Of a DNA stretch of 64,000 nt, positions 1 through 64,000 are shown piece after piece. Under the pieces are notes generated by a model. It saw only the letters and a list, made by a program, of their open reading frames with translations, did no database searches and was not told where the DNA came from. Source of the stretch: Mycobacterium persicum. Lineage in GTDB: Bacteria; Actinomycetota; Actinomycetes; Mycobacteriales; Mycobacteriaceae. Position 1 is the first letter of the stretch. Each line of letters opens with the position of its first letter. The translations under genes and the position numbers were made by a program. The stretch covers positions 1-64,000 of the forward strand of contig NZ_MVIF01000017.1 of NCBI RefSeq assembly GCF_002086675.1, read 5' to 3'.

Positions 1-625
1 GGTATGGGTAGTGGACGTCGGGGTCGTTGGGGGGCCGCATGTTTGGTGGTGGTGGGGCGGTGCGCCACGCGGCCGGGAGGTGACAGCCGGTGTCGTAGGA
101 GTAGGCCAGCAAATGCCCGTGGTTTACGAGATTGATCAGTGTGCCGTCGTCGCGGATTTGCGAATCATTGGCCGATCCCAACGGCAAGGGTGGGTCACCG
201 GGGGCGGAGTTGTTGGGCCGAAAACCGGCCGCTTTGAACACCGGTGCCAGCTCGGTGAGAATTTGCAGCCATTGCTCTGGGGTGGGTGCAGGTTCGCCGA
301 AGAAGTGGTCGCTTTCCTCTTGCCGGCCGATGGTCCGGACGAAGGGGTCGTTGCAGCCGTTAGTCGGATGACTCAAAGGGGTGCTGGAGAACTTTGTCTG
401 TGGCGAATATTCGGCGATCACCGCCCGGATGGTGGCGTCGAGGTTGGCGAGCTGCTGCTGGACTGTCTCCAGGTCGGGTCGGTCGTTGACGATTTTTTGT
501 ATGCGGTCCAACTCGTGGCGGCCGGGATTGGCATAGGGGTCGAAGGTGTTGGGTTTGACGCAGCCGGTGAGCAGCAGCGTGATGCACACCAGCCCGGCTG
601 TCAAGGGACGGTGTGCTCGATTCAT
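1..625 (-). CDS. LprP/LppA-like lipoprotein, copy 1 (3' end cut by window edge)
   Basis: About 208 codons read open from the ATG at 625 to the window edge without a stop. The protein starts with a positively charged n-region, a hydrophobic stretch and the lipobox LLTGC with Cys22, so it is probably lipid-anchored on the outer face of the membrane. It is nearly collinear with the lipoprotein at 861-1532: the cores [11 protein letters not shown] and [19 protein letters not shown] are shared, as is the proline-rich tail near [14 protein letters not shown]. The family resembles the mycobacterial LppA/LprP lipoproteins, whose function is unknown. The start overlaps the TGA of a degenerate hydrolase remnant upstream, just as the intact copy overlaps its own hydrolase. 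I read it as the older or newer half of a tandem duplication. The missing C-terminus lies outside the window. Confidence 0.8.
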   Translation of the reverse strand, partial: MNRAHRPLTAGLVCITLLLTGCVKPNTFDPYANPGRHELDRIQKIVNDRPDLETVQQQLANLDATIRAVIAEYSPQTKFSSTPLSHPTNGCNDPFVRTIGRQEESDHFFGEPAPTPEQWLQILTELAPVFKAAGFRPNNSAPGDPPLPLGSANDSQIRDDGTLINLVNHGHLLAYSYDTGCHLPAAWRTAPPPPNMRPPNDPDVHYPY

Positions 626-852
626 GAGGTCCTCAGCGGGATTGGAGGCGGCATTTCGTGGGGGCCGGCGCCAGCCGGGAGCGCGTCCACCCCGACCGCG
701 CGGGGCGTGATGAGGTCGTCGGTTTTCCGGCAAGCAGCCGCTGCCATGTTGTAGCCGCGCAGTTGCCCCCTGCGGTGCGGCGCGGAACGCACCGAACTCG
801 GGAATCACTTGGGACACATCACTATTGATTCGGTAGGTATGCCCTGGCTGCG
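626..852 (-). pseudogene. Remnant of DUF1023 hydrolase 3' end between the lipoprotein copies
   Basis: Translated on the minus strand, the last 22 codons read VDALPAGAGPHEMPPPIP and then LRTS-stop, clearly homologous to the C-terminus [18 protein letters not shown] of the intact hydrolase at 1529-3223. Further upstream, 770-850 aligns with roughly 1810-1885 of the intact gene (shared string accgaactcgggaatcactt with one difference), but about 110 bases in between are missing. No start or catalytic region remains. It is the broken 5' member of the duplicated hydrolase-lipoprotein pair. Confidence 0.75.
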
Positions 853-860
853 ATCGCTGG

Positions 861-1532
861 TCAAAAGGCGTCGCGGGTTCGGCCGCCGGGGGATCCGTAC
901 AGGTATGGGTAGTGGACGTCGGGGTCGTTCGGGGGACGCATGTTGGGCGGTGGCGGCGCGGTGCGCCACGCGGCCGGGAGGTGGCAGCCGGTGTCGTAGG
1001 AGTAGGACAGTGGGCTGTTCGCGTCGCCGTTCACCAAATCGATCAACACGCCGTCATCGCGGATCTGCGAGTCATTCGCCGACCCCAAAGGAAGCGGGGG
1101 ATCGCCCGGGGCGGCGTTGTTAGGCCGAAAACCCGCCGCCTTGAACACTGGCGCTAGCTCAGTGACGATCTGCAGCCACTGCCCCTGAGTTGGCGCCGGA
1201 CGGCCGACGAAGAGGTCGCTGTCCAGCTGACGGCCAATGGTCCGAGTGAATGGGTCCTTGCAGCCCATGATCGCATGGGAGTATGGCACTGTCGAGAATT
1301 GGGTCTGCGGCGAATATGTGGCCATCACCGCCCGGATGGTGGCGTCGAGGTTGGCGAGCTGCTGCTGGACCGTCTCTAGGTCGGGTCGTTCGTTGACGAT
1401 TTTTTGTAGGCGGTCCAACTCGTGGCGTCCGGGATTGGCATAAGGGTCGAAGGTGTTGGGTTTGATGCAGCTGGTGAGCAGCAAAGTAACGCTCAGCAGT
1501 CCACTTACCAAATAACGGCGTGGCCGGTTCAT
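861..1532 (-). CDS. lprP: LprP-like lipoprotein, copy 2
   Basis: This 223-residue protein has a signal peptide over residues 1-21 and the lipobox LLTSC (Cys22), so it should be processed by LspA and anchored in the membrane. Two further cysteines, in MGCKDPF and DTGCHLP, could form a disulfide outside the cell. The tail is rich in Pro and Tyr. The start codon shares the bases ATGA with the stop of the DUF1023 hydrolase, so the two are translationally coupled. The order lipoprotein, DUF1023 hydrolase, WXG-like protein, DUF1707 protein matches Rv0962c-Rv0966c of M. tuberculosis, which is why I use the symbol lprP. The family resembles LppA (lipoproteins confined to mycobacteria) and has no known biochemical role. 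Confidence 0.75.
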
Positions 1533-3223
1533 ACGTGCTGCCGCGGGATTGGAGGCGGTACTTCATAGGGGCCGGCGCCGCCGGGCAGCCGGTCCACGCC
1601 GACGGCACGGGGTGTGATGAGGTCGTCGGGGAGTCCGGCCAGCACCGCTGCCATGTTGTAGCCGCTCATCCGAAGTTCGCCGTTGCTTCCCATGCGGGCA
1701 TACTCCGAATGACCGTAGGCCCGCTCATGAAGGTTGCCGTCACCGTAGTGACCGCCCAGTGCCAGCCCAGTACTGGTGGACAGTTCAGTCATGCCCGGTA
1801 CGTCCTGTGGTGCGGCACCGAATGCGCCGAACTCGGGAATCACTTGAGAGACATCATCATTGACACCGATCATGTAGTAGGCATGTCCCGGCTGAACTCC
1901 TAGCTGGGAAGCGTTGGTGAGTTCGGTACCCGGCGAACCGTACAGTACGACGTCGCTTACCGGTGCGCCCTGCTGCAGCGCCAGACTGGTCACCAGGGAC
2001 CCATAGGAATGCCCGAACGCGGTGATGTGTTGATCCGAGGCATTGGTGGCAGCCGCGAGGCCCGTGTAGAAGCGGTTCAACGGCCCCGCGGCATCGCGAG
2101 CCGACCAGTCATGCGTCACGTCCTTGAGGCTGTCGGGTGCGTCATATCCGAGCCACGCGATAGATGCCACCGCACCAGGGTTAGCCACGTTAGCGTTGGA
2201 GCGAAGTTCGAGCGCCTTGTTGCGCTGTGCTTTAGCTTCCCCGACCATCGCTTCAACGCTCGAACTCACTCGCGTGTTCAATCCGCCCACTGTGACACCG
2301 ACCCGTTCTGCATTGTCGACGTCGCCGATCCCTACCGCCGCCAACACCTTGCGGGAATTACTGGTGGTGTCCAACAGAATCAGGCTGCTGCCCGCGTTGG
2401 CGGTAAGTGCTCGCTGCAGCGCCTGCAGGTCCGCCAACTTCTCGGTATCCGTATGCCACACGCCATTTCCATCCAGCCAACCGCGCTGCAGCCGGTCGAG
2501 TTCGCGTTGCAGCACCGGTACATTGAGTTCGTTGCGAACTCTGGTCGGGACGCCGTCGAGGTTGCGAATGGCGTTGGGGAACCACTGTTTGACCCGATCC
2601 TGCTGTCCCGGTGTCAGCGAATGCCACCACTTGCTCACCTCCTTCGGATCGCTGCCCGGTGGCGGCATCTGCGGCATCTTGGGTGGCTCATGGCTGAGTT
2701 GGGTGTTGACCTGCTCGGGTGACAAGTCCCCGGCGGCGCCCCGAATCGCCGCGGCCAGATCCTCATCGGCGGTCTCGGCGTCAGCCAGCAGACGCTTGAT
2801 GTTTTCTGTCAGCCTGATCGCGGCATTGAGAATCGACTGCTGATCAGCAGGGGAGTACGACGACAAGTCAGCGGGCGGCAACGCCGCAGGGGTCGCATTG
2901 TCAATCGTCAGGTGGTAATCCCGGGCACTATCGCGAATGGCCTGCAGCCGCAACTTGATTGCGGCCACCTCGTCGGCCGATTTCTCCGCGGCCCGTGCGA
3001 CCGCCTCGCACGCATCGGCATGGTCGTCGAGAAGCAACGTCGTGCGGTGCGTTGCCGCCAGCGCCGCATCGGCGGCATCACCACCGAAGTCCAGCAACCG
3101 CACGGTGTCAGTGAGTGCCGCCGATGTGGTGCGGGTGCCGTGTGCACGGTCAATCGCTGCCTGAAACACCGTCCTGATCGCCGCAGGATCCCAGCGCTCA
3201 ATATCAGCTAACGTCAACGCCAT
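1529..3223 (-). CDS. DUF1023 alpha/beta-hydrolase fused to a helical N-domain
   Basis: The protein has 564 residues. The first 260 or so are Ala/Asp/Leu-rich and probably helical, like the WXG-type N-domains of secreted actinobacterial hydrolases. The C-terminal half is a DUF1023 alpha/beta hydrolase with the nucleophile elbow GHSYG around residue 405. I took the ATG at 3223 ([12 protein letters not shown]) as start because the longer open frame upstream is only the shadow of the WXG-like gene, which it overlaps by 20 bases. It is homologous to Rv0963c. The substrate is unknown. The coupling to a lipoprotein and to a WXG-like protein suggests an envelope or ESX-exported role, which is inference. 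Confidence 0.8.
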
Positions 3224-3548
3224 CGAATCGACCGCTGCTGCCAGCCTGCGCACGGACCGCGGCCAGCGCCGCGGCGTTGCTCTGGTCCATCTCAGCGAAG
3301 CCGACCGCCGCGAGATGCATGCCGCAGGAATGCTCACCGAATCGATCGGCGTGGGTGGCGCTGACCGTCTCCCAGCTACCCAGCAATCCCGACAGGGCGC
3401 CAGCCGAAGAGCCGACCCATCCCGACCGCGCGCCTTCGGCTGCACCGTGGCATGACTGGTGCAAAACCAGCAGTGACTCACCGTGATTGGCCAACTCATA
3501 TCCCACCCGAGTCAGGACTTCAGGAACGACACGCAACGTCTCCATCAT
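3204..3548 (-). CDS. WXG100-like small helical protein (ESX-substrate-like)
   Basis: This is a 114-residue, cysteine-poor, helix-rich protein with a Trp-x-Gly turn (W44-V45-G46 within RSGWVGSS) between two predicted helices. That layout is typical of WXG100/DUF2580-type proteins of type VII secretion. It is the first gene of a three-gene unit (WXG-like, DUF1023 hydrolase, lipoprotein) and overlaps the hydrolase by 20 bases. The start may be 3548 or the second Met at 3545. The counterpart in M. tuberculosis would be Rv0964c. No C-terminal YxxxD/E signal is visible, so if it is exported it probably depends on a partner. The partner is not known. Confidence 0.6.
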
Positions 3549-3638
3549 CGACCCTCCCGATCAGCCAGCAAGCAAACCTCCGGGGAGTATGGCACACAGC
3601 CGCCAACCGGGCTATTCACCTTTGGCGGCCGTAACGGG

Positions 3639-4241
3639 CTACTTGCGGGGCTTGCGCGGTTTACGCTTGATGCCCACGCCGCCCCAGAACGAGAAGCCGC
3701 GGATCTTCACCTTGGGTGCACCCCGGCTACCCTCGCCCACGACTTCGCGGTCGAAGTTGCCCATCACTCCGCGGCCGTGGATTTCGACGTGGACTTCGGG
3801 GGGCAAAAGGATGGTCTGCACACCCATGATCGAGTATGCGCGGATCTCGACCTCGGTTGAGGTGAAGTCGGCGTAGCGCAAATCCAGCACGCCGGTTCCC
3901 CAGAGCGCGAAGGTGGTCAGCTTCTTCGGCACATTCCATCGGCCGCGCCGCTCGAACCCACTGAGCAACGCGAGCAACAGGGTGGACGGGGCCGGGTTGC
4001 AGTTGCCGCCGCGACGGGGGCTTACCGAGGCGCCGGGCAGGTCGGCTCGAAGCTGGTCCAGCTCTCGGTATGTGGTTGCCGCGTACGCCCTGGTAAGCCG
4101 CTCTTCGTACTCGTTGAGCTGCAGGCGACCCTGTTCCGCCGCGTACGCCAGCAACTGCGCGATCTGAATGCGATCGGTGTCAGCCGCGAGCGACGAATCG
4201 TCACGCGTGTCTTTCGTGTCGCGCTGGGCCGGGTTGCTCAT
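3639..4241 (-). CDS. DUF1707 / LiaF-like (DUF2154) protein
   Basis: This 200-residue cytoplasmic protein has two parts. Residues 17-68 form a SHOCT-like DUF1707 domain (DRIQIAQLLAYAAEQGRL, EYEERLTRAYAATTYREL). Residues 115-190 form a beta-rich segment like the cell-wall-stress LiaF/DUF2154 domain, with RAYSIMGVQTILLPPEV and GVMGNFDRE. The tail is basic (KRKPRKPRK). The start was placed at MSNPAQRD (4241), giving the same length as Rv0966c as I remember it. No function is established. In M. tuberculosis the neighbour on the 5' side is the copper regulator csoR. Here the next gene upstream is echA7, only 102 bases away. Confidence 0.75.
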   Translation of the reverse strand: MSNPAQRDTKDTRDDSSLAADTDRIQIAQLLAYAAEQGRLQLNEYEERLTRAYAATTYRELDQLRADLPGASVSPRRGGNCNPAPSTLLLALLSGFERRGRWNVPKKLTTFALWGTGVLDLRYADFTSTEVEIRAYSIMGVQTILLPPEVHVEIHGRGVMGNFDREVVGEGSRGAPKVKIRGFSFWGGVGIKRKPRKPRK

Positions 4242-4343
4242 CACCCACGAGCGTACGACGTCCAGGATTTGCTGCAAGCTGGCTGGCTGAACTGCAACCT
4301 GCCCCCGGCCAAGTCCGAGTCGCCCAGCCGGCAAATGTGCTGC

Positions 4344-5201
4344 TCAGCGACTCGCCGGGTCGGATTTGACCCAACTCGGTGGTCGTTTCTGCAGGAATGC
4401 CAGCATGCCCTCGCGCGCTTCCTCCGAAACGAACAGCCGCGCCGACTCCTCGGTGAGCCGTTGGGCGTCGCGGTCAAATCTTTCCAGCACCGCGGCGGTC
4501 GTCAGGGCCTTCGACGCCGCCAGGCCCTGCGGTGACCCGCGGCCAACCTCGGCGACCAGCTTGGCCACCGCGGCATCCACATCGTCGGCTGCCATGGTGA
4601 CCAAGCCGATCTCCGCGGCTTCGCTGGCGCCGAACGTCTCGCCCGTCAGGTAGTACCGGGCCGCCGCGCGCGGCGATAGCTTGGGCAGCAACGTCAGCGA
4701 AATGATCGCCGGGGCCACGCCGATCCGGGCTTCGGTCAGCGCAAAGGTGCTGCGCGGGCCGGCGACCACCATGTCGCAGGCCCCGACCAGACCGAACCCG
4801 CCGGCTCGGACATGCCCGTTGACCGCGCCGATGACCGGCCGTGGGGACTCGACGATGGCGCGCAGCACCGTCGTCATCTCCTGGGCCCGCGCTACCGCCA
4901 TGTCGTATGCCGATGGTGGCGACCCGCTTCGCCCGGCTGCGCCGCCCTCGCGATCGCGATCACCACGCGGGTCGCCACTGCCGGCCTCGCTCAAGTCCGC
5001 GCCCGCGCAGAAGGTGCCGCCGGTGTGGGTGAGCACCACCACCCGTACCGCCGGATCCGCGGCAGCGTCTCGCAATCCCTGATGCAGCTGGCTGACCAGG
5101 ACGCTCGACAGTGCGTTGCGGTTGTGCGGCGAGTTGAGCGTCAACCGTGCCAGCGGACCGCCGCACTCGTCCGGCCCCGCGTATTCTACGAGAGCGTCCA
5201 T
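4344..5201 (-). CDS. echA7: Enoyl-CoA hydratase/isomerase family protein EchA7
   Basis: At 285 residues it has the crotonase fold. It shows HNRNALSS near residue 27, the first oxyanion-hole segment GGTFCAGADLSE near residue 61, and the second NGHVRAGGFGLVGACDMV. It is expected to hydrate an enoyl-CoA intermediate. The start codon shares one base with the fadE12 stop (TGATG), so it is the last gene of the coupled operon AtuA-like, fadE13, accD2, accA2, fadE12, echA7. Together with the acyl-CoA dehydrogenases and biotin carboxylase the set resembles branched-chain or isoprenoid acyl-CoA degradation. The exact substrate cannot be told from the sequence. Confidence 0.85.
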   Translation of the reverse strand: MDALVEYAGPDECGGPLARLTLNSPHNRNALSSVLVSQLHQGLRDAAADPAVRVVVLTHTGGTFCAGADLSEAGSGDPRGDRDREGGAAGRSGSPPSAYDMAVARAQEMTTVLRAIVESPRPVIGAVNGHVRAGGFGLVGACDMVVAGPRSTFALTEARIGVAPAIISLTLLPKLSPRAAARYYLTGETFGASEAAEIGLVTMAADDVDAAVAKLVAEVGRGSPQGLAASKALTTAAVLERFDRDAQRLTEESARLFVSEEAREGMLAFLQKRPPSWVKSDPASR

Positions 5202-6367
5202 CAGTAAGACCGGGGCAGGCCCAGCGATGTCTGCGCGACGAAGTTGAGCACCATTTCGCGGCTGATCGGGGCGATCCGGGCCAGCCGGGCCGACGTCATC
5301 ATCGCGGCCACGCCGTATTCTTTGGTCAGCCCGTTGCCGCCCATGGACTGCACGGCCTGGTCGACCGCCCGGGTCGAGGCTTCGGCCGCAGCGTATTTGG
5401 CCATGTTGGCCGCCTCGGCCGCGCCCACGTCGTCGCCGTGGTCGTAGAGCGTGGCGGCCTTCTGCATCATCAGCTTGGCCAGTTCAACCTCAATGTGGCA
5501 CTGCGCCAACGGATGCGCCAACCCCTGATGCGCGCCGATCGGGGTGGACCACACCTGACGCGTCTTGACGTAGTCGACGGCCTTGCCCAGCGCGAACCGC
5601 CCCATGCCGACGGCGCTGGCCGCTCCCATGATGCGCTCGGGGTTCAGACCGGCGAAAAGCTGTGCGATCGCCGCGTCCTGGGCCCCGACCAGTGCGTCGG
5701 CGGGCAGTCGGACGTCGTCGAGGAACACCTGGAACTGGCGTTCCGGGCTGATCAGCTCCATCTCGATCGGCGTATAGGTGAAGCCGGGTGCGTCGGTGGG
5801 CACCACGAACAACGCCGGACGCAGCTTGCCGGTCTTGGCCTCTTCCGTGCGACCTACCACCAGTACCGCCTGCGCCTGGTCGATGCCGGAGATATAGACC
5901 TTCTGGCCCTTGAGAATCCAGTCGCTGCCGTCGCGGTGGGCGGTGGTGGTGATCTTGTGTGAATTGGACCCGGCGTCCGGCTCGGTGATCGCGAACGCCA
6001 TCGTCAACGACCCGTCGGCGATGCCCGGCAGCCAGCGCTGCTTTTGTTCATCGGTGCCGAACTTGGCGATGATGGTGCCGTTGATGGCCGGCGACACCAC
6101 CATCAGCAGCAGTGCGGAGCCCGCTGCCGCCATCTCCTCCATCACCAGCGACAGCTCGTACATGCCGGCGCCGCCGCCGCCGTATTCCTCGGGCAGGTTC
6201 ACCCCGATAAACCCGAGTTTTCCTGCCTCGGACCATAATTCGGTGGTGTGCTGATGCGCGCGAGCCTTTTTCAGGTAGTACTCGTGGCCGTAGTGGGACA
6301 CCCATTCGGCCACCGCCTTGCGCAGCGCCTGGCGCTCTTCGCTTTCGATGAAGCTGGTGTCGGTCAT
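5201..6367 (-). CDS. fadE12: Acyl-CoA dehydrogenase FadE12
   Basis: This 388-residue flavoprotein has the usual family order: helical N-domain, beta-barrel with the substrate/FAD motif FAITEPDAGSNSHK, and C-terminal helices with QAVQSMGGNGLTKEYG. It would oxidise an acyl-CoA to the 2-enoyl-CoA and pass electrons to ETF. It overlaps accA2 by four bases (ATGA) and touches echA7 by one, so it belongs to the same transcript. Two different FadE proteins (FadE12, FadE13) flank the carboxylase subunits, which fits a pathway with two dehydrogenation steps or a heteromeric enzyme. Substrate unknown. Confidence 0.88.
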   Translation of the reverse strand: MTDTSFIESEERQALRKAVAEWVSHYGHEYYLKKARAHQHTTELWSEAGKLGFIGVNLPEEYGGGGAGMYELSLVMEEMAAAGSALLLMVVSPAINGTIIAKFGTDEQKQRWLPGIADGSLTMAFAITEPDAGSNSHKITTTAHRDGSDWILKGQKVYISGIDQAQAVLVVGRTEEAKTGKLRPALFVVPTDAPGFTYTPIEMELISPERQFQVFLDDVRLPADALVGAQDAAIAQLFAGLNPERIMGAASAVGMGRFALGKAVDYVKTRQVWSTPIGAHQGLAHPLAQCHIEVELAKLMMQKAATLYDHGDDVGAAEAANMAKYAAAEASTRAVDQAVQSMGGNGLTKEYGVAAMMTSARLARIAPISREMVLNFVAQTSLGLPRSY

Positions 6368-8349
6368 TGTGAATCTCCTTGTGCTTCGGGTCCTTCCACG
6401 CGTGCCAGCACGGCACCGACGTCGACCTGCTGGCCGGTGTGGACGTTGAGCTGGGTGAGTACACCGTCAGTCGGCGCGCTGATGGTGTGTTCCATTTTCA
6501 TGGCCTCCAGCCAGATCAACGGCTGACCCGCTGAGACGGTATCGCCGACCTCGGCGCCCAGGCGGATGACGTTGCCAGGCATGGGCGCCACCAACGATCC
6601 CTGCTCGACGGCCGAACCCGGCTCGGGAAAGCGGGATAGTGCGACCAGATGCACCGGTCCGATGGCGGAATCGACGTAGACGTCCTGGCCGTAGCGCGCC
6701 ACCGTGAAGCCGCGGTCCACGCCGTTACCGTCGGCCAGCACCACCTGGTCCGGCGTGGCCGATACCAGTTGGACGGATCCGTCGCCGGGCAGCTCCAATC
6801 CATTCCTGCTGAACCGGTATTCGATGCGGTGTTGTTCGCCGCCGTCGTCGAGGTACGTCTTGACCTGATAGCCCGACGCCAGGTTGCGCCAGCCACTGGG
6901 GATAGAGCCGAACACCCCGGCGGTAGCCCGATTGTGCGCGGCGTCGGCCAGGGCGGCGGCGATCACCGACAACCGGATCGCCGTCGCGTCGGCCAGCGGT
7001 GCCGACAGCTTCGCCAGCCCGTGCGTGTCGAAAAACGCGGTATCCGTGGCGCCGTCGAGAAAAGCCGGGTGGCGCAGCACGTTGACCAACAGCTCGCGGT
7101 TAGTGCGCAGGCCGTGCAGACGGGTGCGGGCCAGCGCATCGGCGAGCACCAACGCCGACTGCCGGCGCGTCGGAGCATACGAGATGACCTTGGCCAGCAT
7201 CGGGTCGTAGTGGATCGACACCGTCGAGCCGGCAACGATTCCCGAGTCCTGCCGGATCCCGGTCCGGTGCCCCAGCCTGCCGAACTGCGCTCGCACCGAC
7301 GGCACGTCGATGCGGTGCACCAGACCGGCCTGCGGCTGCCAGCCGTGCGCCGGGTCCTCTGCATAGAGCCGGGCTTCGATCGAATAACCATGGGCCACAG
7401 GTGGTTCGGCATCCAGCCGGCCGCCTTCGGCGACCACGAGCTGCAGTTCAACCAGATCCAGGCCGGTGGTCTCCTCGGTGACCGGGTGCTCGACCTGCAG
7501 CCGGGTGTTCATTTCCAGGAAATAGAACTCGCCGTCATCATCGGCGAGGAACTCCACCGTCCCCGCACCGGCATAGCCGATGGCGGAGGCCGCCAGTCGA
7601 GCGGCGTCAAACAGCTTGGCACGCATACCAGGTATGCGCTCCACCAACGGAGAAGGCGCTTCTTCGATGATCTTCTGGTGGCGGCGCTGAATGGAGCATT
7701 CCCGTTCGCCGACGGCCCAGACGGTGCCGTGCATGTCGGCCAGGACCTGTACCTCGACGTGGTGTCCGGTGGGCAGATAACGCTCACAGAACACCGTCGG
7801 GTCGCCGAAGGCGGACTGCGCTTCACGCTGGGCGGCCTCGACTTCGGCCGGCAAATCGGACAATTCGCGAACAATCCGCATCCCGCGGCCACCACCGCCC
7901 GCGGATGCCTTCACCAGCACCGGCAGCTGGGCTTGGGTGACCGTGTCCGGGTCGAGCTCGTCGAGCACCGGCACTCCGGCGGCCGCCATCAGCTTCTTGG
8001 ATTCGATCTTGGAACCCATGGCCCGCACCGCGTCCACCGGTGGGCCGACCCAGGTCAGTCCCGCCTCTTGTACGGCATCGGCGAAATCGGCGTTCTCCGA
8101 CAGGAACCCGTAGCCAGGGTGTACCGCATCCGCGGCCGCGGCCCGGGCGGCCGTGATGATGGCGTCGGCGTTGAGATAGTCGTTGGTCTTGGGCAGCCGC
8201 ACCCGGGCGTCGGCCTCGGCGACATGCGGTGCTGCGGCATCCGGCTCGGTGTAGACGGCGACGGTGCCCAAGCCCAGCCGGCGGCAGGTGGCGAACACCC
8301 GTCGCGCGATCTCGCCGCGATTGGCAACCAGTACTCGAGTGATCGGCAT
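6364..8349 (-). CDS. accA2: Acyl-CoA carboxylase alpha subunit AccA2 (biotin carboxylase + BCCP)
   Basis: This 661-residue protein begins with a biotin carboxylase domain (VLVANRGEIARRVF at the start, ATP-grasp glycine loop KASAGGGGRGMRI, active-site EMNTRLQVEHPVTE). It ends with a biotinyl carrier domain whose lysine sits in EAMKMEH, about 60 residues from the C-terminus. It carboxylates biotin for transfer by AccD2 to an acyl-CoA. The start at 8349 (MPITRV) fits the family. A second in-frame ATG at 8355 touches the accD2 stop as TGATG and may be the real coupled start. It is homologous to Rv0973c. Which acyl-CoA is carboxylated is unclear; methylcrotonyl- or geranyl-CoA-like substrates are possible. 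Confidence 0.9.
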   Translation of the reverse strand: MPITRVLVANRGEIARRVFATCRRLGLGTVAVYTEPDAAAPHVAEADARVRLPKTNDYLNADAIITAARAAAADAVHPGYGFLSENADFADAVQEAGLTWVGPPVDAVRAMGSKIESKKLMAAAGVPVLDELDPDTVTQAQLPVLVKASAGGGGRGMRIVRELSDLPAEVEAAQREAQSAFGDPTVFCERYLPTGHHVEVQVLADMHGTVWAVGERECSIQRRHQKIIEEAPSPLVERIPGMRAKLFDAARLAASAIGYAGAGTVEFLADDDGEFYFLEMNTRLQVEHPVTEETTGLDLVELQLVVAEGGRLDAEPPVAHGYSIEARLYAEDPAHGWQPQAGLVHRIDVPSVRAQFGRLGHRTGIRQDSGIVAGSTVSIHYDPMLAKVISYAPTRRQSALVLADALARTRLHGLRTNRELLVNVLRHPAFLDGATDTAFFDTHGLAKLSAPLADATAIRLSVIAAALADAAHNRATAGVFGSIPSGWRNLASGYQVKTYLDDGGEQHRIEYRFSRNGLELPGDGSVQLVSATPDQVVLADGNGVDRGFTVARYGQDVYVDSAIGPVHLVALSRFPEPGSAVEQGSLVAPMPGNVIRLGAEVGDTVSAGQPLIWLEAMKMEHTISAPTDGVLTQLNVHTGQQVDVGAVLARVEGPEAQGDSQ

Positions 8350-8354
8350 TTGCA

Positions 8355-9950
8355 TCACATCCGGAAGACGCCGAAGTTCGACGTTCCCTTGATCGGGCCA
8401 TTGGCGATGGCGGACAAACACATTCCCAGCACGGTGCGGGTGTCGCGCGGGTCGATCACCCCGTCGTCGTAGAGCATCCCGGACAACACCAGCGGCAACG
8501 ACTCGGCTTCGATCTGGCCTTCGACGGCGGCACGCATCGCTGTGTCGGCCGCTTCGTCGACCTGCTGGCCGCGAGCCTCGGCGGCGGCGCGGGCCACGAT
8601 GGACAGCACCCCCGCCAGCTGCGCGCCGCCCATCACCGCGGACTTGGCGCTGGGCCAGGCGAACAGGAACCTCGGGTCGTAGGCGCGCCCGCACATCCCG
8701 TAGTGGCCCGCGCCATATGACGCGCCGATCAACAGCGAGATGTGCGGCACGGTCGAGTTGGACACGGCGTTGATCATCATCGAGCCGTGCTTGATCATGC
8801 CGCCCTCTTCGTAGACCTTGCCAACCATGTAGCCGGTGGTGTTGTGCAAGAACAACAGTGGCGTGTCGTAGCGGTTGGCGAGCTCGATGAACTGGGTAGC
8901 CTTTTGCGACTCTTCGCTGAAAAGTATGCCGCGCGCGTTGGCCAGGATGCCCAGCGGGTAGCCATGCAGCCGGGCCCACCCGGTCACCAGCGACGAGCCG
9001 TACAGCGGCTTGAACTCGTCGAATTCGGAGCCGTCGACAATGCGGGCGATAACCTCCCGCGGGTCGAACGGAATGCGCAGGTCCGCCGGGACGATGCCGA
9101 TCAGCTCCTCGGCGTCGAACAACGGCTCGGTGACCGGCCCGGGCGCGGGCCCCCGCTTGACCCAGTTCAGCCGGGCCACGATGCGACGTCCAACGCGGAT
9201 CGCGTCGAGTTCGTCTTGCGCGAAGTAGTCGGCCAAACCCGAGATGCGGGCATGCATTTCGGCGCCACCCAGCGACTCGTCGTCGGACTCCTCGCCGGTG
9301 GCCATCTTTACCAGTGGCGGGCCCGCCAGGAACACCTTGGAGCGTTCCTTGATCATCACCACGTGATCGCACATGCCGGGAATGTAGGCGCCGCCCGCGG
9401 TGGAGTTGCCGAATACCAGTGCGATAGTCGGGATCCCGGCTGCGGACAGCCGGGTGAGGTCGCGGAACATTGCTCCGCCGGGAATGAAGATCTCCTTCTG
9501 AGTCGGCAGGTCCGCCCCGCCGGATTCCACCAGCGAGATCACCGGAAGCCGGTTCTGGAACGCGATCTGGTTGGCCCGCAGGATTTTTCGCAACGTCCAC
9601 GGGTTGCTGGTGCCGCCTTTGACCGTCGGGTCGTTGGCGACGATCAAGCATTCCACGCCGGACACGGCGCCGATGCCGACGACCGTACTGGCACCGACCG
9701 TGAAGGCGCTGCCGTATGCCGCCAGGGGGCTCAGCTCGAGGAACGGCGAATCCGGGTCGACGAGCAATTCGATGCGTTCCCGGGCCGTGAGCTTGCCGCG
9801 GGCGTGGTGACGGTCGACGTATTTGGGCCCGCCGCCCGCCAGCGCCTTCGCCAGTTCGGCGGCGATTTCGTCGAGCTTTGCCGCCGTCGCCGTTGCCGCT
9901 TCGGCGTACGCGCCGGCATGGGCGTCGAGGCTGGACCGCAAAACGGTCAC
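8355..9950 (-). CDS. accD2: Acyl-CoA carboxylase beta subunit AccD2
   Basis: This 531-residue carboxyltransferase has the N-half crotonase-like core (RHHARGKLTARERIELLVDP, SLVESGGADLPTQKE, STAGGAYIPGMCDHVVM) and the C-half core (NTTGYMVGKVYEEGGMIKHG, GASYGAGHYGMCGRAYDPRF). The motifs ESGGAxLP and GMCGRAYDP are like those of methylcrotonyl/geranyl-CoA carboxylases rather than propionyl-CoA carboxylases, which is my inference from family patterns. The GTG start at 9950 shares GTGA with the fadE13 stop. It works with AccA2, coded immediately downstream. Confidence 0.9.
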   Translation of the reverse strand: MTVLRSSLDAHAGAYAEAATATAAKLDEIAAELAKALAGGGPKYVDRHHARGKLTARERIELLVDPDSPFLELSPLAAYGSAFTVGASTVVGIGAVSGVECLIVANDPTVKGGTSNPWTLRKILRANQIAFQNRLPVISLVESGGADLPTQKEIFIPGGAMFRDLTRLSAAGIPTIALVFGNSTAGGAYIPGMCDHVVMIKERSKVFLAGPPLVKMATGEESDDESLGGAEMHARISGLADYFAQDELDAIRVGRRIVARLNWVKRGPAPGPVTEPLFDAEELIGIVPADLRIPFDPREVIARIVDGSEFDEFKPLYGSSLVTGWARLHGYPLGILANARGILFSEESQKATQFIELANRYDTPLLFLHNTTGYMVGKVYEEGGMIKHGSMMINAVSNSTVPHISLLIGASYGAGHYGMCGRAYDPRFLFAWPSAKSAVMGGAQLAGVLSIVARAAAEARGQQVDEAADTAMRAAVEGQIEAESLPLVLSGMLYDDGVIDPRDTRTVLGMCLSAIANGPIKGTSNFGVFRM

Positions 9951-11095
9951 GATTGATACCCCAGCAGTTTGGCGGCAAGTGCGGTCAGGATTTCGGTGGT
10001 TCCGCCGCCGATGCCCAGTATCCTCATGTCCCGATACTGGCGTTCGACTTCGGATTCGGCCATGTAGCCCATCCCGCCGAAGAGCTGGACGGCCTGGTTG
10101 GCCACCCATTCGCCGGCCTCGACGGCGGTGTTCTTGGCGAAGCACACCTGCGCAATCAGGTTCGTTTCCCCGGCCAGCTGACGCTCCACCACGTGACGGG
10201 AGTAGACCCGGGCGACGTCGATGCGCCGGGCCATCTCGGCCAGGGTGTTCTGCACCGCCTGACGCGAGATCAGCGGACGCCCGAACGTCTCCCGGTCGCG
10301 ACACCACTGCGCGGTGATGTCCAGACATCGCTGCGCGCTCGAATATGCCTGTGCGGCAAGACCGATACGTTCGGCGACGAACGCCTGGGCGATCTGGGCG
10401 AATCCGCTGTGCTCGGCGCCGACCAGATTGGCGGCCGGTACCCGCACGTCGGTGTAGGACAGCTCGGCGGTGTCCGAGGAGCGCCAGCCCATCTTGTCCA
10501 GCTTGCGGGTGACCTCGAAACCAGGTGTGCCCTTGTCGACCACCACCAGCGACACCCCCGCTGCCCCGGGTCCGCCGGTGCGCACCGCGGTGACGACGTA
10601 GTCGGCGCGCACCCCGGAGGTGATGTAGGTCTTGGCGCCGTTGATCACATAGTGGTCGCCGTCGCGGACGGCGCCGGTGCGCAGGTGCCCGACGTCCGAG
10701 CCGCCGCCGGGTTCGGTGATGGCCAGCGCGCCGATTTTCTCACCGGCCAGGGTGGGACGAACGTAGGTGTCGATCAACCGTGCGTCGCCGGAGGCGATCA
10801 TGTGCGGCACCGCGATGCCACAGGTGAACAGCGACGCGAAAACACCGCCGGGCGAACCGGATTGGTGCATCTCCTCGCAGATGATCACCGAGTCGGCGGC
10901 GTCGCCCCCGCCACCGCCGACGGCTTCGGGAAAACCCGCTCCCAGCAGGCCGGCGGCCCCGGCGCGCCGGTGCAAGTCACGCGGCAACTCGCCGACTCGC
11001 TCCCATTCGTCGATATGCGGCAGGACTTCTCGTTCGGCAAACGAGCGGACGGTCTTTCGCAGCTGCTCGCGCTCCGGTGTGGTCCAGATATTCAC
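9947..11095 (-). CDS. fadE13: Acyl-CoA dehydrogenase FadE13
   Basis: The 382-residue protein has the acyl-CoA dehydrogenase motifs LAITEPGGGSDVGHLRTG (middle barrel) and VQLFGGMGYMAESEVERQYR followed by DMRILGIGGGTTEI (C-terminal domain). These resemble isovaleryl/citronellyl-CoA dehydrogenases. It is flavin-dependent and cytosolic. GTG at 11095 is the start, overlapping the AtuA-like stop as GTGA, while its own stop overlaps accD2 in the same way. The uniform four-base overlaps mean the whole set is probably translated as one coupled unit. Confidence 0.88.
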   Translation of the reverse strand: MNIWTTPEREQLRKTVRSFAEREVLPHIDEWERVGELPRDLHRRAGAAGLLGAGFPEAVGGGGGDAADSVIICEEMHQSGSPGGVFASLFTCGIAVPHMIASGDARLIDTYVRPTLAGEKIGALAITEPGGGSDVGHLRTGAVRDGDHYVINGAKTYITSGVRADYVVTAVRTGGPGAAGVSLVVVDKGTPGFEVTRKLDKMGWRSSDTAELSYTDVRVPAANLVGAEHSGFAQIAQAFVAERIGLAAQAYSSAQRCLDITAQWCRDRETFGRPLISRQAVQNTLAEMARRIDVARVYSRHVVERQLAGETNLIAQVCFAKNTAVEAGEWVANQAVQLFGGMGYMAESEVERQYRDMRILGIGGGTTEILTALAAKLLGYQS

Positions 11096-12813
11096 AACAG
11101 CGTCTCCGGAATGTTGACGTGGCGGCTGCGCAGCCATTCGCCCAGCCCCTTGGCTTGCGGATCGAAACGCGCCTGGTAGGCCACGCCCTGACCCAGGATC
11201 CCCTCGATCACGAAATTCATCGCCCGCAGATTGGGCAGCACATACCGCGTGACGTCGAGTTCTGCCGTCTCGGGCAACAGTTCTTTGAGAAACTCGGCGG
11301 TCAACGTGTTGGCCAGCCAGCGCCACTGCTCGTCGGTGCGCACCCACAGTCCGATGTTGGCCGAACCGCCCTTGTCGCCGCTGCGGGCGCCGGCGATCAA
11401 ACCCAGCGGCGCACGCCGGGTCGGTCCCGCTGGCAACGGCTCGGGAAGCGGCGGGGGAGCCGCCGGTGCCAGCTCCAAAGTCTCGGAAGCGCAGGCGATT
11501 TCACTGCGGGTGCCGTCGGGATGGACCGCGACGTGCGGCACCTGGGTGGCGTCGACGTAGCCCGGGGTGTAGACGCCGTACACCTGACCGTCGCCGGGCG
11601 GGGCGGTCACGGTGAAGCCCGGATAGCTGGCTAACGCCAATTCGACTGCGGCCGAGGAGAATTGCCGTCCGACCTTAGCGGGATCGGGATCGCGGACCAC
11701 GCAGCGCAGCAAGGCGCTGGCCGCCTCCTCGGTGTCGGCGTCGGGGTGGTCGGTGCGGGCCAGGGTCCATTCGAATTCGGCGGGTTTGACGGTCAGCGCG
11801 GCTTCGAGCTGGTGTCGCACCAGATCGGCCTTGGCCTCGATGTCGAGGCCGGTCAGCACGAAGGTCATGGAGTTGCGGAAGCCGCCAATGCTGTTCAGCG
11901 ACACCTTGAGCGTGGGCGGCGGCGGTTCGCCAACCACACCGCTGATGCGCACCCGGTCCGGGCCGTCCGCCGAGAGCGCGATGGTGTCCATCCGCGCCGT
12001 CACGTCCGGGTTGGCGTAGCGGGCGCCGGTGATCTCGTAGAGCAGCTGCGCGGTGACGGTGTCGGTGCTGACCAGACCGCCGGTGCCGGGGTGTTTGGTG
12101 ATCACCGAGGAGCCGTCGGCGTGGACCTCGGCCAGCGGGAAGCCGGCGTGCACAAGGCCCGGCACCGCGGGAATCTCGGTGAAGAAGGAGTAGTTGCCGC
12201 CGGTGGCCTGCACCCCGCATTCGATGACGTGACCGGCGACCACCGCTCCGGCCAGCTGGTCGTAGTCGGTGCGGCTCCAGCCGAAGTGCGCGGCCGCCGA
12301 CCCGACGAGCACCGAGGCGTCGGTCACCCGGCCGGTGACGACGACGTCGGCTCCGGCCTTGAGGCAGTCGACGATGCCCCACGCACCCAGGTAGGCGTTG
12401 GCCGTCAGCGGTGTGCCGAGGCCGAGCTCGGCTGCCCGCGCCAGCAGGTCATCGCCTTCGACGTGGGCGACCCGGGCCGGCACGCCGAGGTGGTGGGCCA
12501 GGGCCCGGATCGCGTCGGCCAAGCCGGCCGGGTTGAGGCCGCCGGCGTTGGCCACAATGCGGACCCCGCGGTCGCAGGCCAGCCCCAGGCAGTCCTCGAG
12601 TTGGGTTAGGAATGTCTTGGCGTAGCCGCGCTCGGGGTGCTTCATCTTGTCGCGACCGAGGATCAGCATGGTCAGTTCGGCCAGGTAGTCGCCGGTGACG
12701 TAGTCCAGCTCACCGCCGGTGAGCATCTCACGCATGGCCGGGAGGCGGTCGCCGTAGAAGCCCGAGCAGTTGCCGATCCGCACCGTGCCGGACGCGCCAC
12801 CAACAGCGTCCAT
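11092..12813 (-). CDS. AtuA-like (DUF1446, acyclic terpene utilisation) protein
   Basis: This 573-residue protein matches the AtuA family. The N-terminal two-thirds hold GNCSGFYGDRLPAMREML, ANAGGLNPAGLADAIR and the conserved VVTGRVTDASVLVG. The C-terminal about 100 residues form a second domain with GARSGDKGGSANIGLW, like the separate small AtuA partner domain. The start at 12813 follows a strong site (aagggaggacgcgc before ATG) and is the first gene of the operon. AtuA in Pseudomonas lies with geranyl-CoA carboxylase genes but its reaction is not settled. Homologous to Rv0976c. In M. tuberculosis PE_PGRS genes follow; here rpmF is the next gene. Confidence 0.82.
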   Translation of the reverse strand: MDAVGGASGTVRIGNCSGFYGDRLPAMREMLTGGELDYVTGDYLAELTMLILGRDKMKHPERGYAKTFLTQLEDCLGLACDRGVRIVANAGGLNPAGLADAIRALAHHLGVPARVAHVEGDDLLARAAELGLGTPLTANAYLGAWGIVDCLKAGADVVVTGRVTDASVLVGSAAAHFGWSRTDYDQLAGAVVAGHVIECGVQATGGNYSFFTEIPAVPGLVHAGFPLAEVHADGSSVITKHPGTGGLVSTDTVTAQLLYEITGARYANPDVTARMDTIALSADGPDRVRISGVVGEPPPPTLKVSLNSIGGFRNSMTFVLTGLDIEAKADLVRHQLEAALTVKPAEFEWTLARTDHPDADTEEAASALLRCVVRDPDPAKVGRQFSSAAVELALASYPGFTVTAPPGDGQVYGVYTPGYVDATQVPHVAVHPDGTRSEIACASETLELAPAAPPPLPEPLPAGPTRRAPLGLIAGARSGDKGGSANIGLWVRTDEQWRWLANTLTAEFLKELLPETAELDVTRYVLPNLRAMNFVIEGILGQGVAYQARFDPQAKGLGEWLRSRHVNIPETLL

Positions 12814-13076
12814 GCGCGTCCTCCCTTCATTGGGATTACCGATGGGGCCGAACCCGGCCAACCAACCGGTAGGTCAGCATAGCCGTAAGCCTCGAGCGGT
12901 GTGATACCCGCCTCTCTCGCCGACGTCGCGCTCCGTTTTGGCGAGCTGGAGCTCACCGACTACCCTCTTAAGGCACCCATCAAATGGGTAGTGTCGCCGT
13001 CCGGCCGACCCGGCAGGTCCACGGTCCTGCGATGCGACACGCACCGACCAACCCGATCGAGGAGTAAGGCCCCACC

Positions 13077-13250
13077 ATGGCGGTACCCAAGCGCAGGACG
13101 TCGCGCGCGAATACCCGAAGCCGGCGCTCGCAGTGGAAGGCCACCTCGACCGAACTGGTGGGTGTCACCGTGGCCGGCCAGAAGCACAAAGTGCCCCGCA
13201 GGCTGCTCAAGGCGGCGCGGCTGGGCCTCGTCGACCTCGACCGGCGCTAG
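13077..13250 (+). CDS. rpmF: 50S ribosomal protein L32, cysteine-free form
   Basis: This is a 57-codon gene. The product [20 protein letters not shown] and the C-terminal [17 protein letters not shown] are typical of L32. The zinc-ribbon cysteines of the C+ form are absent (no Cys at all), so this is the zinc-independent C- form. A purine-rich ribosome-binding stretch, gaggagtaagg, lies about 8 bases upstream. It is transcribed divergently from the AtuA operon and sits just ahead of the mprA promoter region. Corresponds to Rv0979A. Confidence 0.9.
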
Positions 13251-13316
13251 CTCCCGGCAGGGGCTATTGTGGCGCATGTGACGAGCCCGCCGGCCGAGCC
13301 CACCGGTCCGGCGCGC

Positions 13317-13335
13317 CTCTCAGGCCAGTCTCAGG
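13317..13335 (+). promoter_or_regulatory. MprA-box-like direct repeat upstream of mprA
   Basis: Two TCTCAGG heptamers start at 13318 and 13329, 11 bases (one helical turn) apart, 17 bases before the mprA GTG. MprA is known to bind paired direct repeats in front of its own operon and of pepD. The same pair at the same spacing recurs at 15566-15582 before pepD, which supports an autoregulatory site. No binding data are available from sequence alone. Confidence 0.65.
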
Positions 13336-13351
13336 CGGTCGTACGAAACTA

Positions 13352-14044
13352 GTGTCCGTGCGAATTCTTGTCGTCGACGACGATCGTGCGGTACGCGAGT
13401 CACTGCGCCGGTCGCTTTCCTTCAACGGCTACTCGGTCGAACTGGCCCATGACGGGCTCGAGGCTCTCGACATGATCGCCAGCGATCGGCCCGACGCGCT
13501 CGTGCTCGATGTCATGATGCCGCGGCTGGACGGTTTGGAGGTGTGCCGTCAGCTCCGCAGCACCGGCGACGACCTGCCGATCCTGGTGCTGACCGCCCGC
13601 GACTCGGTTTCGGAGCGGGTGGCCGGCCTCGACGCCGGCGCCGACGATTACCTGCCGAAGCCGTTCGCTCTCGAAGAATTGCTGGCGCGGATGCGGGCAT
13701 TGCTGCGCCGCACCAAGCCCGACGACACCGCCGAGTCGGTGGCCCTGCACTTCTCCGACCTCAGCCTGGACCCGGTGACCCGTGAGGTCACCCGCGGGCA
13801 GCGCCGCATCAGCCTCACCCGCACCGAATTCGCCTTGCTGGAAATGCTGATCGCCAATCCGCGACGCGTGCTCACCCGCAGCCGCATCCTCGAAGAGGTG
13901 TGGGGTTTCGACTTTCCCACGTCCGGCAATGCGCTGGAGGTCTACGTGGGGTATCTGCGCCGCAAAACCGAGGCCGATGGCGAGCCGCGGCTGATCCACA
14001 CCGTCCGGGGAGTGGGTTACGTGCTACGCGAAACGCCGCCCTGA
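13352..14044 (+). CDS. mprA: Response regulator MprA
   Basis: This 230-residue OmpR-type regulator has a receiver domain with the acidic pocket VVDDD (residues 8-12), phospho-acceptor Asp53 in [12 protein letters not shown], Thr81 and Lys103 in LPKPF. A C-terminal winged helix follows, with [20 protein letters not shown] and [13 protein letters not shown]. The GTG at 13352 ([10 protein letters not shown]) matches M. tuberculosis MprA, to which it is almost identical as I remember it. It controls envelope-stress genes, including sigE, sigB, pepD and its own operon. The TGA overlaps the mprB ATG. An MprA-box-like repeat lies just upstream. Confidence 0.95.
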
Positions 14045-15600
14045 TGCTCGGGTTCCGCCGCCGAGCACGGGTACCGCTGCGAACGACCAGTTCGTTGTCC
14101 CTGCGGTGGCGGGTCATGCTGCTGGCGATGTCGATGGTGGCGATGGTCGTCGTTCTCATGTCGTTCGCGGTGTACGCGGTGATTTCGGCCGCCCTCTACA
14201 ACGACATCGACAATCAGCTGCAGAGCCGCGCGCAATTGCTGATCGCCAGCGGGTCGCTCGCCGCCGACCCGGGCAAGGCCATCGAGGGCACAGCGTATTC
14301 GGATGTCAATGCAATGCTGGTGAACCCGGGCCACTCGATCTATACCGCCAACCAGCCCGGTCAGCACCTGCCCGTCGGAGCGCCGGAAAAGGCCGTCATC
14401 CGCGGCGAGTTGTTCATGTCGCGGCGCACGGCGGCCGATCAGCGGGTGCTTGCCATCCACTTGCCCAGCGGCAGCTCCCTGCTGATCTCCAAGAGTTTGA
14501 AGCCGACCGAGGCGGTCATGACCAAACTTCGCGCGGTACTGCTGATCGTGGGTGGTGTCGGCGTGGCGGTCGCCGCAGTGGCAGGGGGCATGGTCACCCG
14601 AGCGGGGCTGCGTCCGGTGGGCCGGCTCACCGAGGCGGCCGAGCGGGTGGCGCGAACCGACGACCTGCGACCCATCCCGGTATTCGGCAGTGACGAATTG
14701 GCCAGGCTTACCGAGGCGTTCAACCTGATGCTGCGGGCGCTGGCCGAATCCCGGGAGCGACAGGCCAGGTTGGTCACCGATGCCGGGCACGAGTTGCGCA
14801 CCCCGTTGACGTCGCTTCGCACCAATGTCGAACTACTGATGGCGTCGATGGAGCCCGGAGCGCCGCGACTGCCGGAGCAGGAGATGGTCGGCCTGCGTGC
14901 CGATGTGCTGGCCCAGATCGAGGAATTATCCACTCTGGTAGGCGATTTGGTGGACCTGACGCGCGGCGACGCCGGTGAAGTGGTGCACGAAACGGTCGAC
15001 ATGGCCGACGTCGTCGACCGCAGCCTGGAGCGGGTCAGGCGGCGGCGCAACGACATTCACTTCGATGTCCAGGTGATTCCCTGGCAGATCTACGGTGACG
15101 CCGCCGGGTTGTCACGGGCGGCGCTCAACCTCATGGACAACGCGGCCAAGTGGAGTCCACCGGGAGGCCACGTGGGCGTCACGCTGAGACAACTCGACCC
15201 GTCACACGCCGAGCTGGTGGTCTCGGACCGCGGGCCCGGCATTCCCCCGCAAGAGCGGCGTCTGGTGTTCGAGCGGTTCTACCGGTCAGCGTCGGCTCGG
15301 GCGATGCCGGGTTCGGGCCTGGGCCTGGCGATCGTCAAGCAGGTGGTGCTCAATCACGGTGGATCGCTGCGAGTTGAAGACACCGTTCCGGGTGGTCAGC
15401 CGCCGGGAACGTCGATTTCCGTGCTGCTGCCGGGCCGCCCGATGCCGGGTGCGACCTACCCGGCGAACCCGGCGAACTCAGCCGGTACCGGCGCCAGGGC
15501 CGAGGCCGGCCGATCTGATGAAGGCGCCGGGGACTCCACGAACTCACGGAGTTCGACGAACGTTATCTCAGTGGATTCTCAGTCCGCGCGCGCAAGGTAG
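14044..15600 (+). CDS. mprB: Sensor histidine kinase MprB
   Basis: The protein has 518 residues: a transmembrane segment at about 24-46, an extracytoplasmic sensor loop, a second segment at about 163-185, HAMP, and a HisKA domain with the phosphorylated His249 in TDAGHELRTPLTSLRTNV. The HATPase domain has N-box NLMDNAAKWS, G1 SDRGPGIPP and G2 GSGLGLAIVKQV. It senses envelope stress (in M. tuberculosis with DnaK/PepD input) and phosphorylates MprA. The low-complexity Ser/Asn/Ala tail after residue 470 varies between species. It is coupled to mprA by the TGATG overlap. Confidence 0.95.
   Translation: MLGFRRRARVPLRTTSSLSLRWRVMLLAMSMVAMVVVLMSFAVYAVISAALYNDIDNQLQSRAQLLIASGSLAADPGKAIEGTAYSDVNAMLVNPGHSIYTANQPGQHLPVGAPEKAVIRGELFMSRRTAADQRVLAIHLPSGSSLLISKSLKPTEAVMTKLRAVLLIVGGVGVAVAAVAGGMVTRAGLRPVGRLTEAAERVARTDDLRPIPVFGSDELARLTEAFNLMLRALAESRERQARLVTDAGHELRTPLTSLRTNVELLMASMEPGAPRLPEQEMVGLRADVLAQIEELSTLVGDLVDLTRGDAGEVVHETVDMADVVDRSLERVRRRRNDIHFDVQVIPWQIYGDAAGLSRAALNLMDNAAKWSPPGGHVGVTLRQLDPSHAELVVSDRGPGIPPQERRLVFERFYRSASARAMPGSGLGLAIVKQVVLNHGGSLRVEDTVPGGQPPGTSISVLLPGRPMPGATYPANPANSAGTGARAEAGRSDEGAGDSTNSRSSTNVISVDSQSARAR
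15566..15582 (+). promoter_or_regulatory. MprA-box-like direct repeat upstream of pepD
   Basis: TCTCAG occurs at 15566 and again at 15577, 11 bases apart, inside the last codons of mprB and 114-130 bases before the pepD start. The spacing is the same as in the pair before mprA (13318/13329). This suggests that pepD-moaB2 has its own MprA-dependent promoter besides read-through from mprAB. Confidence 0.6.
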
Positions 15601-15695
15601 TAGTGCAGTTACTGTTGACAACAAGCCCATGCCCGCAGCGCATGGCCAAGCACAGGGCTCACTAAGCCCCAGTAGAGGAAGAGCAATTTAGCGAC

Positions 15696-17135
15696 ATGAC
15701 GAATCACCCGAGGTATTCGCCACCGCCGCAGCAGCCGGAATATCGTGCCGCGCCGAACCAACCGGTGCCGCCGGCTTATGTGCAAGGGTCTGCGCAAACA
15801 TACAACCAGCAGTTCGACTGGCGCCACCAGCGATCGCAGCCGCAGTATGGTCGGCCCTATGACCCCTTCGCGGGTACCGGGCCGCGCCCGCTGCCCGGCG
15901 GTACCGGGGTGGGCCCGATCCTGGGCGGCACCGGTCAGGGCCCTGTCGGTGGCGGCACTGGTCCCGGCCCGATAACCGGCATCCTTCCGCCGATGTCACC
16001 GCCTCCCACGGTGATTCAGCAGCGACGTCCCCGCGCAGGCATGCTGGCGATCGGCGCGCTCACCATCGCCGTAGTGTCGGCCGGTATCGGTGGCGCGGCC
16101 GCATCGGTCGTCGAATTGACCCGGTCACCGGCGAGCACCAACGGTGGCGGAGTGGTCGCCAGCGGCGCTCCCAGCATTCCGGCAGCAAACATGCCGGCGG
16201 GTTCGGTCGAGCAGGTGGCTGCCAAGGTGGTGCCCAGCGTCGTGATGCTGGAGACCGATCTGGGGCGCGCATCTGAGGAGGGCTCGGGTGTCATCCTGTC
16301 CAGCGACGGGCTGATCCTGACCAACAATCACGTCGTCGCGGCCGCCGCGAAACCGCCCGCCGGTGCTCCGCCGCCCAAAACCACGGTGACCTTCTCTGAC
16401 GGCCGGACGGCGCCGTTCACGGTGGTCGGTGCCGATCCGACCAGTGACATCGCCGTGATCAAGGTCCAAGGTGTCAGCGGACTCACCCCCATATCGCTGG
16501 GATCGTCATCGGATCTGCGGGTCGGTCAGCCGGTCCTGGCGATCGGTTCACCGCTGGGTCTGGCCGGCACGGTGACCACGGGAATCGTCAGCGCCCTCAA
16601 CCGGCCGGTGTCGACCACCGGCGAGGCCGGTAACCAGAACACCGTTTTGGACGCCATCCAGACCGACGCCGCCATCAACCCCGGCAACTCCGGTGGTGCG
16701 CTGGTCAACATGAACGGCCAGCTGGTCGGCATCAACTCGGCCATCGCCACGTTGGGCGCGGATTCCGGTGATGCCCAGAGTGGCTCGATCGGCCTGGGTT
16801 TTGCGATCCCGGTCGACCAGGCCAAGCGCATTGCCGACGAGCTGATCAGCACCGGCAAGGCGACACATGCCTCGCTGGGCGTGCAGGTGACCACTGACAA
16901 GGGCATTCCCGGCGCCAAGGTGGTCGAGGTGGTGCAAGGCGGTGCCGCCGCAACTGCCGGTGTGCCCAAGGGGGTCATCGTCACCAAGGTGGACGAGCGC
17001 CCCATCAACAGCGCTGACGCGCTGGTCGCCGCGGTGCGGTCCAAGGCGCCGGGCGACAAGGTGGTGCTCACCTTCCAGGACCCCTCGGGTGGCAGCCGCA
17101 CCGTGCAGGTAACGCTAGGCAAGGCGGAGCAGTGA
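15696..17135 (+). CDS. pepD: HtrA-like serine protease PepD
   Basis: The protein has 479 residues. The first 110 or so are cytoplasmic, Pro/Gly/Gln-rich and contain GGTG-type repeats, and one membrane segment spans about 113-138. The S1C protease domain has a complete triad, His212 (TNNHVV), Asp251 (SDIAVIK) and Ser332 (NPGNSGGAL), and a C-terminal PDZ domain (about 385-475) follows. It degrades misfolded envelope proteins and feeds back on MprB. GTG/ATG choices upstream are poor; the ATG at 15696 follows gaggaagagcaa. Homologous to Rv0983. An MprA-box-like site precedes it, and moaB2 starts within its stop. Confidence 0.94.
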   Translation: MTNHPRYSPPPQQPEYRAAPNQPVPPAYVQGSAQTYNQQFDWRHQRSQPQYGRPYDPFAGTGPRPLPGGTGVGPILGGTGQGPVGGGTGPGPITGILPPMSPPPTVIQQRRPRAGMLAIGALTIAVVSAGIGGAAASVVELTRSPASTNGGGVVASGAPSIPAANMPAGSVEQVAAKVVPSVVMLETDLGRASEEGSGVILSSDGLILTNNHVVAAAAKPPAGAPPPKTTVTFSDGRTAPFTVVGADPTSDIAVIKVQGVSGLTPISLGSSSDLRVGQPVLAIGSPLGLAGTVTTGIVSALNRPVSTTGEAGNQNTVLDAIQTDAAINPGNSGGALVNMNGQLVGINSAIATLGADSGDAQSGSIGLGFAIPVDQAKRIADELISTGKATHASLGVQVTTDKGIPGAKVVEVVQGGAAATAGVPKGVIVTKVDERPINSADALVAAVRSKAPGDKVVLTFQDPSGGSRTVQVTLGKAEQ

Positions 17136-17680
17136 TGAAGTCGGGTCCTCCGTTGTCAGAGCTCGGATATACGGTTGCTCCCATGGAACAGGGTGCGGAG
17201 TTGGTGGTGGGCCGGGCACTTGTCGTCGTCGTCGACGATCGCACTGCCCACGGCGACGAAGACCACAGCGGCCCGTTGGTTACCGAGCTGCTCACCGAGG
17301 CCGGGTTCGTTGTCGACGGAGTGGTCGCGGTGTCGGCCGACGAGGTTGAGATCCGCAACGCGCTGAACACCGCGGTGATCGGCGGCGTGGACCTGGTGGT
17401 GTCGGTCGGTGGGACCGGTGTCACGCCCCGCGACGTCACGCCGGAGGCCACCCGCGACATCCTGGACCGGGAAATCCTCGGTATCGCCGAAGCCATCCGC
17501 GCTTCAGGACTGTCGGCAGGGATCATCGACGCGGGCCTGTCGCGCGGCTTGGCGGGAGTATCGGGAAGCACGCTGGTGGTTAATCTCGCCGGTTCCCGCT
17601 ACGCCGTCCGAGACGGCATGGCGACGCTGAATCCGTTGGCCGCTCAGATCATCGGGCAGTTGTCGAGTCTCGAAATCTGA
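17135..17680 (+). CDS. moaB2: MoaB2-like molybdopterin-binding (MogA/MoaB fold) protein
   Basis: This 181-residue protein has the MoaB/MogA core, including LVVSVGGTGVTPRDVTPEA (molybdopterin-binding loop) and LAGVSGSTLVVNLAGS. The family adenylylates molybdopterin, but MoaB2-type mycobacterial proteins are tied to stress regulation rather than proven cofactor synthesis. ATG at 17135 touches the pepD stop (TGATG). A Met at 17183 would remove a non-conserved extension. It is the end of the mprA-mprB-pepD-moaB2 unit and converges with mscL, whose stop is only 22 bases away. Confidence 0.88.
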   Translation: MKSGPPLSELGYTVAPMEQGAELVVGRALVVVVDDRTAHGDEDHSGPLVTELLTEAGFVVDGVVAVSADEVEIRNALNTAVIGGVDLVVSVGGTGVTPRDVTPEATRDILDREILGIAEAIRASGLSAGIIDAGLSRGLAGVSGSTLVVNLAGSRYAVRDGMATLNPLAAQIIGQLSSLEI

Positions 17681-17701
17681 GTTTCGGAAGTAACCCGCGG
17701 A

Positions 17702-18160
17702 TCAGGTGTCCGCGCGAGGCCCGTGGTTGGGCGGCGGCGACAGGGCCGCGGCCGCCGAACCATGCTTGCCCGACGTGCCGCTGCCGTTGGTTTGGGCCAG
17801 CAAGTCCCGGATCTCGGTGAGCAGGACCACCTGCGCGTCGTCCGCCTGCTCGACCTCACCTTTTTTGCGCAGCCTGTTGTACGGCAGCACGATCAGGAAG
17901 TACACCACGGCGGCGATCAGCACAAAGTTGATGGCCGCCGACACGAGGATGTTCAAGTCGATGGCCTGCCCGCCGCCGATGTCCAACCGCAGGATGCCGA
18001 AGCTGGTCTGCTGGTTGACACCGACCCGGGTTATCAACGGCGTGATGATGCTGTCGGTGAATTTGGTGACCAACGCCGTGAACGCGGTGCCGATGACCAC
18101 CGCGACGGCCAGGTCGACGATATTGCCCCGCGCGAGAAACTCCTTGAACCCTTTGAGCAT
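17702..18160 (-). CDS. mscL: Large-conductance mechanosensitive channel MscL
   Basis: The 152-residue protein starts [20 protein letters not shown] and continues [18 protein letters not shown], the amphipathic S1 helix and TM1 of MscL. TM2 is [20 protein letters not shown], followed by the basic RLRKKGE and the cytoplasmic helix [14 protein letters not shown]. It opens under membrane tension to release solutes on osmotic downshock. Four genes that follow mscL in M. tuberculosis (Rv0986-Rv0989) are missing here; the next gene is the SAF protein. Confidence 0.93.
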
Positions 18161-18276
18161 GGGTAGCGCCTTTCCCCAGTCGATGTCGTCTGATCCTGTG
18201 CTTGCATGCCGGGCCGTTGTCTCGGCACGTCGAAGGCAGACGGTATCTCAGATGCGGGTTATTTGTGGCTGCCGGC

Positions 18277-18948
18277 TCAATGCAAGGTCAGCGTCACCGT
18301 CTGCCCCAGCACCGCGCCCGCGACCGTATTCGCCAGGCGTGCCGGCAGGACGACCAACACCACCCGGTCATCGCGTGACTGAAGTTCCTGTTTGGCCGAC
18401 ACCAGCACGACGACGGCGTCGGTGGCCACGACCTTGCTGACCGGCGACGCAGCCGCCGGTGAGTCGGTAGCCGGCGCCGCAAGCACGTCCACCACGTCGC
18501 CGACCCGGACAAGGTCGATCAGCGCGCTATCGGCCAGATGGAGTGGGACGATGCGGGCGCCGGGACCGGCAGTCGACTCGGCCAGTCGGCTGCCCAGGAT
18601 CCGCACATCGGTGAGCACCTCGCCGCGTCGCGCCGGGCCTGCCAGCGTCGAACCGACCACTGCCTCCAGGTCGGCCCGTGATCCATCGGGAAGCGTTGCC
18701 GCCGAACGCGTTTCGAGCCGGATGTCGTCATAGGTCAGAGCACTGCCCGGGCGCAGGTCCCGAGCGGCGACCACCACCTGCGAACCCTCGGCCTCGGTAT
18801 TCGACCGCAGCGCTGCTACGCCGGCCAGCACGACGAGTCCAGCGGCGGCGATGCGCCGCGCCAGGACGGTCCGGGTCCAGTCCGGGCGCAGCAGCATCGA
18901 TAGGCGGCTGAACAGGGATGCGTTCAGCGATGGTTCGGCCACCGACAC
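18277..18948 (-). CDS. SAF-domain membrane protein (CpaB/RcpC-like)
   Basis: This 223-residue protein has a short cytoplasmic N-terminus, one membrane helix at about 31-48 (RRIAAAGLVVLAGVAALRSN), then a SAF/CpaB-type domain outside with the signature VVVAARDLRPGSALTYDDIR and GPARRGEVLTDVRIL. SAF proteins of this kind assist pilus or flagellar assembly elsewhere. No pilus genes lie nearby, so the role is unknown. Homologous to Rv0990c. Confidence 0.75.
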   Translation of the reverse strand: MSVAEPSLNASLFSRLSMLLRPDWTRTVLARRIAAAGLVVLAGVAALRSNTEAEGSQVVVAARDLRPGSALTYDDIRLETRSAATLPDGSRADLEAVVGSTLAGPARRGEVLTDVRILGSRLAESTAGPGARIVPLHLADSALIDLVRVGDVVDVLAAPATDSPAAASPVSKVVATDAVVVLVSAKQELQSRDDRVVLVVLPARLANTVAGAVLGQTVTLTLH

Positions 18949-19007
18949 ACCGTATGCGCGAAGCAGCGCCGGCGATGCCGGTCAGGAAGCGACCTGTGGA
19001 TAACCGG

Positions 19008-19319
19008 TCAGCTCGTAGCGCCCGCGGTAACCGGGGCGGCGGTGCTGGTGGACTTCTCCGCCGGGCTCGACGACTTGGTCTCGCTCGACGTGGACTCGGT
19101 GGATGACGACCCGTTGGTGGAGCTCTTCGACTTCTTGTCGGTTTCGCGGCTGTCGGTGCGGTAAAAACCGCTGCCCTTGAAGACGACGCCAACCGAGTTG
19201 AACAGCTTGCGCAGCCGACCGGAGCACTTCCCGCAGGTGGTCAGCGCTTCGTCGGTGAAGGCTTGCACAACGTCGAAGCGGTCGGCGCACTCGGTGCACG
19301 CGTAGCTGTAAGTCGGCAC
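19008..19319 (-). CDS. ruc: FmdB-type zinc-ribbon chaperone Ruc
   Basis: The 103-residue protein begins with a zinc ribbon with two CxxC pairs (C8/C11 in ACTEC, C29/C32 in TCGKC), typical of the FmdB family. The second half is a Ser/Thr/Lys-rich disordered tail. The M. tuberculosis homologue Rv0991c (Ruc) is a heat-induced, redox-regulated holdase that works with DnaK: oxidation releases zinc and activates it. A CIRCE operator lies 28 bases upstream of the start, so HrcA repression is expected. The tail is predicted to be flexible, not folded. Confidence 0.88.
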   Translation of the reverse strand: MPTYSYACTECADRFDVVQAFTDEALTTCGKCSGRLRKLFNSVGVVFKGSGFYRTDSRETDKKSKSSTNGSSSTESTSSETKSSSPAEKSTSTAAPVTAGATS

Positions 19320-19346
19320 AAGAACCTCCGGAAAATTCGGCTTGGG

Positions 19347-19373
19347 CTAGCACTCTACCTTCTCAAGTGCTAG
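19347..19373 (-). promoter_or_regulatory. CIRCE element (HrcA operator) upstream of ruc
   Basis: The half-sites ctagcactc (19347-19355) and aagtgctag (19365-19373) are inverted repeats separated by exactly nine bases. The CIRCE consensus is TTAGCACTC-N9-GAGTGCTAA, so only the outermost base pair and the inner base of one arm differ. It lies between the 5-FTHF cyclo-ligase stop and the ruc start, at the right distance for HrcA repression of ruc. Confidence 0.85.
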
Positions 19374-19388
19374 AACCACCACGTGACA

Positions 19389-19991
19389 TCAGTCATTCCC
19401 GCACGGGAGCGCGATTAATCCGCATGTGGGTGTGACGACATGGGTCATTCGCACGTCGTGTGCTTCCTGCGGCAGTTCGTCGACCAATTCCTCGTCGCGG
19501 ACCAGCGCAATCAGCCATGTGTGCGGGTTCATCCCAGCCAGGGAGCGGTCGTAGAAACCAAGCCCCTTGCCCAGCCGCACGCCCCGGCGGTCCACGGCCA
19601 GCGCCGGCACGAGTACCAGGCCGGCCTCGGTCACCGCCGATTCCGGCAGCCAGGGTTCGGGCGGCTCCAGCAGTCCCCACCGGCCCCGCACCAGCTCGCC
19701 GGGGCGGTACTCACCCCACAACAGCGCTAATGGGACGTTGTCCGCGGCGACCCGGGCCACCGGCAACAGCACCCGTGCCGCGCGGTGCCGCAATGCCATG
19801 AGCATGTCCATCGACCCGGGCTCGCCGCCCACCGGCACATAGGCGCAGACCGTGATGTGGCCGCTCACCAACGGCTCCAGATGCCGGATGAACAGCCCAG
19901 CCTCGGTGGCCCGGACGTCGTCGGCAACCAGGCGACGCGCGGCCAGCACCCGTCGCCGCAACGCTGCCTTGCCTGCGGTTGTCACGCCCAC
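19389..19991 (-). CDS. 5-formyltetrahydrofolate cyclo-ligase family protein
   Basis: This is a protein of about 200 residues with cyclo-ligase motifs: AGKAALRRRVLAARR at the N-terminus, CAYVPVGGEPGSM, and GVRLGKGLGFYDRSL near the C-terminus (ATP/folate site). The enzyme converts 5-formyl-THF to 5,10-methenyl-THF using ATP. The start is uncertain: GTG 19991 or 19985 gives the usual length, while a TTG at 20036 gives 15 extra residues. It is divergent from galU. Homologous to Rv0992c. Confidence 0.82.
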   Translation of the reverse strand: MGVTTAGKAALRRRVLAARRLVADDVRATEAGLFIRHLEPLVSGHITVCAYVPVGGEPGSMDMLMALRHRAARVLLPVARVAADNVPLALLWGEYRPGELVRGRWGLLEPPEPWLPESAVTEAGLVLVPALAVDRRGVRLGKGLGFYDRSLAGMNPHTWLIALVRDEELVDELPQEAHDVRMTHVVTPTCGLIALPCGND

Positions 19992-20062
19992 AACGATGAC
20001 AGGCCGGGAATTCGCCACGCCGAACCCACCCGGCAAATCCGGTGAGAGTTATCGTGTGAACG

Positions 20063-20971
20063 ATGTCATCAGATGTTCCGGTCCCTTTCACGGCGATCGT
20101 CCCCGCAGCCGGCCTGGGCACGCGGTTTCTGCCCGCGACCAAGACGGTGCCCAAGGAGCTGCTGCCGGTCGTCGACACGCCCGGAATCGAGCTGGTGGCC
20201 GCCGAGGCGGCTGCCGCCGGTGCCGAGCGCCTGGTGATCGTCACCTCCGAGGGCAAGGACAGTGTGGTCGCCCATTTCGTCGAGGATCTGGTGCTCGAGG
20301 GCACCCTCGAGGCCCGCGGCAAGACGGCCATGCTGGCCAAGGTGCGTCGCGCTCCGGAGCTGATCAAGGTGGAGTCCGTGGTGCAGTCGGAGCCGCTGGG
20401 ACTCGGACACGCCATCGGCTGTGTAGAGCCCGCGCTGGCTGCGGACGAGGACGCCGTCGCGGTGCTGCTGCCCGATGACCTGGTGCTGCCGACCGGGGTG
20501 CTGAAGACCATGTCGAAGGTACGGGCCCGGCTAGGCGGCACAGTGTTATGCGCCATCGAGGTGACACCCGAGGAGATCAGCGCCTACGGGGTCTTCGATG
20601 TCGAACCGGCCCCGGATGCCGAGATGGCCGACGTGCTGAGGGTCAAGGGGATGGTCGAAAAGCCCAAGGCGCAGGACGCCCCGTCGATGTACGCGGCAGC
20701 CGGTCGCTACGTGCTCGACCGGGCGATCTTCGATGCGTTGCGCCGCATCGACCGGGGAGCGGGTGGGGAAGTCCAGCTCACCGACGCCATTGCGCTGCTG
20801 ATTGCCGAGGGCCATCCGGTGCACGTGGTCGTGCACCGGGGATCCCGACACGACTTGGGAAATCCCGGCGGCTACCTCAAGGCTGCGGTTGACTTTGCAT
20901 TGGATCGCGACGATTACGGCCCGGAGTTGCGGCGATGGTTGGTGGCGCGATTGGGTCTGACCGAGCAGTAG
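20063..20971 (+). CDS. galU: UTP-glucose-1-phosphate uridylyltransferase GalU
   Basis: The protein has 302 residues. The nucleotide-binding loop is AAGLGTRFLPATKTVPKELL, followed by SEPLGLGHAIGC, LLPDDLVLP, the glucose-phosphate segment KGMVEKPKAQDAPS and GAGGEVQLTDAI. It makes UDP-glucose from glucose-1-phosphate and UTP. UDP-glucose feeds trehalose, glucan and UDP-Gal synthesis and would be an obvious donor for the polysaccharide island 4 kb downstream. That link is inference: the gene is in its normal chromosomal place. Confidence 0.95.
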   Translation: MSSDVPVPFTAIVPAAGLGTRFLPATKTVPKELLPVVDTPGIELVAAEAAAAGAERLVIVTSEGKDSVVAHFVEDLVLEGTLEARGKTAMLAKVRRAPELIKVESVVQSEPLGLGHAIGCVEPALAADEDAVAVLLPDDLVLPTGVLKTMSKVRARLGGTVLCAIEVTPEEISAYGVFDVEPAPDAEMADVLRVKGMVEKPKAQDAPSMYAAAGRYVLDRAIFDALRRIDRGAGGEVQLTDAIALLIAEGHPVHVVVHRGSRHDLGNPGGYLKAAVDFALDRDDYGPELRRWLVARLGLTEQ

Positions 20972-21056
20972 CCGGGCAGCGTGGGGCGACCCGCCCTCGG
21001 GGCGAGCCGGGTGATCGGGCCCAGCTCGCCCACCTGGCTCGACGGAAAGGCGTGCT

Positions 21057-22346
21057 GTGCGTTCTGTGGAGGAGCAGCAGGCCCGAATATCGGCCGCCGC
21101 GGTAGCCCCGAGGCCGATCCGGGTTGCCATCGCCGAGGCGCAGGGTCTGATGTGTGCCGAGGAAGTGGTGACCGAGCGCCCGCTGCCCGGTTTCGACCAG
21201 GCCGCGATCGACGGCTACGCGGTGCGCAGCGTCGACGTGATGGGTGTCGGCCAAGACCTTGGCCCGGGGGCCACCGAGTTCTTTGCCGACGACGCGAGCC
21301 TCGAGGGCCGCGAGGTGGTGACCCTGCCGGTGATGGGCACCATCGAAGCGGGTGCGCGCACCCCGACGAGGCTGCAGCCGCGCCAGGCGGCCCGGGTGCA
21401 GACCGGGGCCCCGCTGCCCACCTTGGCCGATACCGTGCTGCCGTTGCGCTGGACCGACGGTGGGATGTCGCGGGTGCGGGTGCTGCGCGGCGCGCCGTCG
21501 GGCGCCTATGTGCGCCATGCCGGGGACGATGTGCAGCCCGGTGACGTCGCGGTGCGCGCCGGCACCATCATCGGCCCGGCGCAGGTGGGCCTGCTGGCTG
21601 CGGTCGGCCGGGAACGGGTGCTGGTGCACCCGCGTCCGCGGCTGTCGGTCATGGCCGTCGGCGGCGAGTTGGTCGACATCTGTCGGACCCCGGGCAACGG
21701 GCAGGTGTATGACGTCAACTCCTACGCCTTGGCCGCCGCCGGCCGCGATGCCGGGGCCGAGGTGAACCGGGTCGGCATCGTCAGCAACAACCCCAAGGAA
21801 CTCGGCGAGATCGTCGAGGGTCAGCTCAACCGCGCGGAGCTGGTGGTGATCGCCGGCGGGGTCGGCGGTGCTGCCGCCGAAGCGGTGCGCGCGGTGCTGT
21901 CCGAACTCGGCGAGATGGAAGTCGTCCGGGTCGCGATGCATCCCGGATCTGTCCAGGGGTTCGGGCAGTTGGGGCGCGATCGGGTTCCGACGTTTCTGCT
22001 GCCGGCCAATCCGGTCAGCGCGCTGGTGGTTTTTGAGGTGATGGTCCGGCCGCTGATCAGGCTGTCGCTGGGCAAGCGGCAGCCGATGCGCCGGATCGTG
22101 CAGGCCCGCACCTTGTCGCCGATTACCTCGGTGGCCGGGCGCAAGGGTTACCTGCGCGGTCAGCTGATGCGCGATCAGGATAGCGGCGAGTACCTGGTGC
22201 AAGCGCTTGGCGGGGCCGCGGGCGGATCGTCGCACCTGCTCGCCACCTTGGCCGAGGCCAACTGTCTGGTTGTGGTTCCCACCGGAGCGGAGCAGATTCG
22301 CACCGGCGAGATCGTCGACGTCGCCTTCCTGGCCCAGCACGGCTAG
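21057..22346 (+). CDS. moeA1: MoeA1 / gephyrin-like protein (probable Glp)
   Basis: This 429-residue protein has the MoeA order: domain I/II with LPGFDQAAIDGYAVRSVD and RVQTGAPLPTLADTVLP, the MPT-binding domain III with VYDVNSYALAAAGRDAG and VVIAGGVGGAAAEAVRAV, and domain IV. The family joins molybdate to adenylylated molybdopterin. In actinobacteria the copy lying near a glpR/sepX gene is Glp, which binds FtsZ and the membrane protein GlpR. Here the glpR-like gene is two genes downstream, so a cell-division role is likely. In the usual GGxSxG loop the serine is replaced (GGVGG), which also argues against normal MoeA catalysis. GTG start after ggaaagg. Confidence 0.88.
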   Translation: MRSVEEQQARISAAAVAPRPIRVAIAEAQGLMCAEEVVTERPLPGFDQAAIDGYAVRSVDVMGVGQDLGPGATEFFADDASLEGREVVTLPVMGTIEAGARTPTRLQPRQAARVQTGAPLPTLADTVLPLRWTDGGMSRVRVLRGAPSGAYVRHAGDDVQPGDVAVRAGTIIGPAQVGLLAAVGRERVLVHPRPRLSVMAVGGELVDICRTPGNGQVYDVNSYALAAAGRDAGAEVNRVGIVSNNPKELGEIVEGQLNRAELVVIAGGVGGAAAEAVRAVLSELGEMEVVRVAMHPGSVQGFGQLGRDRVPTFLLPANPVSALVVFEVMVRPLIRLSLGKRQPMRRIVQARTLSPITSVAGRKGYLRGQLMRDQDSGEYLVQALGGAAGGSSHLLATLAEANCLVVVPTGAEQIRTGEIVDVAFLAQHG

Positions 22347-22367
22347 GCGCAACCGCGGCACTTTCTT

Positions 22368-23021
22368 GTGAACCTGTTGCGCTCGAGTTACCGCCATCCC
22401 GGGTGGCCGATGAACGTCGGGCCGCTGCGGGTCCGGGCGGGAGTGATCCGATTGCGACCGGTCCGGATGCGCGACGGCGCGCAGTGGAGCCGGATCCGGA
22501 TGGCCGATCGTGCCCACCTGGAGCCGTGGGAGCCGAGCGCGGAAGGTGACTGGACGATCCGGCATTCGGTCGCCGCATGGCCGGCGGTGTGTTCGGGTCT
22601 GCGTTCGGAGGCTCGCAAAGGCCGCATGCTGCCCTACGTCATCGAGCTCGACGGGAAGTTCTGCGGTCAATTGACCATTGGCAACGTCACTCACGGGGCG
22701 CTTCGATCGGCCTGGATCGGCTACTGGGTGCCGAGCACCCATACCGGTGGTGGGGTGGCCACCGGTGCCTTGGCGCTGGGCCTCGACCACAGCTTCGGCC
22801 GGGTGGGACTGCATCGGGTGGAGGCCACCGTGCGTCCGGAGAATGCCGCCAGCCGTGCCGTTTTGGCGAAGGTCGGTTTTCGCGAGGAAGGGCTGCTGCG
22901 CCGCTACCTCCAGGTCGACTCGGCATGGCGCGACCACCTGCTGGTGGCGATCACCATGGAAGAGGTCGACGGGTCGGTGGTGTCGAGGCTGATCCGCGCC
23001 GGCCTGGCGAGTTTGCCCTGA
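22368..23021 (+). CDS. rimJ: GNAT N-acetyltransferase RimJ-like
   Basis: The 217-residue protein has the GNAT fold: RLRPVRMRDGAQWSRIR at the N-terminus, the beta4/acetyl-CoA region GYWVPSTHTGGGVATGAL, and GLHRVEATVRPENAASRAVL, typical of RimJ/RimL. It would acetylate a protein N-terminus (RimJ acetylates ribosomal S5 in E. coli). The target here is unproven. GTG start at 22368. It lies between moeA1/glp and the glpR-like gene, as Rv0995 does. Confidence 0.85.
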   Translation: MNLLRSSYRHPGWPMNVGPLRVRAGVIRLRPVRMRDGAQWSRIRMADRAHLEPWEPSAEGDWTIRHSVAAWPAVCSGLRSEARKGRMLPYVIELDGKFCGQLTIGNVTHGALRSAWIGYWVPSTHTGGGVATGALALGLDHSFGRVGLHRVEATVRPENAASRAVLAKVGFREEGLLRRYLQVDSAWRDHLLVAITMEEVDGSVVSRLIRAGLASLP

Positions 23022-23220
23022 GCCGGAGCCGCGAAGTGCGGTTCAGCAAGGCTCGGGCGAGCCGCCGTTGATCGGGAAAATTGTGGCTGACGCGACACGT
23101 GTGACTCGTGGTGCTTGTGAGAGGCAAATTACAGGTGTGTAATTGCCTCAGGCGCATGGCCCGGCCGCGTTGGCCAACGATAGGGCCGCGCGGAGATCGG
23201 AACCGAAGAGAGCAGGTACC

Positions 23221-24372
23221 ATGCCAAGCATCCCGCAGTCGCTCTTGTGGATATCGCTCGTGGTGCTCTGGCTGTTCGTGCTGGTGCCCATGCTCATCAG
23301 CAAACGCGACGCGGTGCGGCGCACCAGCGACGTCGCCTTGGCGACCCGGGTGCTCAATGGTGGTGCCAGCGCGCGACTGCTCAAGCGCACGGGTCCCGCC
23401 GCCGGTCATCGCAGTGATCCCCACTGGAAACCCGAGGAAGAGTGGGGCGCCGAGCCCATTGGCCAGGCCGAAGACGACGAGGAGCAGGACACCGCTCCGG
23501 TCCACGATGTGGCGAAGGACGCCGACGTTGCCGACGACGCCAGCCGGGGGGCGGTCGTCATGAAGGTCGGCGCCGCGCGCGCGGCTCGCGAAACCGAGGA
23601 CGACCGGCCGGACTACCTGGACGTCGAGGTGGTCGAGGAGAACGCGGGAGCGCTTCCGGTCGGGGCCAGCGCCCGAATGGCCGAGCCCACGCCGCTGGCG
23701 GTCGATGGCCGATCCGATGCGGATGAACCCGCCGTCGAGGACGACGCCGCTGACGACTCAGAACTCGACACCGCAGAACTGTTCGCGGTGCGGGCCGGCG
23801 GCCGGGAGCATGCCGACCGTGCCGGCCGTGCGGACGACGAATACGAATACGTCGAGGACTCATCCGGTCTGGAACCTGCGGAGGATCCCGAGGACGACCA
23901 CGACGTGCCGGCCAGTTTCACCCCCGGCGCCTCACGGCGGCGCCGGTTCGACACCAAGACCGCCGCCGCGGTGAGCGCGCGCAAGTACGCGTTTCGCAAG
24001 CGCATGCTGATGGCGATGGCGTTGGTCCTGGTGGGCTCGGCGGTTGCGGCCTTCGAGGTGACGCCGCTGGCATGGTGGTTGTGCGGTAGCGCCATCACAG
24101 TCACCGTTCTCTACCTGGCCTATTTGCGCCGGCAAACCCGCATCGAGGAGAAGGTCCGTCGTCGCCGGATGCATCGGATGGCGCGGGCGCGGGTCGGCGT
24201 GGAGAACGCTCATGACCGCGACTACGACGTGGTGCCGTCCCGGTTGCGGCGTCCCGGCGCGGTGGTCCTGGAAATCGACGACGAGGACCCGATCTTCGAG
24301 CACCTGGACAGCGCGGTCCCGATGCGACACTACGGGTGGTCGCGCGATCTACCGCGCGCCGTCGGTCAGTAG
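23221..24372 (+). CDS. GlpR/SepX-like membrane protein
   Basis: The protein has 383 residues: an N-terminal membrane helix (about 7-26, LLWISLVVLWLFVLVPMLI), a juxtamembrane KRDAVRRTSDVALATRVL, a long acidic Asp/Glu-rich disordered linker (about 75-230), then two membrane helices (about 262-303) and a basic cytoplasmic tail with RLRRPGAVVLEIDDEDPIFE. This layout matches GlpR of Corynebacterium and SepX of Streptomyces, the membrane receptor for the gephyrin-like Glp at the division site. The start at 23221 follows agagcaggtacc; the frame upstream is not conserved in character. Homologous to Rv0996. Confidence 0.82.
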   Translation: MPSIPQSLLWISLVVLWLFVLVPMLISKRDAVRRTSDVALATRVLNGGASARLLKRTGPAAGHRSDPHWKPEEEWGAEPIGQAEDDEEQDTAPVHDVAKDADVADDASRGAVVMKVGAARAARETEDDRPDYLDVEVVEENAGALPVGASARMAEPTPLAVDGRSDADEPAVEDDAADDSELDTAELFAVRAGGREHADRAGRADDEYEYVEDSSGLEPAEDPEDDHDVPASFTPGASRRRRFDTKTAAAVSARKYAFRKRMLMAMALVLVGSAVAAFEVTPLAWWLCGSAITVTVLYLAYLRRQTRIEEKVRRRRMHRMARARVGVENAHDRDYDVVPSRLRRPGAVVLEIDDEDPIFEHLDSAVPMRHYGWSRDLPRAVGQ

Positions 24373-24424
24373 CCCCGGCAGGTTCGGTAATCGGCTGCCG
24401 CGGCTGGTAGCCTGCTAGCGATCA

Positions 24425-24497
24425 GGGGCTATGGCGCAGTTGGTAGCGCGACTCGTTCGCATCGAGTAGGTCAGGGGTTCGAATCCCCTTAGCTCCA
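24425..24497 (+). tRNA. tRNA-Ala (anticodon CGC)
   Basis: It folds as a 73-base cloverleaf: acceptor GGGGCTA pairs with TAGCTCC (one G-T), D arm gcgc/gcgc, anticodon stem ACTCG/CGAGT with loop TTCGCAT (anticodon CGC, reads GCG), and T arm AGGGG-TTCGAAT-CCCCT. Discriminator base A at 24497. CCA is not encoded. It is the last core feature before the polysaccharide island. Confidence 0.95.
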
Positions 24498-24510
24498 CAG
24501 GGTTTGAGCT

Positions 24511-25326
24511 TCACCCCTCCACCGGCACGAACACGAAGTTGTTGACGTACACGCCGTGGACCGCCCACGAGTCGTCCGGGCCGCCGATGTTTGCCGGGTT
24601 TTGATGCTGCGTGGGGTCGAACTCTTCGACCGGCCGCCGAGTGTCGCCGAGTTCGAAGTAGCCCGCATAGCCGAAGCCCGTCAGCAACGCGGTGATGTCA
24701 GCGACGGCGTTGGGGCGATGGCGTTCCTCGGCTTCCACCAGAATCACCGGCCGGTTGCGCCGGAGCGTTTCCGCGGCGCCGCGCAACACAGCCAGTTCGT
24801 GGCCCTCGACGTCGATCTTGATCAGGCCGACGCCGTCCAACCGCAGATCGTCGAGGCGCTTGACCGGCACGTCGATGCACTGGATGCCGCTGCCATCCAC
24901 GTCGCCCAGGACATTGTGGGTGTCGATCGTGCTCCGGCCCGGTTCGGAGTCGACGACACGCATGGCCGCCACGCCGGACTTGTCCGAGAGCGCCACCGCC
25001 TCCACCCGCACCGCGGCGTCGACCGCAGCGAACATGGCCGCCAGATCGCGGGCCTGGGCCGGCCGGGGTTCGAACGCTATGACCGACCGCGACGCCGGAA
25101 GCATCGCGATCGTGACGTCGCCGACGTCGGCTCCGATATCCAGCGAAATGCGGTTCGGATCGCATAACGACGCCGCCAGCCGCGCGTCCGTGCCGGATTC
25201 GTCGAGACGCTGGAGCAATCGGTATTTCCGCCGCCAGAACAAGCGTGGCGCGACAGCTTTCACCGCCGGGGCCAGCCGGCGTTTGACCGAGCGCGCTAGG
25301 GGCATGTGGCGTATCTCCAGCAGCAT
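24511..25326 (-). CDS. FkbM-family SAM-dependent methyltransferase
   Basis: This 271-residue protein carries the FkbM signature: SAM-binding LDIGADVGDVTIAM (residues near 62), VIAFEPRPAQARDL, and IKIDVEGHELAVLRGA. FkbM enzymes O-methylate sugars or polyketides. A basic N-terminus (RSVKRRLAPAVKAVAPRLFWRRKY split over two clusters) is typical of the GT-linked members. It is transcribed towards the tRNA and divergently from the wzz-like gene, 318 bases away. The target is probably a hydroxyl of the island's polysaccharide (inference). Confidence 0.8.
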   Translation of the reverse strand: MLLEIRHMPLARSVKRRLAPAVKAVAPRLFWRRKYRLLQRLDESGTDARLAASLCDPNRISLDIGADVGDVTIAMLPASRSVIAFEPRPAQARDLAAMFAAVDAAVRVEAVALSDKSGVAAMRVVDSEPGRSTIDTHNVLGDVDGSGIQCIDVPVKRLDDLRLDGVGLIKIDVEGHELAVLRGAAETLRRNRPVILVEAEERHRPNAVADITALLTGFGYAGYFELGDTRRPVEEFDPTQHQNPANIGGPDDSWAVHGVYVNNFVFVPVEG

Positions 25327-25644
25327 TTCCTCGCGATCACCGGCTGTGCGTCCATGGCCATTCGCTACCGGCTACCTCGTTGCTGGGCGTGAAGATAACG
25401 CTGCGGCGTGGATCCTACGCTATGCCCGACTCCCTACCTGTCCTGCCAGGCAGGCGAGCCGCGGCGCGGCATACCGGGAGTCAGCAAAATTCGCGATTGT
25501 TCGGCCCTACGCAGCGATCTTGACGATGCGTTGCACGGTAATGCTGCATAATGTGCTCGCGGTCGGCGCCGCGGGTGCGCAGTAGACAGTATCGGCCCTA
25601 TTCGTGTGACGTCGGGTCAAGGTCGGGTCAAGAAAGGGCAGTGG
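25327..25644. promoter_or_regulatory. Divergent intergenic region between FkbM and wzz-like genes
   Basis: No gene is seen in these 318 bases. They separate divergent genes and so should hold two promoters. The part from 25500 to 25560 is AT-richer than its surroundings (ttgacg at 25520, cataat at 25547, but 21 bases apart, too far for a standard pair). A clear ribosome site agaaaggg at 25631-25638 precedes the wzz-like ATG at 25645. Confidence 0.4.
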
Positions 25645-27027
25645 ATGGATTTCCGCACCTTCGTTCAGACCCTCCTCATGCGATGGAAACTCGTCGCGGC
25701 CGCGCTGCTGGCCTGTCTGGCCGGTGCGGCAGCAGTCACGATCTTCCAGAACAAGGCGTACCAATCGTCGGCCACCGTTTTCATCTCGATTGCTGGCGCG
25801 ACCGACGTCACCGAGGTCTACTGGGGCGGGCAGGCTGCACAAGACCGGTTGTCGTCGTACGCCGAGATTGCCGGCGGGCGTGCCGTAGCAGAGCGCGCCG
25901 TCAGTCGTCTGCAACTCCCGATCAGCGGCGACACCCTGGTGAGCAATACCCAGGTGAAATACACCCCGAAGTCGATGCTGTTCACGATCACCGTCACCGA
26001 TACCGATCCCAAGCGTGCCGCGCTGCTCGCCGGAGCGATGGCCGATTCGTTTGCCACGCTGGTCCCGACACTCGACCTCAACGCGCGTCCGCAGGGCCGG
26101 GACGCACCCCAGCCGCCGAAGCCGATGCCGACGGCCACCGCGATCGTCGTCAAGCAGCCCGAGATACCCAGCCGTCCGATCAGGCCGATGCCGCTGCGCA
26201 ACTTGGCGATGGGACTCACCGCCGGGGTGCTGCTTGGCATCGCGGTGGCACTGACCCGGGAGGCCAGCGATCGCACCGTCCGCAGCCGCGGGAAGTTGGA
26301 ACAACTTTCCGGCCTGCCGACATTGGCCGAATTGCCCGGAAAGCACGGCACCACACCGCGGTTCGGCTCCGACGTCACGGTCGACGACGCGGTGCGCGGT
26401 TTGCGCACCCGACTGCTCAGGGCCATCGGACCCGAGGCCCGTCGCGTGCTGGTGGCAGCGCCGTTCGGCGGTGAAGGAACCACGACGACGGCGCTGAACT
26501 TGTCGCTGGCGCTTGCCGAATTCGGCGAAGACGTGCTGTTGGTCGAGGGCGATACCCGCCGACCCGTGATCGCCGGTTTGCTGCGAGTCGAATCGGGGGA
26601 GGGACTGGCCAACGCGCTGGCCAACCCCGCTATTGCCGCCGAAACCGTGAAGCGGACGCCGATTTCGAAGCTGTTCATTCTCGCGTCCCGATTCGTCCGC
26701 CGCGAGACTTCGCCCTGCAGTGCCTATCTACCGGAAGTGATCGACACCGTGCTGGCGGACCTGTCGTCGCGTTTCGACCGAATGGTGGTCGACGGGCCGC
26801 CGGTGCTGGCGACAGCCGACACCGGTCTGCTGGCCGGCGCCGTTCAAGCCACGGTGTTAGTGGTGCGGGCGGGGCGCACCACCGTCGAGGAACTCAACGA
26901 CGCGCTGACCGCGCTGCGCGCTGCCGGCGCGCAGCTCGCCGGCACCGTGCTGACCGACGCCCGAGTGCCCCGGCACACCAGAGCCGCGGCTCGGATCTAT
27001 CGGGCAAAGGTCAGCGGGTCGCCGTGA
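25645..27027 (+). CDS. Wzz-type chain-length regulator fused to a degenerate BY-kinase domain
   Basis: The protein has 460 residues: a Wzz domain with two membrane helices (about 17-33 and 187-203) around an extracytoplasmic loop ending in the Pro-rich QPEIPSRPIRPMP, then a cytoplasmic P-loop domain like CpsD/Wzc. The P-loop is GGEGTTTTALNLS: the essential Walker A lysine (position 279) is Thr. Walker A' is VLLVEGDTRRP and Walker B MVVDGPPVL (Asp383). There is no C-terminal tyrosine cluster, only one Tyr (452) in the tail. It should regulate polymer length with the Wzy protein, whose GTG overlaps its TGA, but a normal kinase activity is doubtful. Start chosen at 25645 for its ribosome site. 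Confidence 0.85.
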   Translation: MDFRTFVQTLLMRWKLVAAALLACLAGAAAVTIFQNKAYQSSATVFISIAGATDVTEVYWGGQAAQDRLSSYAEIAGGRAVAERAVSRLQLPISGDTLVSNTQVKYTPKSMLFTITVTDTDPKRAALLAGAMADSFATLVPTLDLNARPQGRDAPQPPKPMPTATAIVVKQPEIPSRPIRPMPLRNLAMGLTAGVLLGIAVALTREASDRTVRSRGKLEQLSGLPTLAELPGKHGTTPRFGSDVTVDDAVRGLRTRLLRAIGPEARRVLVAAPFGGEGTTTTALNLSLALAEFGEDVLLVEGDTRRPVIAGLLRVESGEGLANALANPAIAAETVKRTPISKLFILASRFVRRETSPCSAYLPEVIDTVLADLSSRFDRMVVDGPPVLATADTGLLAGAVQATVLVVRAGRTTVEELNDALTALRAAGAQLAGTVLTDARVPRHTRAAARIYRAKVSGSP

Positions 27028-28496
27028 TTTTCTACCTGCGGGATCGCCATCGCTTGGTGACGACCGGAGCAGTGTTCGCCACTTTTCTGTTCGGATGCTT
27101 TCTGGTGGGTGTGTTCGCGGTACGCCAGACCGGTCAGGGACTGATGCTGATCGCAGCGATATTCAGCCTGGTCGTGTACTGGGCAAAGCCCGAAGCGATG
27201 GTCTGGGTCGCGCTTTTCTGGGCGTTCGCGGCACTGCCGGCCGACTTGCACGTCGGCAAGGTCGTCGGCCCGGCGGTGATTTACGCCTACCAGGCAGCGC
27301 TGGTGCTGGCGATCTGTTACCTGATCCCGGTCGTGAAACCGCGATTCTCCGACTTCGTCCTGCCGGGGATGTTCGCGTTGATGGTGGTGTTTTCGACCGT
27401 TGCCGGACTGGCCGCCGGACATGCCTCCTGGGTGGTGATCCGTGAATCGACGACGCTGCTCGAAATGGTCGCCGGATTCATCCTTGCGTTGCTGATCGTG
27501 AAGGGCAATTACGTCAAAGGGTCGATCCATGCGATGGTCCTGATTCTGTGGTTCTCGGCTGCCATGGCAATCGTGGGTTCGTTTCATGCCATCCGGCTCG
27601 CCGGCCGGGCCGAAACCCTGCAGGGCACCGGTGCCGGCGAGGCCCTGCGGATCATCCTGTCGGCCCAGACACCGGCCACCGCCGTGCTGACCGCACTGAT
27701 CGCCGCCGCGATCGTCGGGGGAGCCAGGCCCGCAATGTATCTGGCGCTGGGCCCACCCGCGTCGATCATCACGCTGCTGTCATTCAGCCGAAACCCATTG
27801 ATCTCGTTCGCGGTGGCCGCCGTCGTCGCCCTACTTGCCGGGTTCAGCTGGTCAACCCTGCGCCGATCGGTCACCCTTACCGCGATCGGTGCGGTCGTCG
27901 TTGCGGCGACGCTGGCATGGTCGCTGTTCTTGCTGCAGGGTTCGTCGACCGGCGCGTGGGTCGCCGAGCAGTTCAGCGCATTCAATCGCCGGGTGCTCGG
28001 CGGGGTTTCGACGGGTGCGTTGGCAGTGGACCCATCGACGCTGGACAGGCTGCGCGAAGTCGACAACCTCGACCGCGCGATCGCGCAGGCGCCGCTGTTC
28101 GGCCACGGTCTGGGCTATGCCTACCAGCTGCCGTACGGGAACGACCCGGACGAGTTCACCATGAAGTTCTATCCGACCTACTCCCATCTCTTCTACCTGT
28201 GGTGGCTTGCCAAGGCCGGGGCGGTGGGCATGGCGGCATTTGCCGTGTTCGCGCTGACGCCGCTGTTTCGGGCGCTGCGCCGGGCATCGGCGCCGGCGAA
28301 GATCAGTGCGGCGGTCAGCGCCGGCCTCCTCGCGATGTCCGCCGTATGGCCGTTGCCGGAGATGCCGACCGACGCCGTTTCACTGGGTCTGGCCCTGGGA
28401 GCGACGATGGGGTTCGCCGGCGCGCGGTCCACGGGCGCGGAAGCGGACGGGACGGCCGCCAACCGGGCGCCGGTGCTCACCGGTGGGCTCGGGTGA
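27024..28496 (+). CDS. O-antigen ligase/polymerase (Wzy-like) membrane protein
   Basis: This 490-residue protein has about ten to twelve hydrophobic segments, a central LLSFSRNPLISFAVAAVVAL segment and a large extracytoplasmic loop (about 315-390, with NLDRAIAQAPLFGHGLGYAY and KFYPTYSHLFYLWW). This is the architecture of the O-antigen ligase/Wzy superfamily. It should polymerise flipped lipid-linked repeat units. The GTG start shares GTGA with the wzz-like stop, and its own stop overlaps the next glycosyltransferase GTG, so the three are coupled. Polymerase rather than ligase is inferred from the pairing with Wzz and Wzx. Confidence 0.78.
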   Translation: MIFYLRDRHRLVTTGAVFATFLFGCFLVGVFAVRQTGQGLMLIAAIFSLVVYWAKPEAMVWVALFWAFAALPADLHVGKVVGPAVIYAYQAALVLAICYLIPVVKPRFSDFVLPGMFALMVVFSTVAGLAAGHASWVVIRESTTLLEMVAGFILALLIVKGNYVKGSIHAMVLILWFSAAMAIVGSFHAIRLAGRAETLQGTGAGEALRIILSAQTPATAVLTALIAAAIVGGARPAMYLALGPPASIITLLSFSRNPLISFAVAAVVALLAGFSWSTLRRSVTLTAIGAVVVAATLAWSLFLLQGSSTGAWVAEQFSAFNRRVLGGVSTGALAVDPSTLDRLREVDNLDRAIAQAPLFGHGLGYAYQLPYGNDPDEFTMKFYPTYSHLFYLWWLAKAGAVGMAAFAVFALTPLFRALRRASAPAKISAAVSAGLLAMSAVWPLPEMPTDAVSLGLALGATMGFAGARSTGAEADGTAANRAPVLTGGLG

Positions 28497-29614
28497 ATTG
28501 GGCCGGGGAGACTTCGGTGCCGGGGCCGCTGCGGGTGCTGGTGGTGGGTCCGGCGCCGATCGCCGCGGACAGCCGGGGCGGCATGGCCGCGGTGATCGCG
28601 CTCATGGCGGCACATCCCGACGAGCGGATCCATGTCACGGTGGTGCCGACGTTCGTCGACGAACCGCGATGGCGGCGGCTGCGGGTCGGGGTCCACGGGA
28701 TGGTGCGCGCCACCTGGCTGGTGCTGCGCGGGCACACCGATGTTCTGCATGTTCATCTGGCGCACGGTGGCAGCGTGATCCGCAAGGCATTCCCGCTGTG
28801 GGCGGCGCGGCTGACCGGCATACCTACGGTGGTGCACGCCCACAGCTACGACTTCGGCGGCTGGTTCGATCAACTGCCGCCGCTGGTCCGGGCAGCGGTG
28901 CGGCGGATGCTGGCCGCCGATTGCTGGCTGGTGCTGGGCGAGCGTCACGCCGCGGAGTACGCCAGCCGGCTCCGATTGGCCGGTAGCCGAATCGGCGTGT
29001 TACACAACGCAGTCCGGATTCCGGACACACCGGTGACCCAGAGCGGTGCCGAGCCGGTCCATGCGGTGTCGTTGGGTCGGCTGGGGGCACGCAAGGGCAG
29101 CTACGACGTGATCGCCGCCGTCGCCTCGCTCGACGCTACTGTTCGCCGTCGGCTGCGGGTGACGCTGGCCGGCGACGGCGACGTCGACGAGGTGCGCGCG
29201 GCGGTCAGCAACGCCGGGCTAGATGCGACGATCCGCGTGGCGGGCTGGCTGGACCCCGCGGCACGCGACGAATTACTCGGCAGCGCACACGTTTTCGTAT
29301 TACCCAGCTACAGCGAAGGTCTGCCGGTGGCGCTGCTGGAAGCAATGGCATACGGGCTGGCGCCGGTGACCACGATAGTCGGCAGCATCGCAGAGGTGGT
29401 CAGTGATCGCGTCGACGGCCTGATCGTCCGCCCCGGCCGCCCCGGTGAGATCGCGGAAGCGCTGAGCGCACTGGTGACCGACGAACAGCTGCGGGCGCAC
29501 CTGGGCAGCGCCGCACGCGAGCGGGCTAGCGACTTCGGACTCGACCGCTGGTATCAGCGGCTGACACAGCTGTGGACCCGCCTGGCGAGCACGTCGGCAG
29601 CGCATTCGCGGTAG
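28493..29614 (+). CDS. GT4-family glycosyltransferase (paralogue of 34592-35743)
   Basis: The 373-residue GT-B protein has the N-terminal RVLVVGPAPIAADSRGGMAA, the acceptor-domain HVHLAHGGSVIRKAFPL, and the donor-domain motifs SLGRLGARKGSYDV and FVLPSYSEGLPVALLEAMAY (EX7E-type). Donor unknown. GTG 28493 is the start because it overlaps the wzy-like stop; the open frame upstream is a shadow. A closely related enzyme lies at 34592-35743, so the two probably arose by duplication inside the island and may add two similar residues. Confidence 0.82.
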   Translation: MNWAGETSVPGPLRVLVVGPAPIAADSRGGMAAVIALMAAHPDERIHVTVVPTFVDEPRWRRLRVGVHGMVRATWLVLRGHTDVLHVHLAHGGSVIRKAFPLWAARLTGIPTVVHAHSYDFGGWFDQLPPLVRAAVRRMLAADCWLVLGERHAAEYASRLRLAGSRIGVLHNAVRIPDTPVTQSGAEPVHAVSLGRLGARKGSYDVIAAVASLDATVRRRLRVTLAGDGDVDEVRAAVSNAGLDATIRVAGWLDPAARDELLGSAHVFVLPSYSEGLPVALLEAMAYGLAPVTTIVGSIAEVVSDRVDGLIVRPGRPGEIAEALSALVTDEQLRAHLGSAARERASDFGLDRWYQRLTQLWTRLASTSAAHSR

Positions 29615-29690
29615 GTGGATTCGTGTCGACGGTATCGGCGAACCGGCTAGATTCAGTTGCCACACCATCGCACAGACGGGAAGTGCCGCG

Positions 29691-30449
29691 TTGACGCAAA
29701 GCGAAGAGTTCGCCGAGCAGTTCTTCGAATTGCAGACGGAGTCCAACAAAGAGTATTGGCACCGGCTGGGATTCGCGGCCCCGGACTGGACCGGCAAACG
29801 CGTGCTCGATGTCGGCTGTGGCCTCGGAGCGCTGTCCATCGAAATGGCTCAAGCGGGGGCCAGTGTGCTGGGCGTCGATCTGGACGAGAACCTCATCGCA
29901 TTCGCCAACCGCAAGGTGGCGCAGGAATTTCCGCAGTTGCTCGACCGGGTGACTTTTCGAGCGGCCGATGCGATGTCCCTGCCGGTAGCCGAACCATTCG
30001 ATGTGATCGTCTCCAAGGACGCCTTCGAGCATGCCCCGGACGTCGCGTCGTTGCTCAAGGCGCTCGACAAGCAATTGGCCCGGCCACAGGGAATTCTCTA
30101 CGCAGGCTTCAGCCCGCTGTATTACAGCCCCTACGGCGACCATGGTCGCACCGGGCTGAAAGTGCCGTGGGCGCATGCAATTTTGCCCGAGCGTGTGGTG
30201 TATGCGGCCGCCGCCCGGCACAACGGACATCCGGTGGGCTCGCTCTTGGACATCGGCCTCAACGGCAATACCCCCGACCAGTTCCGGGCCGCGTTCGCCG
30301 CCAGTGGGCTGCGGATCATTCACCTCGCCTACAACTGCGGCGACAAACGGTTACTGCCGGTACTCGAGAAGGCCCGCAAGCGGTTCCGGCGGCTGGACCG
30401 ATTTACCACGGTCAGCATTTATGCCGTCTTCGGTGTCCGATCGTCGTAG
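29691..30449 (+). CDS. Class I SAM methyltransferase (UbiE/Coq5-like)
   Basis: This 252-residue protein has motif I VLDVGCGLGALSIEMAQAG, the acidic end of strand 2 (VLGVDLDENLIAFA) and motif IV-like FDVIVSKDAFEHAPD. The C-terminal half (YSPYGDHGRTGLKVPWAHA) resembles sugar methyltransferases that hold substrates with a Tyr/His-rich insert. The TTG start at 29691 gives the best N-terminus. It is the fourth gene of the plus-strand run wzz, wzy, GT4, and is followed by another methyltransferase. Likely role: methylation of a sugar in the repeat unit (inference). Confidence 0.75.
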   Translation: MTQSEEFAEQFFELQTESNKEYWHRLGFAAPDWTGKRVLDVGCGLGALSIEMAQAGASVLGVDLDENLIAFANRKVAQEFPQLLDRVTFRAADAMSLPVAEPFDVIVSKDAFEHAPDVASLLKALDKQLARPQGILYAGFSPLYYSPYGDHGRTGLKVPWAHAILPERVVYAAAARHNGHPVGSLLDIGLNGNTPDQFRAAFAASGLRIIHLAYNCGDKRLLPVLEKARKRFRRLDRFTTVSIYAVFGVRSS

Positions 30450-30577
30450 GCCGATTCCGGGCCGGAATTGCCCAGTCTCGCTTTATGTCTGAATACATTG
30501 CGCTCTTGCGGACGGCCGCCGCGACAGATTACTCTCGCTACGCGGCACTTGCCGGCTGCAGGTGTTCTAATGCCGCG

Positions 30578-31294
30578 ATGCTAGATTCACCGACGGGCGA
30601 CCTCAAAGAGTCGGGGCGAATGTCAACCTGGTTGCGGGATGCCGCTACGGGCGTCAATTCCAGACGATCGCTGTCCGGGCGCGCTCGGGCGCGACGGTGG
30701 CGGCACCTCATCGAGACCTTCCCGTCGCTTCGGGAAATGCGAGTGCTGGACCTCGGCGGAACACCCGAGTCGTGGCTATTGGCGCCGGTGCTGCCGAAAT
30801 CGGTCACGGTGGTAAACCTGCTGCCCCAGGAACCGCCGGTCGAGGGCCAGGTCAAGGGTATTGTCGCGATCCACGCGGATGCGTGTGACCTGCCCGCGGC
30901 GATCGTGAGCGACCACTTCGATCTGGTGTACTCCAATTCGCTGCTCGAACACGTGGGCGGTCACGTGCGGCGCCAACGATTGGCTGACAACGTCCGCTCG
31001 CTGGGCGACCGACATTGGGTGCAGACGCCGTATCGGTATTTTCCGATCGAACCGCACTGGCTTTTTCCCGGCATGCAATGGTTGCCCTACGAGGCGCGCG
31101 TGCAGATATCGATGCACTGGAACCGCGGCCACATTCGAACGCACACTCGTGCGCAGGCGCAGGAACAGGTCGATGAGATTGATTTGATTGGTATTTCGCA
31201 GATGCGTCGATACTTCCCGTCGTCGACCATCTGGTACGAACGGTTTGCCGGATTGATCAAGTCGTTGGTCGCCATCCAAACCGGACCGGCGTAG
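30578..31294 (+). CDS. Class I SAM methyltransferase
   Basis: The protein has about 238 residues, with RARRWRHLIETFPSLREM, motif I MRVLDLGGTPESWLLAP, and the later DLVYSNSLLEHVGGHVRRQR then HWVQTPYRYFPIEPHWLFPG. It is a class I methyltransferase of the type often found in glycan clusters. Several in-frame starts exist (30485, 30578, 30620). I chose 30578, but 30620 (MSTWLRDAATG) is equally plausible. It lies 128 bases after the previous methyltransferase and converges with the next gene, whose stop is 30 bases away. Confidence 0.68.
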   Translation: MLDSPTGDLKESGRMSTWLRDAATGVNSRRSLSGRARARRWRHLIETFPSLREMRVLDLGGTPESWLLAPVLPKSVTVVNLLPQEPPVEGQVKGIVAIHADACDLPAAIVSDHFDLVYSNSLLEHVGGHVRRQRLADNVRSLGDRHWVQTPYRYFPIEPHWLFPGMQWLPYEARVQISMHWNRGHIRTHTRAQAQEQVDEIDLIGISQMRRYFPSSTIWYERFAGLIKSLVAIQTGPA

Positions 31295-31324
31295 GTTTTC
31301 CGGTCACCGGGGGACGAAGATTGG

Positions 31325-32071
31325 TCATCCGTCGATCTGGCCGGGCTGCGACTTGCGGATGATGTAGGTGAGATTGTTGTGCCGCCACGCTAGAGCACCA
31401 AAAGATAAGGCCGACAAGGCTTTCGCGTATGCCCGAATCACCCTGACCCGTGCACCGGTGCCGCGCACATAGTAGGTGTGGCCTCGCTCTTCCATGATCG
31501 AGCAGCCGTTTCTGCTGCAGAAGTCGCGTATCCCGTCACGGGAAATGAGGGACGAATAGTAGGTGGGAAACGGCGAGTGGCCCGGCTTTCCGGCGCCCGG
31601 GTAACGAACGAAGTACCGGTAATAAGCGACATGAACCCCGAAGGGCATGCGCCTTGCGGTCCAGCCGTACACCGAGTCCCGGTCTGGGACCCGCAGCACC
31701 AGCAGCCCATCCGGCTTGAGCCCGTTGACCATGTTCACCAGCGCGCGCTCGGCGTCAGGTATGTGCTCGAGCACGAACGAGTTGTAGATGACGTCGTAGC
31801 GGCCGGCCGGAATGGTCGCCGGCGCCGTCAGATCGCCGATGATCGCCTCGTGCAGGTCTCCGATCTTGTCGATCCGGCTTTGGAGCGCATCAGCATCGAG
31901 ATCGATACCGGTCAGCCGATAGTCGACGCCGTCGAGATCGAGGGGCCAGTCGAGCCCGCAACCGGCTTCGAGGATCTCCAGTGGGCCGCCAAGACCTTTG
32001 ATAATCGACGAAACGAGTGTCACTTCCTCGTTGTAGGTGTCGACGGTCTGCAATTCCGTCCGAGTACTCAC
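31325..32071 (-). CDS. Class I SAM methyltransferase
   Basis: This 248-residue protein has motif I EILEAGCGLDWPLDLDG, YRLTGIDLDADALQ and YDVIYNSFVLEHIPDAERAL, then LLVLRVPDRDSVYGWTARRM. The Trp/Tyr-rich middle (PFGVHVAYYRYFVRYPG) is common in methyltransferases acting on glycans. GTG start at 32071. It lies 87 bases downstream of the FkbM gene on the same strand and may share its transcript. The target is unknown. Confidence 0.75.
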   Translation of the reverse strand: MSTRTELQTVDTYNEEVTLVSSIIKGLGGPLEILEAGCGLDWPLDLDGVDYRLTGIDLDADALQSRIDKIGDLHEAIIGDLTAPATIPAGRYDVIYNSFVLEHIPDAERALVNMVNGLKPDGLLVLRVPDRDSVYGWTARRMPFGVHVAYYRYFVRYPGAGKPGHSPFPTYYSSLISRDGIRDFCSRNGCSIMEERGHTYYVRGTGARVRVIRAYAKALSALSFGALAWRHNNLTYIIRKSQPGQIDG

Positions 32072-32158
32072 TTGGTCCTCCGCACGTTTCGTTGACGTCC
32101 GGCTTCGCGTCCGTCACCCGGACCGTAGCGGCGGGTGGCACTCGTTGGCCGCGCCACT

Positions 32159-33265
32159 TCAGTTCGGACCGTCGGCGGAAGCGACCGGATTTGCCCATGC
32201 CCGCAACCGATTTGTCAGCCGGGCCGCACTGTATTGCGCCCACCAGATCGCTCGCTTGTAACCAACGGTCCTCCGGCAAAGCCGCAGATAGCGGGGCGAA
32301 CTTCCCGCCTCCACCGCGTGCCTGTCCTCCAACAACCGCACACAGCGCAACGCGAGGTCGAACGACCCATAGCAGTAATGCGCGATCATCGCCAGATGCT
32401 TCAGCTGCTCGTCGGTCATCCCGTCCGGGCGGACGAAGTCGCGCACATAGACGATATCGGTCTCCAAGATCTGATTCAGCGGCCGGAAGGGGTCGCCGAC
32501 CGCGAAGTCGCCGATCACCCACTTCTTCACACCGCCGGGGATGCAGTGCGGAATAAACCCCTGGCGGCGCAGCTCCAAATCGACCTCTCCGAATGGGGGC
32601 TGGTGTTGATACAGGGTAATAAATGACACCTCGGTCTGAATTGCCACCGCGTCGGCGAGCTTGCCGCGCCCATTGTGAAAAACGGCCAGCTCGCCTCCCT
32701 GGATGTCGATCTTCAGTAAATCGACATGCTCGATTTCGCGGATGTCGTCGAGGCGGCGGGTGTGCAGTGGGACGCGCTCGATGACCCGGCCGAACCGATC
32801 GAAGAGACTGAACAGCCCCTGCGTCCGCGGGTCGGGTTCGAGCAGGCTGGTCATCGCCCCCGGTGCCGGACAGACCTTCAGGGTCTGGGAGCTACCGTCG
32901 CCCAGCGCAAACGGCAGGTAGCGCTCGTTCGGGCCGCATCTGGTTTGCAACTCGAGCAACGCCTCCCGACCCGGCTCGAACCCGGTCACAAAACACAGGC
33001 CGGCGTTGAGCATCGACGCATACGGCCAGTCGCCGCAGTTGCGGCTGGCTCCGACGTCCACTATGTGGGTGAGCCGCGACGGGGAGATGATGTCCGGTAG
33101 CGCGCTGCTCAATCGATCACCGCCGGTTGCTGTGGTGCCCGGGTAAGACAGCAGATTCCACGCCGTGACGGAGCCGTTGCGCTTGAAATCGACGAGCGGC
33201 GGCACCCTTGACACCGTCGGAAGAGTCCACTGCTTCGGCCCCGTCGACGCATCACCACGGGCCAT
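32159..33265 (-). CDS. FkbM-family methyltransferase
   Basis: The protein has about 368 residues. The FkbM domain holds HIVDVGASRNCGDWPYA, VTGFEPGREALLEL, VDLLKIDIQGGELAVFHNG and FITLYQHQPPFGEVDLELR. A C-terminal extension of about 90 residues (DEQLKHLAMIAHYCYGSFDL) follows, as in FkbM proteins of exopolysaccharide loci. The start is uncertain; the Met at 33265 (MARGDASTG) is the first plausible one, and the frame beyond it is a shadow. Divergent from the deacetylase gene 251 bases away. A second FkbM gene lies at the island's left end. Confidence 0.75.
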   Translation of the reverse strand: MARGDASTGPKQWTLPTVSRVPPLVDFKRNGSVTAWNLLSYPGTTATGGDRLSSALPDIISPSRLTHIVDVGASRNCGDWPYASMLNAGLCFVTGFEPGREALLELQTRCGPNERYLPFALGDGSSQTLKVCPAPGAMTSLLEPDPRTQGLFSLFDRFGRVIERVPLHTRRLDDIREIEHVDLLKIDIQGGELAVFHNGRGKLADAVAIQTEVSFITLYQHQPPFGEVDLELRRQGFIPHCIPGGVKKWVIGDFAVGDPFRPLNQILETDIVYVRDFVRPDGMTDEQLKHLAMIAHYCYGSFDLALRCVRLLEDRHAVEAGSSPRYLRLCRRTVGYKRAIWWAQYSAARLTNRLRAWANPVASADGPN

Positions 33266-33516
33266 CCGCACAGTCAACCGAGGCGGCCCAGCGCGGGCGG
33301 CTAAAGCCGTCCGCGTCGACGTCCGCGTCGAAGGCAAGCACCGACACACAATATCGGGCGCCCCTTCGGGAAGCCGGCCATTGCAGCAAATGCAAGTGAC
33401 ATTGGACCATCCCCGTCGCGGTTTCGACCGGCACCCACCAAACACCGTGCCGCCTGCGGAACAATCCGGAAATGCGTTACAGCCAGACCTAGCGAGCGGT
33501 CGTTAGAGTTCAATGG

Positions 33517-34587
33517 GTGAAGGCACGACTCAACGGCCTCGCGTCGCATGCGACCCGCGCGACCCTCAAGAACTTCGCGGCCGGATTGTTGTGTGCCGCC
33601 GGTGTTCCGACGCTTGCCCGGCGGCGACACCGCAACCTGCTCGCCATCGTGATGTTCCACGGTGTGGAAAGCGAACCGCTGTCGCCGGCATGCTGGCATG
33701 TGCTCGGCTCAGCGCTGTACCGACGTCAACTTGAGTACATCGGCAAGCACTTCAACGTCCTTCCGCTCCACGAGGCTCTCGATCGACTTGCGGCGGGGAC
33801 GTTGCCGCCGCGCGCCATGGCGATAACGTTCGACGACGGCACCCGCAACCTCGCCACCCACGCGATCCCGGTGCTGCGCGATCTGAAGCTACCCGCGGCG
33901 GTATTCCTGGCGACGGGCATGATTGGCAGCGACGAAGCCCTCTGGCCCGACCGGCTTTGGCTGGCGATCGCTCGCACCAAAGCAAGCCAGATCGATCTGG
34001 CCGTGCTGGGACTGGGCACTCGTTCACTCGACGGTGTCGTCAACCGCGGCGCGGTCTACGCCGCCGCGGTTGAACGGATGAAAGACATGGCCGACCCGCA
34101 ACGGATCGCCGTGCTGGACGATATGCTCCGGGTGCTGGGCTACCGCGATGGCGGCGACGGCGGTCCGTTCCGGATGCTCTCCTGGGACGAAGCCCGTGAG
34201 ATGGCGAGCGACGGCCTGGTGACGCTGCATCCGCATACGGTGACCCACCCGATCCTCGCCCGCTGCAGCGATGACAAGGTCGAGCGGGAGATCGCACAGT
34301 CCTGTGCGGCGATCGAGCGCGAGACTGGATGCGCGCCAACAATTTTCGCGTACCCTAATGGCCGGCTGCGGGATTTCGATGCTCGCGCTAAGGACGTCCT
34401 GCGCGGTCGTGGTGTGCGCTGGGCGTTGACGACCACGGCGGGATTCGCTCACCGTCGCTGCGATCCACTGGAATTGCCGCGGTTGGCGGTCGGCAGCGAT
34501 TCATCGTTCGACTACTTCCGGTTGATGGTCTCCGGCGGGCTGCCGCGTCGCTATGGCGGTAGCCGCGGGACGGCCGGCGCAGGCTAA
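33517..34587 (+). CDS. NodB-type polysaccharide deacetylase
   Basis: This 356-residue protein has a NodB domain with the metal/catalytic motif ITFDDGTR (Asp106-Asp107) and the metal-binding histidines His240 and His244 in HPHTVTHP, then FAYPNGRLRDFD. The family removes N-acetyl groups from hexosamines in chitin-like or exopolysaccharides, or from lipid-linked sugars. No convincing signal peptide is visible, only a short hydrophobic LCAAGV stretch, so it may act inside the cell or at the membrane. It ends 5 bases from the convergent GT4 gene. Confidence 0.82.
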   Translation: MKARLNGLASHATRATLKNFAAGLLCAAGVPTLARRRHRNLLAIVMFHGVESEPLSPACWHVLGSALYRRQLEYIGKHFNVLPLHEALDRLAAGTLPPRAMAITFDDGTRNLATHAIPVLRDLKLPAAVFLATGMIGSDEALWPDRLWLAIARTKASQIDLAVLGLGTRSLDGVVNRGAVYAAAVERMKDMADPQRIAVLDDMLRVLGYRDGGDGGPFRMLSWDEAREMASDGLVTLHPHTVTHPILARCSDDKVEREIAQSCAAIERETGCAPTIFAYPNGRLRDFDARAKDVLRGRGVRWALTTTAGFAHRRCDPLELPRLAVGSDSSFDYFRLMVSGGLPRRYGGSRGTAGAG

Positions 34588-34591
34588 AACC

Positions 34592-35743
34592 CTAGCGGCG
34601 CCGGGATGCGGCGGCGGCCAGCCACACGTCGTGCAATGCGTCCCGCCAGCGCGAGACGTCGAACTTGCTGGCACGCGCATAGGCGGCGGTGGCCAGCCGA
34701 TCGCGCAATTCGGCATCGACTAAGAGGTCTTGCAGCGCCGCCGCCAGCTGTGCTGGGTTGCCGGGCTTGACGAGCACGCCATTCACCCCGTCGGTCACCA
34801 CTTCTGGTATCGCGCCCACTGGGGTGGTCACCGGTACCACCCCGTTGGCCATCGCCTCCAGCAACGCCATCGGAAGACCCTCGCTGTAGCTGGGCAACAC
34901 GAAGATCGCCGAGTCGGCCAACAACCGGTCCCGATCCGCAGGACCGACCCACCCGGCGACGTCGATAGTGTCGTCGAGTGCATTGGCGCGAACGAACTGA
35001 CGTAGCTGCTCCACCTCGCCATCACCGGCCAGTGTCACCCGCAGGTTGGCCCGAATGTCGTTGGGCAGCAAGCCGATTGCCTGAACGAGGTCGTAGCTTC
35101 CCTTGTTGGCGCCCAGTCTGCCCAGAGACACCACCGACAATGGTCGGCGGGTGCGCGGCGCCGGCGCGTCGCGAGGCATGACCACGGGGTTGTAGAGGAG
35201 TCGGGCTTTGGACACCTCGAATCCGAGTCTCGCGGAGGACGCCACCATATGAGATTCACCGAGCAGCACCACGTAGTCGGCGCGCAGTGCCGCGCGTACG
35301 GCGCGGCGCAGCGGCGCCGGCAGCCCATCGAACCAGGTGAAGAAGTGAGAACTGTGACAATGGATAATCGTCGGGATGCCCCGCATTCGCGCTACGAATA
35401 GCGGTACGGATTTGCGGACCACGCTGCCGCGCAATGAAAAGTGCACGTGCAGTACGTCGACCACGCCGGCCAACAGCAGCGCCGAAGCCTTGAGCATGCC
35501 CGAGATCCCCGTCCATAGCCAAGCGGGCAGGGAGTCATCGACGTAGGTGGCCACCGAGCGGACGTGGAACCGCGGGTCGTTGTCCTCGATCAGCAACTGA
35601 GTTACCGCCGCCATGCCGCCGCGGCTGTTGGGTCCGGTTGGCGCGGTCCCGACGGTAAGTACCCGGATCGGATAGCGGACCGGCCCTGATGGTGTCGATC
35701 GGTTGCCACCTGGATGGTTCTCGCGGAGCCGTAGTCTAGGCAA
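34592..35743 (-). CDS. GT4-family glycosyltransferase (paralogue of 28493-29614)
   Basis: At 383 residues it shares with the other GT4 the strings SRGGMAAV, HVHFSLRGSVVRKSVPL, VSLGRLGANKGSYDLVQ and FVLPSYSEGLPMALLEAMAN, then PVTTPVG. The GT-B fold and EX7E motif indicate a retaining transferase using a nucleotide sugar. Donor and acceptor unknown. It stands alone on the minus strand, with a 541-base non-coding region upstream of its start. Confidence 0.82.
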   Translation of the reverse strand: MPRLRLRENHPGGNRSTPSGPVRYPIRVLTVGTAPTGPNSRGGMAAVTQLLIEDNDPRFHVRSVATYVDDSLPAWLWTGISGMLKASALLLAGVVDVLHVHFSLRGSVVRKSVPLFVARMRGIPTIIHCHSSHFFTWFDGLPAPLRRAVRAALRADYVVLLGESHMVASSARLGFEVSKARLLYNPVVMPRDAPAPRTRRPLSVVSLGRLGANKGSYDLVQAIGLLPNDIRANLRVTLAGDGEVEQLRQFVRANALDDTIDVAGWVGPADRDRLLADSAIFVLPSYSEGLPMALLEAMANGVVPVTTPVGAIPEVVTDGVNGVLVKPGNPAQLAAALQDLLVDAELRDRLATAAYARASKFDVSRWRDALHDVWLAAAASRRR

Positions 35744-36284
35744 CGACGAGGCCTCCTAGTTCTGGCTGCGTCCCCGGGCGGCCACCTCATCTCGGCTGCT
35801 ACCGCGACACCTTGATCAGCCGGAACTCTAGCAAGCATCACGGAGGACTTTCAGCCAACCGACCCAAGCCACAAGAACTTCGTGGGAACGGGCATACAAG
35901 CGGGCGAGGCGCCACCGTCGACCGCTACCCCGGACCTCGGGGCGGGGAGCGCTGGCCAGTTCGGCGCAGCCTCGGCTGCAGCCCGATAGCCCCGAAATGT
36001 GTGAAATGCGACAGCGAAAGTATGTCCGGCGCCGTGCCCGTCAATCGTGCGGTTTGGGTGAAACATCGGTTGCCCGCCCCGACGGCGAGTGATCGCGCGT
36101 CTCGGTTTCGTCGAAAAACCGGCTAATCTTGCTCAGCCGTTCATCATTCGGCTTGGCCACTGACCTTACCCTGGCTAGCTCGGCCTTCCCTTACGGATGG
36201 CTCAGCGGCTACCCAGTGAGCGGCGCCCGCGATTCATCTCTATTTGCTTTCGACGCGGCGTCAACACTGCATACTGTTCCGGTG
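35744..36284. promoter_or_regulatory. 541-base intergenic region before the BcsB-like gene
   Basis: This is the longest gene-free stretch in the island, between divergent genes (GT4 on minus, BcsB-like on plus). Open frames in it (such as 35812-36126) are rich in Arg/Pro/Ser with no family look and no ribosome site. The last 45 bases (36240-36284) are AT-richer and include catact at 36269, which could be a -10 giving a nearly leaderless transcript. I see no strong inverted repeat. Confidence 0.4.
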
Positions 36285-38285
36285 ATGGGTCGGAAATATA
36301 TGGGCAGAGTCATTGCACTGGCCGCTGTCATCGGATTGTTGACCGTCAGCGCCCCCGCATCCTGGGCCGAGCCCACCGAACCGGGCACCACGACCGAGCC
36401 CGGCGAACCGGCCCGAACGACGGCCTCGTTGACCCTGGCGTTGTCCGATATCGGTTCCAGTTCCACCATGGCTTTCTACGGCTTGGACGGCACGATCGCG
36501 CTGAGCGTGCCGGTCCCGCGCGGGCTGACACCGGCGGCTTTGAACGCGATCGTGGAACCGCCGATCAACCTGCGGTCCGGGATCATCACCGTCACGCAGG
36601 ACGAGCGTCAAATCGCGAAGGTGAGCCTGCCCATCACCGACCAAGCGCCGATCGTCATCCCGCTGGCCGGAGCGCAAGTGGTCAACGATTCGGCGACGGT
36701 GTTGCTGCGCGCACATCTGGTGCCGCAAGAGGGATTCTGCGTCTATCCATGGAGCCCGTTGCGGCTGATCAACGGAACCGTCGGCTATACCGGGGTTGAA
36801 CAGCCGCCCACCACGGTGGCCCATTTCCTGCCGCCGGTGCTGCGGAAACTGACCATATTTGTGCCCGAATCGCCGTCGGCAGCCGAGTCCGACACGGCAA
36901 TTCGAGTGGCCACCTCCGCCGCCGCGCACTACGGCAAACAGAACCCGGAGATCGTCGTGGTGCCGTTGAAAGAGGGGCAGGCCGGGCCGCCGACGCCGCC
37001 GTCACCACAGGAACGCCAGGTCGTCGTCAAAGAGGGACCCGACAACGGGCTTTCCCTTCAAGGCGCCACCGGCGTGCCGTGGCTGTTGATCTCCGGACCA
37101 CTCGGGCCGAGCAACGCATCCGACACGGCTTTGCTGTTCAGCAACCTGTCCGGGTTGGCGCTGGCTGCCAAGGCCGTCGCCACATCGCTGCAGAGCGGCA
37201 TCCAACTGCCCGGCGACACCACCACGCTGCGGGATCTGGGTCAGCCCGTGGTCAACTCCACGGGGCTGCAACCACGGGTGGTGATCGGCTTGGACCAGAC
37301 CCGGTTTGGCAGATCCATCCACTCGGTGCGCGTCCATCTGCGGGGGTCCTACTCTCCGACGCCGACCACGATGAGCGGTCAGATAGAAGTAACAGTCGGC
37401 CCGGAAGTCATTGACCACTGGCCCACCGACGGCCACGGCACCATTGACCGCTGGATCGATGTCCCGGATCGGCTCCTGCAGCGGTGGACCGGTCTTACTG
37501 TGACGCTGGATATTTCGGGCAACGTTGGCCGTTGTGGAGACTTCTACGTCGCCGGCGCCGGAGACCAGCTGCTGTCGTTGACCATCAACGGCGACACCAC
37601 CGTGCAGAGTAGCCCCGCCAAACCGCCGGTCCCCGATGGGCTGTCATCGGTGCCGCAAGCGCTCATGCCCACGGTCCAGGTGGGCATCGAGCCCCACTCG
37701 TTCAGCGACACCGCGCGCGCCGTCGACATCATGGTCGGCCTGCAGCGAACCAGCTCGATACCCATCGACACCGCCGTGACGAGCCCGCGACAAGCGATCG
37801 ATTCGTCAAATCCGGCGATCGTGATCGCCGCTGACGGGTGGAACCACCCCGACATCGTGCTTCCGGTGTCCGCGGGGCCCACCGGGCCAATCACCATCAA
37901 TGCCTTCGGATCCGACGGCAAGCCCACCAAGCTCACACTGGACCCGACACTGCGGTTCGCGTCTCTTCAGACGGTCTTCAACCGCGGCCGGTCGCTGCTG
38001 ATCGCCACCTCCAACGGCGCGTCCGCGCAGCTCGACGACCTCCTCAGATGGCTCGACGCCGACAGCACCCGGTGGCCGGGCGTCAAAGGTGTCGCGCTGG
38101 TGGCCGTACCCGGGCAAGACCCGGTGACCGTCGACCGCCTGGGCATGCCCGGCCCGGTTCCGGCATCGCAGACTCACTCCGACTGGGGATGGCTGTGGTG
38201 GTTCGGCGGGGCGTGGGCTGCGCTGGCCGTCATCGGCGCAGCGGTGATCGTGCTGCGCGGCCGCCGCGGAAGGCTGCGGGGCTGA
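36285..38285 (+). CDS. BcsB-like secreted protein with C-terminal membrane anchor
   Basis: The protein has 666 residues: a signal peptide (start MGRKYMGRVIALAAVIGLLT, cleavage near SWAEP), then alternating beta-rich domains with GLDGTIALSVPVPRGLTP, LVPQEGFCVYPWSPLRLING and LDISGNVGRCGDFYVAGAG, and one C-terminal membrane helix (DWGWLWWFGGAWAALAVIGA) with a short basic tail. This is the plan of BcsB, the periplasmic partner of bacterial cellulose synthase. No bcsA-like GT2 synthase or PilZ gene is in the window. It may guide a polysaccharide across the envelope (inference). ATG 36285 or 36300; the frame upstream is not signal-like. Confidence 0.75.
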   Translation: MGRKYMGRVIALAAVIGLLTVSAPASWAEPTEPGTTTEPGEPARTTASLTLALSDIGSSSTMAFYGLDGTIALSVPVPRGLTPAALNAIVEPPINLRSGIITVTQDERQIAKVSLPITDQAPIVIPLAGAQVVNDSATVLLRAHLVPQEGFCVYPWSPLRLINGTVGYTGVEQPPTTVAHFLPPVLRKLTIFVPESPSAAESDTAIRVATSAAAHYGKQNPEIVVVPLKEGQAGPPTPPSPQERQVVVKEGPDNGLSLQGATGVPWLLISGPLGPSNASDTALLFSNLSGLALAAKAVATSLQSGIQLPGDTTTLRDLGQPVVNSTGLQPRVVIGLDQTRFGRSIHSVRVHLRGSYSPTPTTMSGQIEVTVGPEVIDHWPTDGHGTIDRWIDVPDRLLQRWTGLTVTLDISGNVGRCGDFYVAGAGDQLLSLTINGDTTVQSSPAKPPVPDGLSSVPQALMPTVQVGIEPHSFSDTARAVDIMVGLQRTSSIPIDTAVTSPRQAIDSSNPAIVIAADGWNHPDIVLPVSAGPTGPITINAFGSDGKPTKLTLDPTLRFASLQTVFNRGRSLLIATSNGASAQLDDLLRWLDADSTRWPGVKGVALVAVPGQDPVTVDRLGMPGPVPASQTHSDWGWLWWFGGAWAALAVIGAAVIVLRGRRGRLRG

Positions 38286-38298
38286 CAGTCAACCGGGA

Positions 38299-39255
38299 AT
38301 GTCGGTGGAACCCAGGGGAAACAAGTTAATCTCACGCTACAAGAAAACCTACGGCATTCCGGCCGAGGTGAACATCACCGAGCAGATGATATTAGCTCAT
38401 TGGGATCTGGAAAAACAATTGACGTCAGAACTGCGTCAATCGGCTCCAGCAGACCGGTGGGATACCTTCGATCACTGCTACACCCGCCTCTACGCGGAAT
38501 TGGAGTGGCTCAACCAGTTTTCCGAGAAAGCCGACCCGCAAAATCCCCACGAAAAATTCGGGAGATGGGTCGACCTGATCGGGCAGCCACCGAAATCGAT
38601 CTATGAAATCGGTTCCGGCCAGGGCGGCCTGATTTCATTTCTGGCGGCTGGTGGTTATGACTGCCGAGGAACGGAGATCACTCGCGAACGGGGACAGAAA
38701 TTGATGCCCGAGTCACGCGCGAATCCTTCCTGGGCGATATCCGACGGCGTGCATCTCGATGAGTTCGAACCTCCCGAGTCCTACGATATCGTGGTGTCCG
38801 ACCAGCTCATCGAGCATATCCACCCCGACGATCTGGATAGTCATCTACGAAGCGTCCGCAACATATTGAAAAGCGGTGGTAAATATATCTTCAATACTCC
38901 CCATCGATATACCGGGCCGCACGACGTCTCGCGCGTATTCAAATGCGGCGAGGCGGCGGGGATGCACCTGAAAGAATACACGTGCCGCGAACTCGTCGAC
39001 GCCGCCCGGCGGGCCGGTTACCGCTCCATACATTATGGATTTGTACCCCGGCGATTCCTGCTGATCCTCACGGCGTTCGGCGTGAGAAGATTTGGTGGAC
39101 CGGACGCGGCGGGGATTTCATTTCTACGGGCCGAATTCGTCGCGGAAAGATTTCTGCGTGTCTTACGCGCTCCCGCCGTGCGCCGCGGGTGCGGAAAAAT
39201 GCTTTCCAAGTTCGGCGTTTTCTCCGAAACCCTCTCCATCGTCGCCGAGAAATGA
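38299..39255 (+). CDS. Class I SAM methyltransferase of low GC content
   Basis: This 318-residue protein has motif I IYEIGSGQGGLISFLAAGGY, then CRGTEITRERGQK, YDIVVSDQLIEHIHPDDLD and GGKYIFNTPHRYTGPHDVSR. It is a class I methyltransferase like those of glycan clusters. Its base composition stands out: by hand count three 60-base lines (38341, 38401, 38881) have 29, 32 and 30 G+C, about 50%, against clearly higher values around it. The codon use (many AAA, GAA, ATA/ATT) is foreign to a mycobacterium, so this gene is probably a recent import. It starts 13 bases after the BcsB-like stop. Confidence 0.78.
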   Translation: MSVEPRGNKLISRYKKTYGIPAEVNITEQMILAHWDLEKQLTSELRQSAPADRWDTFDHCYTRLYAELEWLNQFSEKADPQNPHEKFGRWVDLIGQPPKSIYEIGSGQGGLISFLAAGGYDCRGTEITRERGQKLMPESRANPSWAISDGVHLDEFEPPESYDIVVSDQLIEHIHPDDLDSHLRSVRNILKSGGKYIFNTPHRYTGPHDVSRVFKCGEAAGMHLKEYTCRELVDAARRAGYRSIHYGFVPRRFLLILTAFGVRRFGGPDAAGISFLRAEFVAERFLRVLRAPAVRRGCGKMLSKFGVFSETLSIVAEK

Positions 39256-39274
39256 AATTCGCGCGGTTCCCTGG

Positions 39275-40327
39275 TCAAGGCCGGCGGTGCGCCACCGCCG
39301 TGATGACGTCCAGCAAGCGATCCGCGGTATGGTCCACGGCGAATCGCCGCGTGTAGTGGCGTGCCGCCGCGGCTCCCTGTCGCGCCGCGACGGCCGGGTC
39401 GGCCAGCGCGTCGAAGGCGGCCGCCAGACCGGCCACGTCGTCGATACCGATGGGTGGGCGGCCCGGTGGCTGGTATTCGGGCAGCGCACCGGCGGTGGAC
39501 ACGATCGGCATGACGCCCAGCTGCATCGAGAGCACCTGCACACCGCTTTGTGAAGCGCGCCGATAGTGGGCGACCGAGCCCTTCGCGGCGGCCAGCGTCG
39601 TCACCACGTCGCGGTAGCGATAGCTGCCGGGAAGCCAGCGGGTGTGTTTGGGCAGCGGGCCGGCGTCCAGTGGCCCGCCGATGAGCACCAGGTTGTCACC
39701 TCGCCAGCCGCTGCCGACGTGCCGCTGCCAGGCTTGCAGCACCACCTCGACGTTCTTGTAGGGGTGCAGCCGGCCGATCATGACGAAGTCATGGCGTCCT
39801 TCCGGGCCGACTAGCGGCGGCACCAGGGCCGGGGCCAGGTCGCTGGTCAGCGGCACGACATGCACCCGGGTGCCGGCGACGTCGCGGCGGGTGGCGACGG
39901 CCGCGGCGACGTAGTCGCTGTAGGTCACGGTGGCCACCGAGCGGGCGCCCCAGCGGTCAAAGAGGGCGTGTTCGTAGGCCGGCCGGTGTTCGACGGGGTC
40001 GTGCGGACTGTCGTCGTGCACCAGCTGAATACGCGGAGCCCGGCCGGCCAGCGCGATCCAGCGGGGATCGCGAACCAGCTCGGCGATCACGACGTGCGGC
40101 CGGTAGTCACGGACGCGGCGCCACGCCGCGAGGCTCGCGGGCCAGGTTGCCGCGGTGCGAAACCGTGGATCGAGCACCAACTCGTAGTCACGGGCCGCGC
40201 CCGACTCCGGATGCTGGTCGGAGGTCACCAGCAGGACCTCGGTGCCGCGGCGGATCAGCGCCTCCGCCTGCACCCGTGCCAGCGACCGCATCCACGGTGA
40301 AAGCCACAGCACCCGAGGCGGATTCAT
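39275..40327 (-). CDS. GT4-family glycosyltransferase
   Basis: The protein has 350 residues: N-terminal RVLWLSPWMRSLARVQAEAL, middle HDDSPHDPVEHRPAYEHALF, donor-domain FVMIGRLHPYKNVEVVLQAW, then VLSMQLGVMPIVSTAGALPEY. It is a GT-B enzyme, probably GT4, although the EX7E glutamates are not obvious. The ATG at 40327 shares ATGA with the stop of the GT2-GT4 fusion gene, so it is the last gene of the minus-strand operon that starts at the PPE/WecG genes. Confidence 0.78.
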   Translation of the reverse strand: MNPPRVLWLSPWMRSLARVQAEALIRRGTEVLLVTSDQHPESGAARDYELVLDPRFRTAATWPASLAAWRRVRDYRPHVVIAELVRDPRWIALAGRAPRIQLVHDDSPHDPVEHRPAYEHALFDRWGARSVATVTYSDYVAAAVATRRDVAGTRVHVVPLTSDLAPALVPPLVGPEGRHDFVMIGRLHPYKNVEVVLQAWQRHVGSGWRGDNLVLIGGPLDAGPLPKHTRWLPGSYRYRDVVTTLAAAKGSVAHYRRASQSGVQVLSMQLGVMPIVSTAGALPEYQPPGRPPIGIDDVAGLAAAFDALADPAVAARQGAAAARHYTRRFAVDHTADRLLDVITAVAHRRP

Positions 40328-42324
40328 AGCACTGTGGCGATCGCATCGAGGTAGGCATCGGCCATTGCCGCAACCGTGTAGTGCTGTTGCATCCGGTGGA
40401 AGCCGCGCCGTCCCACCGATGGCAGCGCGGCGGGGTCTGCCAGGATCTCGGCCAGCTGTTCTCGCCATCCCGACACCGACACGGGTTCGACGACGAACCC
40501 CGCCCTTCCGAAGTCCAGCATTTCCGGCACCGCGCACACCGCCGACGCCGCAACCGGCACCGCCCGTGCCATCGCCTCGAGGATCACCAGCGGGAACGCC
40601 TCGGAACGGCTTGGGACGCATAGCAGATCGGCGTCGGCCAATGCCTGCCCGGGGCCCGCCGACCAGCCGCGCCACTGAACCCGGTCGCGCAACCTGGTCG
40701 GAGTGCGCGCCTGCAACCGCTCCCGGTCGGGGCCGTCACCGAAAATCGAGAGCCGCCATCGCATCTCGGTGAGGCCGCCGAGCGCCTCGATCAACAGCTG
40801 CGGGTTTTTGTGCTCGACGATCCGCGAGAGCATCACCAGGTGCGGCGGCTCACCGACGCCCCGGATCGGGGGGGCCGGGTCGCCGGCCGTGGCGACGCCG
40901 TTGGGTGCGACGAAGCGGCGTCCGCCAAGTCGATGGTGTACGGCCAGCATCTCCCAATGACGTTGTGCCAGAACGATAAATCCGTCGGCACGGCGCATCG
41001 CCGCGGTCAGTGGCCGGGAGTAGATGGGCCGGCCGTCATCCGGCGGAATGTGCGCGGCGACCAACCAGCGCCGGCCCTTGGCAGCTGCGCGCCACAGGGT
41101 GGCAAATCCCGTCTCGGTATTGGTGTCGCCGCTGATGAGCACCGCCGGGCCCGCCGGAATATCGACGATCGGCGCCCACCAGGGCTGGCGGACCACCCGC
41201 ACGCTGGGCGGAATTTCGTTGATCAGCGGGCCGAACCGTTGTACGCAGACAATGGTGACGTGATAGCCCCGGCGGTCTAATTCCGTTGCTAGCAGCGCCT
41301 TTTGACGCTCTGCACCGCCGTACACCAGGCGGTTGGTGACGATCACGATCGCCGGCGGGTCGGTTCGGCGGCCGGCCCGGGCGCTGCTGCCGGGGGAGCG
41401 CTTCGATCGATGCAGTCGCTCCACCAGCTTGGTGGCGGCCAGGTAGACGTCCGCGTGGTGAACGCTGTGTTGATGTTCGAGAAGCAGCGCGGCGTTGGTG
41501 CGCGCCAGGTCTCGGTTGCGGCGGTGTTCGGCAGCCGCGACGGCACCCTCGAGGGTCGAGCCGGCGCCGGTCACCGGATTAACCCGGTCGGCGCCCACTT
41601 CGTCGGCCAGCAGAACGCGCCAGCCCGCCGCGCGGGCCCGGTTCTGCCAGTCGGCCGCCTCGCCGTAGCGAAAGAACTCCTCGTCGAAACCGCCGATGGT
41701 GTTCCATGCCGCGCGGCTGATCGCCAGACAGGTAGTTCCCAAACAGCCTTCGATGCTTTTAGATTCGGGTGGCTGGCGGGAGTAGCGGGGTGACACCGGC
41801 GTGCTGCGCAGCGAGTCGGAGTAGCCGGCAGCGGCAACCAGCGCCCGGATCAGGGTCTCGCGGCGGGCCGCGATATCCCACGGTCGCCCACCGGGTGCGG
41901 TGTCGTCATACACCATCGGCGACACTGCCGCCACCCGAGGCCGGCGAAGCAATTCTCTGGTGCGGGTCAACGGTCCCCGTATCCGGGCATCGGCATTGAG
42001 CAATAGCAGATCGGCGTCGCTCGGGGTGTGGGTCACCAGCGCGTTGAAGGCAGCGGCGAAGCCGCGGTTCCCCGGACCCGGCACCCAGTGGACCGTCGGG
42101 TGGCCGGCGGCCAGTTCCTCGCGGCCGGGGCACCCCTGGCAGCGGCTGTCATAGACGTAGACCGGTAGCTCGGGCAGCTGCTCGGCGACACTGTGCAGGC
42201 ACATCTCGAGGCCGTCGTGGCTCTTGCCGGACACGATCAGCACCGCAAGTGACCGCTCCGACGGCAGCGTGGGCGAGTCGCCGATTGGGCGTTGCAGATA
42301 TGCCCGGTCGATTTCGCGGGTCAT
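40324..42324 (-). CDS. Two-domain glycosyltransferase (GT2 + GT4 fusion)
   Basis: This is a protein of about 666 residues. Residues about 25-270 are a GT2/rhamnosyltransferase-type domain (LAVLIVSGKSHDGLEMCLHS, NRGFAAAFNALV, LLLNADARI with the DxD-like NAD, IGGFDEEFFRYGEAADW). Residues about 325-660 are a GT4 domain (IVTNRLVYGGAERQKALLA, VMLSRIVEHKNPQLLIEAL, LCVPSRSEAFPLVILEAMAR). The two modules could add two successive sugars. The start is uncertain: ATG 42324 (MTREIDRAYLQ) was chosen over 42405, whose extension is Arg/Pro-rich. It is coupled to the downstream GT4 by ATGA. Confidence 0.82.
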   Translation of the reverse strand: MTREIDRAYLQRPIGDSPTLPSERSLAVLIVSGKSHDGLEMCLHSVAEQLPELPVYVYDSRCQGCPGREELAAGHPTVHWVPGPGNRGFAAAFNALVTHTPSDADLLLLNADARIRGPLTRTRELLRRPRVAAVSPMVYDDTAPGGRPWDIAARRETLIRALVAAAGYSDSLRSTPVSPRYSRQPPESKSIEGCLGTTCLAISRAAWNTIGGFDEEFFRYGEAADWQNRARAAGWRVLLADEVGADRVNPVTGAGSTLEGAVAAAEHRRNRDLARTNAALLLEHQHSVHHADVYLAATKLVERLHRSKRSPGSSARAGRRTDPPAIVIVTNRLVYGGAERQKALLATELDRRGYHVTIVCVQRFGPLINEIPPSVRVVRQPWWAPIVDIPAGPAVLISGDTNTETGFATLWRAAAKGRRWLVAAHIPPDDGRPIYSRPLTAAMRRADGFIVLAQRHWEMLAVHHRLGGRRFVAPNGVATAGDPAPPIRGVGEPPHLVMLSRIVEHKNPQLLIEALGGLTEMRWRLSIFGDGPDRERLQARTPTRLRDRVQWRGWSAGPGQALADADLLCVPSRSEAFPLVILEAMARAVPVAASAVCAVPEMLDFGRAGFVVEPVSVSGWREQLAEILADPAALPSVGRRGFHRMQQHYTVAAMADAYLDAIATVL

Positions 42325-42451
42325 GCCCACACCGCTTCCCGCGCCAGGCCCGCGGGCCGGCGGAGCCCGTCGCGCAACCGTCCGTGAGGATAACCGCGGC
42401 GACACCAGAGTAGCAGCGCGGCAACGACATTCGCTTCTGCTACCGGCACCG

Positions 42452-43015
42452 TCAGTCCTCGGTGAGCGCCGTGCCCGGGTGGCGGTCGTTGACGATCCGG
42501 GCCGGATACCCAGCGACGTCGACGTCGTCCGGCACCGATTTGGTGACCACCGCGCCCGGTCGGATGGCGACGCGGTTGCCGACGTCGGCGCCCAGCACCA
42601 TCGCCATCGGCGAAATGAACACGTCGTCGCCGATGGTCGGGAACTGGCCCGGCCGCCCCTCTCCTATCGTCACTCCGTGATGAATCCGGCAATTCGCGCC
42701 GACCCGAGCTTTGTAGTGCACGACTATCAGGCCGGCGTGAGCGATCGACAGACCCGGGCCAAAGACGTTGCGCGGGATGTCGAATCCGAGTCGTTCGCCC
42801 AAGAACTTGGTTCGTAACCTTAGATATGCGGCCACCACGTGTGCTGTCGGGGTCCGTGCGGTATTGGTCCAATACTCCGATTTTCGCAGCAGGCGCTGAA
42901 AATGGGCTGAACGCTTCAAGATTCGGTGACGGAGCCGCCAACGCTGCAAGCCGTGTGCTTTCAGGTCCGCTGCCAGGTATGCCCGCAAGTCCTCGCGAGT
43001 CCTGATCACGGCCAC
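42452..43015 (-). CDS. Left-handed beta-helix acetyltransferase (SAT/CysE-like)
   Basis: This 187-residue protein has an N-terminal helical part and hexapeptide repeats with GLSIAHAGLIVVHYKARVG, CRIHHGVTIG and FISPMAMVLGADVGNR. They are like the serine acetyltransferase family and the colanic-acid-type O-acetyltransferases. His/Gly residues of the coil (IHHGVTIGEG) form the usual acetyl-CoA site. Within this locus it more likely O-acetylates a sugar of the repeat unit than serine (inference from context). GTG start at 43015. It lies between the flippase and the GT2-GT4 fusion. Confidence 0.75.
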   Translation of the reverse strand: MAVIRTREDLRAYLAADLKAHGLQRWRLRHRILKRSAHFQRLLRKSEYWTNTARTPTAHVVAAYLRLRTKFLGERLGFDIPRNVFGPGLSIAHAGLIVVHYKARVGANCRIHHGVTIGEGRPGQFPTIGDDVFISPMAMVLGADVGNRVAIRPGAVVTKSVPDDVDVAGYPARIVNDRHPGTALTED

Positions 43016-43133
43016 ACCGTACTACATGCATCAATCAGGTGGCCCGCCTTTAGTTGTGGTATTGCCGGGCCCGGAGGCAGCGCATCGGTAGCGCCGACGG
43101 GATGCACCAGATTCGCGCGGTCCGTTCTCACGG

Positions 43134-44597
43134 TCACGCCGCCAGCTGATCGCGGCGCAGCAAGGCTAAAGTCTGCCAGGTGACCGGGCCGAACGCCGCG
43201 CTGGTGGCCAGGTACGCGGCAGCGGCAGCACCCAGTACCAGGGCCACGTGCTGACCCGAAAGCAGCAGCGTCACACCGACACTCGCCGCGGTCGGTACCA
43301 GCAACCGCAGCAAGAACGTCACCGGCGTGTGGTAACCGCACTGACGGTGTAGGCACCAGCTGGCAATCATCATGTTGGCCAGCTCCGTGCACACCAGCGC
43401 GATGCCGGCTCCCACCGCGCCCAGCCGCCCGCCCAGGGCGAGGTTGAGCACGACGTTGAACGCGAGGGTGGCGACCGACAGCCAGAACCAGAACCGCTGG
43501 CGGTGACTGGCGAACAGCCCCTCGCCCAGAGTGGTGGTGACGAAGCGCAATGCCACCGCGACGAAGAGCAGCGCCAGCGTCGGTGTGCCGCGGCCAACGA
43601 ATGCCTGGTTGCCGAACAACCTGATCAGCGGTGCGGCGAGCAACGCGCCGACAACCGCGCCCGGGACCGCCAGGAAATACATCAGCTCGACACTGCGGCG
43701 CATGAAGCCGGCAAATGCCGCGACATCGCGCGCAAACAGTTCGGTGGCCGTCGAGAGCGTGGACTTGAGGAAGAACACCGACACCACCAGGGTGTTGAGC
43801 GCGATCGAGGACGCCAAGCCGTAAACGCCCACCTCGGAATGGTTGTTCACCAAGGACAGGATCACCCCGTCGGCGCGCCAGTACAGCACGGTGATCATTG
43901 TCACGCCCATCGGAAAGAGGCTCTCCCGCAACAGATCCGCGGCCTCGCGCAACGCGAAGCTGGGACGCAACGAGACATGACGCGCGGCAGCGCTGCTCTG
44001 GATCAGCACCTGCAGGGTCGTCGGAATGAGCTGTACTACCGCGAACCAGATGACGTCGGCTCGTTCCGCCACCAGAAACGCGATCACGGCCAGCGTGGCC
44101 AACCGCCCGACGACGTCGGAGACCGCCACCGCGAAGAACCGCACGGTGGTCTGAAACACCGGCTCGAGCCGTGTCGTCATTGTCACGATGAGCAGTTGCG
44201 TCGACAACACCACGAGCATCACCCGCACTTGGTGGTCGCGATACAGCAGCAAGCCGGTTCCCGCCGCCAACGCCGCGAGCGGAACGCAATACAGCAGGGA
44301 TATCCCGTTGTAGATCCGGACCAGGCGCTCCAGATCGTCGTGGCCGGAGGTCACCCGACGCACGATCACCCGCCCGACGCCGAGATCGACCAGGCTTGCC
44401 CACATTCCGATGAATGCGACCGCGATGGTGAGCTGGCCGTAGCGGTCCGGGCCCAGATAACGAGCGGTCATTGCCACCGAGACCACCGAGGCCAGCATCC
44501 CGAGCATCCGGCAGATCAGCTGGATCGAGAACGCGTGAGCCAACCGCGCGACCGGCACCGATGGTGCTACCGCACCGGGTGCCGTCGGCTCAGTCAT
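43134..44597 (-). CDS. Wzx-type polysaccharide flippase (MVF/PST superfamily)
   Basis: The 487-residue protein has about 12 to 14 hydrophobic segments. The N-terminus has ARYLGPDRYGQLTIAVAFIG and LVDLGVGRVIVRRV, the classic start of PST-type flippases. Charged residues inside membrane segments (for example YWRADGVILSLV) are also typical. It should move the undecaprenyl- or decaprenyl-linked repeat unit to the outer leaflet. It is third in the minus-strand run: WecG/TagA-like, priming transferase, flippase, acetyltransferase, GT2-GT4, GT4. Confidence 0.85.
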   Translation of the reverse strand: MTEPTAPGAVAPSVPVARLAHAFSIQLICRMLGMLASVVSVAMTARYLGPDRYGQLTIAVAFIGMWASLVDLGVGRVIVRRVTSGHDDLERLVRIYNGISLLYCVPLAALAAGTGLLLYRDHQVRVMLVVLSTQLLIVTMTTRLEPVFQTTVRFFAVAVSDVVGRLATLAVIAFLVAERADVIWFAVVQLIPTTLQVLIQSSAAARHVSLRPSFALREAADLLRESLFPMGVTMITVLYWRADGVILSLVNNHSEVGVYGLASSIALNTLVVSVFFLKSTLSTATELFARDVAAFAGFMRRSVELMYFLAVPGAVVGALLAAPLIRLFGNQAFVGRGTPTLALLFVAVALRFVTTTLGEGLFASHRQRFWFWLSVATLAFNVVLNLALGGRLGAVGAGIALVCTELANMMIASWCLHRQCGYHTPVTFLLRLLVPTAASVGVTLLLSGQHVALVLGAAAAAYLATSAAFGPVTWQTLALLRRDQLAA

Positions 44598-44610
44598 GGC
44601 TCACGGCCAC

Positions 44611-46116
44611 CTAGTATGCTCCGTGCCCCGTCACGACGGCTTTCACCGTCTTGGCGATGATCATGAGATCACCTGCCATTGACCAATTGTCGATGTACGA
44701 CAGATCCAGCCGCACCGACTCTTCCCAGGTGAGTTCTGAGCGTCCGCTGACCTGCCATATTCCGGTGACGCCCGGCTTCACCAGGAGTCGACGCTTCACA
44801 TCACCGTTGTAGCTGTCGACTTCGCGGCTCAACGGAGGCCGCGGCCCGACCACGCTCATGTCCTGCTTGATGACATTGACGAATTGGGGGAGCTCATCGA
44901 TGCTGAATCTGCGGAGCAATCTGCCGACAGGTGTGACCCGGGGATCTTGACGCATCTTGAACAATATTCCACCGGCGCCCTGATTCATCGACAAGAGGCG
45001 GTCGATTTGGGTGTCGGCGTCGACCTCCATTGTTCGGAGTTTAAGCATCATGAAGGGCTCGCCATTAATACCTATACGTTCGGAACGGTAGCAGACCGGT
45101 CCTTTGCTGGTCAGCTTGATCGCGATAGCAGCCGCAATGAGAAGTGGCGATACCAGGATCAGCGCCGCCAGCGCGAAACAGAAGTCGAATGTCCGCTTTT
45201 GAAAGCGCTGGGCACCGGTGTATAGCGGCTTTTCGACATGCAGCAGCGGGAATCCGGCGACCGGCCGGACGGTCAATCGTGCTTCCGCGATGTCCATCAC
45301 CCCCGGCGACAACACCAAATCGACGTCCATCGTCTCCAACTGCCACATCAAGTTCCTGATCGCGTGCTCGCCGAAATGCTCGGTCTGGGTCACCACCACA
45401 GTGTCCGCGCCGCAGGCCTCAACCGCTGCCACCGCATAGGATTCGTCTCCGAGAATCGGTACTTTGCGGCCTTCGACCGTCAGGATTTCGCCGCGGGGCG
45501 CGCCATATCCGGGAATGCAGACCCCGACGACGACGTAGCCGTCGAGTGGGTTACGGTCCAGTTCATGTGCCAGGCGTGAAAGTCCTTGGCGGTCTCCGAT
45601 AGCCAGCGACATCGTCTGATATTCGCCCCGGGCTCGCTTCCGGCGGACATACCTGCGCCAGCTGTTGCGGCTCGTCAGCAATCCCAGGGTGCCGACGGGA
45701 AGCGCCACCGCCAGATAGCCCCGGGCCAAGTCAATCTTGGCGAGAAGCGTCACCATTGCGATGATCCCGAATGTCCAAAATGACGCGCTGCTGATTCGCC
45801 GGTACTCGTCGATCCCCACCCCGATCACGTGCGGTGATCGTGTGTGGAATATCGCCAGCGACGAAAGCCAGAGTGCTGCGAAGAGAAAGGAGAACAGCGT
45901 CATCACCGGGCCCGGGTAACCCGACTTGTTCGGCGAATCGCCGAAGCGGACGTATTGAGCGAGCATGACCGAGGCGAAGACGATCACCGAGTCGGTGATC
46001 AGCAGCCGCTGTGAATATCGGTGCTGCCATCGCCCGATTGCATTGCGATCGGGCGTGCGCACCGGAGCCAGAGTTACCGGCGAATTGTCGGTTCGGCGGT
46101 GAGGTGACGGGATCAC
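44611..46116 (-). CDS. Priming polyprenyl-phosphate glycosylphosphotransferase (WbaP/WcaJ family)
   Basis: The protein has about 501 residues: four N-terminal membrane helices, a Rossmann-like CoA_binding_3 domain (about 150-280), then the catalytic phosphoglycosyltransferase domain with KRTFDFCFALAALILVSPLL, YRSERIGINGEPFMMLKLRT, SIDELPQFVNVIKQDMSVVG followed by PRPPLSREVDSY, and TGIWQVSGRSELTWEE. It transfers a sugar-1-phosphate from a UDP-sugar to polyprenyl phosphate, the first step of repeat-unit synthesis. GTG 46116 is preferred because gggaaag lies nine bases before it. A longer frame begins at 46197 inside the upstream gene. Confidence 0.88.
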   Translation of the reverse strand: MIPSPHRRTDNSPVTLAPVRTPDRNAIGRWQHRYSQRLLITDSVIVFASVMLAQYVRFGDSPNKSGYPGPVMTLFSFLFAALWLSSLAIFHTRSPHVIGVGIDEYRRISSASFWTFGIIAMVTLLAKIDLARGYLAVALPVGTLGLLTSRNSWRRYVRRKRARGEYQTMSLAIGDRQGLSRLAHELDRNPLDGYVVVGVCIPGYGAPRGEILTVEGRKVPILGDESYAVAAVEACGADTVVVTQTEHFGEHAIRNLMWQLETMDVDLVLSPGVMDIAEARLTVRPVAGFPLLHVEKPLYTGAQRFQKRTFDFCFALAALILVSPLLIAAAIAIKLTSKGPVCYRSERIGINGEPFMMLKLRTMEVDADTQIDRLLSMNQGAGGILFKMRQDPRVTPVGRLLRRFSIDELPQFVNVIKQDMSVVGPRPPLSREVDSYNGDVKRRLLVKPGVTGIWQVSGRSELTWEESVRLDLSYIDNWSMAGDLMIIAKTVKAVVTGHGAY

Positions 46117-46132
46117 GCTGGCTCGCTTTCCC

Positions 46133-46999
46133 TTACACGGTTGCCGGCTCGGGCCGCGCGGCATCGCGGACGGCGCCGCTGAAATCGGGGTGATCACGTG
46201 GCGGCGTGGCCACGCAGTATGGGCTGGGATAGCAGATCAGCTGCGCGCGTGCGGCACGGAGCAAGGCGATAGGGCCCTGCAGCAAATAACGGCGGGCCAG
46301 CCGCCGCGGCTCGCTGATCAAGCGGTGCAACCATTCCAGGCCGAGTTTTTGCATCCATCTCGGAGCTCGTTTGGTCTTGCCGGCCAGGAAGTCGATGGCA
46401 CCGCCACAGGGCAGCAAAACCCGGGCACCCGTCGCGCAGCCGTACCGGTCAACCCACCGTTCTTGACGCGGCTTGCCGAGGCTGACGATCAGGATGTCGG
46501 TGCCCGCGGCGCGAATCATCGCCGTCAACCGCTCAGAAAGCGCCTCGATGTCATCGGCGTCCGGCGCCCACATTCCCGAAATAGCAAGCGCTGGATGATG
46601 TTTGCGCAAGATCGGGGCAAGCAGGCGGTGGGTTTCGGCGCTACCGCCAAAAAAGCCGACCCGCTGGCCTGTCGTTTCGGCCAGCGCCAACACGCCGGGA
46701 AGCAGGTCGGCCCCGGTGATCCGGGGCCACGGCTTGCCGGTGAGCAGCTTGCCCCGCCAGGCGATCGGCATGCCGTCGGCCAGTAACAGCCAGTCCAGCG
46801 GACCCGCGGGCGCCGACATGACCTTGCGAAAGTGGTACAGGTGGTCGAGGTTCACCGAGCCCACGGCCAGGCTCGCTGTCGGTGAGGATTGCAGTCGCGA
46901 CGCGATGATCGACAGCACGTCGTCGAACTCCCGGCGCTCGACTATGGTGCCGCCGATGATCATCCGCACACCGGTTTCGGGCACCGTGTCCACGCTCAT
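46133..46999 (-). CDS. WecG/TagA/CpsF-family (GT26) glycosyltransferase
   Basis: This protein of about 288 residues has GT26 motifs: SVNLDHLYHFRKV, LADGMPIAWRGK, GQRVGFFGGSAETHRLL, ILIVSLGKPRQERWVDRY and CGGAIDFLAGKTKRAPRWMQ, then GLEWLHRLISEPRRLARRY. The family adds ManNAc or ManNAcA to a lipid-linked first sugar. Next to a priming transferase it would make the lipid-linked disaccharide. ATG 46999 (MSVDTVPETGVRM) was chosen; ATG 47047 gives 16 more residues without a ribosome site. The PPE stop is at 47068 on the same strand. Confidence 0.85.
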   Translation of the reverse strand: MSVDTVPETGVRMIIGGTIVERREFDDVLSIIASRLQSSPTASLAVGSVNLDHLYHFRKVMSAPAGPLDWLLLADGMPIAWRGKLLTGKPWPRITGADLLPGVLALAETTGQRVGFFGGSAETHRLLAPILRKHHPALAISGMWAPDADDIEALSERLTAMIRAAGTDILIVSLGKPRQERWVDRYGCATGARVLLPCGGAIDFLAGKTKRAPRWMQKLGLEWLHRLISEPRRLARRYLLQGPIALLRAARAQLICYPSPYCVATPPRDHPDFSGAVRDAARPEPATV

Positions 47000-47067
47000 G
47001 AGCCGCTGCCTTGCTCGCTGCTTTGGCGATTCGCAGAACCTAGCCATAGACCGGCCATGTCAACGGC

Positions 47068-48219
47068 CTACGTGTATCCGGCGGCCGGTGGACGGGTCAT
47101 TACCGTGGGGACAATCCCGTATCGGGGACCGACAGATCGGCCCGGACCGGTCAAACCGGATCGCGGCGCCGCGCCCAACAGGCTTGGCGCCGCGGTGGCG
47201 GCATCAAGGCCGTTCGGCAACGCGGCGGCGGCGCCCATGTTCGCCGTCGGAATCACGCTGGTCCAACCCGCCGGCACCGACAACGGGCCCAGTGACGCCG
47301 CGTTGCCCATGCCGCCCACCACGCCTGGACCCACGGACGAGATCAGACCGACCCCTGAGCTGATTGCCCCTGCGGCCCCTTCTGCTGCCGCTTGCGCAGC
47401 AGCAGCTGCCCCACTCGCCAAACCCTGTGCTGTTTGGGCCATTCCGAGGATGGACGACATCGAATAGAGCGGGGTTGCCGCGGCCATGAAGTAACTGGGA
47501 AGTGCATAAACCGGGACGGTCGCGAGGGTGGGCATCAGCGACGACGATGATTCCGCAAGCCCGAATAGGGGTGATGCCAGCCCGTCCAGCATGGCCGGAA
47601 CCGAGGACACCAGGCCGGCCAGCGATAGTTGGTCTGCTGCCGAGGCAGCCGCGGCGTGGGCGACTGCGTTGCTCTGCCCGGCCAGACCAACCGGGTTGAT
47701 CACCTCCGGCGGCGAGATCAACAGGGTCAATCCACAAGCGGTCGCCGAGTTTGCGGCATATTCATACATCGCCGCGGCATCCTGCGCCCACATCTCGCCG
47801 TACTGGGCTTCGGTGGCCGCGATCGCCGTCGAATTCTGACCGAAGAAGTTGGTGGCGACCAGTGCCGCCAGCAGAGCCCGATTGGCCGCGACCACCGGAG
47901 GCGGCACCGTCATCGCGAAAGCGGCCTCATAGCCCTCGACGGCAAGCACGGCCTGACTGGCAGTCTCCGCCGCCCGTGCGGCCACCCCGGCCGTCCACGC
48001 CACATAGGGCCCGAGCGCCGACGCCATGGACAGTGATGCGGGGCCCAGCCAGCGTCCGCTGGTCAATCCCGCGATCACCGACCGGTAATGACCTGCGGTC
48101 GCGTGCAGTTCGGCGGCCAAGCTGTCCCACATCGCCGCGGCCGCCGCCAGCGATCCCGGGCCGGGGCCGGCATACATCCTCGCGGAGTTGATCTCCGGCG
48201 GTAAGGCACCGAAATCCAT
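47068..48219 (-). CDS. PPE-family protein, SVP subfamily
   Basis: The protein has 383 residues. The PPE domain (about 1-175) has [20 protein letters not shown] and the WxG-type turn SGRWLGPAS. The Ala/Ser/Leu-rich C-part contains the motif SVPAGWTSV that defines the SVP subfamily. Such proteins leave the cell through ESX type VII systems, usually with a PE partner. No PE gene is next to it. It lies directly upstream of, and on the same strand as, the WecG/TagA-like gene (gap of 20-68 bases), so it probably heads that operon. GTG at 48222 could extend it by one residue. Confidence 0.88.
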
Positions 48220-48222
48220 CAC

Positions 48223-48675
48223 GTCAAACCCTGGCCGTGGCTAGGCTCCCCAGCTGCGGCGAAGCACGACCACCTCGCGGCGGAGTCGGCTGCCGCGGGC
48301 GGCACTTCAGCCGCAGACGCCGCAGAAGTCGGCTTTCCGCCCGTCATCGCGGAGCCTCGGTGGCGAAACACATTCACTTCTCCCCTAACGCGTGCAGGCT
48401 GACGGATATGGGAGCCGAGCCACGGTGCTCTTTCCGACCGTCAGTATCCGAACTCGTTACCTACCCTCATAGATGTGAAGATTTCAGCGGGTCAATAAAC
48501 TGACAGTCGTATGATAGCGGTTCTAACATCCTATTCGTATCGTTTTGAACCGCTGAGCCAATGCCGCAGTCCGTTTTCCGGCTCGGGGTCCAATTTCGCG
48601 GCAGGTACCCCGCCGCGAGCGGCGTCCTCAGGAAGCGGCGTCCTCAGAATGCGGGGTCCTCAGAAAGCAGCGTCC
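48223..48675. promoter_or_regulatory. Intergenic region upstream of the PPE gene and the minus-strand operon
   Basis: These 453 bases contain no gene. The segment 48440-48560 is AT-rich for this genome. It includes, on the minus strand, a TTGACC/TATGAG pair (listed separately). The end nearest the DUF5313 gene carries four 16-base tandem repeats. This region is the only sizeable space in which the promoter of the PPE-led polysaccharide operon can lie. Confidence 0.5.
48466..48495 (-). promoter_or_regulatory. Candidate sigma-A-type promoter for the PPE-led operon
   Basis: Read on the minus strand, TTGACC (48495-48490) and TATGAG (48471-48466) are 18 bases apart, a plausible -35/-10 pair inside an AT-rich stretch. 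Transcription would begin near 48459, leaving a leader of about 240 bases before the PPE start. Such a match can occur by chance. Confidence 0.3.
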
Positions 48676-48681
48676 TCAGAA
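48618..48681 (+). repeat. Four tandem 16-bp repeats
   Basis: Units starting at 48618, 48634, 48650 and 48666 read agcggcgtcctcagga, agcggcgtcctcagaa, tgcggggtcctcagaa and agcagcgtcctcagaa. All keep the core gtcctcag. The last unit runs into the stop codon of the DUF5313 gene (48676-48678). This is a small minisatellite that could vary in copy number between strains. Confidence 0.85.
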
Positions 48682-49104
48682 AAAGGGATTGCTGTTCGAG
48701 TACCGCTTCGCCTCTTCGGGGCGCGGGCCGTAACGCCGGATGTACTCCTCGTGCAGCTTGGCGTCTTTCTCCCGCTTGATCGCATCAACCAGGTTCGGGT
48801 CCAACCCATGCTGGGCCAGGCGGTGCCGCCGCCACACCTTGTTCAGCGCGAGCGAGATCAACAACGACCACACGTAGATCGGTAGCGTCATCTCGAGATG
48901 CACGTACAGCGACGCGGGCAATAGCCAGAACGGTGCCAATACCAGCAGCGGCGGTATCGCCATCAGGAGCATGAACCGGCGGACCGCTCCCTTGGCGGCC
49001 AGATCTCGTGCGACCCAACTTCGCATCGAGTGGGGCAGGCATCGAAGGCCGTACGAGTACGCGAGGTATTGCAGGAAATTGGGTCGTCCAGCCGCAGAAG
49101 TCAT
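48676..49104 (-). CDS. DUF5313 membrane protein
   Basis: The 142-residue protein has the mycobacterial DUF5313 opening GRPNFLQYLAYSYGLRCLPH and SMRSWVARDLAAKGAVRRF, two membrane helices (about 48-66 and 70-90) and a charged C-terminal helix (HGLDPNLVDAIKREKDAKLH). ATG 49104 has a good ribosome site (ggggag). The frame upstream to 49326 is a shadow. No function is known for the family. The 3' end is built into a tandem repeat. Confidence 0.75.
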   Translation of the reverse strand: MTSAAGRPNFLQYLAYSYGLRCLPHSMRSWVARDLAAKGAVRRFMLLMAIPPLLVLAPFWLLPASLYVHLEMTLPIYVWSLLISLALNKVWRRHRLAQHGLDPNLVDAIKREKDAKLHEEYIRRYGPRPEEAKRYSNSNPFF

Positions 49105-49360
49105 AGCCGCTCCCCGTGGTTCGGTCGTCCCCAGGTATACCCGTGCAGACCCGTTGGCGTGCGGTCCAGCCGTCGCACCGCCGGGGACGTGCTTGCCAAC
49201 GATGATCCGCTGGAGAAGGGGGCGGGGCAATCGCGAGCGGCTCAACCCGGGTGACCGCAGCGGCCCGACGCAGCCGGACCTCGGGCGCTGCCCTATCGGC
49301 GTGCGAATCCGGTAACCGCAAGGCACTTTCGTCCCGCGCGCACGCCGTGCGGGCGACCGG

Positions 49361-50185
49361 TCACGGATGCGCGGCGAGATACGTTTCGTTACTCAGACCA
49401 GCGGTCAGTTCCTCGACGTCGAACGGCCGGCGCAGCCGGGCGCGGAGCTGGTGTGTATCGAGAAGTAGCCGGACTTCGGCGGTTTGCTCGGCGAACAGCC
49501 GCCCGATGAACGGATAGATGCGGCGCATGATTGCGCGCTCGGCGGGCGTGCAGCGCGACGCGCAATAGCCGACATGGCCGATCTCATCGGTAAGTATTTC
49601 GCTGTAGAGCAGTTCGATTCGCCCGGCGACGTCGAGTTCGTCGTCGAACAGTTCGATGCCGACGTGGCGCAGTTCGTCGAACACGATGCAGCCCGCCATC
49701 TCCGCGGCGCCGACGAACACGAAGCTGAACCTTTCCGGCAGGAACACTCCCAGCTTGACGAGCTGTCGCATCACGAACGGCGGAGCGGCCACCTGGAATG
49801 GCAGGTCGAAGATGTCCAACGCGTATGCCAGCAATCGGGTGTGGTAGTGCTCTTCGAGCTCTACATACACCCGCTCGGGCGCCACATCTTCAGCGCTGTT
49901 GCGCCCGTAGGTTTCGCCAAGTCCCACGCCGAAGCGTTCGGCCTGATTGAGCTTCGCCGTCGCCAACAGGAACAGCATTTTTGGGTCCAGACCCGGTTCG
50001 GGTCGCCGCCGGCGCAGGTTACGAAGAAACGTCGATCGGTCTGCCGGGCGGGCCGACCGCACCGGGTGAGCCTCGAGGTCTTTGATGAACTTTTCCCGAT
50101 TGGTCAGGCGCCGGTTGAGCAGGTCGGCTTCGCCGTCGCGCCGCGCCAGGAACTCCCTGTAGCCATCGATACCGGTTGCCGTCAT
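49361..50185 (-). CDS. Ferritin-like diiron protein (AurF-like)
   Basis: This 274-residue, mainly helical protein has three metal-binding segments of diiron carboxylate type: ELEEHYHTRLLAYAL, FDELRHVGIELFDDE and LTDEIGHVGYCASRC. The first two and the last hold Glu/His pairs (EEHYH, DELRHV, DEIGHV) that could bind two irons. It resembles AurF/DUF3066-like oxygenases, so an oxidation reaction is possible. The substrate is unknown. Its ATG shares ATGA with the stop of the TetR gene, so regulator and enzyme form one operon. It is not obviously part of the polysaccharide system. Confidence 0.62.
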   Translation of the reverse strand: MTATGIDGYREFLARRDGEADLLNRRLTNREKFIKDLEAHPVRSARPADRSTFLRNLRRRRPEPGLDPKMLFLLATAKLNQAERFGVGLGETYGRNSAEDVAPERVYVELEEHYHTRLLAYALDIFDLPFQVAAPPFVMRQLVKLGVFLPERFSFVFVGAAEMAGCIVFDELRHVGIELFDDELDVAGRIELLYSEILTDEIGHVGYCASRCTPAERAIMRRIYPFIGRLFAEQTAEVRLLLDTHQLRARLRRPFDVEELTAGLSNETYLAAHP

Positions 50186-50844
50186 CGTGTCTCCATCCCT
50201 TTGACAATCGTGGTTACGTACCGGCTCAACACGGCATCCGGTGTCGGAGAATGGTGTGCACCGGTGGCAAGGAGGGCGTAGAGCCCGGTCAAGAAGAACA
50301 CCGCGAGATCGCGCACGTCCGCATCCGGCGTGACCTGCCCTGCGTCCTGTGCCCGGCGGATCGCGCCAATCAAGAACTCCGCGAGCGGGTGCCGGCTCAA
50401 CTCGTCTTCGCCCGGGCGCGTCGACGAGAAGTGCAAACCCAGCATGTCCCGGAAAACTACTGTCCCCAAACGATGTTCAGCATCTAGCACCTGGCGCACC
50501 AACCGGGAAAGCACCGATATCAGATCGCCGTCCTCAGCCCGGGCGCCGACGAGTTCGGCGACGATCCGGGTCTCCTCGTTTCGCTCCAATTCGACCAGCA
50601 CTTGTTCCTTGGTGGGGAAGTGGAAGTAAAACGTCCCCCTTACCACCCCTGCCGCCGCGGCGATGGAGCTGACGTCGGCGCCGGATATTCCGTTCCGCGC
50701 GATCTCCGCCAACGCGGCGTCGAACAGGCGTGCCCGTGTTTCGAGCCGTCGAGCCTCCCGGATGCCGGCCGGTGATTCCGCTGCGGTGCTGTCCTGTGGT
50801 GACCGCACCGGCACACCGTACGTCCATTCACTGGCAGCCGTCAA
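50182..50844 (-). CDS. TetR-family regulator
   Basis: The 220-residue protein has an N-terminal helix-turn-helix (RARLFDAALAEIARNG, SGADVSSIAAAAGVVRGTFY, FHFPTKEQVLVELERNEETR) and a helical ligand-binding C-domain. The ligand is unknown. It precedes and overlaps the ferritin-like gene, which it probably controls together with itself. No clean palindrome is visible in the 60 bases upstream. Confidence 0.88.
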   Translation of the reverse strand: MTAASEWTYGVPVRSPQDSTAAESPAGIREARRLETRARLFDAALAEIARNGISGADVSSIAAAAGVVRGTFYFHFPTKEQVLVELERNEETRIVAELVGARAEDGDLISVLSRLVRQVLDAEHRLGTVVFRDMLGLHFSSTRPGEDELSRHPLAEFLIGAIRRAQDAGQVTPDADVRDLAVFFLTGLYALLATGAHHSPTPDAVLSRYVTTIVKGMETR

Positions 50845-50908
50845 TGACAGTCGTCAGCGAATGCTCGTAGTCGTCACCGTCGCCACGGGCCATAGCCTGG
50901 GCGCGAGG

Positions 50909-51421
50909 CTATGACGACCCGAGCGACAACAATCCGGGTGCCACGGCCCCGGTAACATGGGTCCGTCCGCGCGACGAAACGGTGAGCACGATGCGCCGCG
51001 GCTGCGCCATAGCGGCCGCGAATGCCGTCACGTGCTGCAACTCGGCGAGAAAGAGCGCCGTCTGGCCCGGCGGTATGTCGTACGGCACCGGGGTGCCCAA
51101 TGCCCGGGTCGGCTGCAGTGACGCGCCGTCGGGATCGCAGCGGACCGCCCAGCCCGCCACGGGTAACGGAGTCCGCCCCGTGTTGACCACCCTGACGCCG
51201 ATGACATACCGGCCGTCGGGAAGTTGCTCCGCGGCGTTTTCCAGCGACGCCCGAGCCTGGCCGCCGGCGTCGTTGGTCACCAGCCCGTCGGGCGTCAACA
51301 GACCCACGACCGGTGAAAGTTTGGCTGCCGGGCCCGTTCGCAGCCGCAATAGCTGCCAGGTCAGCAGGGCCACCGAGAGCACGGTGCCAACCAGGCCGAG
51401 CACGAATCCGGCGACGCTCAC
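50909..51421 (-). CDS. Single-pass membrane protein of unknown function
   Basis: The protein has about 170 residues: an N-terminal membrane helix (VAGFVLGLVGTVLSVALLTW) followed by an extracytoplasmic beta-rich domain with ENAAEQLPDGRYVIGVRVVN and LPVAGWAVRCDPDGA. The pattern resembles Ig-like actinobacterial envelope proteins, but I recognise no family. The start is uncertain: GTG 51421 (SVAGF) puts the helix at the N-terminus, while a Met at 51535 adds 38 basic residues. It lies 64 bases after the TetR gene start on the same strand and is transcribed separately. Confidence 0.5.
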   Translation of the reverse strand: MSVAGFVLGLVGTVLSVALLTWQLLRLRTGPAAKLSPVVGLLTPDGLVTNDAGGQARASLENAAEQLPDGRYVIGVRVVNTGRTPLPVAGWAVRCDPDGASLQPTRALGTPVPYDIPPGQTALFLAELQHVTAFAAAMAQPRRIVLTVSSRGRTHVTGAVAPGLLSLGSS

Positions 51422-51626
51422 CGTGGCACGCTGCAGCGGTCGATCATGAGCGTGAAGGCTACTCTGACGCCAGCCAGGTTGCCGCGGTGCCTTCGATAAC
51501 GGTAATGCGTTGCGGCGGAGGGGATCCGGTAACAAGTCTGATGAAGTTCCAAATTTCGACTGAACATTTGCTAAGACCGCGTTTCGCGAGCGGCGCCGCC
51601 TACTGCCGCGGCCCTACAGTCGGGGC

Positions 51627-51878
51627 ATGAGCACCAAGTACTACCTGCAGAAAGTGCCCGTCGAATCGGTGGAACCGGGCTTTTCGCTGGCCGTTGAGCA
51701 CGACGGCGGCTACCGCTTGTTCCAGGTCGACTGCACGCAATCGTCGCGGCGCAGCGGCCAACCGGTGATGATCAGGCTCGCCTCGGAGCCAGTTGACGGC
51801 GGCGATCCGTGGATCGTGGAATACGAAGCGGGTACACCGGTGGTACGGCTCCTCGGCGTCTGCGAGGCCGCCTCGTAG
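51627..51878 (+). CDS. Small hypothetical protein (83 aa)
   Basis: This 83-residue protein begins MSTKYYLQKVPVESVEPGFS and ends with VRLLGVCEAAS. It is balanced in charge, has no signal peptide or membrane helix, and has the look of a small beta-barrel domain. It ends 8 bases from the convergent phospholipase C gene. I do not recognise the family. It is supported by a normal amino-acid composition and by the lack of any better reading of this interval. Confidence 0.5.
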   Translation: MSTKYYLQKVPVESVEPGFSLAVEHDGGYRLFQVDCTQSSRRSGQPVMIRLASEPVDGGDPWIVEYEAGTPVVRLLGVCEAAS

Positions 51879-51885
51879 CTCGGCG

Positions 51886-53445
51886 TCAGCACGGACCGCT
51901 GGGAATCCCGCGCGCGGGCGTCGTCTCCTGCGTGGGCATTACCTGAGGGAAGGGCACCCGATAGGGAGGAGTGACCTTCGCGAAAGTTGCCACGGTGTCT
52001 GGAACGCACTGCACCTGCGGCGGAATGGCTTGCAGCGCTGGGTGGTCCAAGTTGGGTGGCGCTGGGTTGGGCGGGACCGCGAAGTTGAACGTCGACGTCA
52101 TATCGCCGGTCACACTTCGTCGCCAGGCACTCAGGTTGGGGACCGGCACACCGAACCGTTTCTCGAGCAACCGCAGCTGCGAGGTGTGGTCGAAGGTGTC
52201 ATGCACCATCAGCGGGCCGCGGCTGTAGGGAGAGATGACGAAGCAGGGCACGCGATAGCCCAGACCTATCGGCCCGCGGATGCCGCCCGAACCCGTGACC
52301 GCGTCGATATCGGGCACCGTGACGTACTCGCCGGGAGTTCCCGGGGGGGCCGTAGGCGGTGTCACGTGGTCAAAGAAGCCACCGTTCTCGTCGAAGCTGA
52401 CGATCAACGCGGTCTTTTCCCATACCTGTGGGTTGGACAGCAAGATGCGGAGGATATTCACGATCGCGGTGCCACCAACGGCCGGCGTTACCGGTAGGCC
52501 GGGATGCTCGGAGACCTGAAACCCGGGCAGCACCCACGACACCTGGGGCAGCCTGTTGGCTGCGACGTCGGCGACGAAGTCCAAGGGATAGGTCGGGGCG
52601 ATGCCGTTGCGGGCAATGTTGGAGCGCGGATCCTGAGCCTGCTTGAAGTCGACGAGCATCCCGTTGTAACCGATGACCGTGTTGTTGAGCGCTCCCAGAA
52701 GCTTGTTTTGGTACACCTTCCAACTGATGCCGGCATCACTGAGGTTGTCCGGCATGGTGCGCCAACTGAATTGGGCTTGCGGTTGGATATTGGGGTCTAT
52801 CAGCAGCGGACCGCCCGCAACGCCGTCGGGGTCGATCCAGGCGCTTATCCAGTACAGCCGGTTGGGCGAAGTCCCGCCCAGCAGTGAACAGTAATAGCCG
52901 TCGCAGATGGTGAAGGTGTCAGCCAGCAGGTAATGGATCGGTTGATCCTGGCGGGTGTAATAACCCATCGACACCGGGACGTTGCCCTGCAGCGTTTGTT
53001 GTGCAGCCTGCGCGGGCAACCAATTGTCGTTGGCGCCGTTGTTCCACGACTGGTGGATGGTAATCCATTGGTGGGCGGGGTCGTTCACGCACGCGCCATT
53101 GAGGACTGGGCCCCTGGTGGTGTCGAAACGGTACGGGATGGTCACGCCGGCAGGGTCAATCGATTGGGTCTGTGGGTTCCAGCCCTTTTGCTGAAATGAC
53201 GGCGAGGGAGTGTTGAATCCATTGACGCCGGACAGCGTGCCGAAGAAGTGATCGAATGAGCGGTTCTCCTGCAGCATCAACACGAAGTGCTCGATGTCGG
53301 TCAAATGGCCGGAGCAGGGGCCGGCCCCGTAGGCCTTTTCGATCACCGGGCCGGCCAACGACATCAACGCCCCGGCGCTGCCTGCGGTGGCGATTCTAGC
53401 CATGAACTCTCGTCGCGACATCCCATCGACTGGGTGCTTACTCAC
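51886..53445 (-). CDS. Tat-exported phospholipase C (PlcA/B/C family)
   Basis: The protein has about 519 residues. The N-terminus has the twin-arginine motif SRREFMARI and a hydrophobic stretch, so it should be exported folded. The phosphoesterase domain has [34 protein letters not shown] and [17 protein letters not shown], the acid-phosphatase/PLC superfamily signature. It would split phosphatidylcholine or sphingomyelin into diacylglycerol and phosphocholine. In M. tuberculosis plc genes are linked to virulence and vary between strains. GTG 53445 after ggagg is the likely start, with TTG 53448 as alternative. The frame upstream is a shadow. Confidence 0.88.
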
Positions 53446-53762
53446 CAACGTGTCCTCCCGCATACATTGCGGTTCAGGGTAGATTTGCGGCGACGATTCA
53501 CCACGACGCGAATCCGGTGTGTCGTGCGACGTTTTTTGGCGTTGTTCGCCAAAAGCGGTGCGTGGTTTTCGAAACGGCCGAGCCTTCCTGGAATTCCGGG
53601 CACACACTGGCCCCGGCTTTCGGGGTTGTCGCGCCGTTGGATTGACCGACGATGTTGCGCCGCAGGGCTTTCCATTCGACTCGTCAAACGCCAGAAGGCA
53701 TTTTCCGCTGATTTCGCTGATTGCGCGCCGATCAAATCACCCGAGAATCCGCGGATCGGTGC
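53446..53762. other. Gene-free stretch upstream of the phospholipase C gene
   Basis: These 317 bases lie between a methyltransferase stop and the phospholipase C start, both on the minus strand. Open frames on either strand have no family features. The interval contains one perfect palindrome (53534-53554, listed separately) and otherwise nothing I can name. Confidence 0.5.
53534..53554. promoter_or_regulatory. Perfect 8-bp palindrome upstream of the phospholipase C gene
   Basis: TTTTGGCG (53534-53541), loop TTGTT, CGCCAAAA (53547-53554). It sits 89-109 bases before the GTG of the plc gene. It could be an operator for a dimeric repressor. No U-tract follows the stem on the minus strand, so it is a weak terminator candidate for the methyltransferase upstream. 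Confidence 0.4.
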
Positions 53763-54509
53763 TCACCGGGGCTTGGTGGCCGCGACGAACTGCAGTGCCC
53801 GCTGTGTCTGCTGCTCGATGTCGACCAGACCGGCCGAGGAGAACAGCTCGACGAAGCTGTGTCGGTCGAACATGGTGAGCCCGATCAGGTTGGCTGTTGC
53901 GGTCAGCGCCTTACGGACCGGCGCCGCTTGTCCGGAATAGCTGGTGAGGATCGCGATACGCCCGCCGGGCCGCAATACCCGCAGCATTTCACCGGTGACC
54001 AGGAACGGTTCGGGCATCAGGTACAGCGCTCCGAAACAGCAGACCGCATCGAAGGTTTCGTCGTCGAACGGCAACACGCGGGCGTCGCCGCGGACGTAAC
54101 AGGTCTGCGGCCCGTCGTTGTCCACCACGGCACGAGTCAGCATCGGTTCGGAAATGTCGAACCCCACCGCGAGAGCCCCGGGCGGCAGACAGCGGGCCAG
54201 CGGTGCGGTGAAATTCCCCGGGCCGCAGGCTACATCGAGCAACCGGTGAACAGTCGAAAGGCGCAACGCCGCGGCGGCACGGCGCTGCTCGGCCCGGGCG
54301 GTGATACCGCTGGCGAGGTAGAAGGACGTCGGCCGCCACAACCGCTCGTACACGGTCGCCACGAACCGGCTGTTCATCGCCCGCTGCGCAAACGTCGGAA
54401 CCGGCGAACTCGTCGATTCGCCCAACACGTCGAGGAAGCCGTGCCGCAGCACGGCGGCCGTATTGAGCAGACCACGGGTCGACTCGCGCGGATCCTGGCT
54501 GGTGTTCAT
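53763..54509 (-). CDS. Class I SAM methyltransferase (UbiE-like)
   Basis: This 248-residue protein has motif I RLLDVACGPGNFTAPLARCL, AVGFDISEPMLTRAV, YVRGDARVLPFDDETFDAV and the late EMLRVLRPGGRIAIL. It is a typical small-molecule methyltransferase of the UbiE/Coq5 type. ATG 54509 is the start; the longer frame upstream runs through the next gene's antisense. It lies apart from the polysaccharide genes, next to the phospholipase, with no clear partner. Substrate unknown. Confidence 0.75.
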   Translation of the reverse strand: MNTSQDPRESTRGLLNTAAVLRHGFLDVLGESTSSPVPTFAQRAMNSRFVATVYERLWRPTSFYLASGITARAEQRRAAAALRLSTVHRLLDVACGPGNFTAPLARCLPPGALAVGFDISEPMLTRAVVDNDGPQTCYVRGDARVLPFDDETFDAVCCFGALYLMPEPFLVTGEMLRVLRPGGRIAILTSYSGQAAPVRKALTATANLIGLTMFDRHSFVELFSSAGLVDIEQQTQRALQFVAATKPR

Positions 54510-54602
54510 CGCAGGTCTGGTCCAAGAGGCCGGGGTTGAATTGTCTGGTGTCAGGCTAATCTGCGCCGTGCGGTGTTGCTGCAGCGGTAGCCGACGCCAT
54601 AG

Positions 54603-55649
<1,047 letters not shown>

Positions 55650-55654
55650 GGGCC

Positions 55655-56332
55655 ATGCGGCCGTTGTGGATTGGCGTGACGGCGACGGCGCTGGCGGCTG
55701 CATGTGCGCAATCGCCGGCGCCGGTGACCGCGCCGACCCATACCTCGCCGTCGGCTCATCCCACGACCGTCAACCCGGCCAACATCAAAAGAATCAGCCG
55801 TGAGCTGCCGCCGGATTACGAGGTGACCAGGGACATTCCCGTGACGGCGTCACCGCGACTGATTTTCGGCCTCGGCGCCGATGCGACCGCCCAGCCCGCA
55901 CCATGCGCGACCCTCGCCGACCCCGGCGATGGTCGCGACCAGTCCGCGCAGGGCGTCTCCGGGTCGGGGGAGGGCGGCATTGTCGACGCCGTCGTGGTGG
56001 CCGTGCGGCCGGGGCCGGTGGTGCCGGGAAGCGACCTGGTAGCCGGCTGTGGCCAGTGGACGATGTCGGTCGGACACACCACCGCCGGCATCCGGCTCAT
56101 CGACGCGCCGCGGATCGACGGCGCGCAAACCCTCGGAATGGTGGCCGATGTCCGCACATCCGTGGAGTCCGGCACCGAAATCGATTCGCGCACCCATATT
56201 TTCGTCGCCTACCTGGGCGACTACTACGCGTTCACCACGCTGACCACCGACCCCGGGTCCATGCTTCCGCCGTTGCCACCGCGGTTCGCCGCCGATCTGC
56301 TGGTCAAAACGGTGTCGACGTTACGGGGCTGA
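55655..56332 (+). CDS. DUF5642 secreted protein (Rv0999-like)
   Basis: The 225-residue protein has an N-terminal hydrophobic signal (ALAAACAQS, a weak lipobox with Cys17) and the DUF5642 core: RISRELPPDYEVTRDIPV, SVGHTTAGIRLIDAPRIDGA, then FAADLLVKTVSTLRG at the end. It is probably exported and possibly lipid-modified. Function unknown. The next gene encodes a second protein of the same family; the two end in nearly the same sequence. Confidence 0.7.
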   Translation: MRPLWIGVTATALAAACAQSPAPVTAPTHTSPSAHPTTVNPANIKRISRELPPDYEVTRDIPVTASPRLIFGLGADATAQPAPCATLADPGDGRDQSAQGVSGSGEGGIVDAVVVAVRPGPVVPGSDLVAGCGQWTMSVGHTTAGIRLIDAPRIDGAQTLGMVADVRTSVESGTEIDSRTHIFVAYLGDYYAFTTLTTDPGSMLPPLPPRFAADLLVKTVSTLRG

Positions 56333-56359
56333 GCAACCGCGTTGGGTAGGGTGGCCACG

Positions 56360-57013
56360 ATGTCGAAGGTGGTGCTGGCGCTGGCAGCGGTGTGCCTGCT
56401 CGTCGGTTGTTCACCGGGCGCCTCCCAGTCGCCGAAGGCCGACATTGCCAAGGTCATCGACGTGAAGTCCAGCTTCGGACCGGGGTTCACGGTCAACGAC
56501 GTCCCGCCGAGGGCTATCGATCCACAGTTCTTCGCGGCCCGCAAGCTGCCCGACGGCCTGAGTTTCGATCCGGCGAACTGCGCGAAAGCGGCCCTGGGCC
56601 CACAGATGCCGTCCGGTGTGCAGGGCAATATGGCGGCCGTCACCGCCGAGGGCAACGGGAACCGGTTCGTGGTGATCGCGGTGGAGACCTCACAGCAGCT
56701 GCCGTTCAACGACCCGGGTAAAGAATGCGGCCGGATCGCCTTCTCCGGCGCACAGGTGCGAGGCGGCATCGAGGTGGTTGCCGCGCCGCACATCGACGGC
56801 GCCCAGACGCTGGGCGTGCATCGCGTGCTGCAGGCCCTGGTCGACGGGTCGACCCGCACCGGCGAACTTTACGACTACTCTGCGCAGTTCGGCTACTACC
56901 AGGTCAACGTGATCGCCAACCCGCTGGTGATTCCGAATCAGCCGGTTGCGCCGGTCGATGTCCAGCGTGCCCGCGACCTGCTGGTCAAGGCGGTGGCCGC
57001 GATCCGGGGTTGA
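56360..57013 (+). CDS. DUF5642 lipoprotein, second tandem copy
   Basis: This 217-residue protein has a good lipoprotein signal (VLALAAVCLLVGCSPGA, lipobox LVGC). Its fold markers match the previous gene: DIAKVIDVKSSFGPGFTV, VAAPHIDGAQTLGVHRVL and RDLLVKAVAAIRG. ATG 56360 is the start; a TTG at 56342 is in frame but lacks a ribosome site. It lies 27 bases after its paralogue and is probably cotranscribed with it. Role unknown. Confidence 0.72.
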   Translation: MSKVVLALAAVCLLVGCSPGASQSPKADIAKVIDVKSSFGPGFTVNDVPPRAIDPQFFAARKLPDGLSFDPANCAKAALGPQMPSGVQGNMAAVTAEGNGNRFVVIAVETSQQLPFNDPGKECGRIAFSGAQVRGGIEVVAAPHIDGAQTLGVHRVLQALVDGSTRTGELYDYSAQFGYYQVNVIANPLVIPNQPVAPVDVQRARDLLVKAVAAIRG

Positions 57014-57022
57014 CAGCGGCCG

Positions 57023-57619
57023 CTAGCGCACGTCGCGGGGCCGGAACTGGATGCTGACCCGCGGACCGGTCGGCGCCGACGTCTTGGGCACCGAATGCTC
57101 CCAGGTGCGTTGACACGATCCGCCCATCACCAGCAGGTCGCCGTGCGCCAGCGGGAAGCGCAACGAGGTTCCGCCGCCGCGCGGCCGCAGCGCGAAGACC
57201 CGGGTCGCGCCGAGGCTGACGATCGCCACCATGGTGTCCTCGGTGCTGCTGCGGCCGATGGTGTCGCCGTGCCAGGCGACGCTGTCGGAGCCGTCCCGGT
57301 AGTAGCACAGCCCGACGGTGGTGAACGGCTCACCCAGTTCACCGCCGTAGATGTCGTTGAGGCGCCGGCGAATCCGCGCGAGTTGCGGATGCGGCGGGTT
57401 CTCGACCGTCAGGTCGTGAAAACTCACCAGCCGCGGCACGTCGACCACCCGGTCGTACATCTGGCGCCGTTCGGAGCGCCACGGCACCGTGCTCAGCAGC
57501 GCCGCGAGCAGGTCGTCGCCACCGTGGAGCCAGCCCGCGCGGATGTCGATGAAGGCGCCGTTGCCGAGTTGTCTTCGCTCGTTGTGCTCGAACAGTGAGC
57601 CCTGAACCGCGAACGCCAC
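57023..57619 (-). CDS. AlkB-like 2-oxoglutarate/Fe(II) dioxygenase (Rv1000c-like)
   Basis: The 198-residue protein has the AlkB core: [19 protein letters not shown] (Fe-binding H-x-D), [30 protein letters not shown] (distal His) and the 2-oxoglutarate-binding [12 protein letters not shown]. It should oxidatively demethylate alkylated nucleic acid bases. GTG 57619 ([13 protein letters not shown]) fits the homologue's start. It is convergent with the DUF5642 pair and divergent from arcA, 79 bases away. Confidence 0.85.
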
Positions 57620-57698
57620 GACCGCAAGTTTATCGCACACCAGTTCGAGGAGTGGGTATGAGACGCCTGCCGGCTGTCCACGGCTACGGTTTGATGCT

Positions 57699-58904
57699 GT
57701 GGGCGTCGAGTTGGGATCCAATTCCGAGGTGGGCACGCTACGGGTCGCGATCCTGCACCGCCCCGGCACCGAACTGCGCCGGCTCACCCCGCGTAACAGC
57801 GACCAGCTTTTGTTCGACGGGCTGCCCTGGGTGTCGCGCGCGCAGGAGGAGCATGACGAGTTCGCCGAACTGCTGCGCGCGCGGGGGGTGGAAGTGTTGC
57901 TGCTGTCGCAGCTGCTGACCGAGGCGCTGGACAGTGGGGCCGCCAGGATGCAGGGTGTCGGTGCCGCGGTTGACGCGCGTCGGCTCGGATTGCCACTGGC
58001 GCAACAGCTTTCGGCGTATTTGCGTAGTCTGGACCCGGTCCGGCTGGCGCATGTGTTGACCGCCGGGATGACGTTCAACGAGCTGCCGTCCGATATCCGT
58101 ACCGACGTGTCGCTGGTGGTCCGCATGCACCATGGCGGCGATTTCGTCATCGACCCATTACCGAACCTGGTGTTCACCCGCGACTCGTCGATCTGGATCG
58201 GTCCGCGGGTTGTCATCCCGTCGCTGGCGTTGCGGGCGCGGGTTCGTGAGGCATCGTTGACCGACATCATCTATGCCCATCACCCGCGGTTCACCGGGGT
58301 GCGGCGGGCCTACGAATCACGCACCGCTCCCGTCGAGGGTGGCGACGTGCTGTTGCTGGCCCCCGGTGTGGTCGCCGTCGGGGTCGGCGAGCGTACCAGC
58401 CCGGCCGGCGCGGAAGCCTTGGCGCGCAGCCTGTTCGACGATGACCTTGCGCACACCGTGCTCGCGGTGCCGATTGCCCAGAAGCGCGCGCAAATGCATC
58501 TGGATACCGTGTGCACCATGGTGGACGTCGACACCGTGGTGATGTATGCCGCCGTCGTCGACAACCTGTCGGCGTTCACCATCCAGCGTTCGGCCAATGG
58601 CGTGGCGATCAGCGATGCGGCCCCATTTGTGCGGGCTGCTTCCGACGCGATGGGCATCGACAAGCTGCGGGTCATCGACACGGGCCTGGATCCCGTCGTC
58701 GCCGAACGCGAACAATGGGACGACGGCAACAACACCTTGGCGCTGGCGCCCGGCGTCGTCGTCGCCTACGAACGCAACGCGCAGACCAACGCCCGGTTGG
58801 AGGCGGCCGGTATCGAGGTGCTGACCATCGCGGGCTCGGAGCTGGGCACCGGCCGGGGCGGGCCGCGCTGCATGTCCTGTCCGGCCGCGCGCGACCCGCT
58901 GTAG
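57699..58904 (+). CDS. arcA: Arginine deiminase ArcA
   Basis: The 401-residue protein has the catalytic segments [16 protein letters not shown] (Asp), [24 protein letters not shown], the His-containing [11 protein letters not shown] and the nucleophile Cys near the C-terminus in [11 protein letters not shown]. It hydrolyses arginine to citrulline and ammonia. The companion genes of an arginine deiminase pathway (arcB, arcC) are not adjacent. The GTG start gives the conserved [11 protein letters not shown]. Homologous to Rv1001. Confidence 0.94.
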
Positions 58905-58913
58905 CGCATATGT

Positions 58914-58971
58914 CGAGATTGCCGCCATGGTCGTGGTCGGGGTGTGGCTCACAGCCGTTGCGGCAATCTCG
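58914..58971. repeat. Palindromic repeat copy A, at the 3' end of the AbiEi-like gene
   Basis: Perfect 12-base inverted repeat: CGAGATTGCCGC (58914-58925) and GCGGCAATCTCG (58960-58971), with a GT-rich loop of 34 bases. It lies between the arcA stop and the convergent AbiEi-like gene and covers that gene's last codons. Two related copies lie on the other side of the gene. It could also end transcription from both sides. Confidence 0.8.
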
Positions 58972-59803
58972 AGGCTCGGCGAGCCAATGCGTCACGAATG
59001 CGCTTGACGATAAGTTCGGCGCTGTCCTCATTGATCACCTTGATCACCTGCCAGCCAAGACCATTGAGCACCTCAGCTCGGTGAATGTCTTTCACATACT
59101 GTCTGCGTTCGCGTCGGTGTTGGTCGCCGTCGTATTCGAGGGCCACCATCGGCTCTTCCCAGCCCATGTCGAGGTAGCACACGAGCCGGCCGTCGGTCAC
59201 TCGGATCTGTGTGGCAGGCTTGGGCAGTCCGGCGTCGACGAGCACGAGTCGCAGCCAGGTTTCTTTCGGCGATTGCGCGCCGCTATCCATCAGCGACAAT
59301 GCTTTTCGGCAGTCGCGGATATTCCTGGCTCCTCGGTATCGGTCCAACAATGGCGTGACATCGGCCGCCTTGAGGCCGGTCACCGCGGCGAGTGCGTCGA
59401 GATGAGCAACGGCCATGCCACGCGGCAAGTGCCGGCCCAGATCGAAGGCCGTACGTGCCGCATTCGTTACGCGCAGGCCGGCCACTTCGACGACGTCGTC
59501 GGCGCTGAAGCGTTCCCGGCGAACGATGACGCCCGGCGGTGGATGGTTGAGCGGGCCTAACAACTCGACGGGGGTGAAGTCATCGACCCATCGCGCCCCG
59601 TGGAGAGCGGCGGCAGCGCGGCCGGCGATCACGCCCCGGCGCCCCGACCACAACCAAGCCGCGCGGATGTCGTCACGCAACGTCCGAGGCGCGTCCTTCG
59701 GGACATAGACGCCGCGCTGGATTCGCCGGTAGTTCCACCGCAATTGGCCTCGGGTGAGTGCGCCGTCCGCTAGCGCTTCGCTTGCGAGAAAGACCTTTGC
59801 CAC
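58949..59803 (-). CDS. AbiEi/DUF559-type protein (possible toxin-antitoxin or defence component)
   Basis: The 284-residue protein has an N-terminal winged-helix part (GALTRGQLRWNYRRIQRGVY, typical of AbiEi_4), a middle segment (GVIAGRAAAALHGARWVDDF), and a C-terminal Vsr/DUF559-like fold with VALEYDGDQHRRERRQYVKD and GWQVIKVINED, the remains of a PD-(D/E)xK nuclease. AbiEi proteins are antitoxins of type IV systems, but no AbiEii nucleotidyltransferase is adjacent, so it is an orphan. It is inserted in the core order between arcA and pmt and flanked by palindromic repeats, which provide its last residues (SRLPQRL). Confidence 0.72.
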   Translation of the reverse strand: MAKVFLASEALADGALTRGQLRWNYRRIQRGVYVPKDAPRTLRDDIRAAWLWSGRRGVIAGRAAAALHGARWVDDFTPVELLGPLNHPPPGVIVRRERFSADDVVEVAGLRVTNAARTAFDLGRHLPRGMAVAHLDALAAVTGLKAADVTPLLDRYRGARNIRDCRKALSLMDSGAQSPKETWLRLVLVDAGLPKPATQIRVTDGRLVCYLDMGWEEPMVALEYDGDQHRRERRQYVKDIHRAEVLNGLGWQVIKVINEDSAELIVKRIRDALARRASRLPQRL

Positions 59804-59816
59804 GCGCCGATGATGC

Positions 59817-59980
59817 GCTCACCGGCTGACATTGTCGGCGAGATTGCCGCCAGGGTGGTGGATGGTGGCCCAACCACAGCCGTAGCGGCAATGTGGGCGC
59901 TCACCGGCCGACATTGTCGGCGAGATTGCCGCCAGGGTCGTGGATGGTGGCCCAACCACAGCCGTAGCGGCAATTTCGAC
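59817..59980. repeat. Two tandem 82-bp palindromic repeats (copies B and C)
   Basis: Units 59817-59898 and 59899-59980 differ at only a few positions (ctgac/ccgac, gtggtg/gtcgtg, atgtgg/atttcg). Each contains the arms cgagattgccgc and gcggcaat seen in copy A at 58914-58971, so each can form a hairpin. They fill the space between the AbiEi-like start and the pmt stop. No other copy was found in the window. Confidence 0.85.
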
Positions 59981-59994
59981 GCAATCCGAAGCCC

Positions 59995-61545
59995 TCACCG
60001 CCAGCTGGGCAGCCAGATCTCCATGTTCCAGGTCTGCTGTGAGATCGGCAGACCGGTGAGTATTGGGAACAGCCAGGCGAAGTTGGTCACCACTAGAGCC
60101 ACATAACAGCTCACCACGATCAGCCCCAGGGTGCGCCGCTCCCGGCCCTGACCGGGTTGGTAGAGGACGTCGCCGAGAATCAACGCGATGGCCATCACCA
60201 GAAACGGCGCCATGGTCGCCGCGTAGAAGAAGTACATCTGCCGGTCGATGTCGGCGAACCATGGCAGCCAGCCGGCGCTATAGCCCACCAACACCACCGC
60301 ATAGCGCCAGTCCCGCCGGACAAACATCCGCCAACCGGTATACAACAGCACCGGCACCGCCAGCCACCACATCGCCGGAGTGCCGACCAGCATCTCTGCT
60401 TTGACGCACGACTGGCCACCGCAGCCCGACACGTTTTGTTGGTCGATGGCATACAGCACCGGCCGCAACGACATCGGCCAACTCCACGGCTTGGACTCCC
60501 ACGGGTGGTGGTTGCCGGCCGAATTCGTCAGCGTCGCGTGGAAGTGGAATGCCTTGGCGGTGTAGTACCACAGCGAGCGAACCGCGTCGGGCAGCGGGAG
60601 GACGCTGTCCGGGCCGATCGTCTGACCTACCTGGTGGCGGTCGATCGCGGTCTCGGATGCGAACCAGCCGGCATAGCTGGCCAGGTAGACCGCGAACGGA
60701 ATAAGCGCCAGCGCGTATCCGGTAGGCAACAGATCCCGCCGCAGCGTCCCCAACCAGGGCCGCGGCACCTGGTACTGGCGGCGTGCCGCCACGTCGAACG
60801 CCAACGACATCGTGCCGAAGAACGCGATGAAGTACAGGCCGGACCACTTGGTCGCGAAGGCCAAACCGAGCAGCACCCCGGCGCCGAAGCGCCACCAGCG
60901 CACCCCCAGCCGTGGTCCCCACACCGTCTCGGCGACCCGGTTCTGTGTCAGGGCGACGTGCATGCGCTGACGAACCTGATCACGGTCGACGATGAGGGCG
61001 CCGAAAGCCGCGACCACGAAGAACGTCAGGAAGCCGTCCAGCAGCGCGGTGCGCGCGGCGACAAAGCTGACCCCGTCACAGATCAGCAGCACGCCGGCGA
61101 TACCCCCGACCAGGGTCGAGCGGGTGATCCGCCGGACGATCCGGGTCACCAGCGCCACCAGGATGACGCCCAGCACCGCGCCGCTGAACCGCCACCCGAA
61201 CCCGGTGTAACCGAACAGGGCCTCACCGATCGCGATCATCTGCTTGCCGACCGGAGGATGGACGACCAGGCCGAAGCCGGGATTGTCTTCGACACCGTGG
61301 TTGTGCAGCACCTGCCAGGCCTGAGGGGCGTAGTGCTTCTCGTCGAAGATCGGAGTGCCGGCATCGGTCGGCGAGCCGAGGTTCAAAAACCGGGTCACCG
61401 CGGCGAGCAGCGTGATCACGGCGGTGACAATCCAGCCGCGCATCCGGTCTACCGGTCCGAAATCGGCGATCGGTACCAGCGGCCCGGGGCTGATGACCGG
61501 TGCCGCACGCTCCTCGGCGGACGTTTGTTGGGGCGGGGCGGTCAT
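59995..61545 (-). CDS. pmt: Protein O-mannosyltransferase Pmt
   Basis: This 516-residue GT39 membrane protein has about eleven membrane segments. The catalytic acidic motif is in the first large loop (PIFDEKHYAPQAWQVL), followed by VVHPPVGKQMIAIGEALFGY and the conserved IDRQMYFFYAATMAPFL near the C-terminus. It transfers mannose from polyprenyl-phosphomannose to Ser/Thr of proteins during Sec export. ATG 61545; the long frame upstream is the shadow of rsmI. Homologous to Rv1002c. Confidence 0.93.
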   Translation of the reverse strand: MTAPPQQTSAEERAAPVISPGPLVPIADFGPVDRMRGWIVTAVITLLAAVTRFLNLGSPTDAGTPIFDEKHYAPQAWQVLHNHGVEDNPGFGLVVHPPVGKQMIAIGEALFGYTGFGWRFSGAVLGVILVALVTRIVRRITRSTLVGGIAGVLLICDGVSFVAARTALLDGFLTFFVVAAFGALIVDRDQVRQRMHVALTQNRVAETVWGPRLGVRWWRFGAGVLLGLAFATKWSGLYFIAFFGTMSLAFDVAARRQYQVPRPWLGTLRRDLLPTGYALALIPFAVYLASYAGWFASETAIDRHQVGQTIGPDSVLPLPDAVRSLWYYTAKAFHFHATLTNSAGNHHPWESKPWSWPMSLRPVLYAIDQQNVSGCGGQSCVKAEMLVGTPAMWWLAVPVLLYTGWRMFVRRDWRYAVVLVGYSAGWLPWFADIDRQMYFFYAATMAPFLVMAIALILGDVLYQPGQGRERRTLGLIVVSCYVALVVTNFAWLFPILTGLPISQQTWNMEIWLPSWR

Positions 61546-61569
61546 CAGCTCGATCGTAGGCTGTCCGTC

Positions 61570-62427
61570 ATGAGTTCCGGCCGCCTGTTGCTCGGCGCCA
61601 CTCCGTTGGGCCAGCCCGCGGATGCGTCGCCACGCCTGATCGACGCGTTGGCCGGAGCCGATGTGGTGGCGGCCGAGGACACCCGCCGGGTGAAAACTTT
61701 GGCCAGGGCGCTTGACGTCGAGATCAGCGGGCGGGTGGTGAGCCTGTTCGACCGGGTCGAGGCGTTGCGGGTGACGGCGCTGGTTGACGCGATGCGAGCC
61801 GGCGCCACGGTGCTGGTGGTCAGCGACGCGGGATTGCCGGTGATCAACGATCCGGGATATCGACTGGTCGCGGCCTGTATCGATGCCGGGATCACGGTGA
61901 CCTGCCTGCCCGGGCCGTCGGCGGTGACCACCGCGCTGGTGGTCTCCGGTCTGCCGTCGGACAAGTTCTGCTTCGAAGGGTTCGCCCCGCGCAAGGGCGC
62001 GGCGCGGCGGGCGTGGCTGGCCTCGCTGGCCGACGAGCAGCGCACCTGTGTGTTCTTCGAATCCCCACGACGGCTGGCCGCATGTCTGCGCGATGCCGTC
62101 GAACAGCTCGGGGGGGCGCGTCCGGCCGCGGTCTGCCGGGAGCTGACCAAGGTGCATGAGGAAGTGGTGCGTGGCTCGCTCGACGAGTTGGCGGACTGGG
62201 CGACCGGCGGGGTGCTTGGCGAGATCACCGTGGTACTCGCCGGCGCCGGCGCGACCCCGAGCGCGGACCTGCGGTCGCTGGTGGAGGAGGTCGAGAACCT
62301 GGTCGCCGCCGGTATTCGCGTCAAGGATGCCTGCAGCGAGGTGGCCGCGGCGCATCAGGGCGTGCGTTCACGCCAGCTCTACGATGCGGTCCTGCTGGCC
62401 CGCCGCGCAACCGACGCGGCACCCTAG
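61570..62427 (+). CDS. rsmI: 16S rRNA (cytidine1402-2'-O)-methyltransferase RsmI
   Basis: The 285-residue protein has the tetrapyrrole-methylase fold: GRLLLGATPLGQPADASPRL, VVAAEDTRRVKTLARAL, VVSDAGLPVINDPGYRLV, CLPGPSAVTTALVVSGLP and FFESPRRLAACL. It methylates the 2'-OH of C1402 in the decoding centre, with SAM as donor. It is divergent from pmt across 24 bases, so the two share a compact promoter region. Homologous to Rv1003. Confidence 0.93.
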   Translation: MSSGRLLLGATPLGQPADASPRLIDALAGADVVAAEDTRRVKTLARALDVEISGRVVSLFDRVEALRVTALVDAMRAGATVLVVSDAGLPVINDPGYRLVAACIDAGITVTCLPGPSAVTTALVVSGLPSDKFCFEGFAPRKGAARRAWLASLADEQRTCVFFESPRRLAACLRDAVEQLGGARPAAVCRELTKVHEEVVRGSLDELADWATGGVLGEITVVLAGAGATPSADLRSLVEEVENLVAAGIRVKDACSEVAAAHQGVRSRQLYDAVLLARRATDAAP

Positions 62428-62460
62428 AACAACGTTGCGACCGGTAAGGCCCGGTCCGGG

Positions 62461-63720
62461 TCAGGGTGTGCAGGAACTCCCGATGGGACCGATTGTCGGG
62501 GTGCACAACTGCGGGTGCGGGGGAATGGGAGGACCCTGGATGGTCGGCAGCTGTGGCGGCGGAGGCAGCGCCGGCAAACCGCCCGGCAGCGCCGGAGCCG
62601 GCAGCGCCGGCAGACCGCCCGGCAGCGCCGGCAGACCGCCAGCGGTCAGTGCGGGCAGCGCCGCGACCAGCATCGCCGGATCAACCGCCGGAAGGCCTCC
62701 CGGCAGACCTGCCGCCAGCGCCGGCAGCGCCGCGGCGAGCATCGCCGGATCCACGCCCGGCAGTGCCGGCAGACCGGCCTGCAGCCCGGGCAGAGCGGAC
62801 GCCAGCTGCGGCAACCCACCGGCCGCCAGGGCCACCACATCGGTGGGCGACACTCCGGGCAGACCGGGCAGTCCGGCGGCCGCCAGCCCCAGCAGATTCG
62901 TCGGCGACACTCCCGGAAGACTCGGCAGACTCAGGTTTGGCAGACCGCCCACCCCTGCCAGTGCGATCAGGCCCGCCGGCGACACCCCCGACAGAGCCGG
63001 CAGGCCCGGCAGACTCAACGTCGGCAAACTGACGGAGGGTAGCCCCGAGGGAAACAGCATGGAGCCGATGGTGTTGGCGGTCGAGTTGAGTTGCGGCAGG
63101 ATGCCCGAGGACTGCAAGGCGTTGTAGGCGAGCACCACATATGTGACCGCCAGCGCGCTGGACGTTGTGACGCCGGCGATGGTGCCACCGATCCCCAGGA
63201 TGCCGTTCACCACCGAGGTGGCCGTGCCGACGGCGGCAGGTCCGTTGGCTAGGTTCGGCACCCCGGGCAGGCCGAGGCCGGGGACTCCGAGGTACGGCGT
63301 GCCGATGTAAGGCGTGCCGATGTCAGGCAGGCCGGGGCCCGGCGGAAGCGCCGCGTTGGGCAGGGGAGGGGCGGCCGGCAGCGCGGCCGGACCCAGGTCG
63401 GTGACACCAGGCAGTCCAGGGCCCACCGGCGAGGCGACCCCGGGTACCGCGCGGGCGGCCTCCGGCGCGGCTCGCGGCGCCAATACGGGAGTCAGCGCAT
63501 CTGTCGGTAACTGTGCCGGTGCCGGCGCCGCCTGCGCGGGTTTGCCCGGCTGCGCACTGGTCGCGGGCATCAGCACGGAGGCCAGGCGGTCGCATTGCTG
63601 GCCGGCGGTACACGTCCCTTGGTTCGGGGTGCGCATCGGCCCGCTCATCGTCAGCGGCGCAACCGCCAGCGTCCCCCCCACCATGGCCGCGGCCGCAACG
63701 CCGACGACACCGACTCTCAT
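62461..63720 (-). CDS. Secreted Leu/Pro/Gly-repeat protein (Rv1004c-like)
   Basis: The 419-residue protein has an N-terminal signal segment (VGVVGVAAAAMVGGTLAVAP). From residue about 230 on it is built from imperfect repeats of the type GLPxLPGVxPxxLxALAAG, rich in Leu, Pro, Gly and Ala, with two hydrophobic central segments (TSVVNGILGIGGTIAGVTT, ALAVTYVVLAYNAL). The C-terminus holds CTPTIGPIGSSCTP, a possible disulfide. The repeats may form an extended or beta-helical surface region. Function unknown. ATG 63720 was chosen over 63738. Confidence 0.75.
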   Translation of the reverse strand: MRVGVVGVAAAAMVGGTLAVAPLTMSGPMRTPNQGTCTAGQQCDRLASVLMPATSAQPGKPAQAAPAPAQLPTDALTPVLAPRAAPEAARAVPGVASPVGPGLPGVTDLGPAALPAAPPLPNAALPPGPGLPDIGTPYIGTPYLGVPGLGLPGVPNLANGPAAVGTATSVVNGILGIGGTIAGVTTSSALAVTYVVLAYNALQSSGILPQLNSTANTIGSMLFPSGLPSVSLPTLSLPGLPALSGVSPAGLIALAGVGGLPNLSLPSLPGVSPTNLLGLAAAGLPGLPGVSPTDVVALAAGGLPQLASALPGLQAGLPALPGVDPAMLAAALPALAAGLPGGLPAVDPAMLVAALPALTAGGLPALPGGLPALPAPALPGGLPALPPPPQLPTIQGPPIPPHPQLCTPTIGPIGSSCTP

Positions 63721-63848
63721 GACGGACCCCTCTCGCATTCGACCACGCGAAACACGCGGGTCGCCGATTAGGAGCTTAGGCGCACCAGGCCTGCCATGTG
63801 GGCGTTACGCGAAATTCCGCCGCGCCGCACGTCGACACAGTTTGCTGA

Positions 63849-64000
63849 CTAGCCGACCCGGGTGGCGGTCGCCGGGACCGCCACCCCGACGATGGGTGCG
63901 GCCTTGTGCAGGCATTCCTGCCACTCGGCGTCGGGGTCGGAGTCCGCGGTGATCCCACCGCCAACGCCCAGGACGGCGTTGCCCGCGGTATCGAATTCGA
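63849..64000 (-). CDS. pabB: Aminodeoxychorismate synthase component I PabB (C-terminal part only)
   Basis: The last 50 codons of a chorismate-binding enzyme are present: GNAVLGVGGGITADSDPDAE then WQECLHKAAPI, the conserved end of PabB/TrpE-type proteins with the GGGI-T-ADSDP loop. PabB makes 4-amino-4-deoxychorismate for folate synthesis. The stop is TAG at 63851-63849 and the gene continues beyond the window. The position next to Rv1004c-like supports Rv1005c identity. Confidence 0.85.
   Translation of the reverse strand, partial: EFDTAGNAVLGVGGGITADSDPDAEWQECLHKAAPIVGVAVPATATRVG

What the first reader, a model, noticed from the sequence alone, without database searches (positions are those of the whole stretch)
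24511..46999. Complete-looking Wzx/Wzy polysaccharide locus in a mycobacterium
Seen: a priming phosphoglycosyltransferase, WecG/TagA-type transferase, Wzx flippase, Wzy-like polymerase, Wzz-like co-polymerase, four glycosyltransferases, a deacetylase, an acetyltransferase and six methyltransferases within 23 kb. Known: Wzx/Wzy loci make capsules and O-antigens in other bacteria, while the mycobacterial capsule of M. tuberculosis is mainly alpha-glucan and mannans made by other routes. Inference: this organism makes a separate, lipid-carrier-assembled surface or exopolysaccharide.
Basis: partly seen in the sequence, partly recalled or inferred. Interest (0 to 1): 0.88.

Follow-up and report, generated by a model that had tools for sequence, protein, structure and literature searches.

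The report
Mycobacterial capsule-type polysaccharide locus with PPE
A mycobacterium of the kansasii group carries a full set of genes of the kind other bacteria use to build sugar chains on a lipid carrier, with closely related polymerase genes in about a quarter of the mycobacterial genomes searched, and the locus likely makes a surface or secreted polysaccharide that may leave the cell with help from a PPE protein whose gene travels with it.

Summary
In detail: 24,511-47,047 encodes open frames for a priming phosphoglycosyltransferase (PGT), WecG-type transferase, Wzx, Wzy/WaaL-type polymerase, Wzz-type co-polymerase, four glycosyltransferase ORFs, a deacetylase, an acetyltransferase and six methyltransferases. 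The locus is not peculiar to one strain: the polymerase has relatives of at least 50% identity in 93 of 396 genus genomes, own included; six relatives keep the flanks without the locus. The locus PPE forms one clade apart from 23 own-genome paralogues and tracks the polymerase: a strong match in 85 of 94 genomes with it, 14 of 302 without. Searches found no BcsA synthase and no OPX exporter in this genome; the co-polymerase's P-loop lacks its lysine. Best reading: a Wzx/Wzy pathway for a lineage-variable polysaccharide with a non-standard exit, perhaps BcsB-like plus PPE. Product, expression and export are untested. Nine paper searches listed no account of such a mycobacterial locus.

The parts
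24511..25326 (-). FkbM-family methyltransferase
   Evidence: PF05050 67.6 bits; TIGR01444 97.9 bits
25606..27027 (+). Wzz-type polysaccharide co-polymerase with C-terminal P-loop (BY-kinase-like) domain lacking the Walker-A lysine
   Evidence: PF02706, PF13614; Lys absent in 37 of 37 distinct homologues
27024..28496 (+). Wzy-type polymerase (PF04932; WaaL-like fold)
   Evidence: single match per genome
28490..29614 (+). GT4 glycosyltransferase (start approximate)
   Evidence: PF00534 109.7 bits on the longer ORF 27548-29614
29691..30449 (+). SAM methyltransferase
   Evidence: PF13847 and related
30482..31294 (+). SAM methyltransferase (start approximate)
   Evidence: PF13489 18.6 bits, below cut-off, on ORF 29657-31294; homologue in L172 at 85%
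31325..32071 (-). SAM methyltransferase
   Evidence: PF13489 49.2 bits
32159..33445 (-). FkbM-family methyltransferase (true start probably internal)
   Evidence: PF05050 71.1 bits
33517..34587 (+). NodB-type polysaccharide deacetylase, nearest IcaB/PgaB models (below their cut-offs)
   Evidence: PF01522 76 bits; TIGR03933 45 bits; TFDDG and H[TS]VTH in 18 of 18 distinct homologues
34592..35743 (-). GT4 glycosyltransferase
   Evidence: PF00534 120.4 bits
36129..38285 (+). BcsB-fold protein, predicted signal segment and C-terminal membrane anchor (likely start 36288)
38299..39255 (+). SAM methyltransferase
   Evidence: PF13489 41.2 bits
39275..40330 (-). GT4 glycosyltransferase (start approximate)
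   Evidence: PF13439, PF13692 on ORF 39275-40675; 45 of 52 loci
40324..42405 (-). GT2-GT4 fusion glycosyltransferase
   Evidence: PF13641 and PF00534; 44 of 52 loci
42452..43015 (-). Hexapeptide O-acetyltransferase (EpsC/CysE/WcaB-like, below cut-offs)
   Evidence: NCBIfam
43134..44597 (-). Wzx-type MOP flippase
   Evidence: PF01943, PF13440; 13 hydrophobic segments
44611..46197 (-). Priming polyprenyl-phosphate sugar phosphotransferase (PGT)
   Evidence: PF02397 221 bits; TIGR03025 417 bits; only PF02397 match in the genome
46133..47047 (-). WecG/TagA/CpsF-type glycosyltransferase
   Evidence: PF03808 168 bits
47068..48222 (-). PPE-SVP family protein co-inherited with the locus
   Evidence: PF00823 216 bits, PF12484

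Best explanation
The locus encodes the enzymes of a Wzx/Wzy pathway that likely assembles a methylated, acetylated and partly de-N-acetylated polysaccharide on a polyprenyl carrier and is predicted to deliver it to the cell surface or the medium. Predicted steps, none of them tested: the PGT loads the first sugar phosphate on the carrier; the WecG-type enzyme and the GT4 and GT2-GT4 enzymes extend the repeat unit; methyltransferases and the acetyltransferase decorate it; Wzx flips it; Wzy polymerises it with the Wzz protein, whose P-loop lacks the lysine, so control by autophosphorylation is unlikely. The BcsB-fold protein would bind the chain outside the plasma membrane, as BcsB does beside cellulose synthase, although no BcsA was found here. 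As no OPX exporter was found, the co-inherited PPE protein is the best candidate in the locus for passage through, or anchoring at, the mycomembrane.
For: Gene set with profile scores. Polymerase fold nearest WaaL, adjoining and overlapping the Wzz gene. Polymerase single-copy in 28 of 30 genomes drawn from PGT loci and in 94 of 396 genus genomes at 40% identity or more. Assembly genes kept across 52 named loci: Wzx 49, GT2-GT4 44, GT4c 45, PPE 49, BcsB-like 36, while modifying genes differ. Six relatives have the flanks without the locus, so it behaves as one unit. BcsB fold; no BcsA (controls ring in 11 of 14) and no OPX (controls in 4 of 14). PPE linkage and clade.
Against: No product, expression or mutant data. 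The Wzy profile score is modest, and PF04932 also holds ligases. No cognate phosphatase was seen and the Wzz kinase domain lacks its lysine. 9 of 94 polymerase genomes have no strong PPE match and 14 of 302 others have one; BcsB-like is missing within the 10 kb held in 16 of 52 loci, so neither can be strictly required for the pathway. Two PGT genomes lack the polymerase. All BcsB, PPE and OPX arguments about export are indirect.
Confidence: 0.78

Rival explanations
1. The PF04932 protein is a ligase or O-oligosaccharyltransferase rather than a polymerase: a flipped oligosaccharide would be moved to a protein (perhaps the PPE), a lipid or the cell wall.
For: PF04932 is named O-antigen ligase and the model's best structural match is the ligase WaaL; a PPE protein is co-inherited and could be an acceptor.
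Against: A Wzz-type co-polymerase gene overlaps the polymerase gene by 4 bp, and Wzz proteins act with polymerases (established knowledge); no solved Wzy polymerase was recognised among the listed matches, so the fold search could not favour one.
Confidence: 0.13
2. The locus builds sugars on lipooligosaccharides or another glycolipid rather than a separate polymer.
For: Kansasii-group lipooligosaccharides carry methylated sugars (recalled, from no call), and six methyltransferases are present.
Against: A PGT, Wzx, Wzy and Wzz set is not expected for sugars built on acyl-trehalose (established knowledge); no acyltransferase of that kind or polyketide synthase was seen among the locus ORFs.
Confidence: 0.07
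3. The BcsB-like protein and the deacetylase belong to a cellulose- or PNAG-type synthase system that only happens to lie in the locus.
For: BcsB fold; deacetylase nearest IcaB/PgaB models; the two are neighbours on one strand in L037; cellulose and PNAG are reported in mycobacteria (PMC12167362 passages).
Against: No BcsA-type synthase at E 0.001 in this genome, while the same search rings in 11 of 14 control genomes.
Confidence: 0.1

Closest known systems
Myxococcus xanthus EPS Wzx/Wzy pathway (PMC7484181; passages seen)
   Same: PGT, Wzx, Wzy, PCP, several glycosyltransferases and a serine-acetyltransferase-like protein; NCBIfam EPS models EpsZ, EpsA, EpsC, EpsE match four of the proteins.
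   Different: All those matches are below the curated cut-offs. M. xanthus has the OPX protein EpsY; none was found here. Here there are also BcsB-like and PPE genes.
Actinoplanes missouriensis wps and imp clusters (PMC13390465; abstract and passages seen)
   Same: Actinobacterial Wzx/Wzy-type clusters.
   Different: Monoderm host, sporangium matrix; BcsB is not mentioned in the text.
Bcs cellulose synthase BcsB (7l2z, 9fmt)
   Same: Fold over about 430 aligned residues.
   Different: 12-13% identity; no BcsA partner found in the genome.
PPE64 of M. tuberculosis, reported mycomembrane channel (PMC12802285; abstract and passages seen)
   Same: PPE family; linked there to biofilm.
   Different: Not shown to be a close relative; the paper suggests that the oligomer active in biofilm may not be the channel form; no polysaccharide role is mentioned (0 occurrences of the word).

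Membership tests
Wzx/Wzy-dependent polysaccharide pathway | polyprenyl-phosphate priming sugar phosphotransferase | tested here: met
   PF02397 221 bits, TIGR03025 417 bits
Wzx/Wzy-dependent polysaccharide pathway | Wzx flippase of the MOP group | tested here: met
   PF01943, PF13440 over cut-off
Wzx/Wzy-dependent polysaccharide pathway | Wzy polymerase | tested here: inconclusive
   PF04932 and WaaL-like fold; polymerase and ligase cannot be told apart by these
Wzx/Wzy-dependent polysaccharide pathway | Wzz-type co-polymerase | tested here: met
   PF02706 27.6 bits against 25.5; two hydrophobic segments
Wzx/Wzy-dependent polysaccharide pathway | polymer made by the locus | not testable with these tools
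   needs a mutant and glycan analysis
Gram-negative Wzx/Wzy export branch | OPX (Wza/EpsY-type) outer-membrane exporter | tested here: not met
   PF02563: 0 matches in own genome, 4 of 14 controls ring
BY-kinase / PCP-2a co-polymerase | Walker-A lysine of the P-loop | tested here: not met
   absent in 37 of 37 distinct homologues
Cellulose synthase (Bcs) system | BcsB fold | tested here: met
Cellulose synthase (Bcs) system | BcsA catalytic subunit | tested here: not met
   TIGR03030: 0 matches at E 0.001 in own genome, 11 of 14 controls ring
PPE-SVP family | PPE domain and SVP C-terminal region | tested here: met
   PF00823 216 bits, PF12484 50 bits
PPE-SVP family | secretion and mycomembrane location | not testable with these tools
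   needs fractionation

The most novel reading that the evidence does not exclude
Mycobacteria have their own Wzx/Wzy export machine in which a dedicated PPE protein takes the place of the OPX/Wza exporter as the mycomembrane exit, and an orphan BcsB-fold protein guides the chain across the periplasm.
Probability: 0.27. Interest if true: 0.88.

Novelty: new variant of a known kind. Interest (0 to 1): 0.62.

Why it matters
Two papers say that the machinery behind polysaccharides of the mycobacterial biofilm matrix is not known (passages of PMC6364259 and PMC12167362). This locus, with the only PF02397 priming transferase of its genome, gives a genetic handle on one likely polymer, and relatives of its polymerase occur in proteins named M. 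kansasii, M. marinum and M. intracellulare. With no OPX exporter found and a co-inherited PPE gene, the question of how long sugar chains cross the mycomembrane becomes directly testable by single gene removals.

Tried and rejected
Recent import: locus 65.2% GC against 66.8% and 66.5% in the flanks, too small a difference to argue from; and polymerase relatives are spread over 93 of 396 genus genomes.

Cellulose synthase: disfavoured, as no BcsA was found. Sequence searches did not identify the BcsB-like protein (no Pfam hit; NCBIfam E 0.0025; PDB by sequence nothing sensible); only the fold search did.

PE partner for the PPE: none seen by eye among the 16 ORFs listed there; not tested with a profile. 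NCBIfam gave no family for the PPE.

M. tuberculosis: not examined.

Paper searches for a mycobacterial Wzx/Wzy locus: none listed. Only 10-20 rows per search were shown, of up to 127 papers, and the library is open-access only, so this is no proof of novelty.

Against a simple 'mycobacteria lack cellulose synthase' line: a passage of PMC6364259 says that other mycobacteria (M. neoaurum, M. cosmeticum) have putative cellulose synthase genes.

Outside the genus, 6 genomes of other genera in a 201-genome family sample matched the polymerase, five at 28-36% identity and one fragment.

Rows dropped: 3 distant polymerase matches (26-28%) were left out of the 94 used and so count among its 302; 16 short PPE rows (4 locus, 12 paralogue) were left out of the tree, which used 23 of 35 fetched paralogues, out of 116 PPE matches in the genome. 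One search scored only 4 candidates per genome, and a few of the 85 PPE matches (such as G030, 54%, another contig) may be paralogues.

Full report
What is there. The window lies in a 6.17 Mb draft genome of 387 contigs. Its proteins are closest to the M. kansasii group: the PGT is 95% identical to those of M. ostraviense and M. gastri, the polymerase 92% to proteins named M. kansasii and 94% to M. ostraviense; the species was not determined. The genome holds one PF02397 priming transferase, this one. The left flank has nucleotidyl-transferase and MoeA-type genes (names galU and moeA recalled) and a gene (recalled as Rv0996-like) with a match in 389 of 396 genus genomes.

Distribution. PF02397 occurs in 305 of 396 genus genomes, so priming transferases as such are common. 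The polymerase is more restricted: 97 of 396 at E 1e-20, of which 93 at 50% identity or more (own genome included), one at 40% and three at 26-28%. A scan of named genomes with the PGT gave 56 loci, 53 of them mycobacterial and three from other phyla. Of 30 genomes drawn from the mycobacterial loci, 28 have the polymerase, one match each. Six relatives without it (G160, G026, G215, G029, G105, G015) keep the flanking genes, 1.5-13 kb apart, with no locus gene detected between them apart from a short weak PPE match in one; a seventh stretch (G058) was cut by a contig end and says nothing. In G246 the locus keeps its order but lies on the other side of the DUF5642 pair.

Core and variable parts. 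Over 52 named loci, held to at most 10 kb on each side, the counts (45% identity, half length) are PPE 49, Wzx 49, GT4c 45, GT2-GT4 44, BcsB-like 36, deacetylase 17, WecG 16, acetyltransferase 10, against 3-4 for the window's right-flank genes. Wzy and Wzz lie mostly beyond the stretch held, so their low counts in that call mean nothing; one search is the test for Wzy. In L037 (Mycobacterium sp. 852014-50255) a dTDP-4-dehydrorhamnose 3,5-epimerase gene stands between PPE and PGT, and L068 (M. palustre) has a PIG-L-type deacetylase and a C-methyltransferase. Modifying genes thus differ between lineages while the assembly core stays, as in capsule loci elsewhere (established knowledge).

PPE link. 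48 of 52 loci have a PPE on the PGT strand upstream within 4.8 kb. By my estimate from 116 PPE matches in 6.17 Mb one such place would occur by chance in about 4-5% of cases, but the loci are related and not independent. A tree of 48 locus PPEs and 23 own-genome paralogues puts the locus PPEs on one side of a branch with support 100/99. At E 1e-75, beyond the best own-genome paralogue (7.8e-74), 85 of 94 polymerase genomes and 14 of 302 others have a match; 65 of the 66 pairs on one contig lie within 40 kb, and 19 pairs are on different contigs. The 14 matches without polymerase are at 56% identity or less. In a smaller test at 1e-80, 5 of 5 polymerase genomes and 1 of 10 others matched. Relatedness of the genomes was not corrected for.

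Literature. Passages of PMC6364259 and PMC12167362 say that M. tuberculosis has no recognised BcsA or BcsB and that the machinery behind mycobacterial cellulose (and, in the second, PNAG) is not known. The M. xanthus EPS pathway (PMC7484181, passages) is the nearest characterised relative among those seen. Nine paper searches listed no account of a mycobacterial Wzx/Wzy locus (see Tried and rejected).

Noticed in passing
25606-27027: The Wzz protein's kinase-like domain keeps the fold signature but has GEGTTT in place of GEGKST, in 37 of 37 distinct homologues: a conserved, probably kinase-dead co-polymerase.
   Followed up: partly
L085 (M. tilburgii), L064 (Ca. M. methanotrophicum), L073 (M. 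numidiamassiliense): Locus apparently decaying: only fragments of PGT, Wzy and Wzz in L085; PGT without a Wzy match in the genomes of L064 and L073.
   Followed up: no
genomes G094, G318, G071, G117: The polymerase match has one TGA counted inside in four genomes; whether it is a real break or lies at the end of the match was not looked at.
   Followed up: no
Some genus genomes have up to eight PF02397 priming transferases, so several further polysaccharide loci probably await description.
   Followed up: no
40324-42405: A GT2-GT4 fusion of two glycosyltransferases in one frame, kept in 44 of 52 loci.
   Followed up: partly
51886-53607: PF04185 phosphoesterase (acid phosphatase or phospholipase C type) on the right flank, near the locus only in the kansasii-group loci (4 of 52).
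   Followed up: no
55655-57013: Tandem DUF5642 genes mark the right flank also in relatives without the locus.
   Followed up: partly
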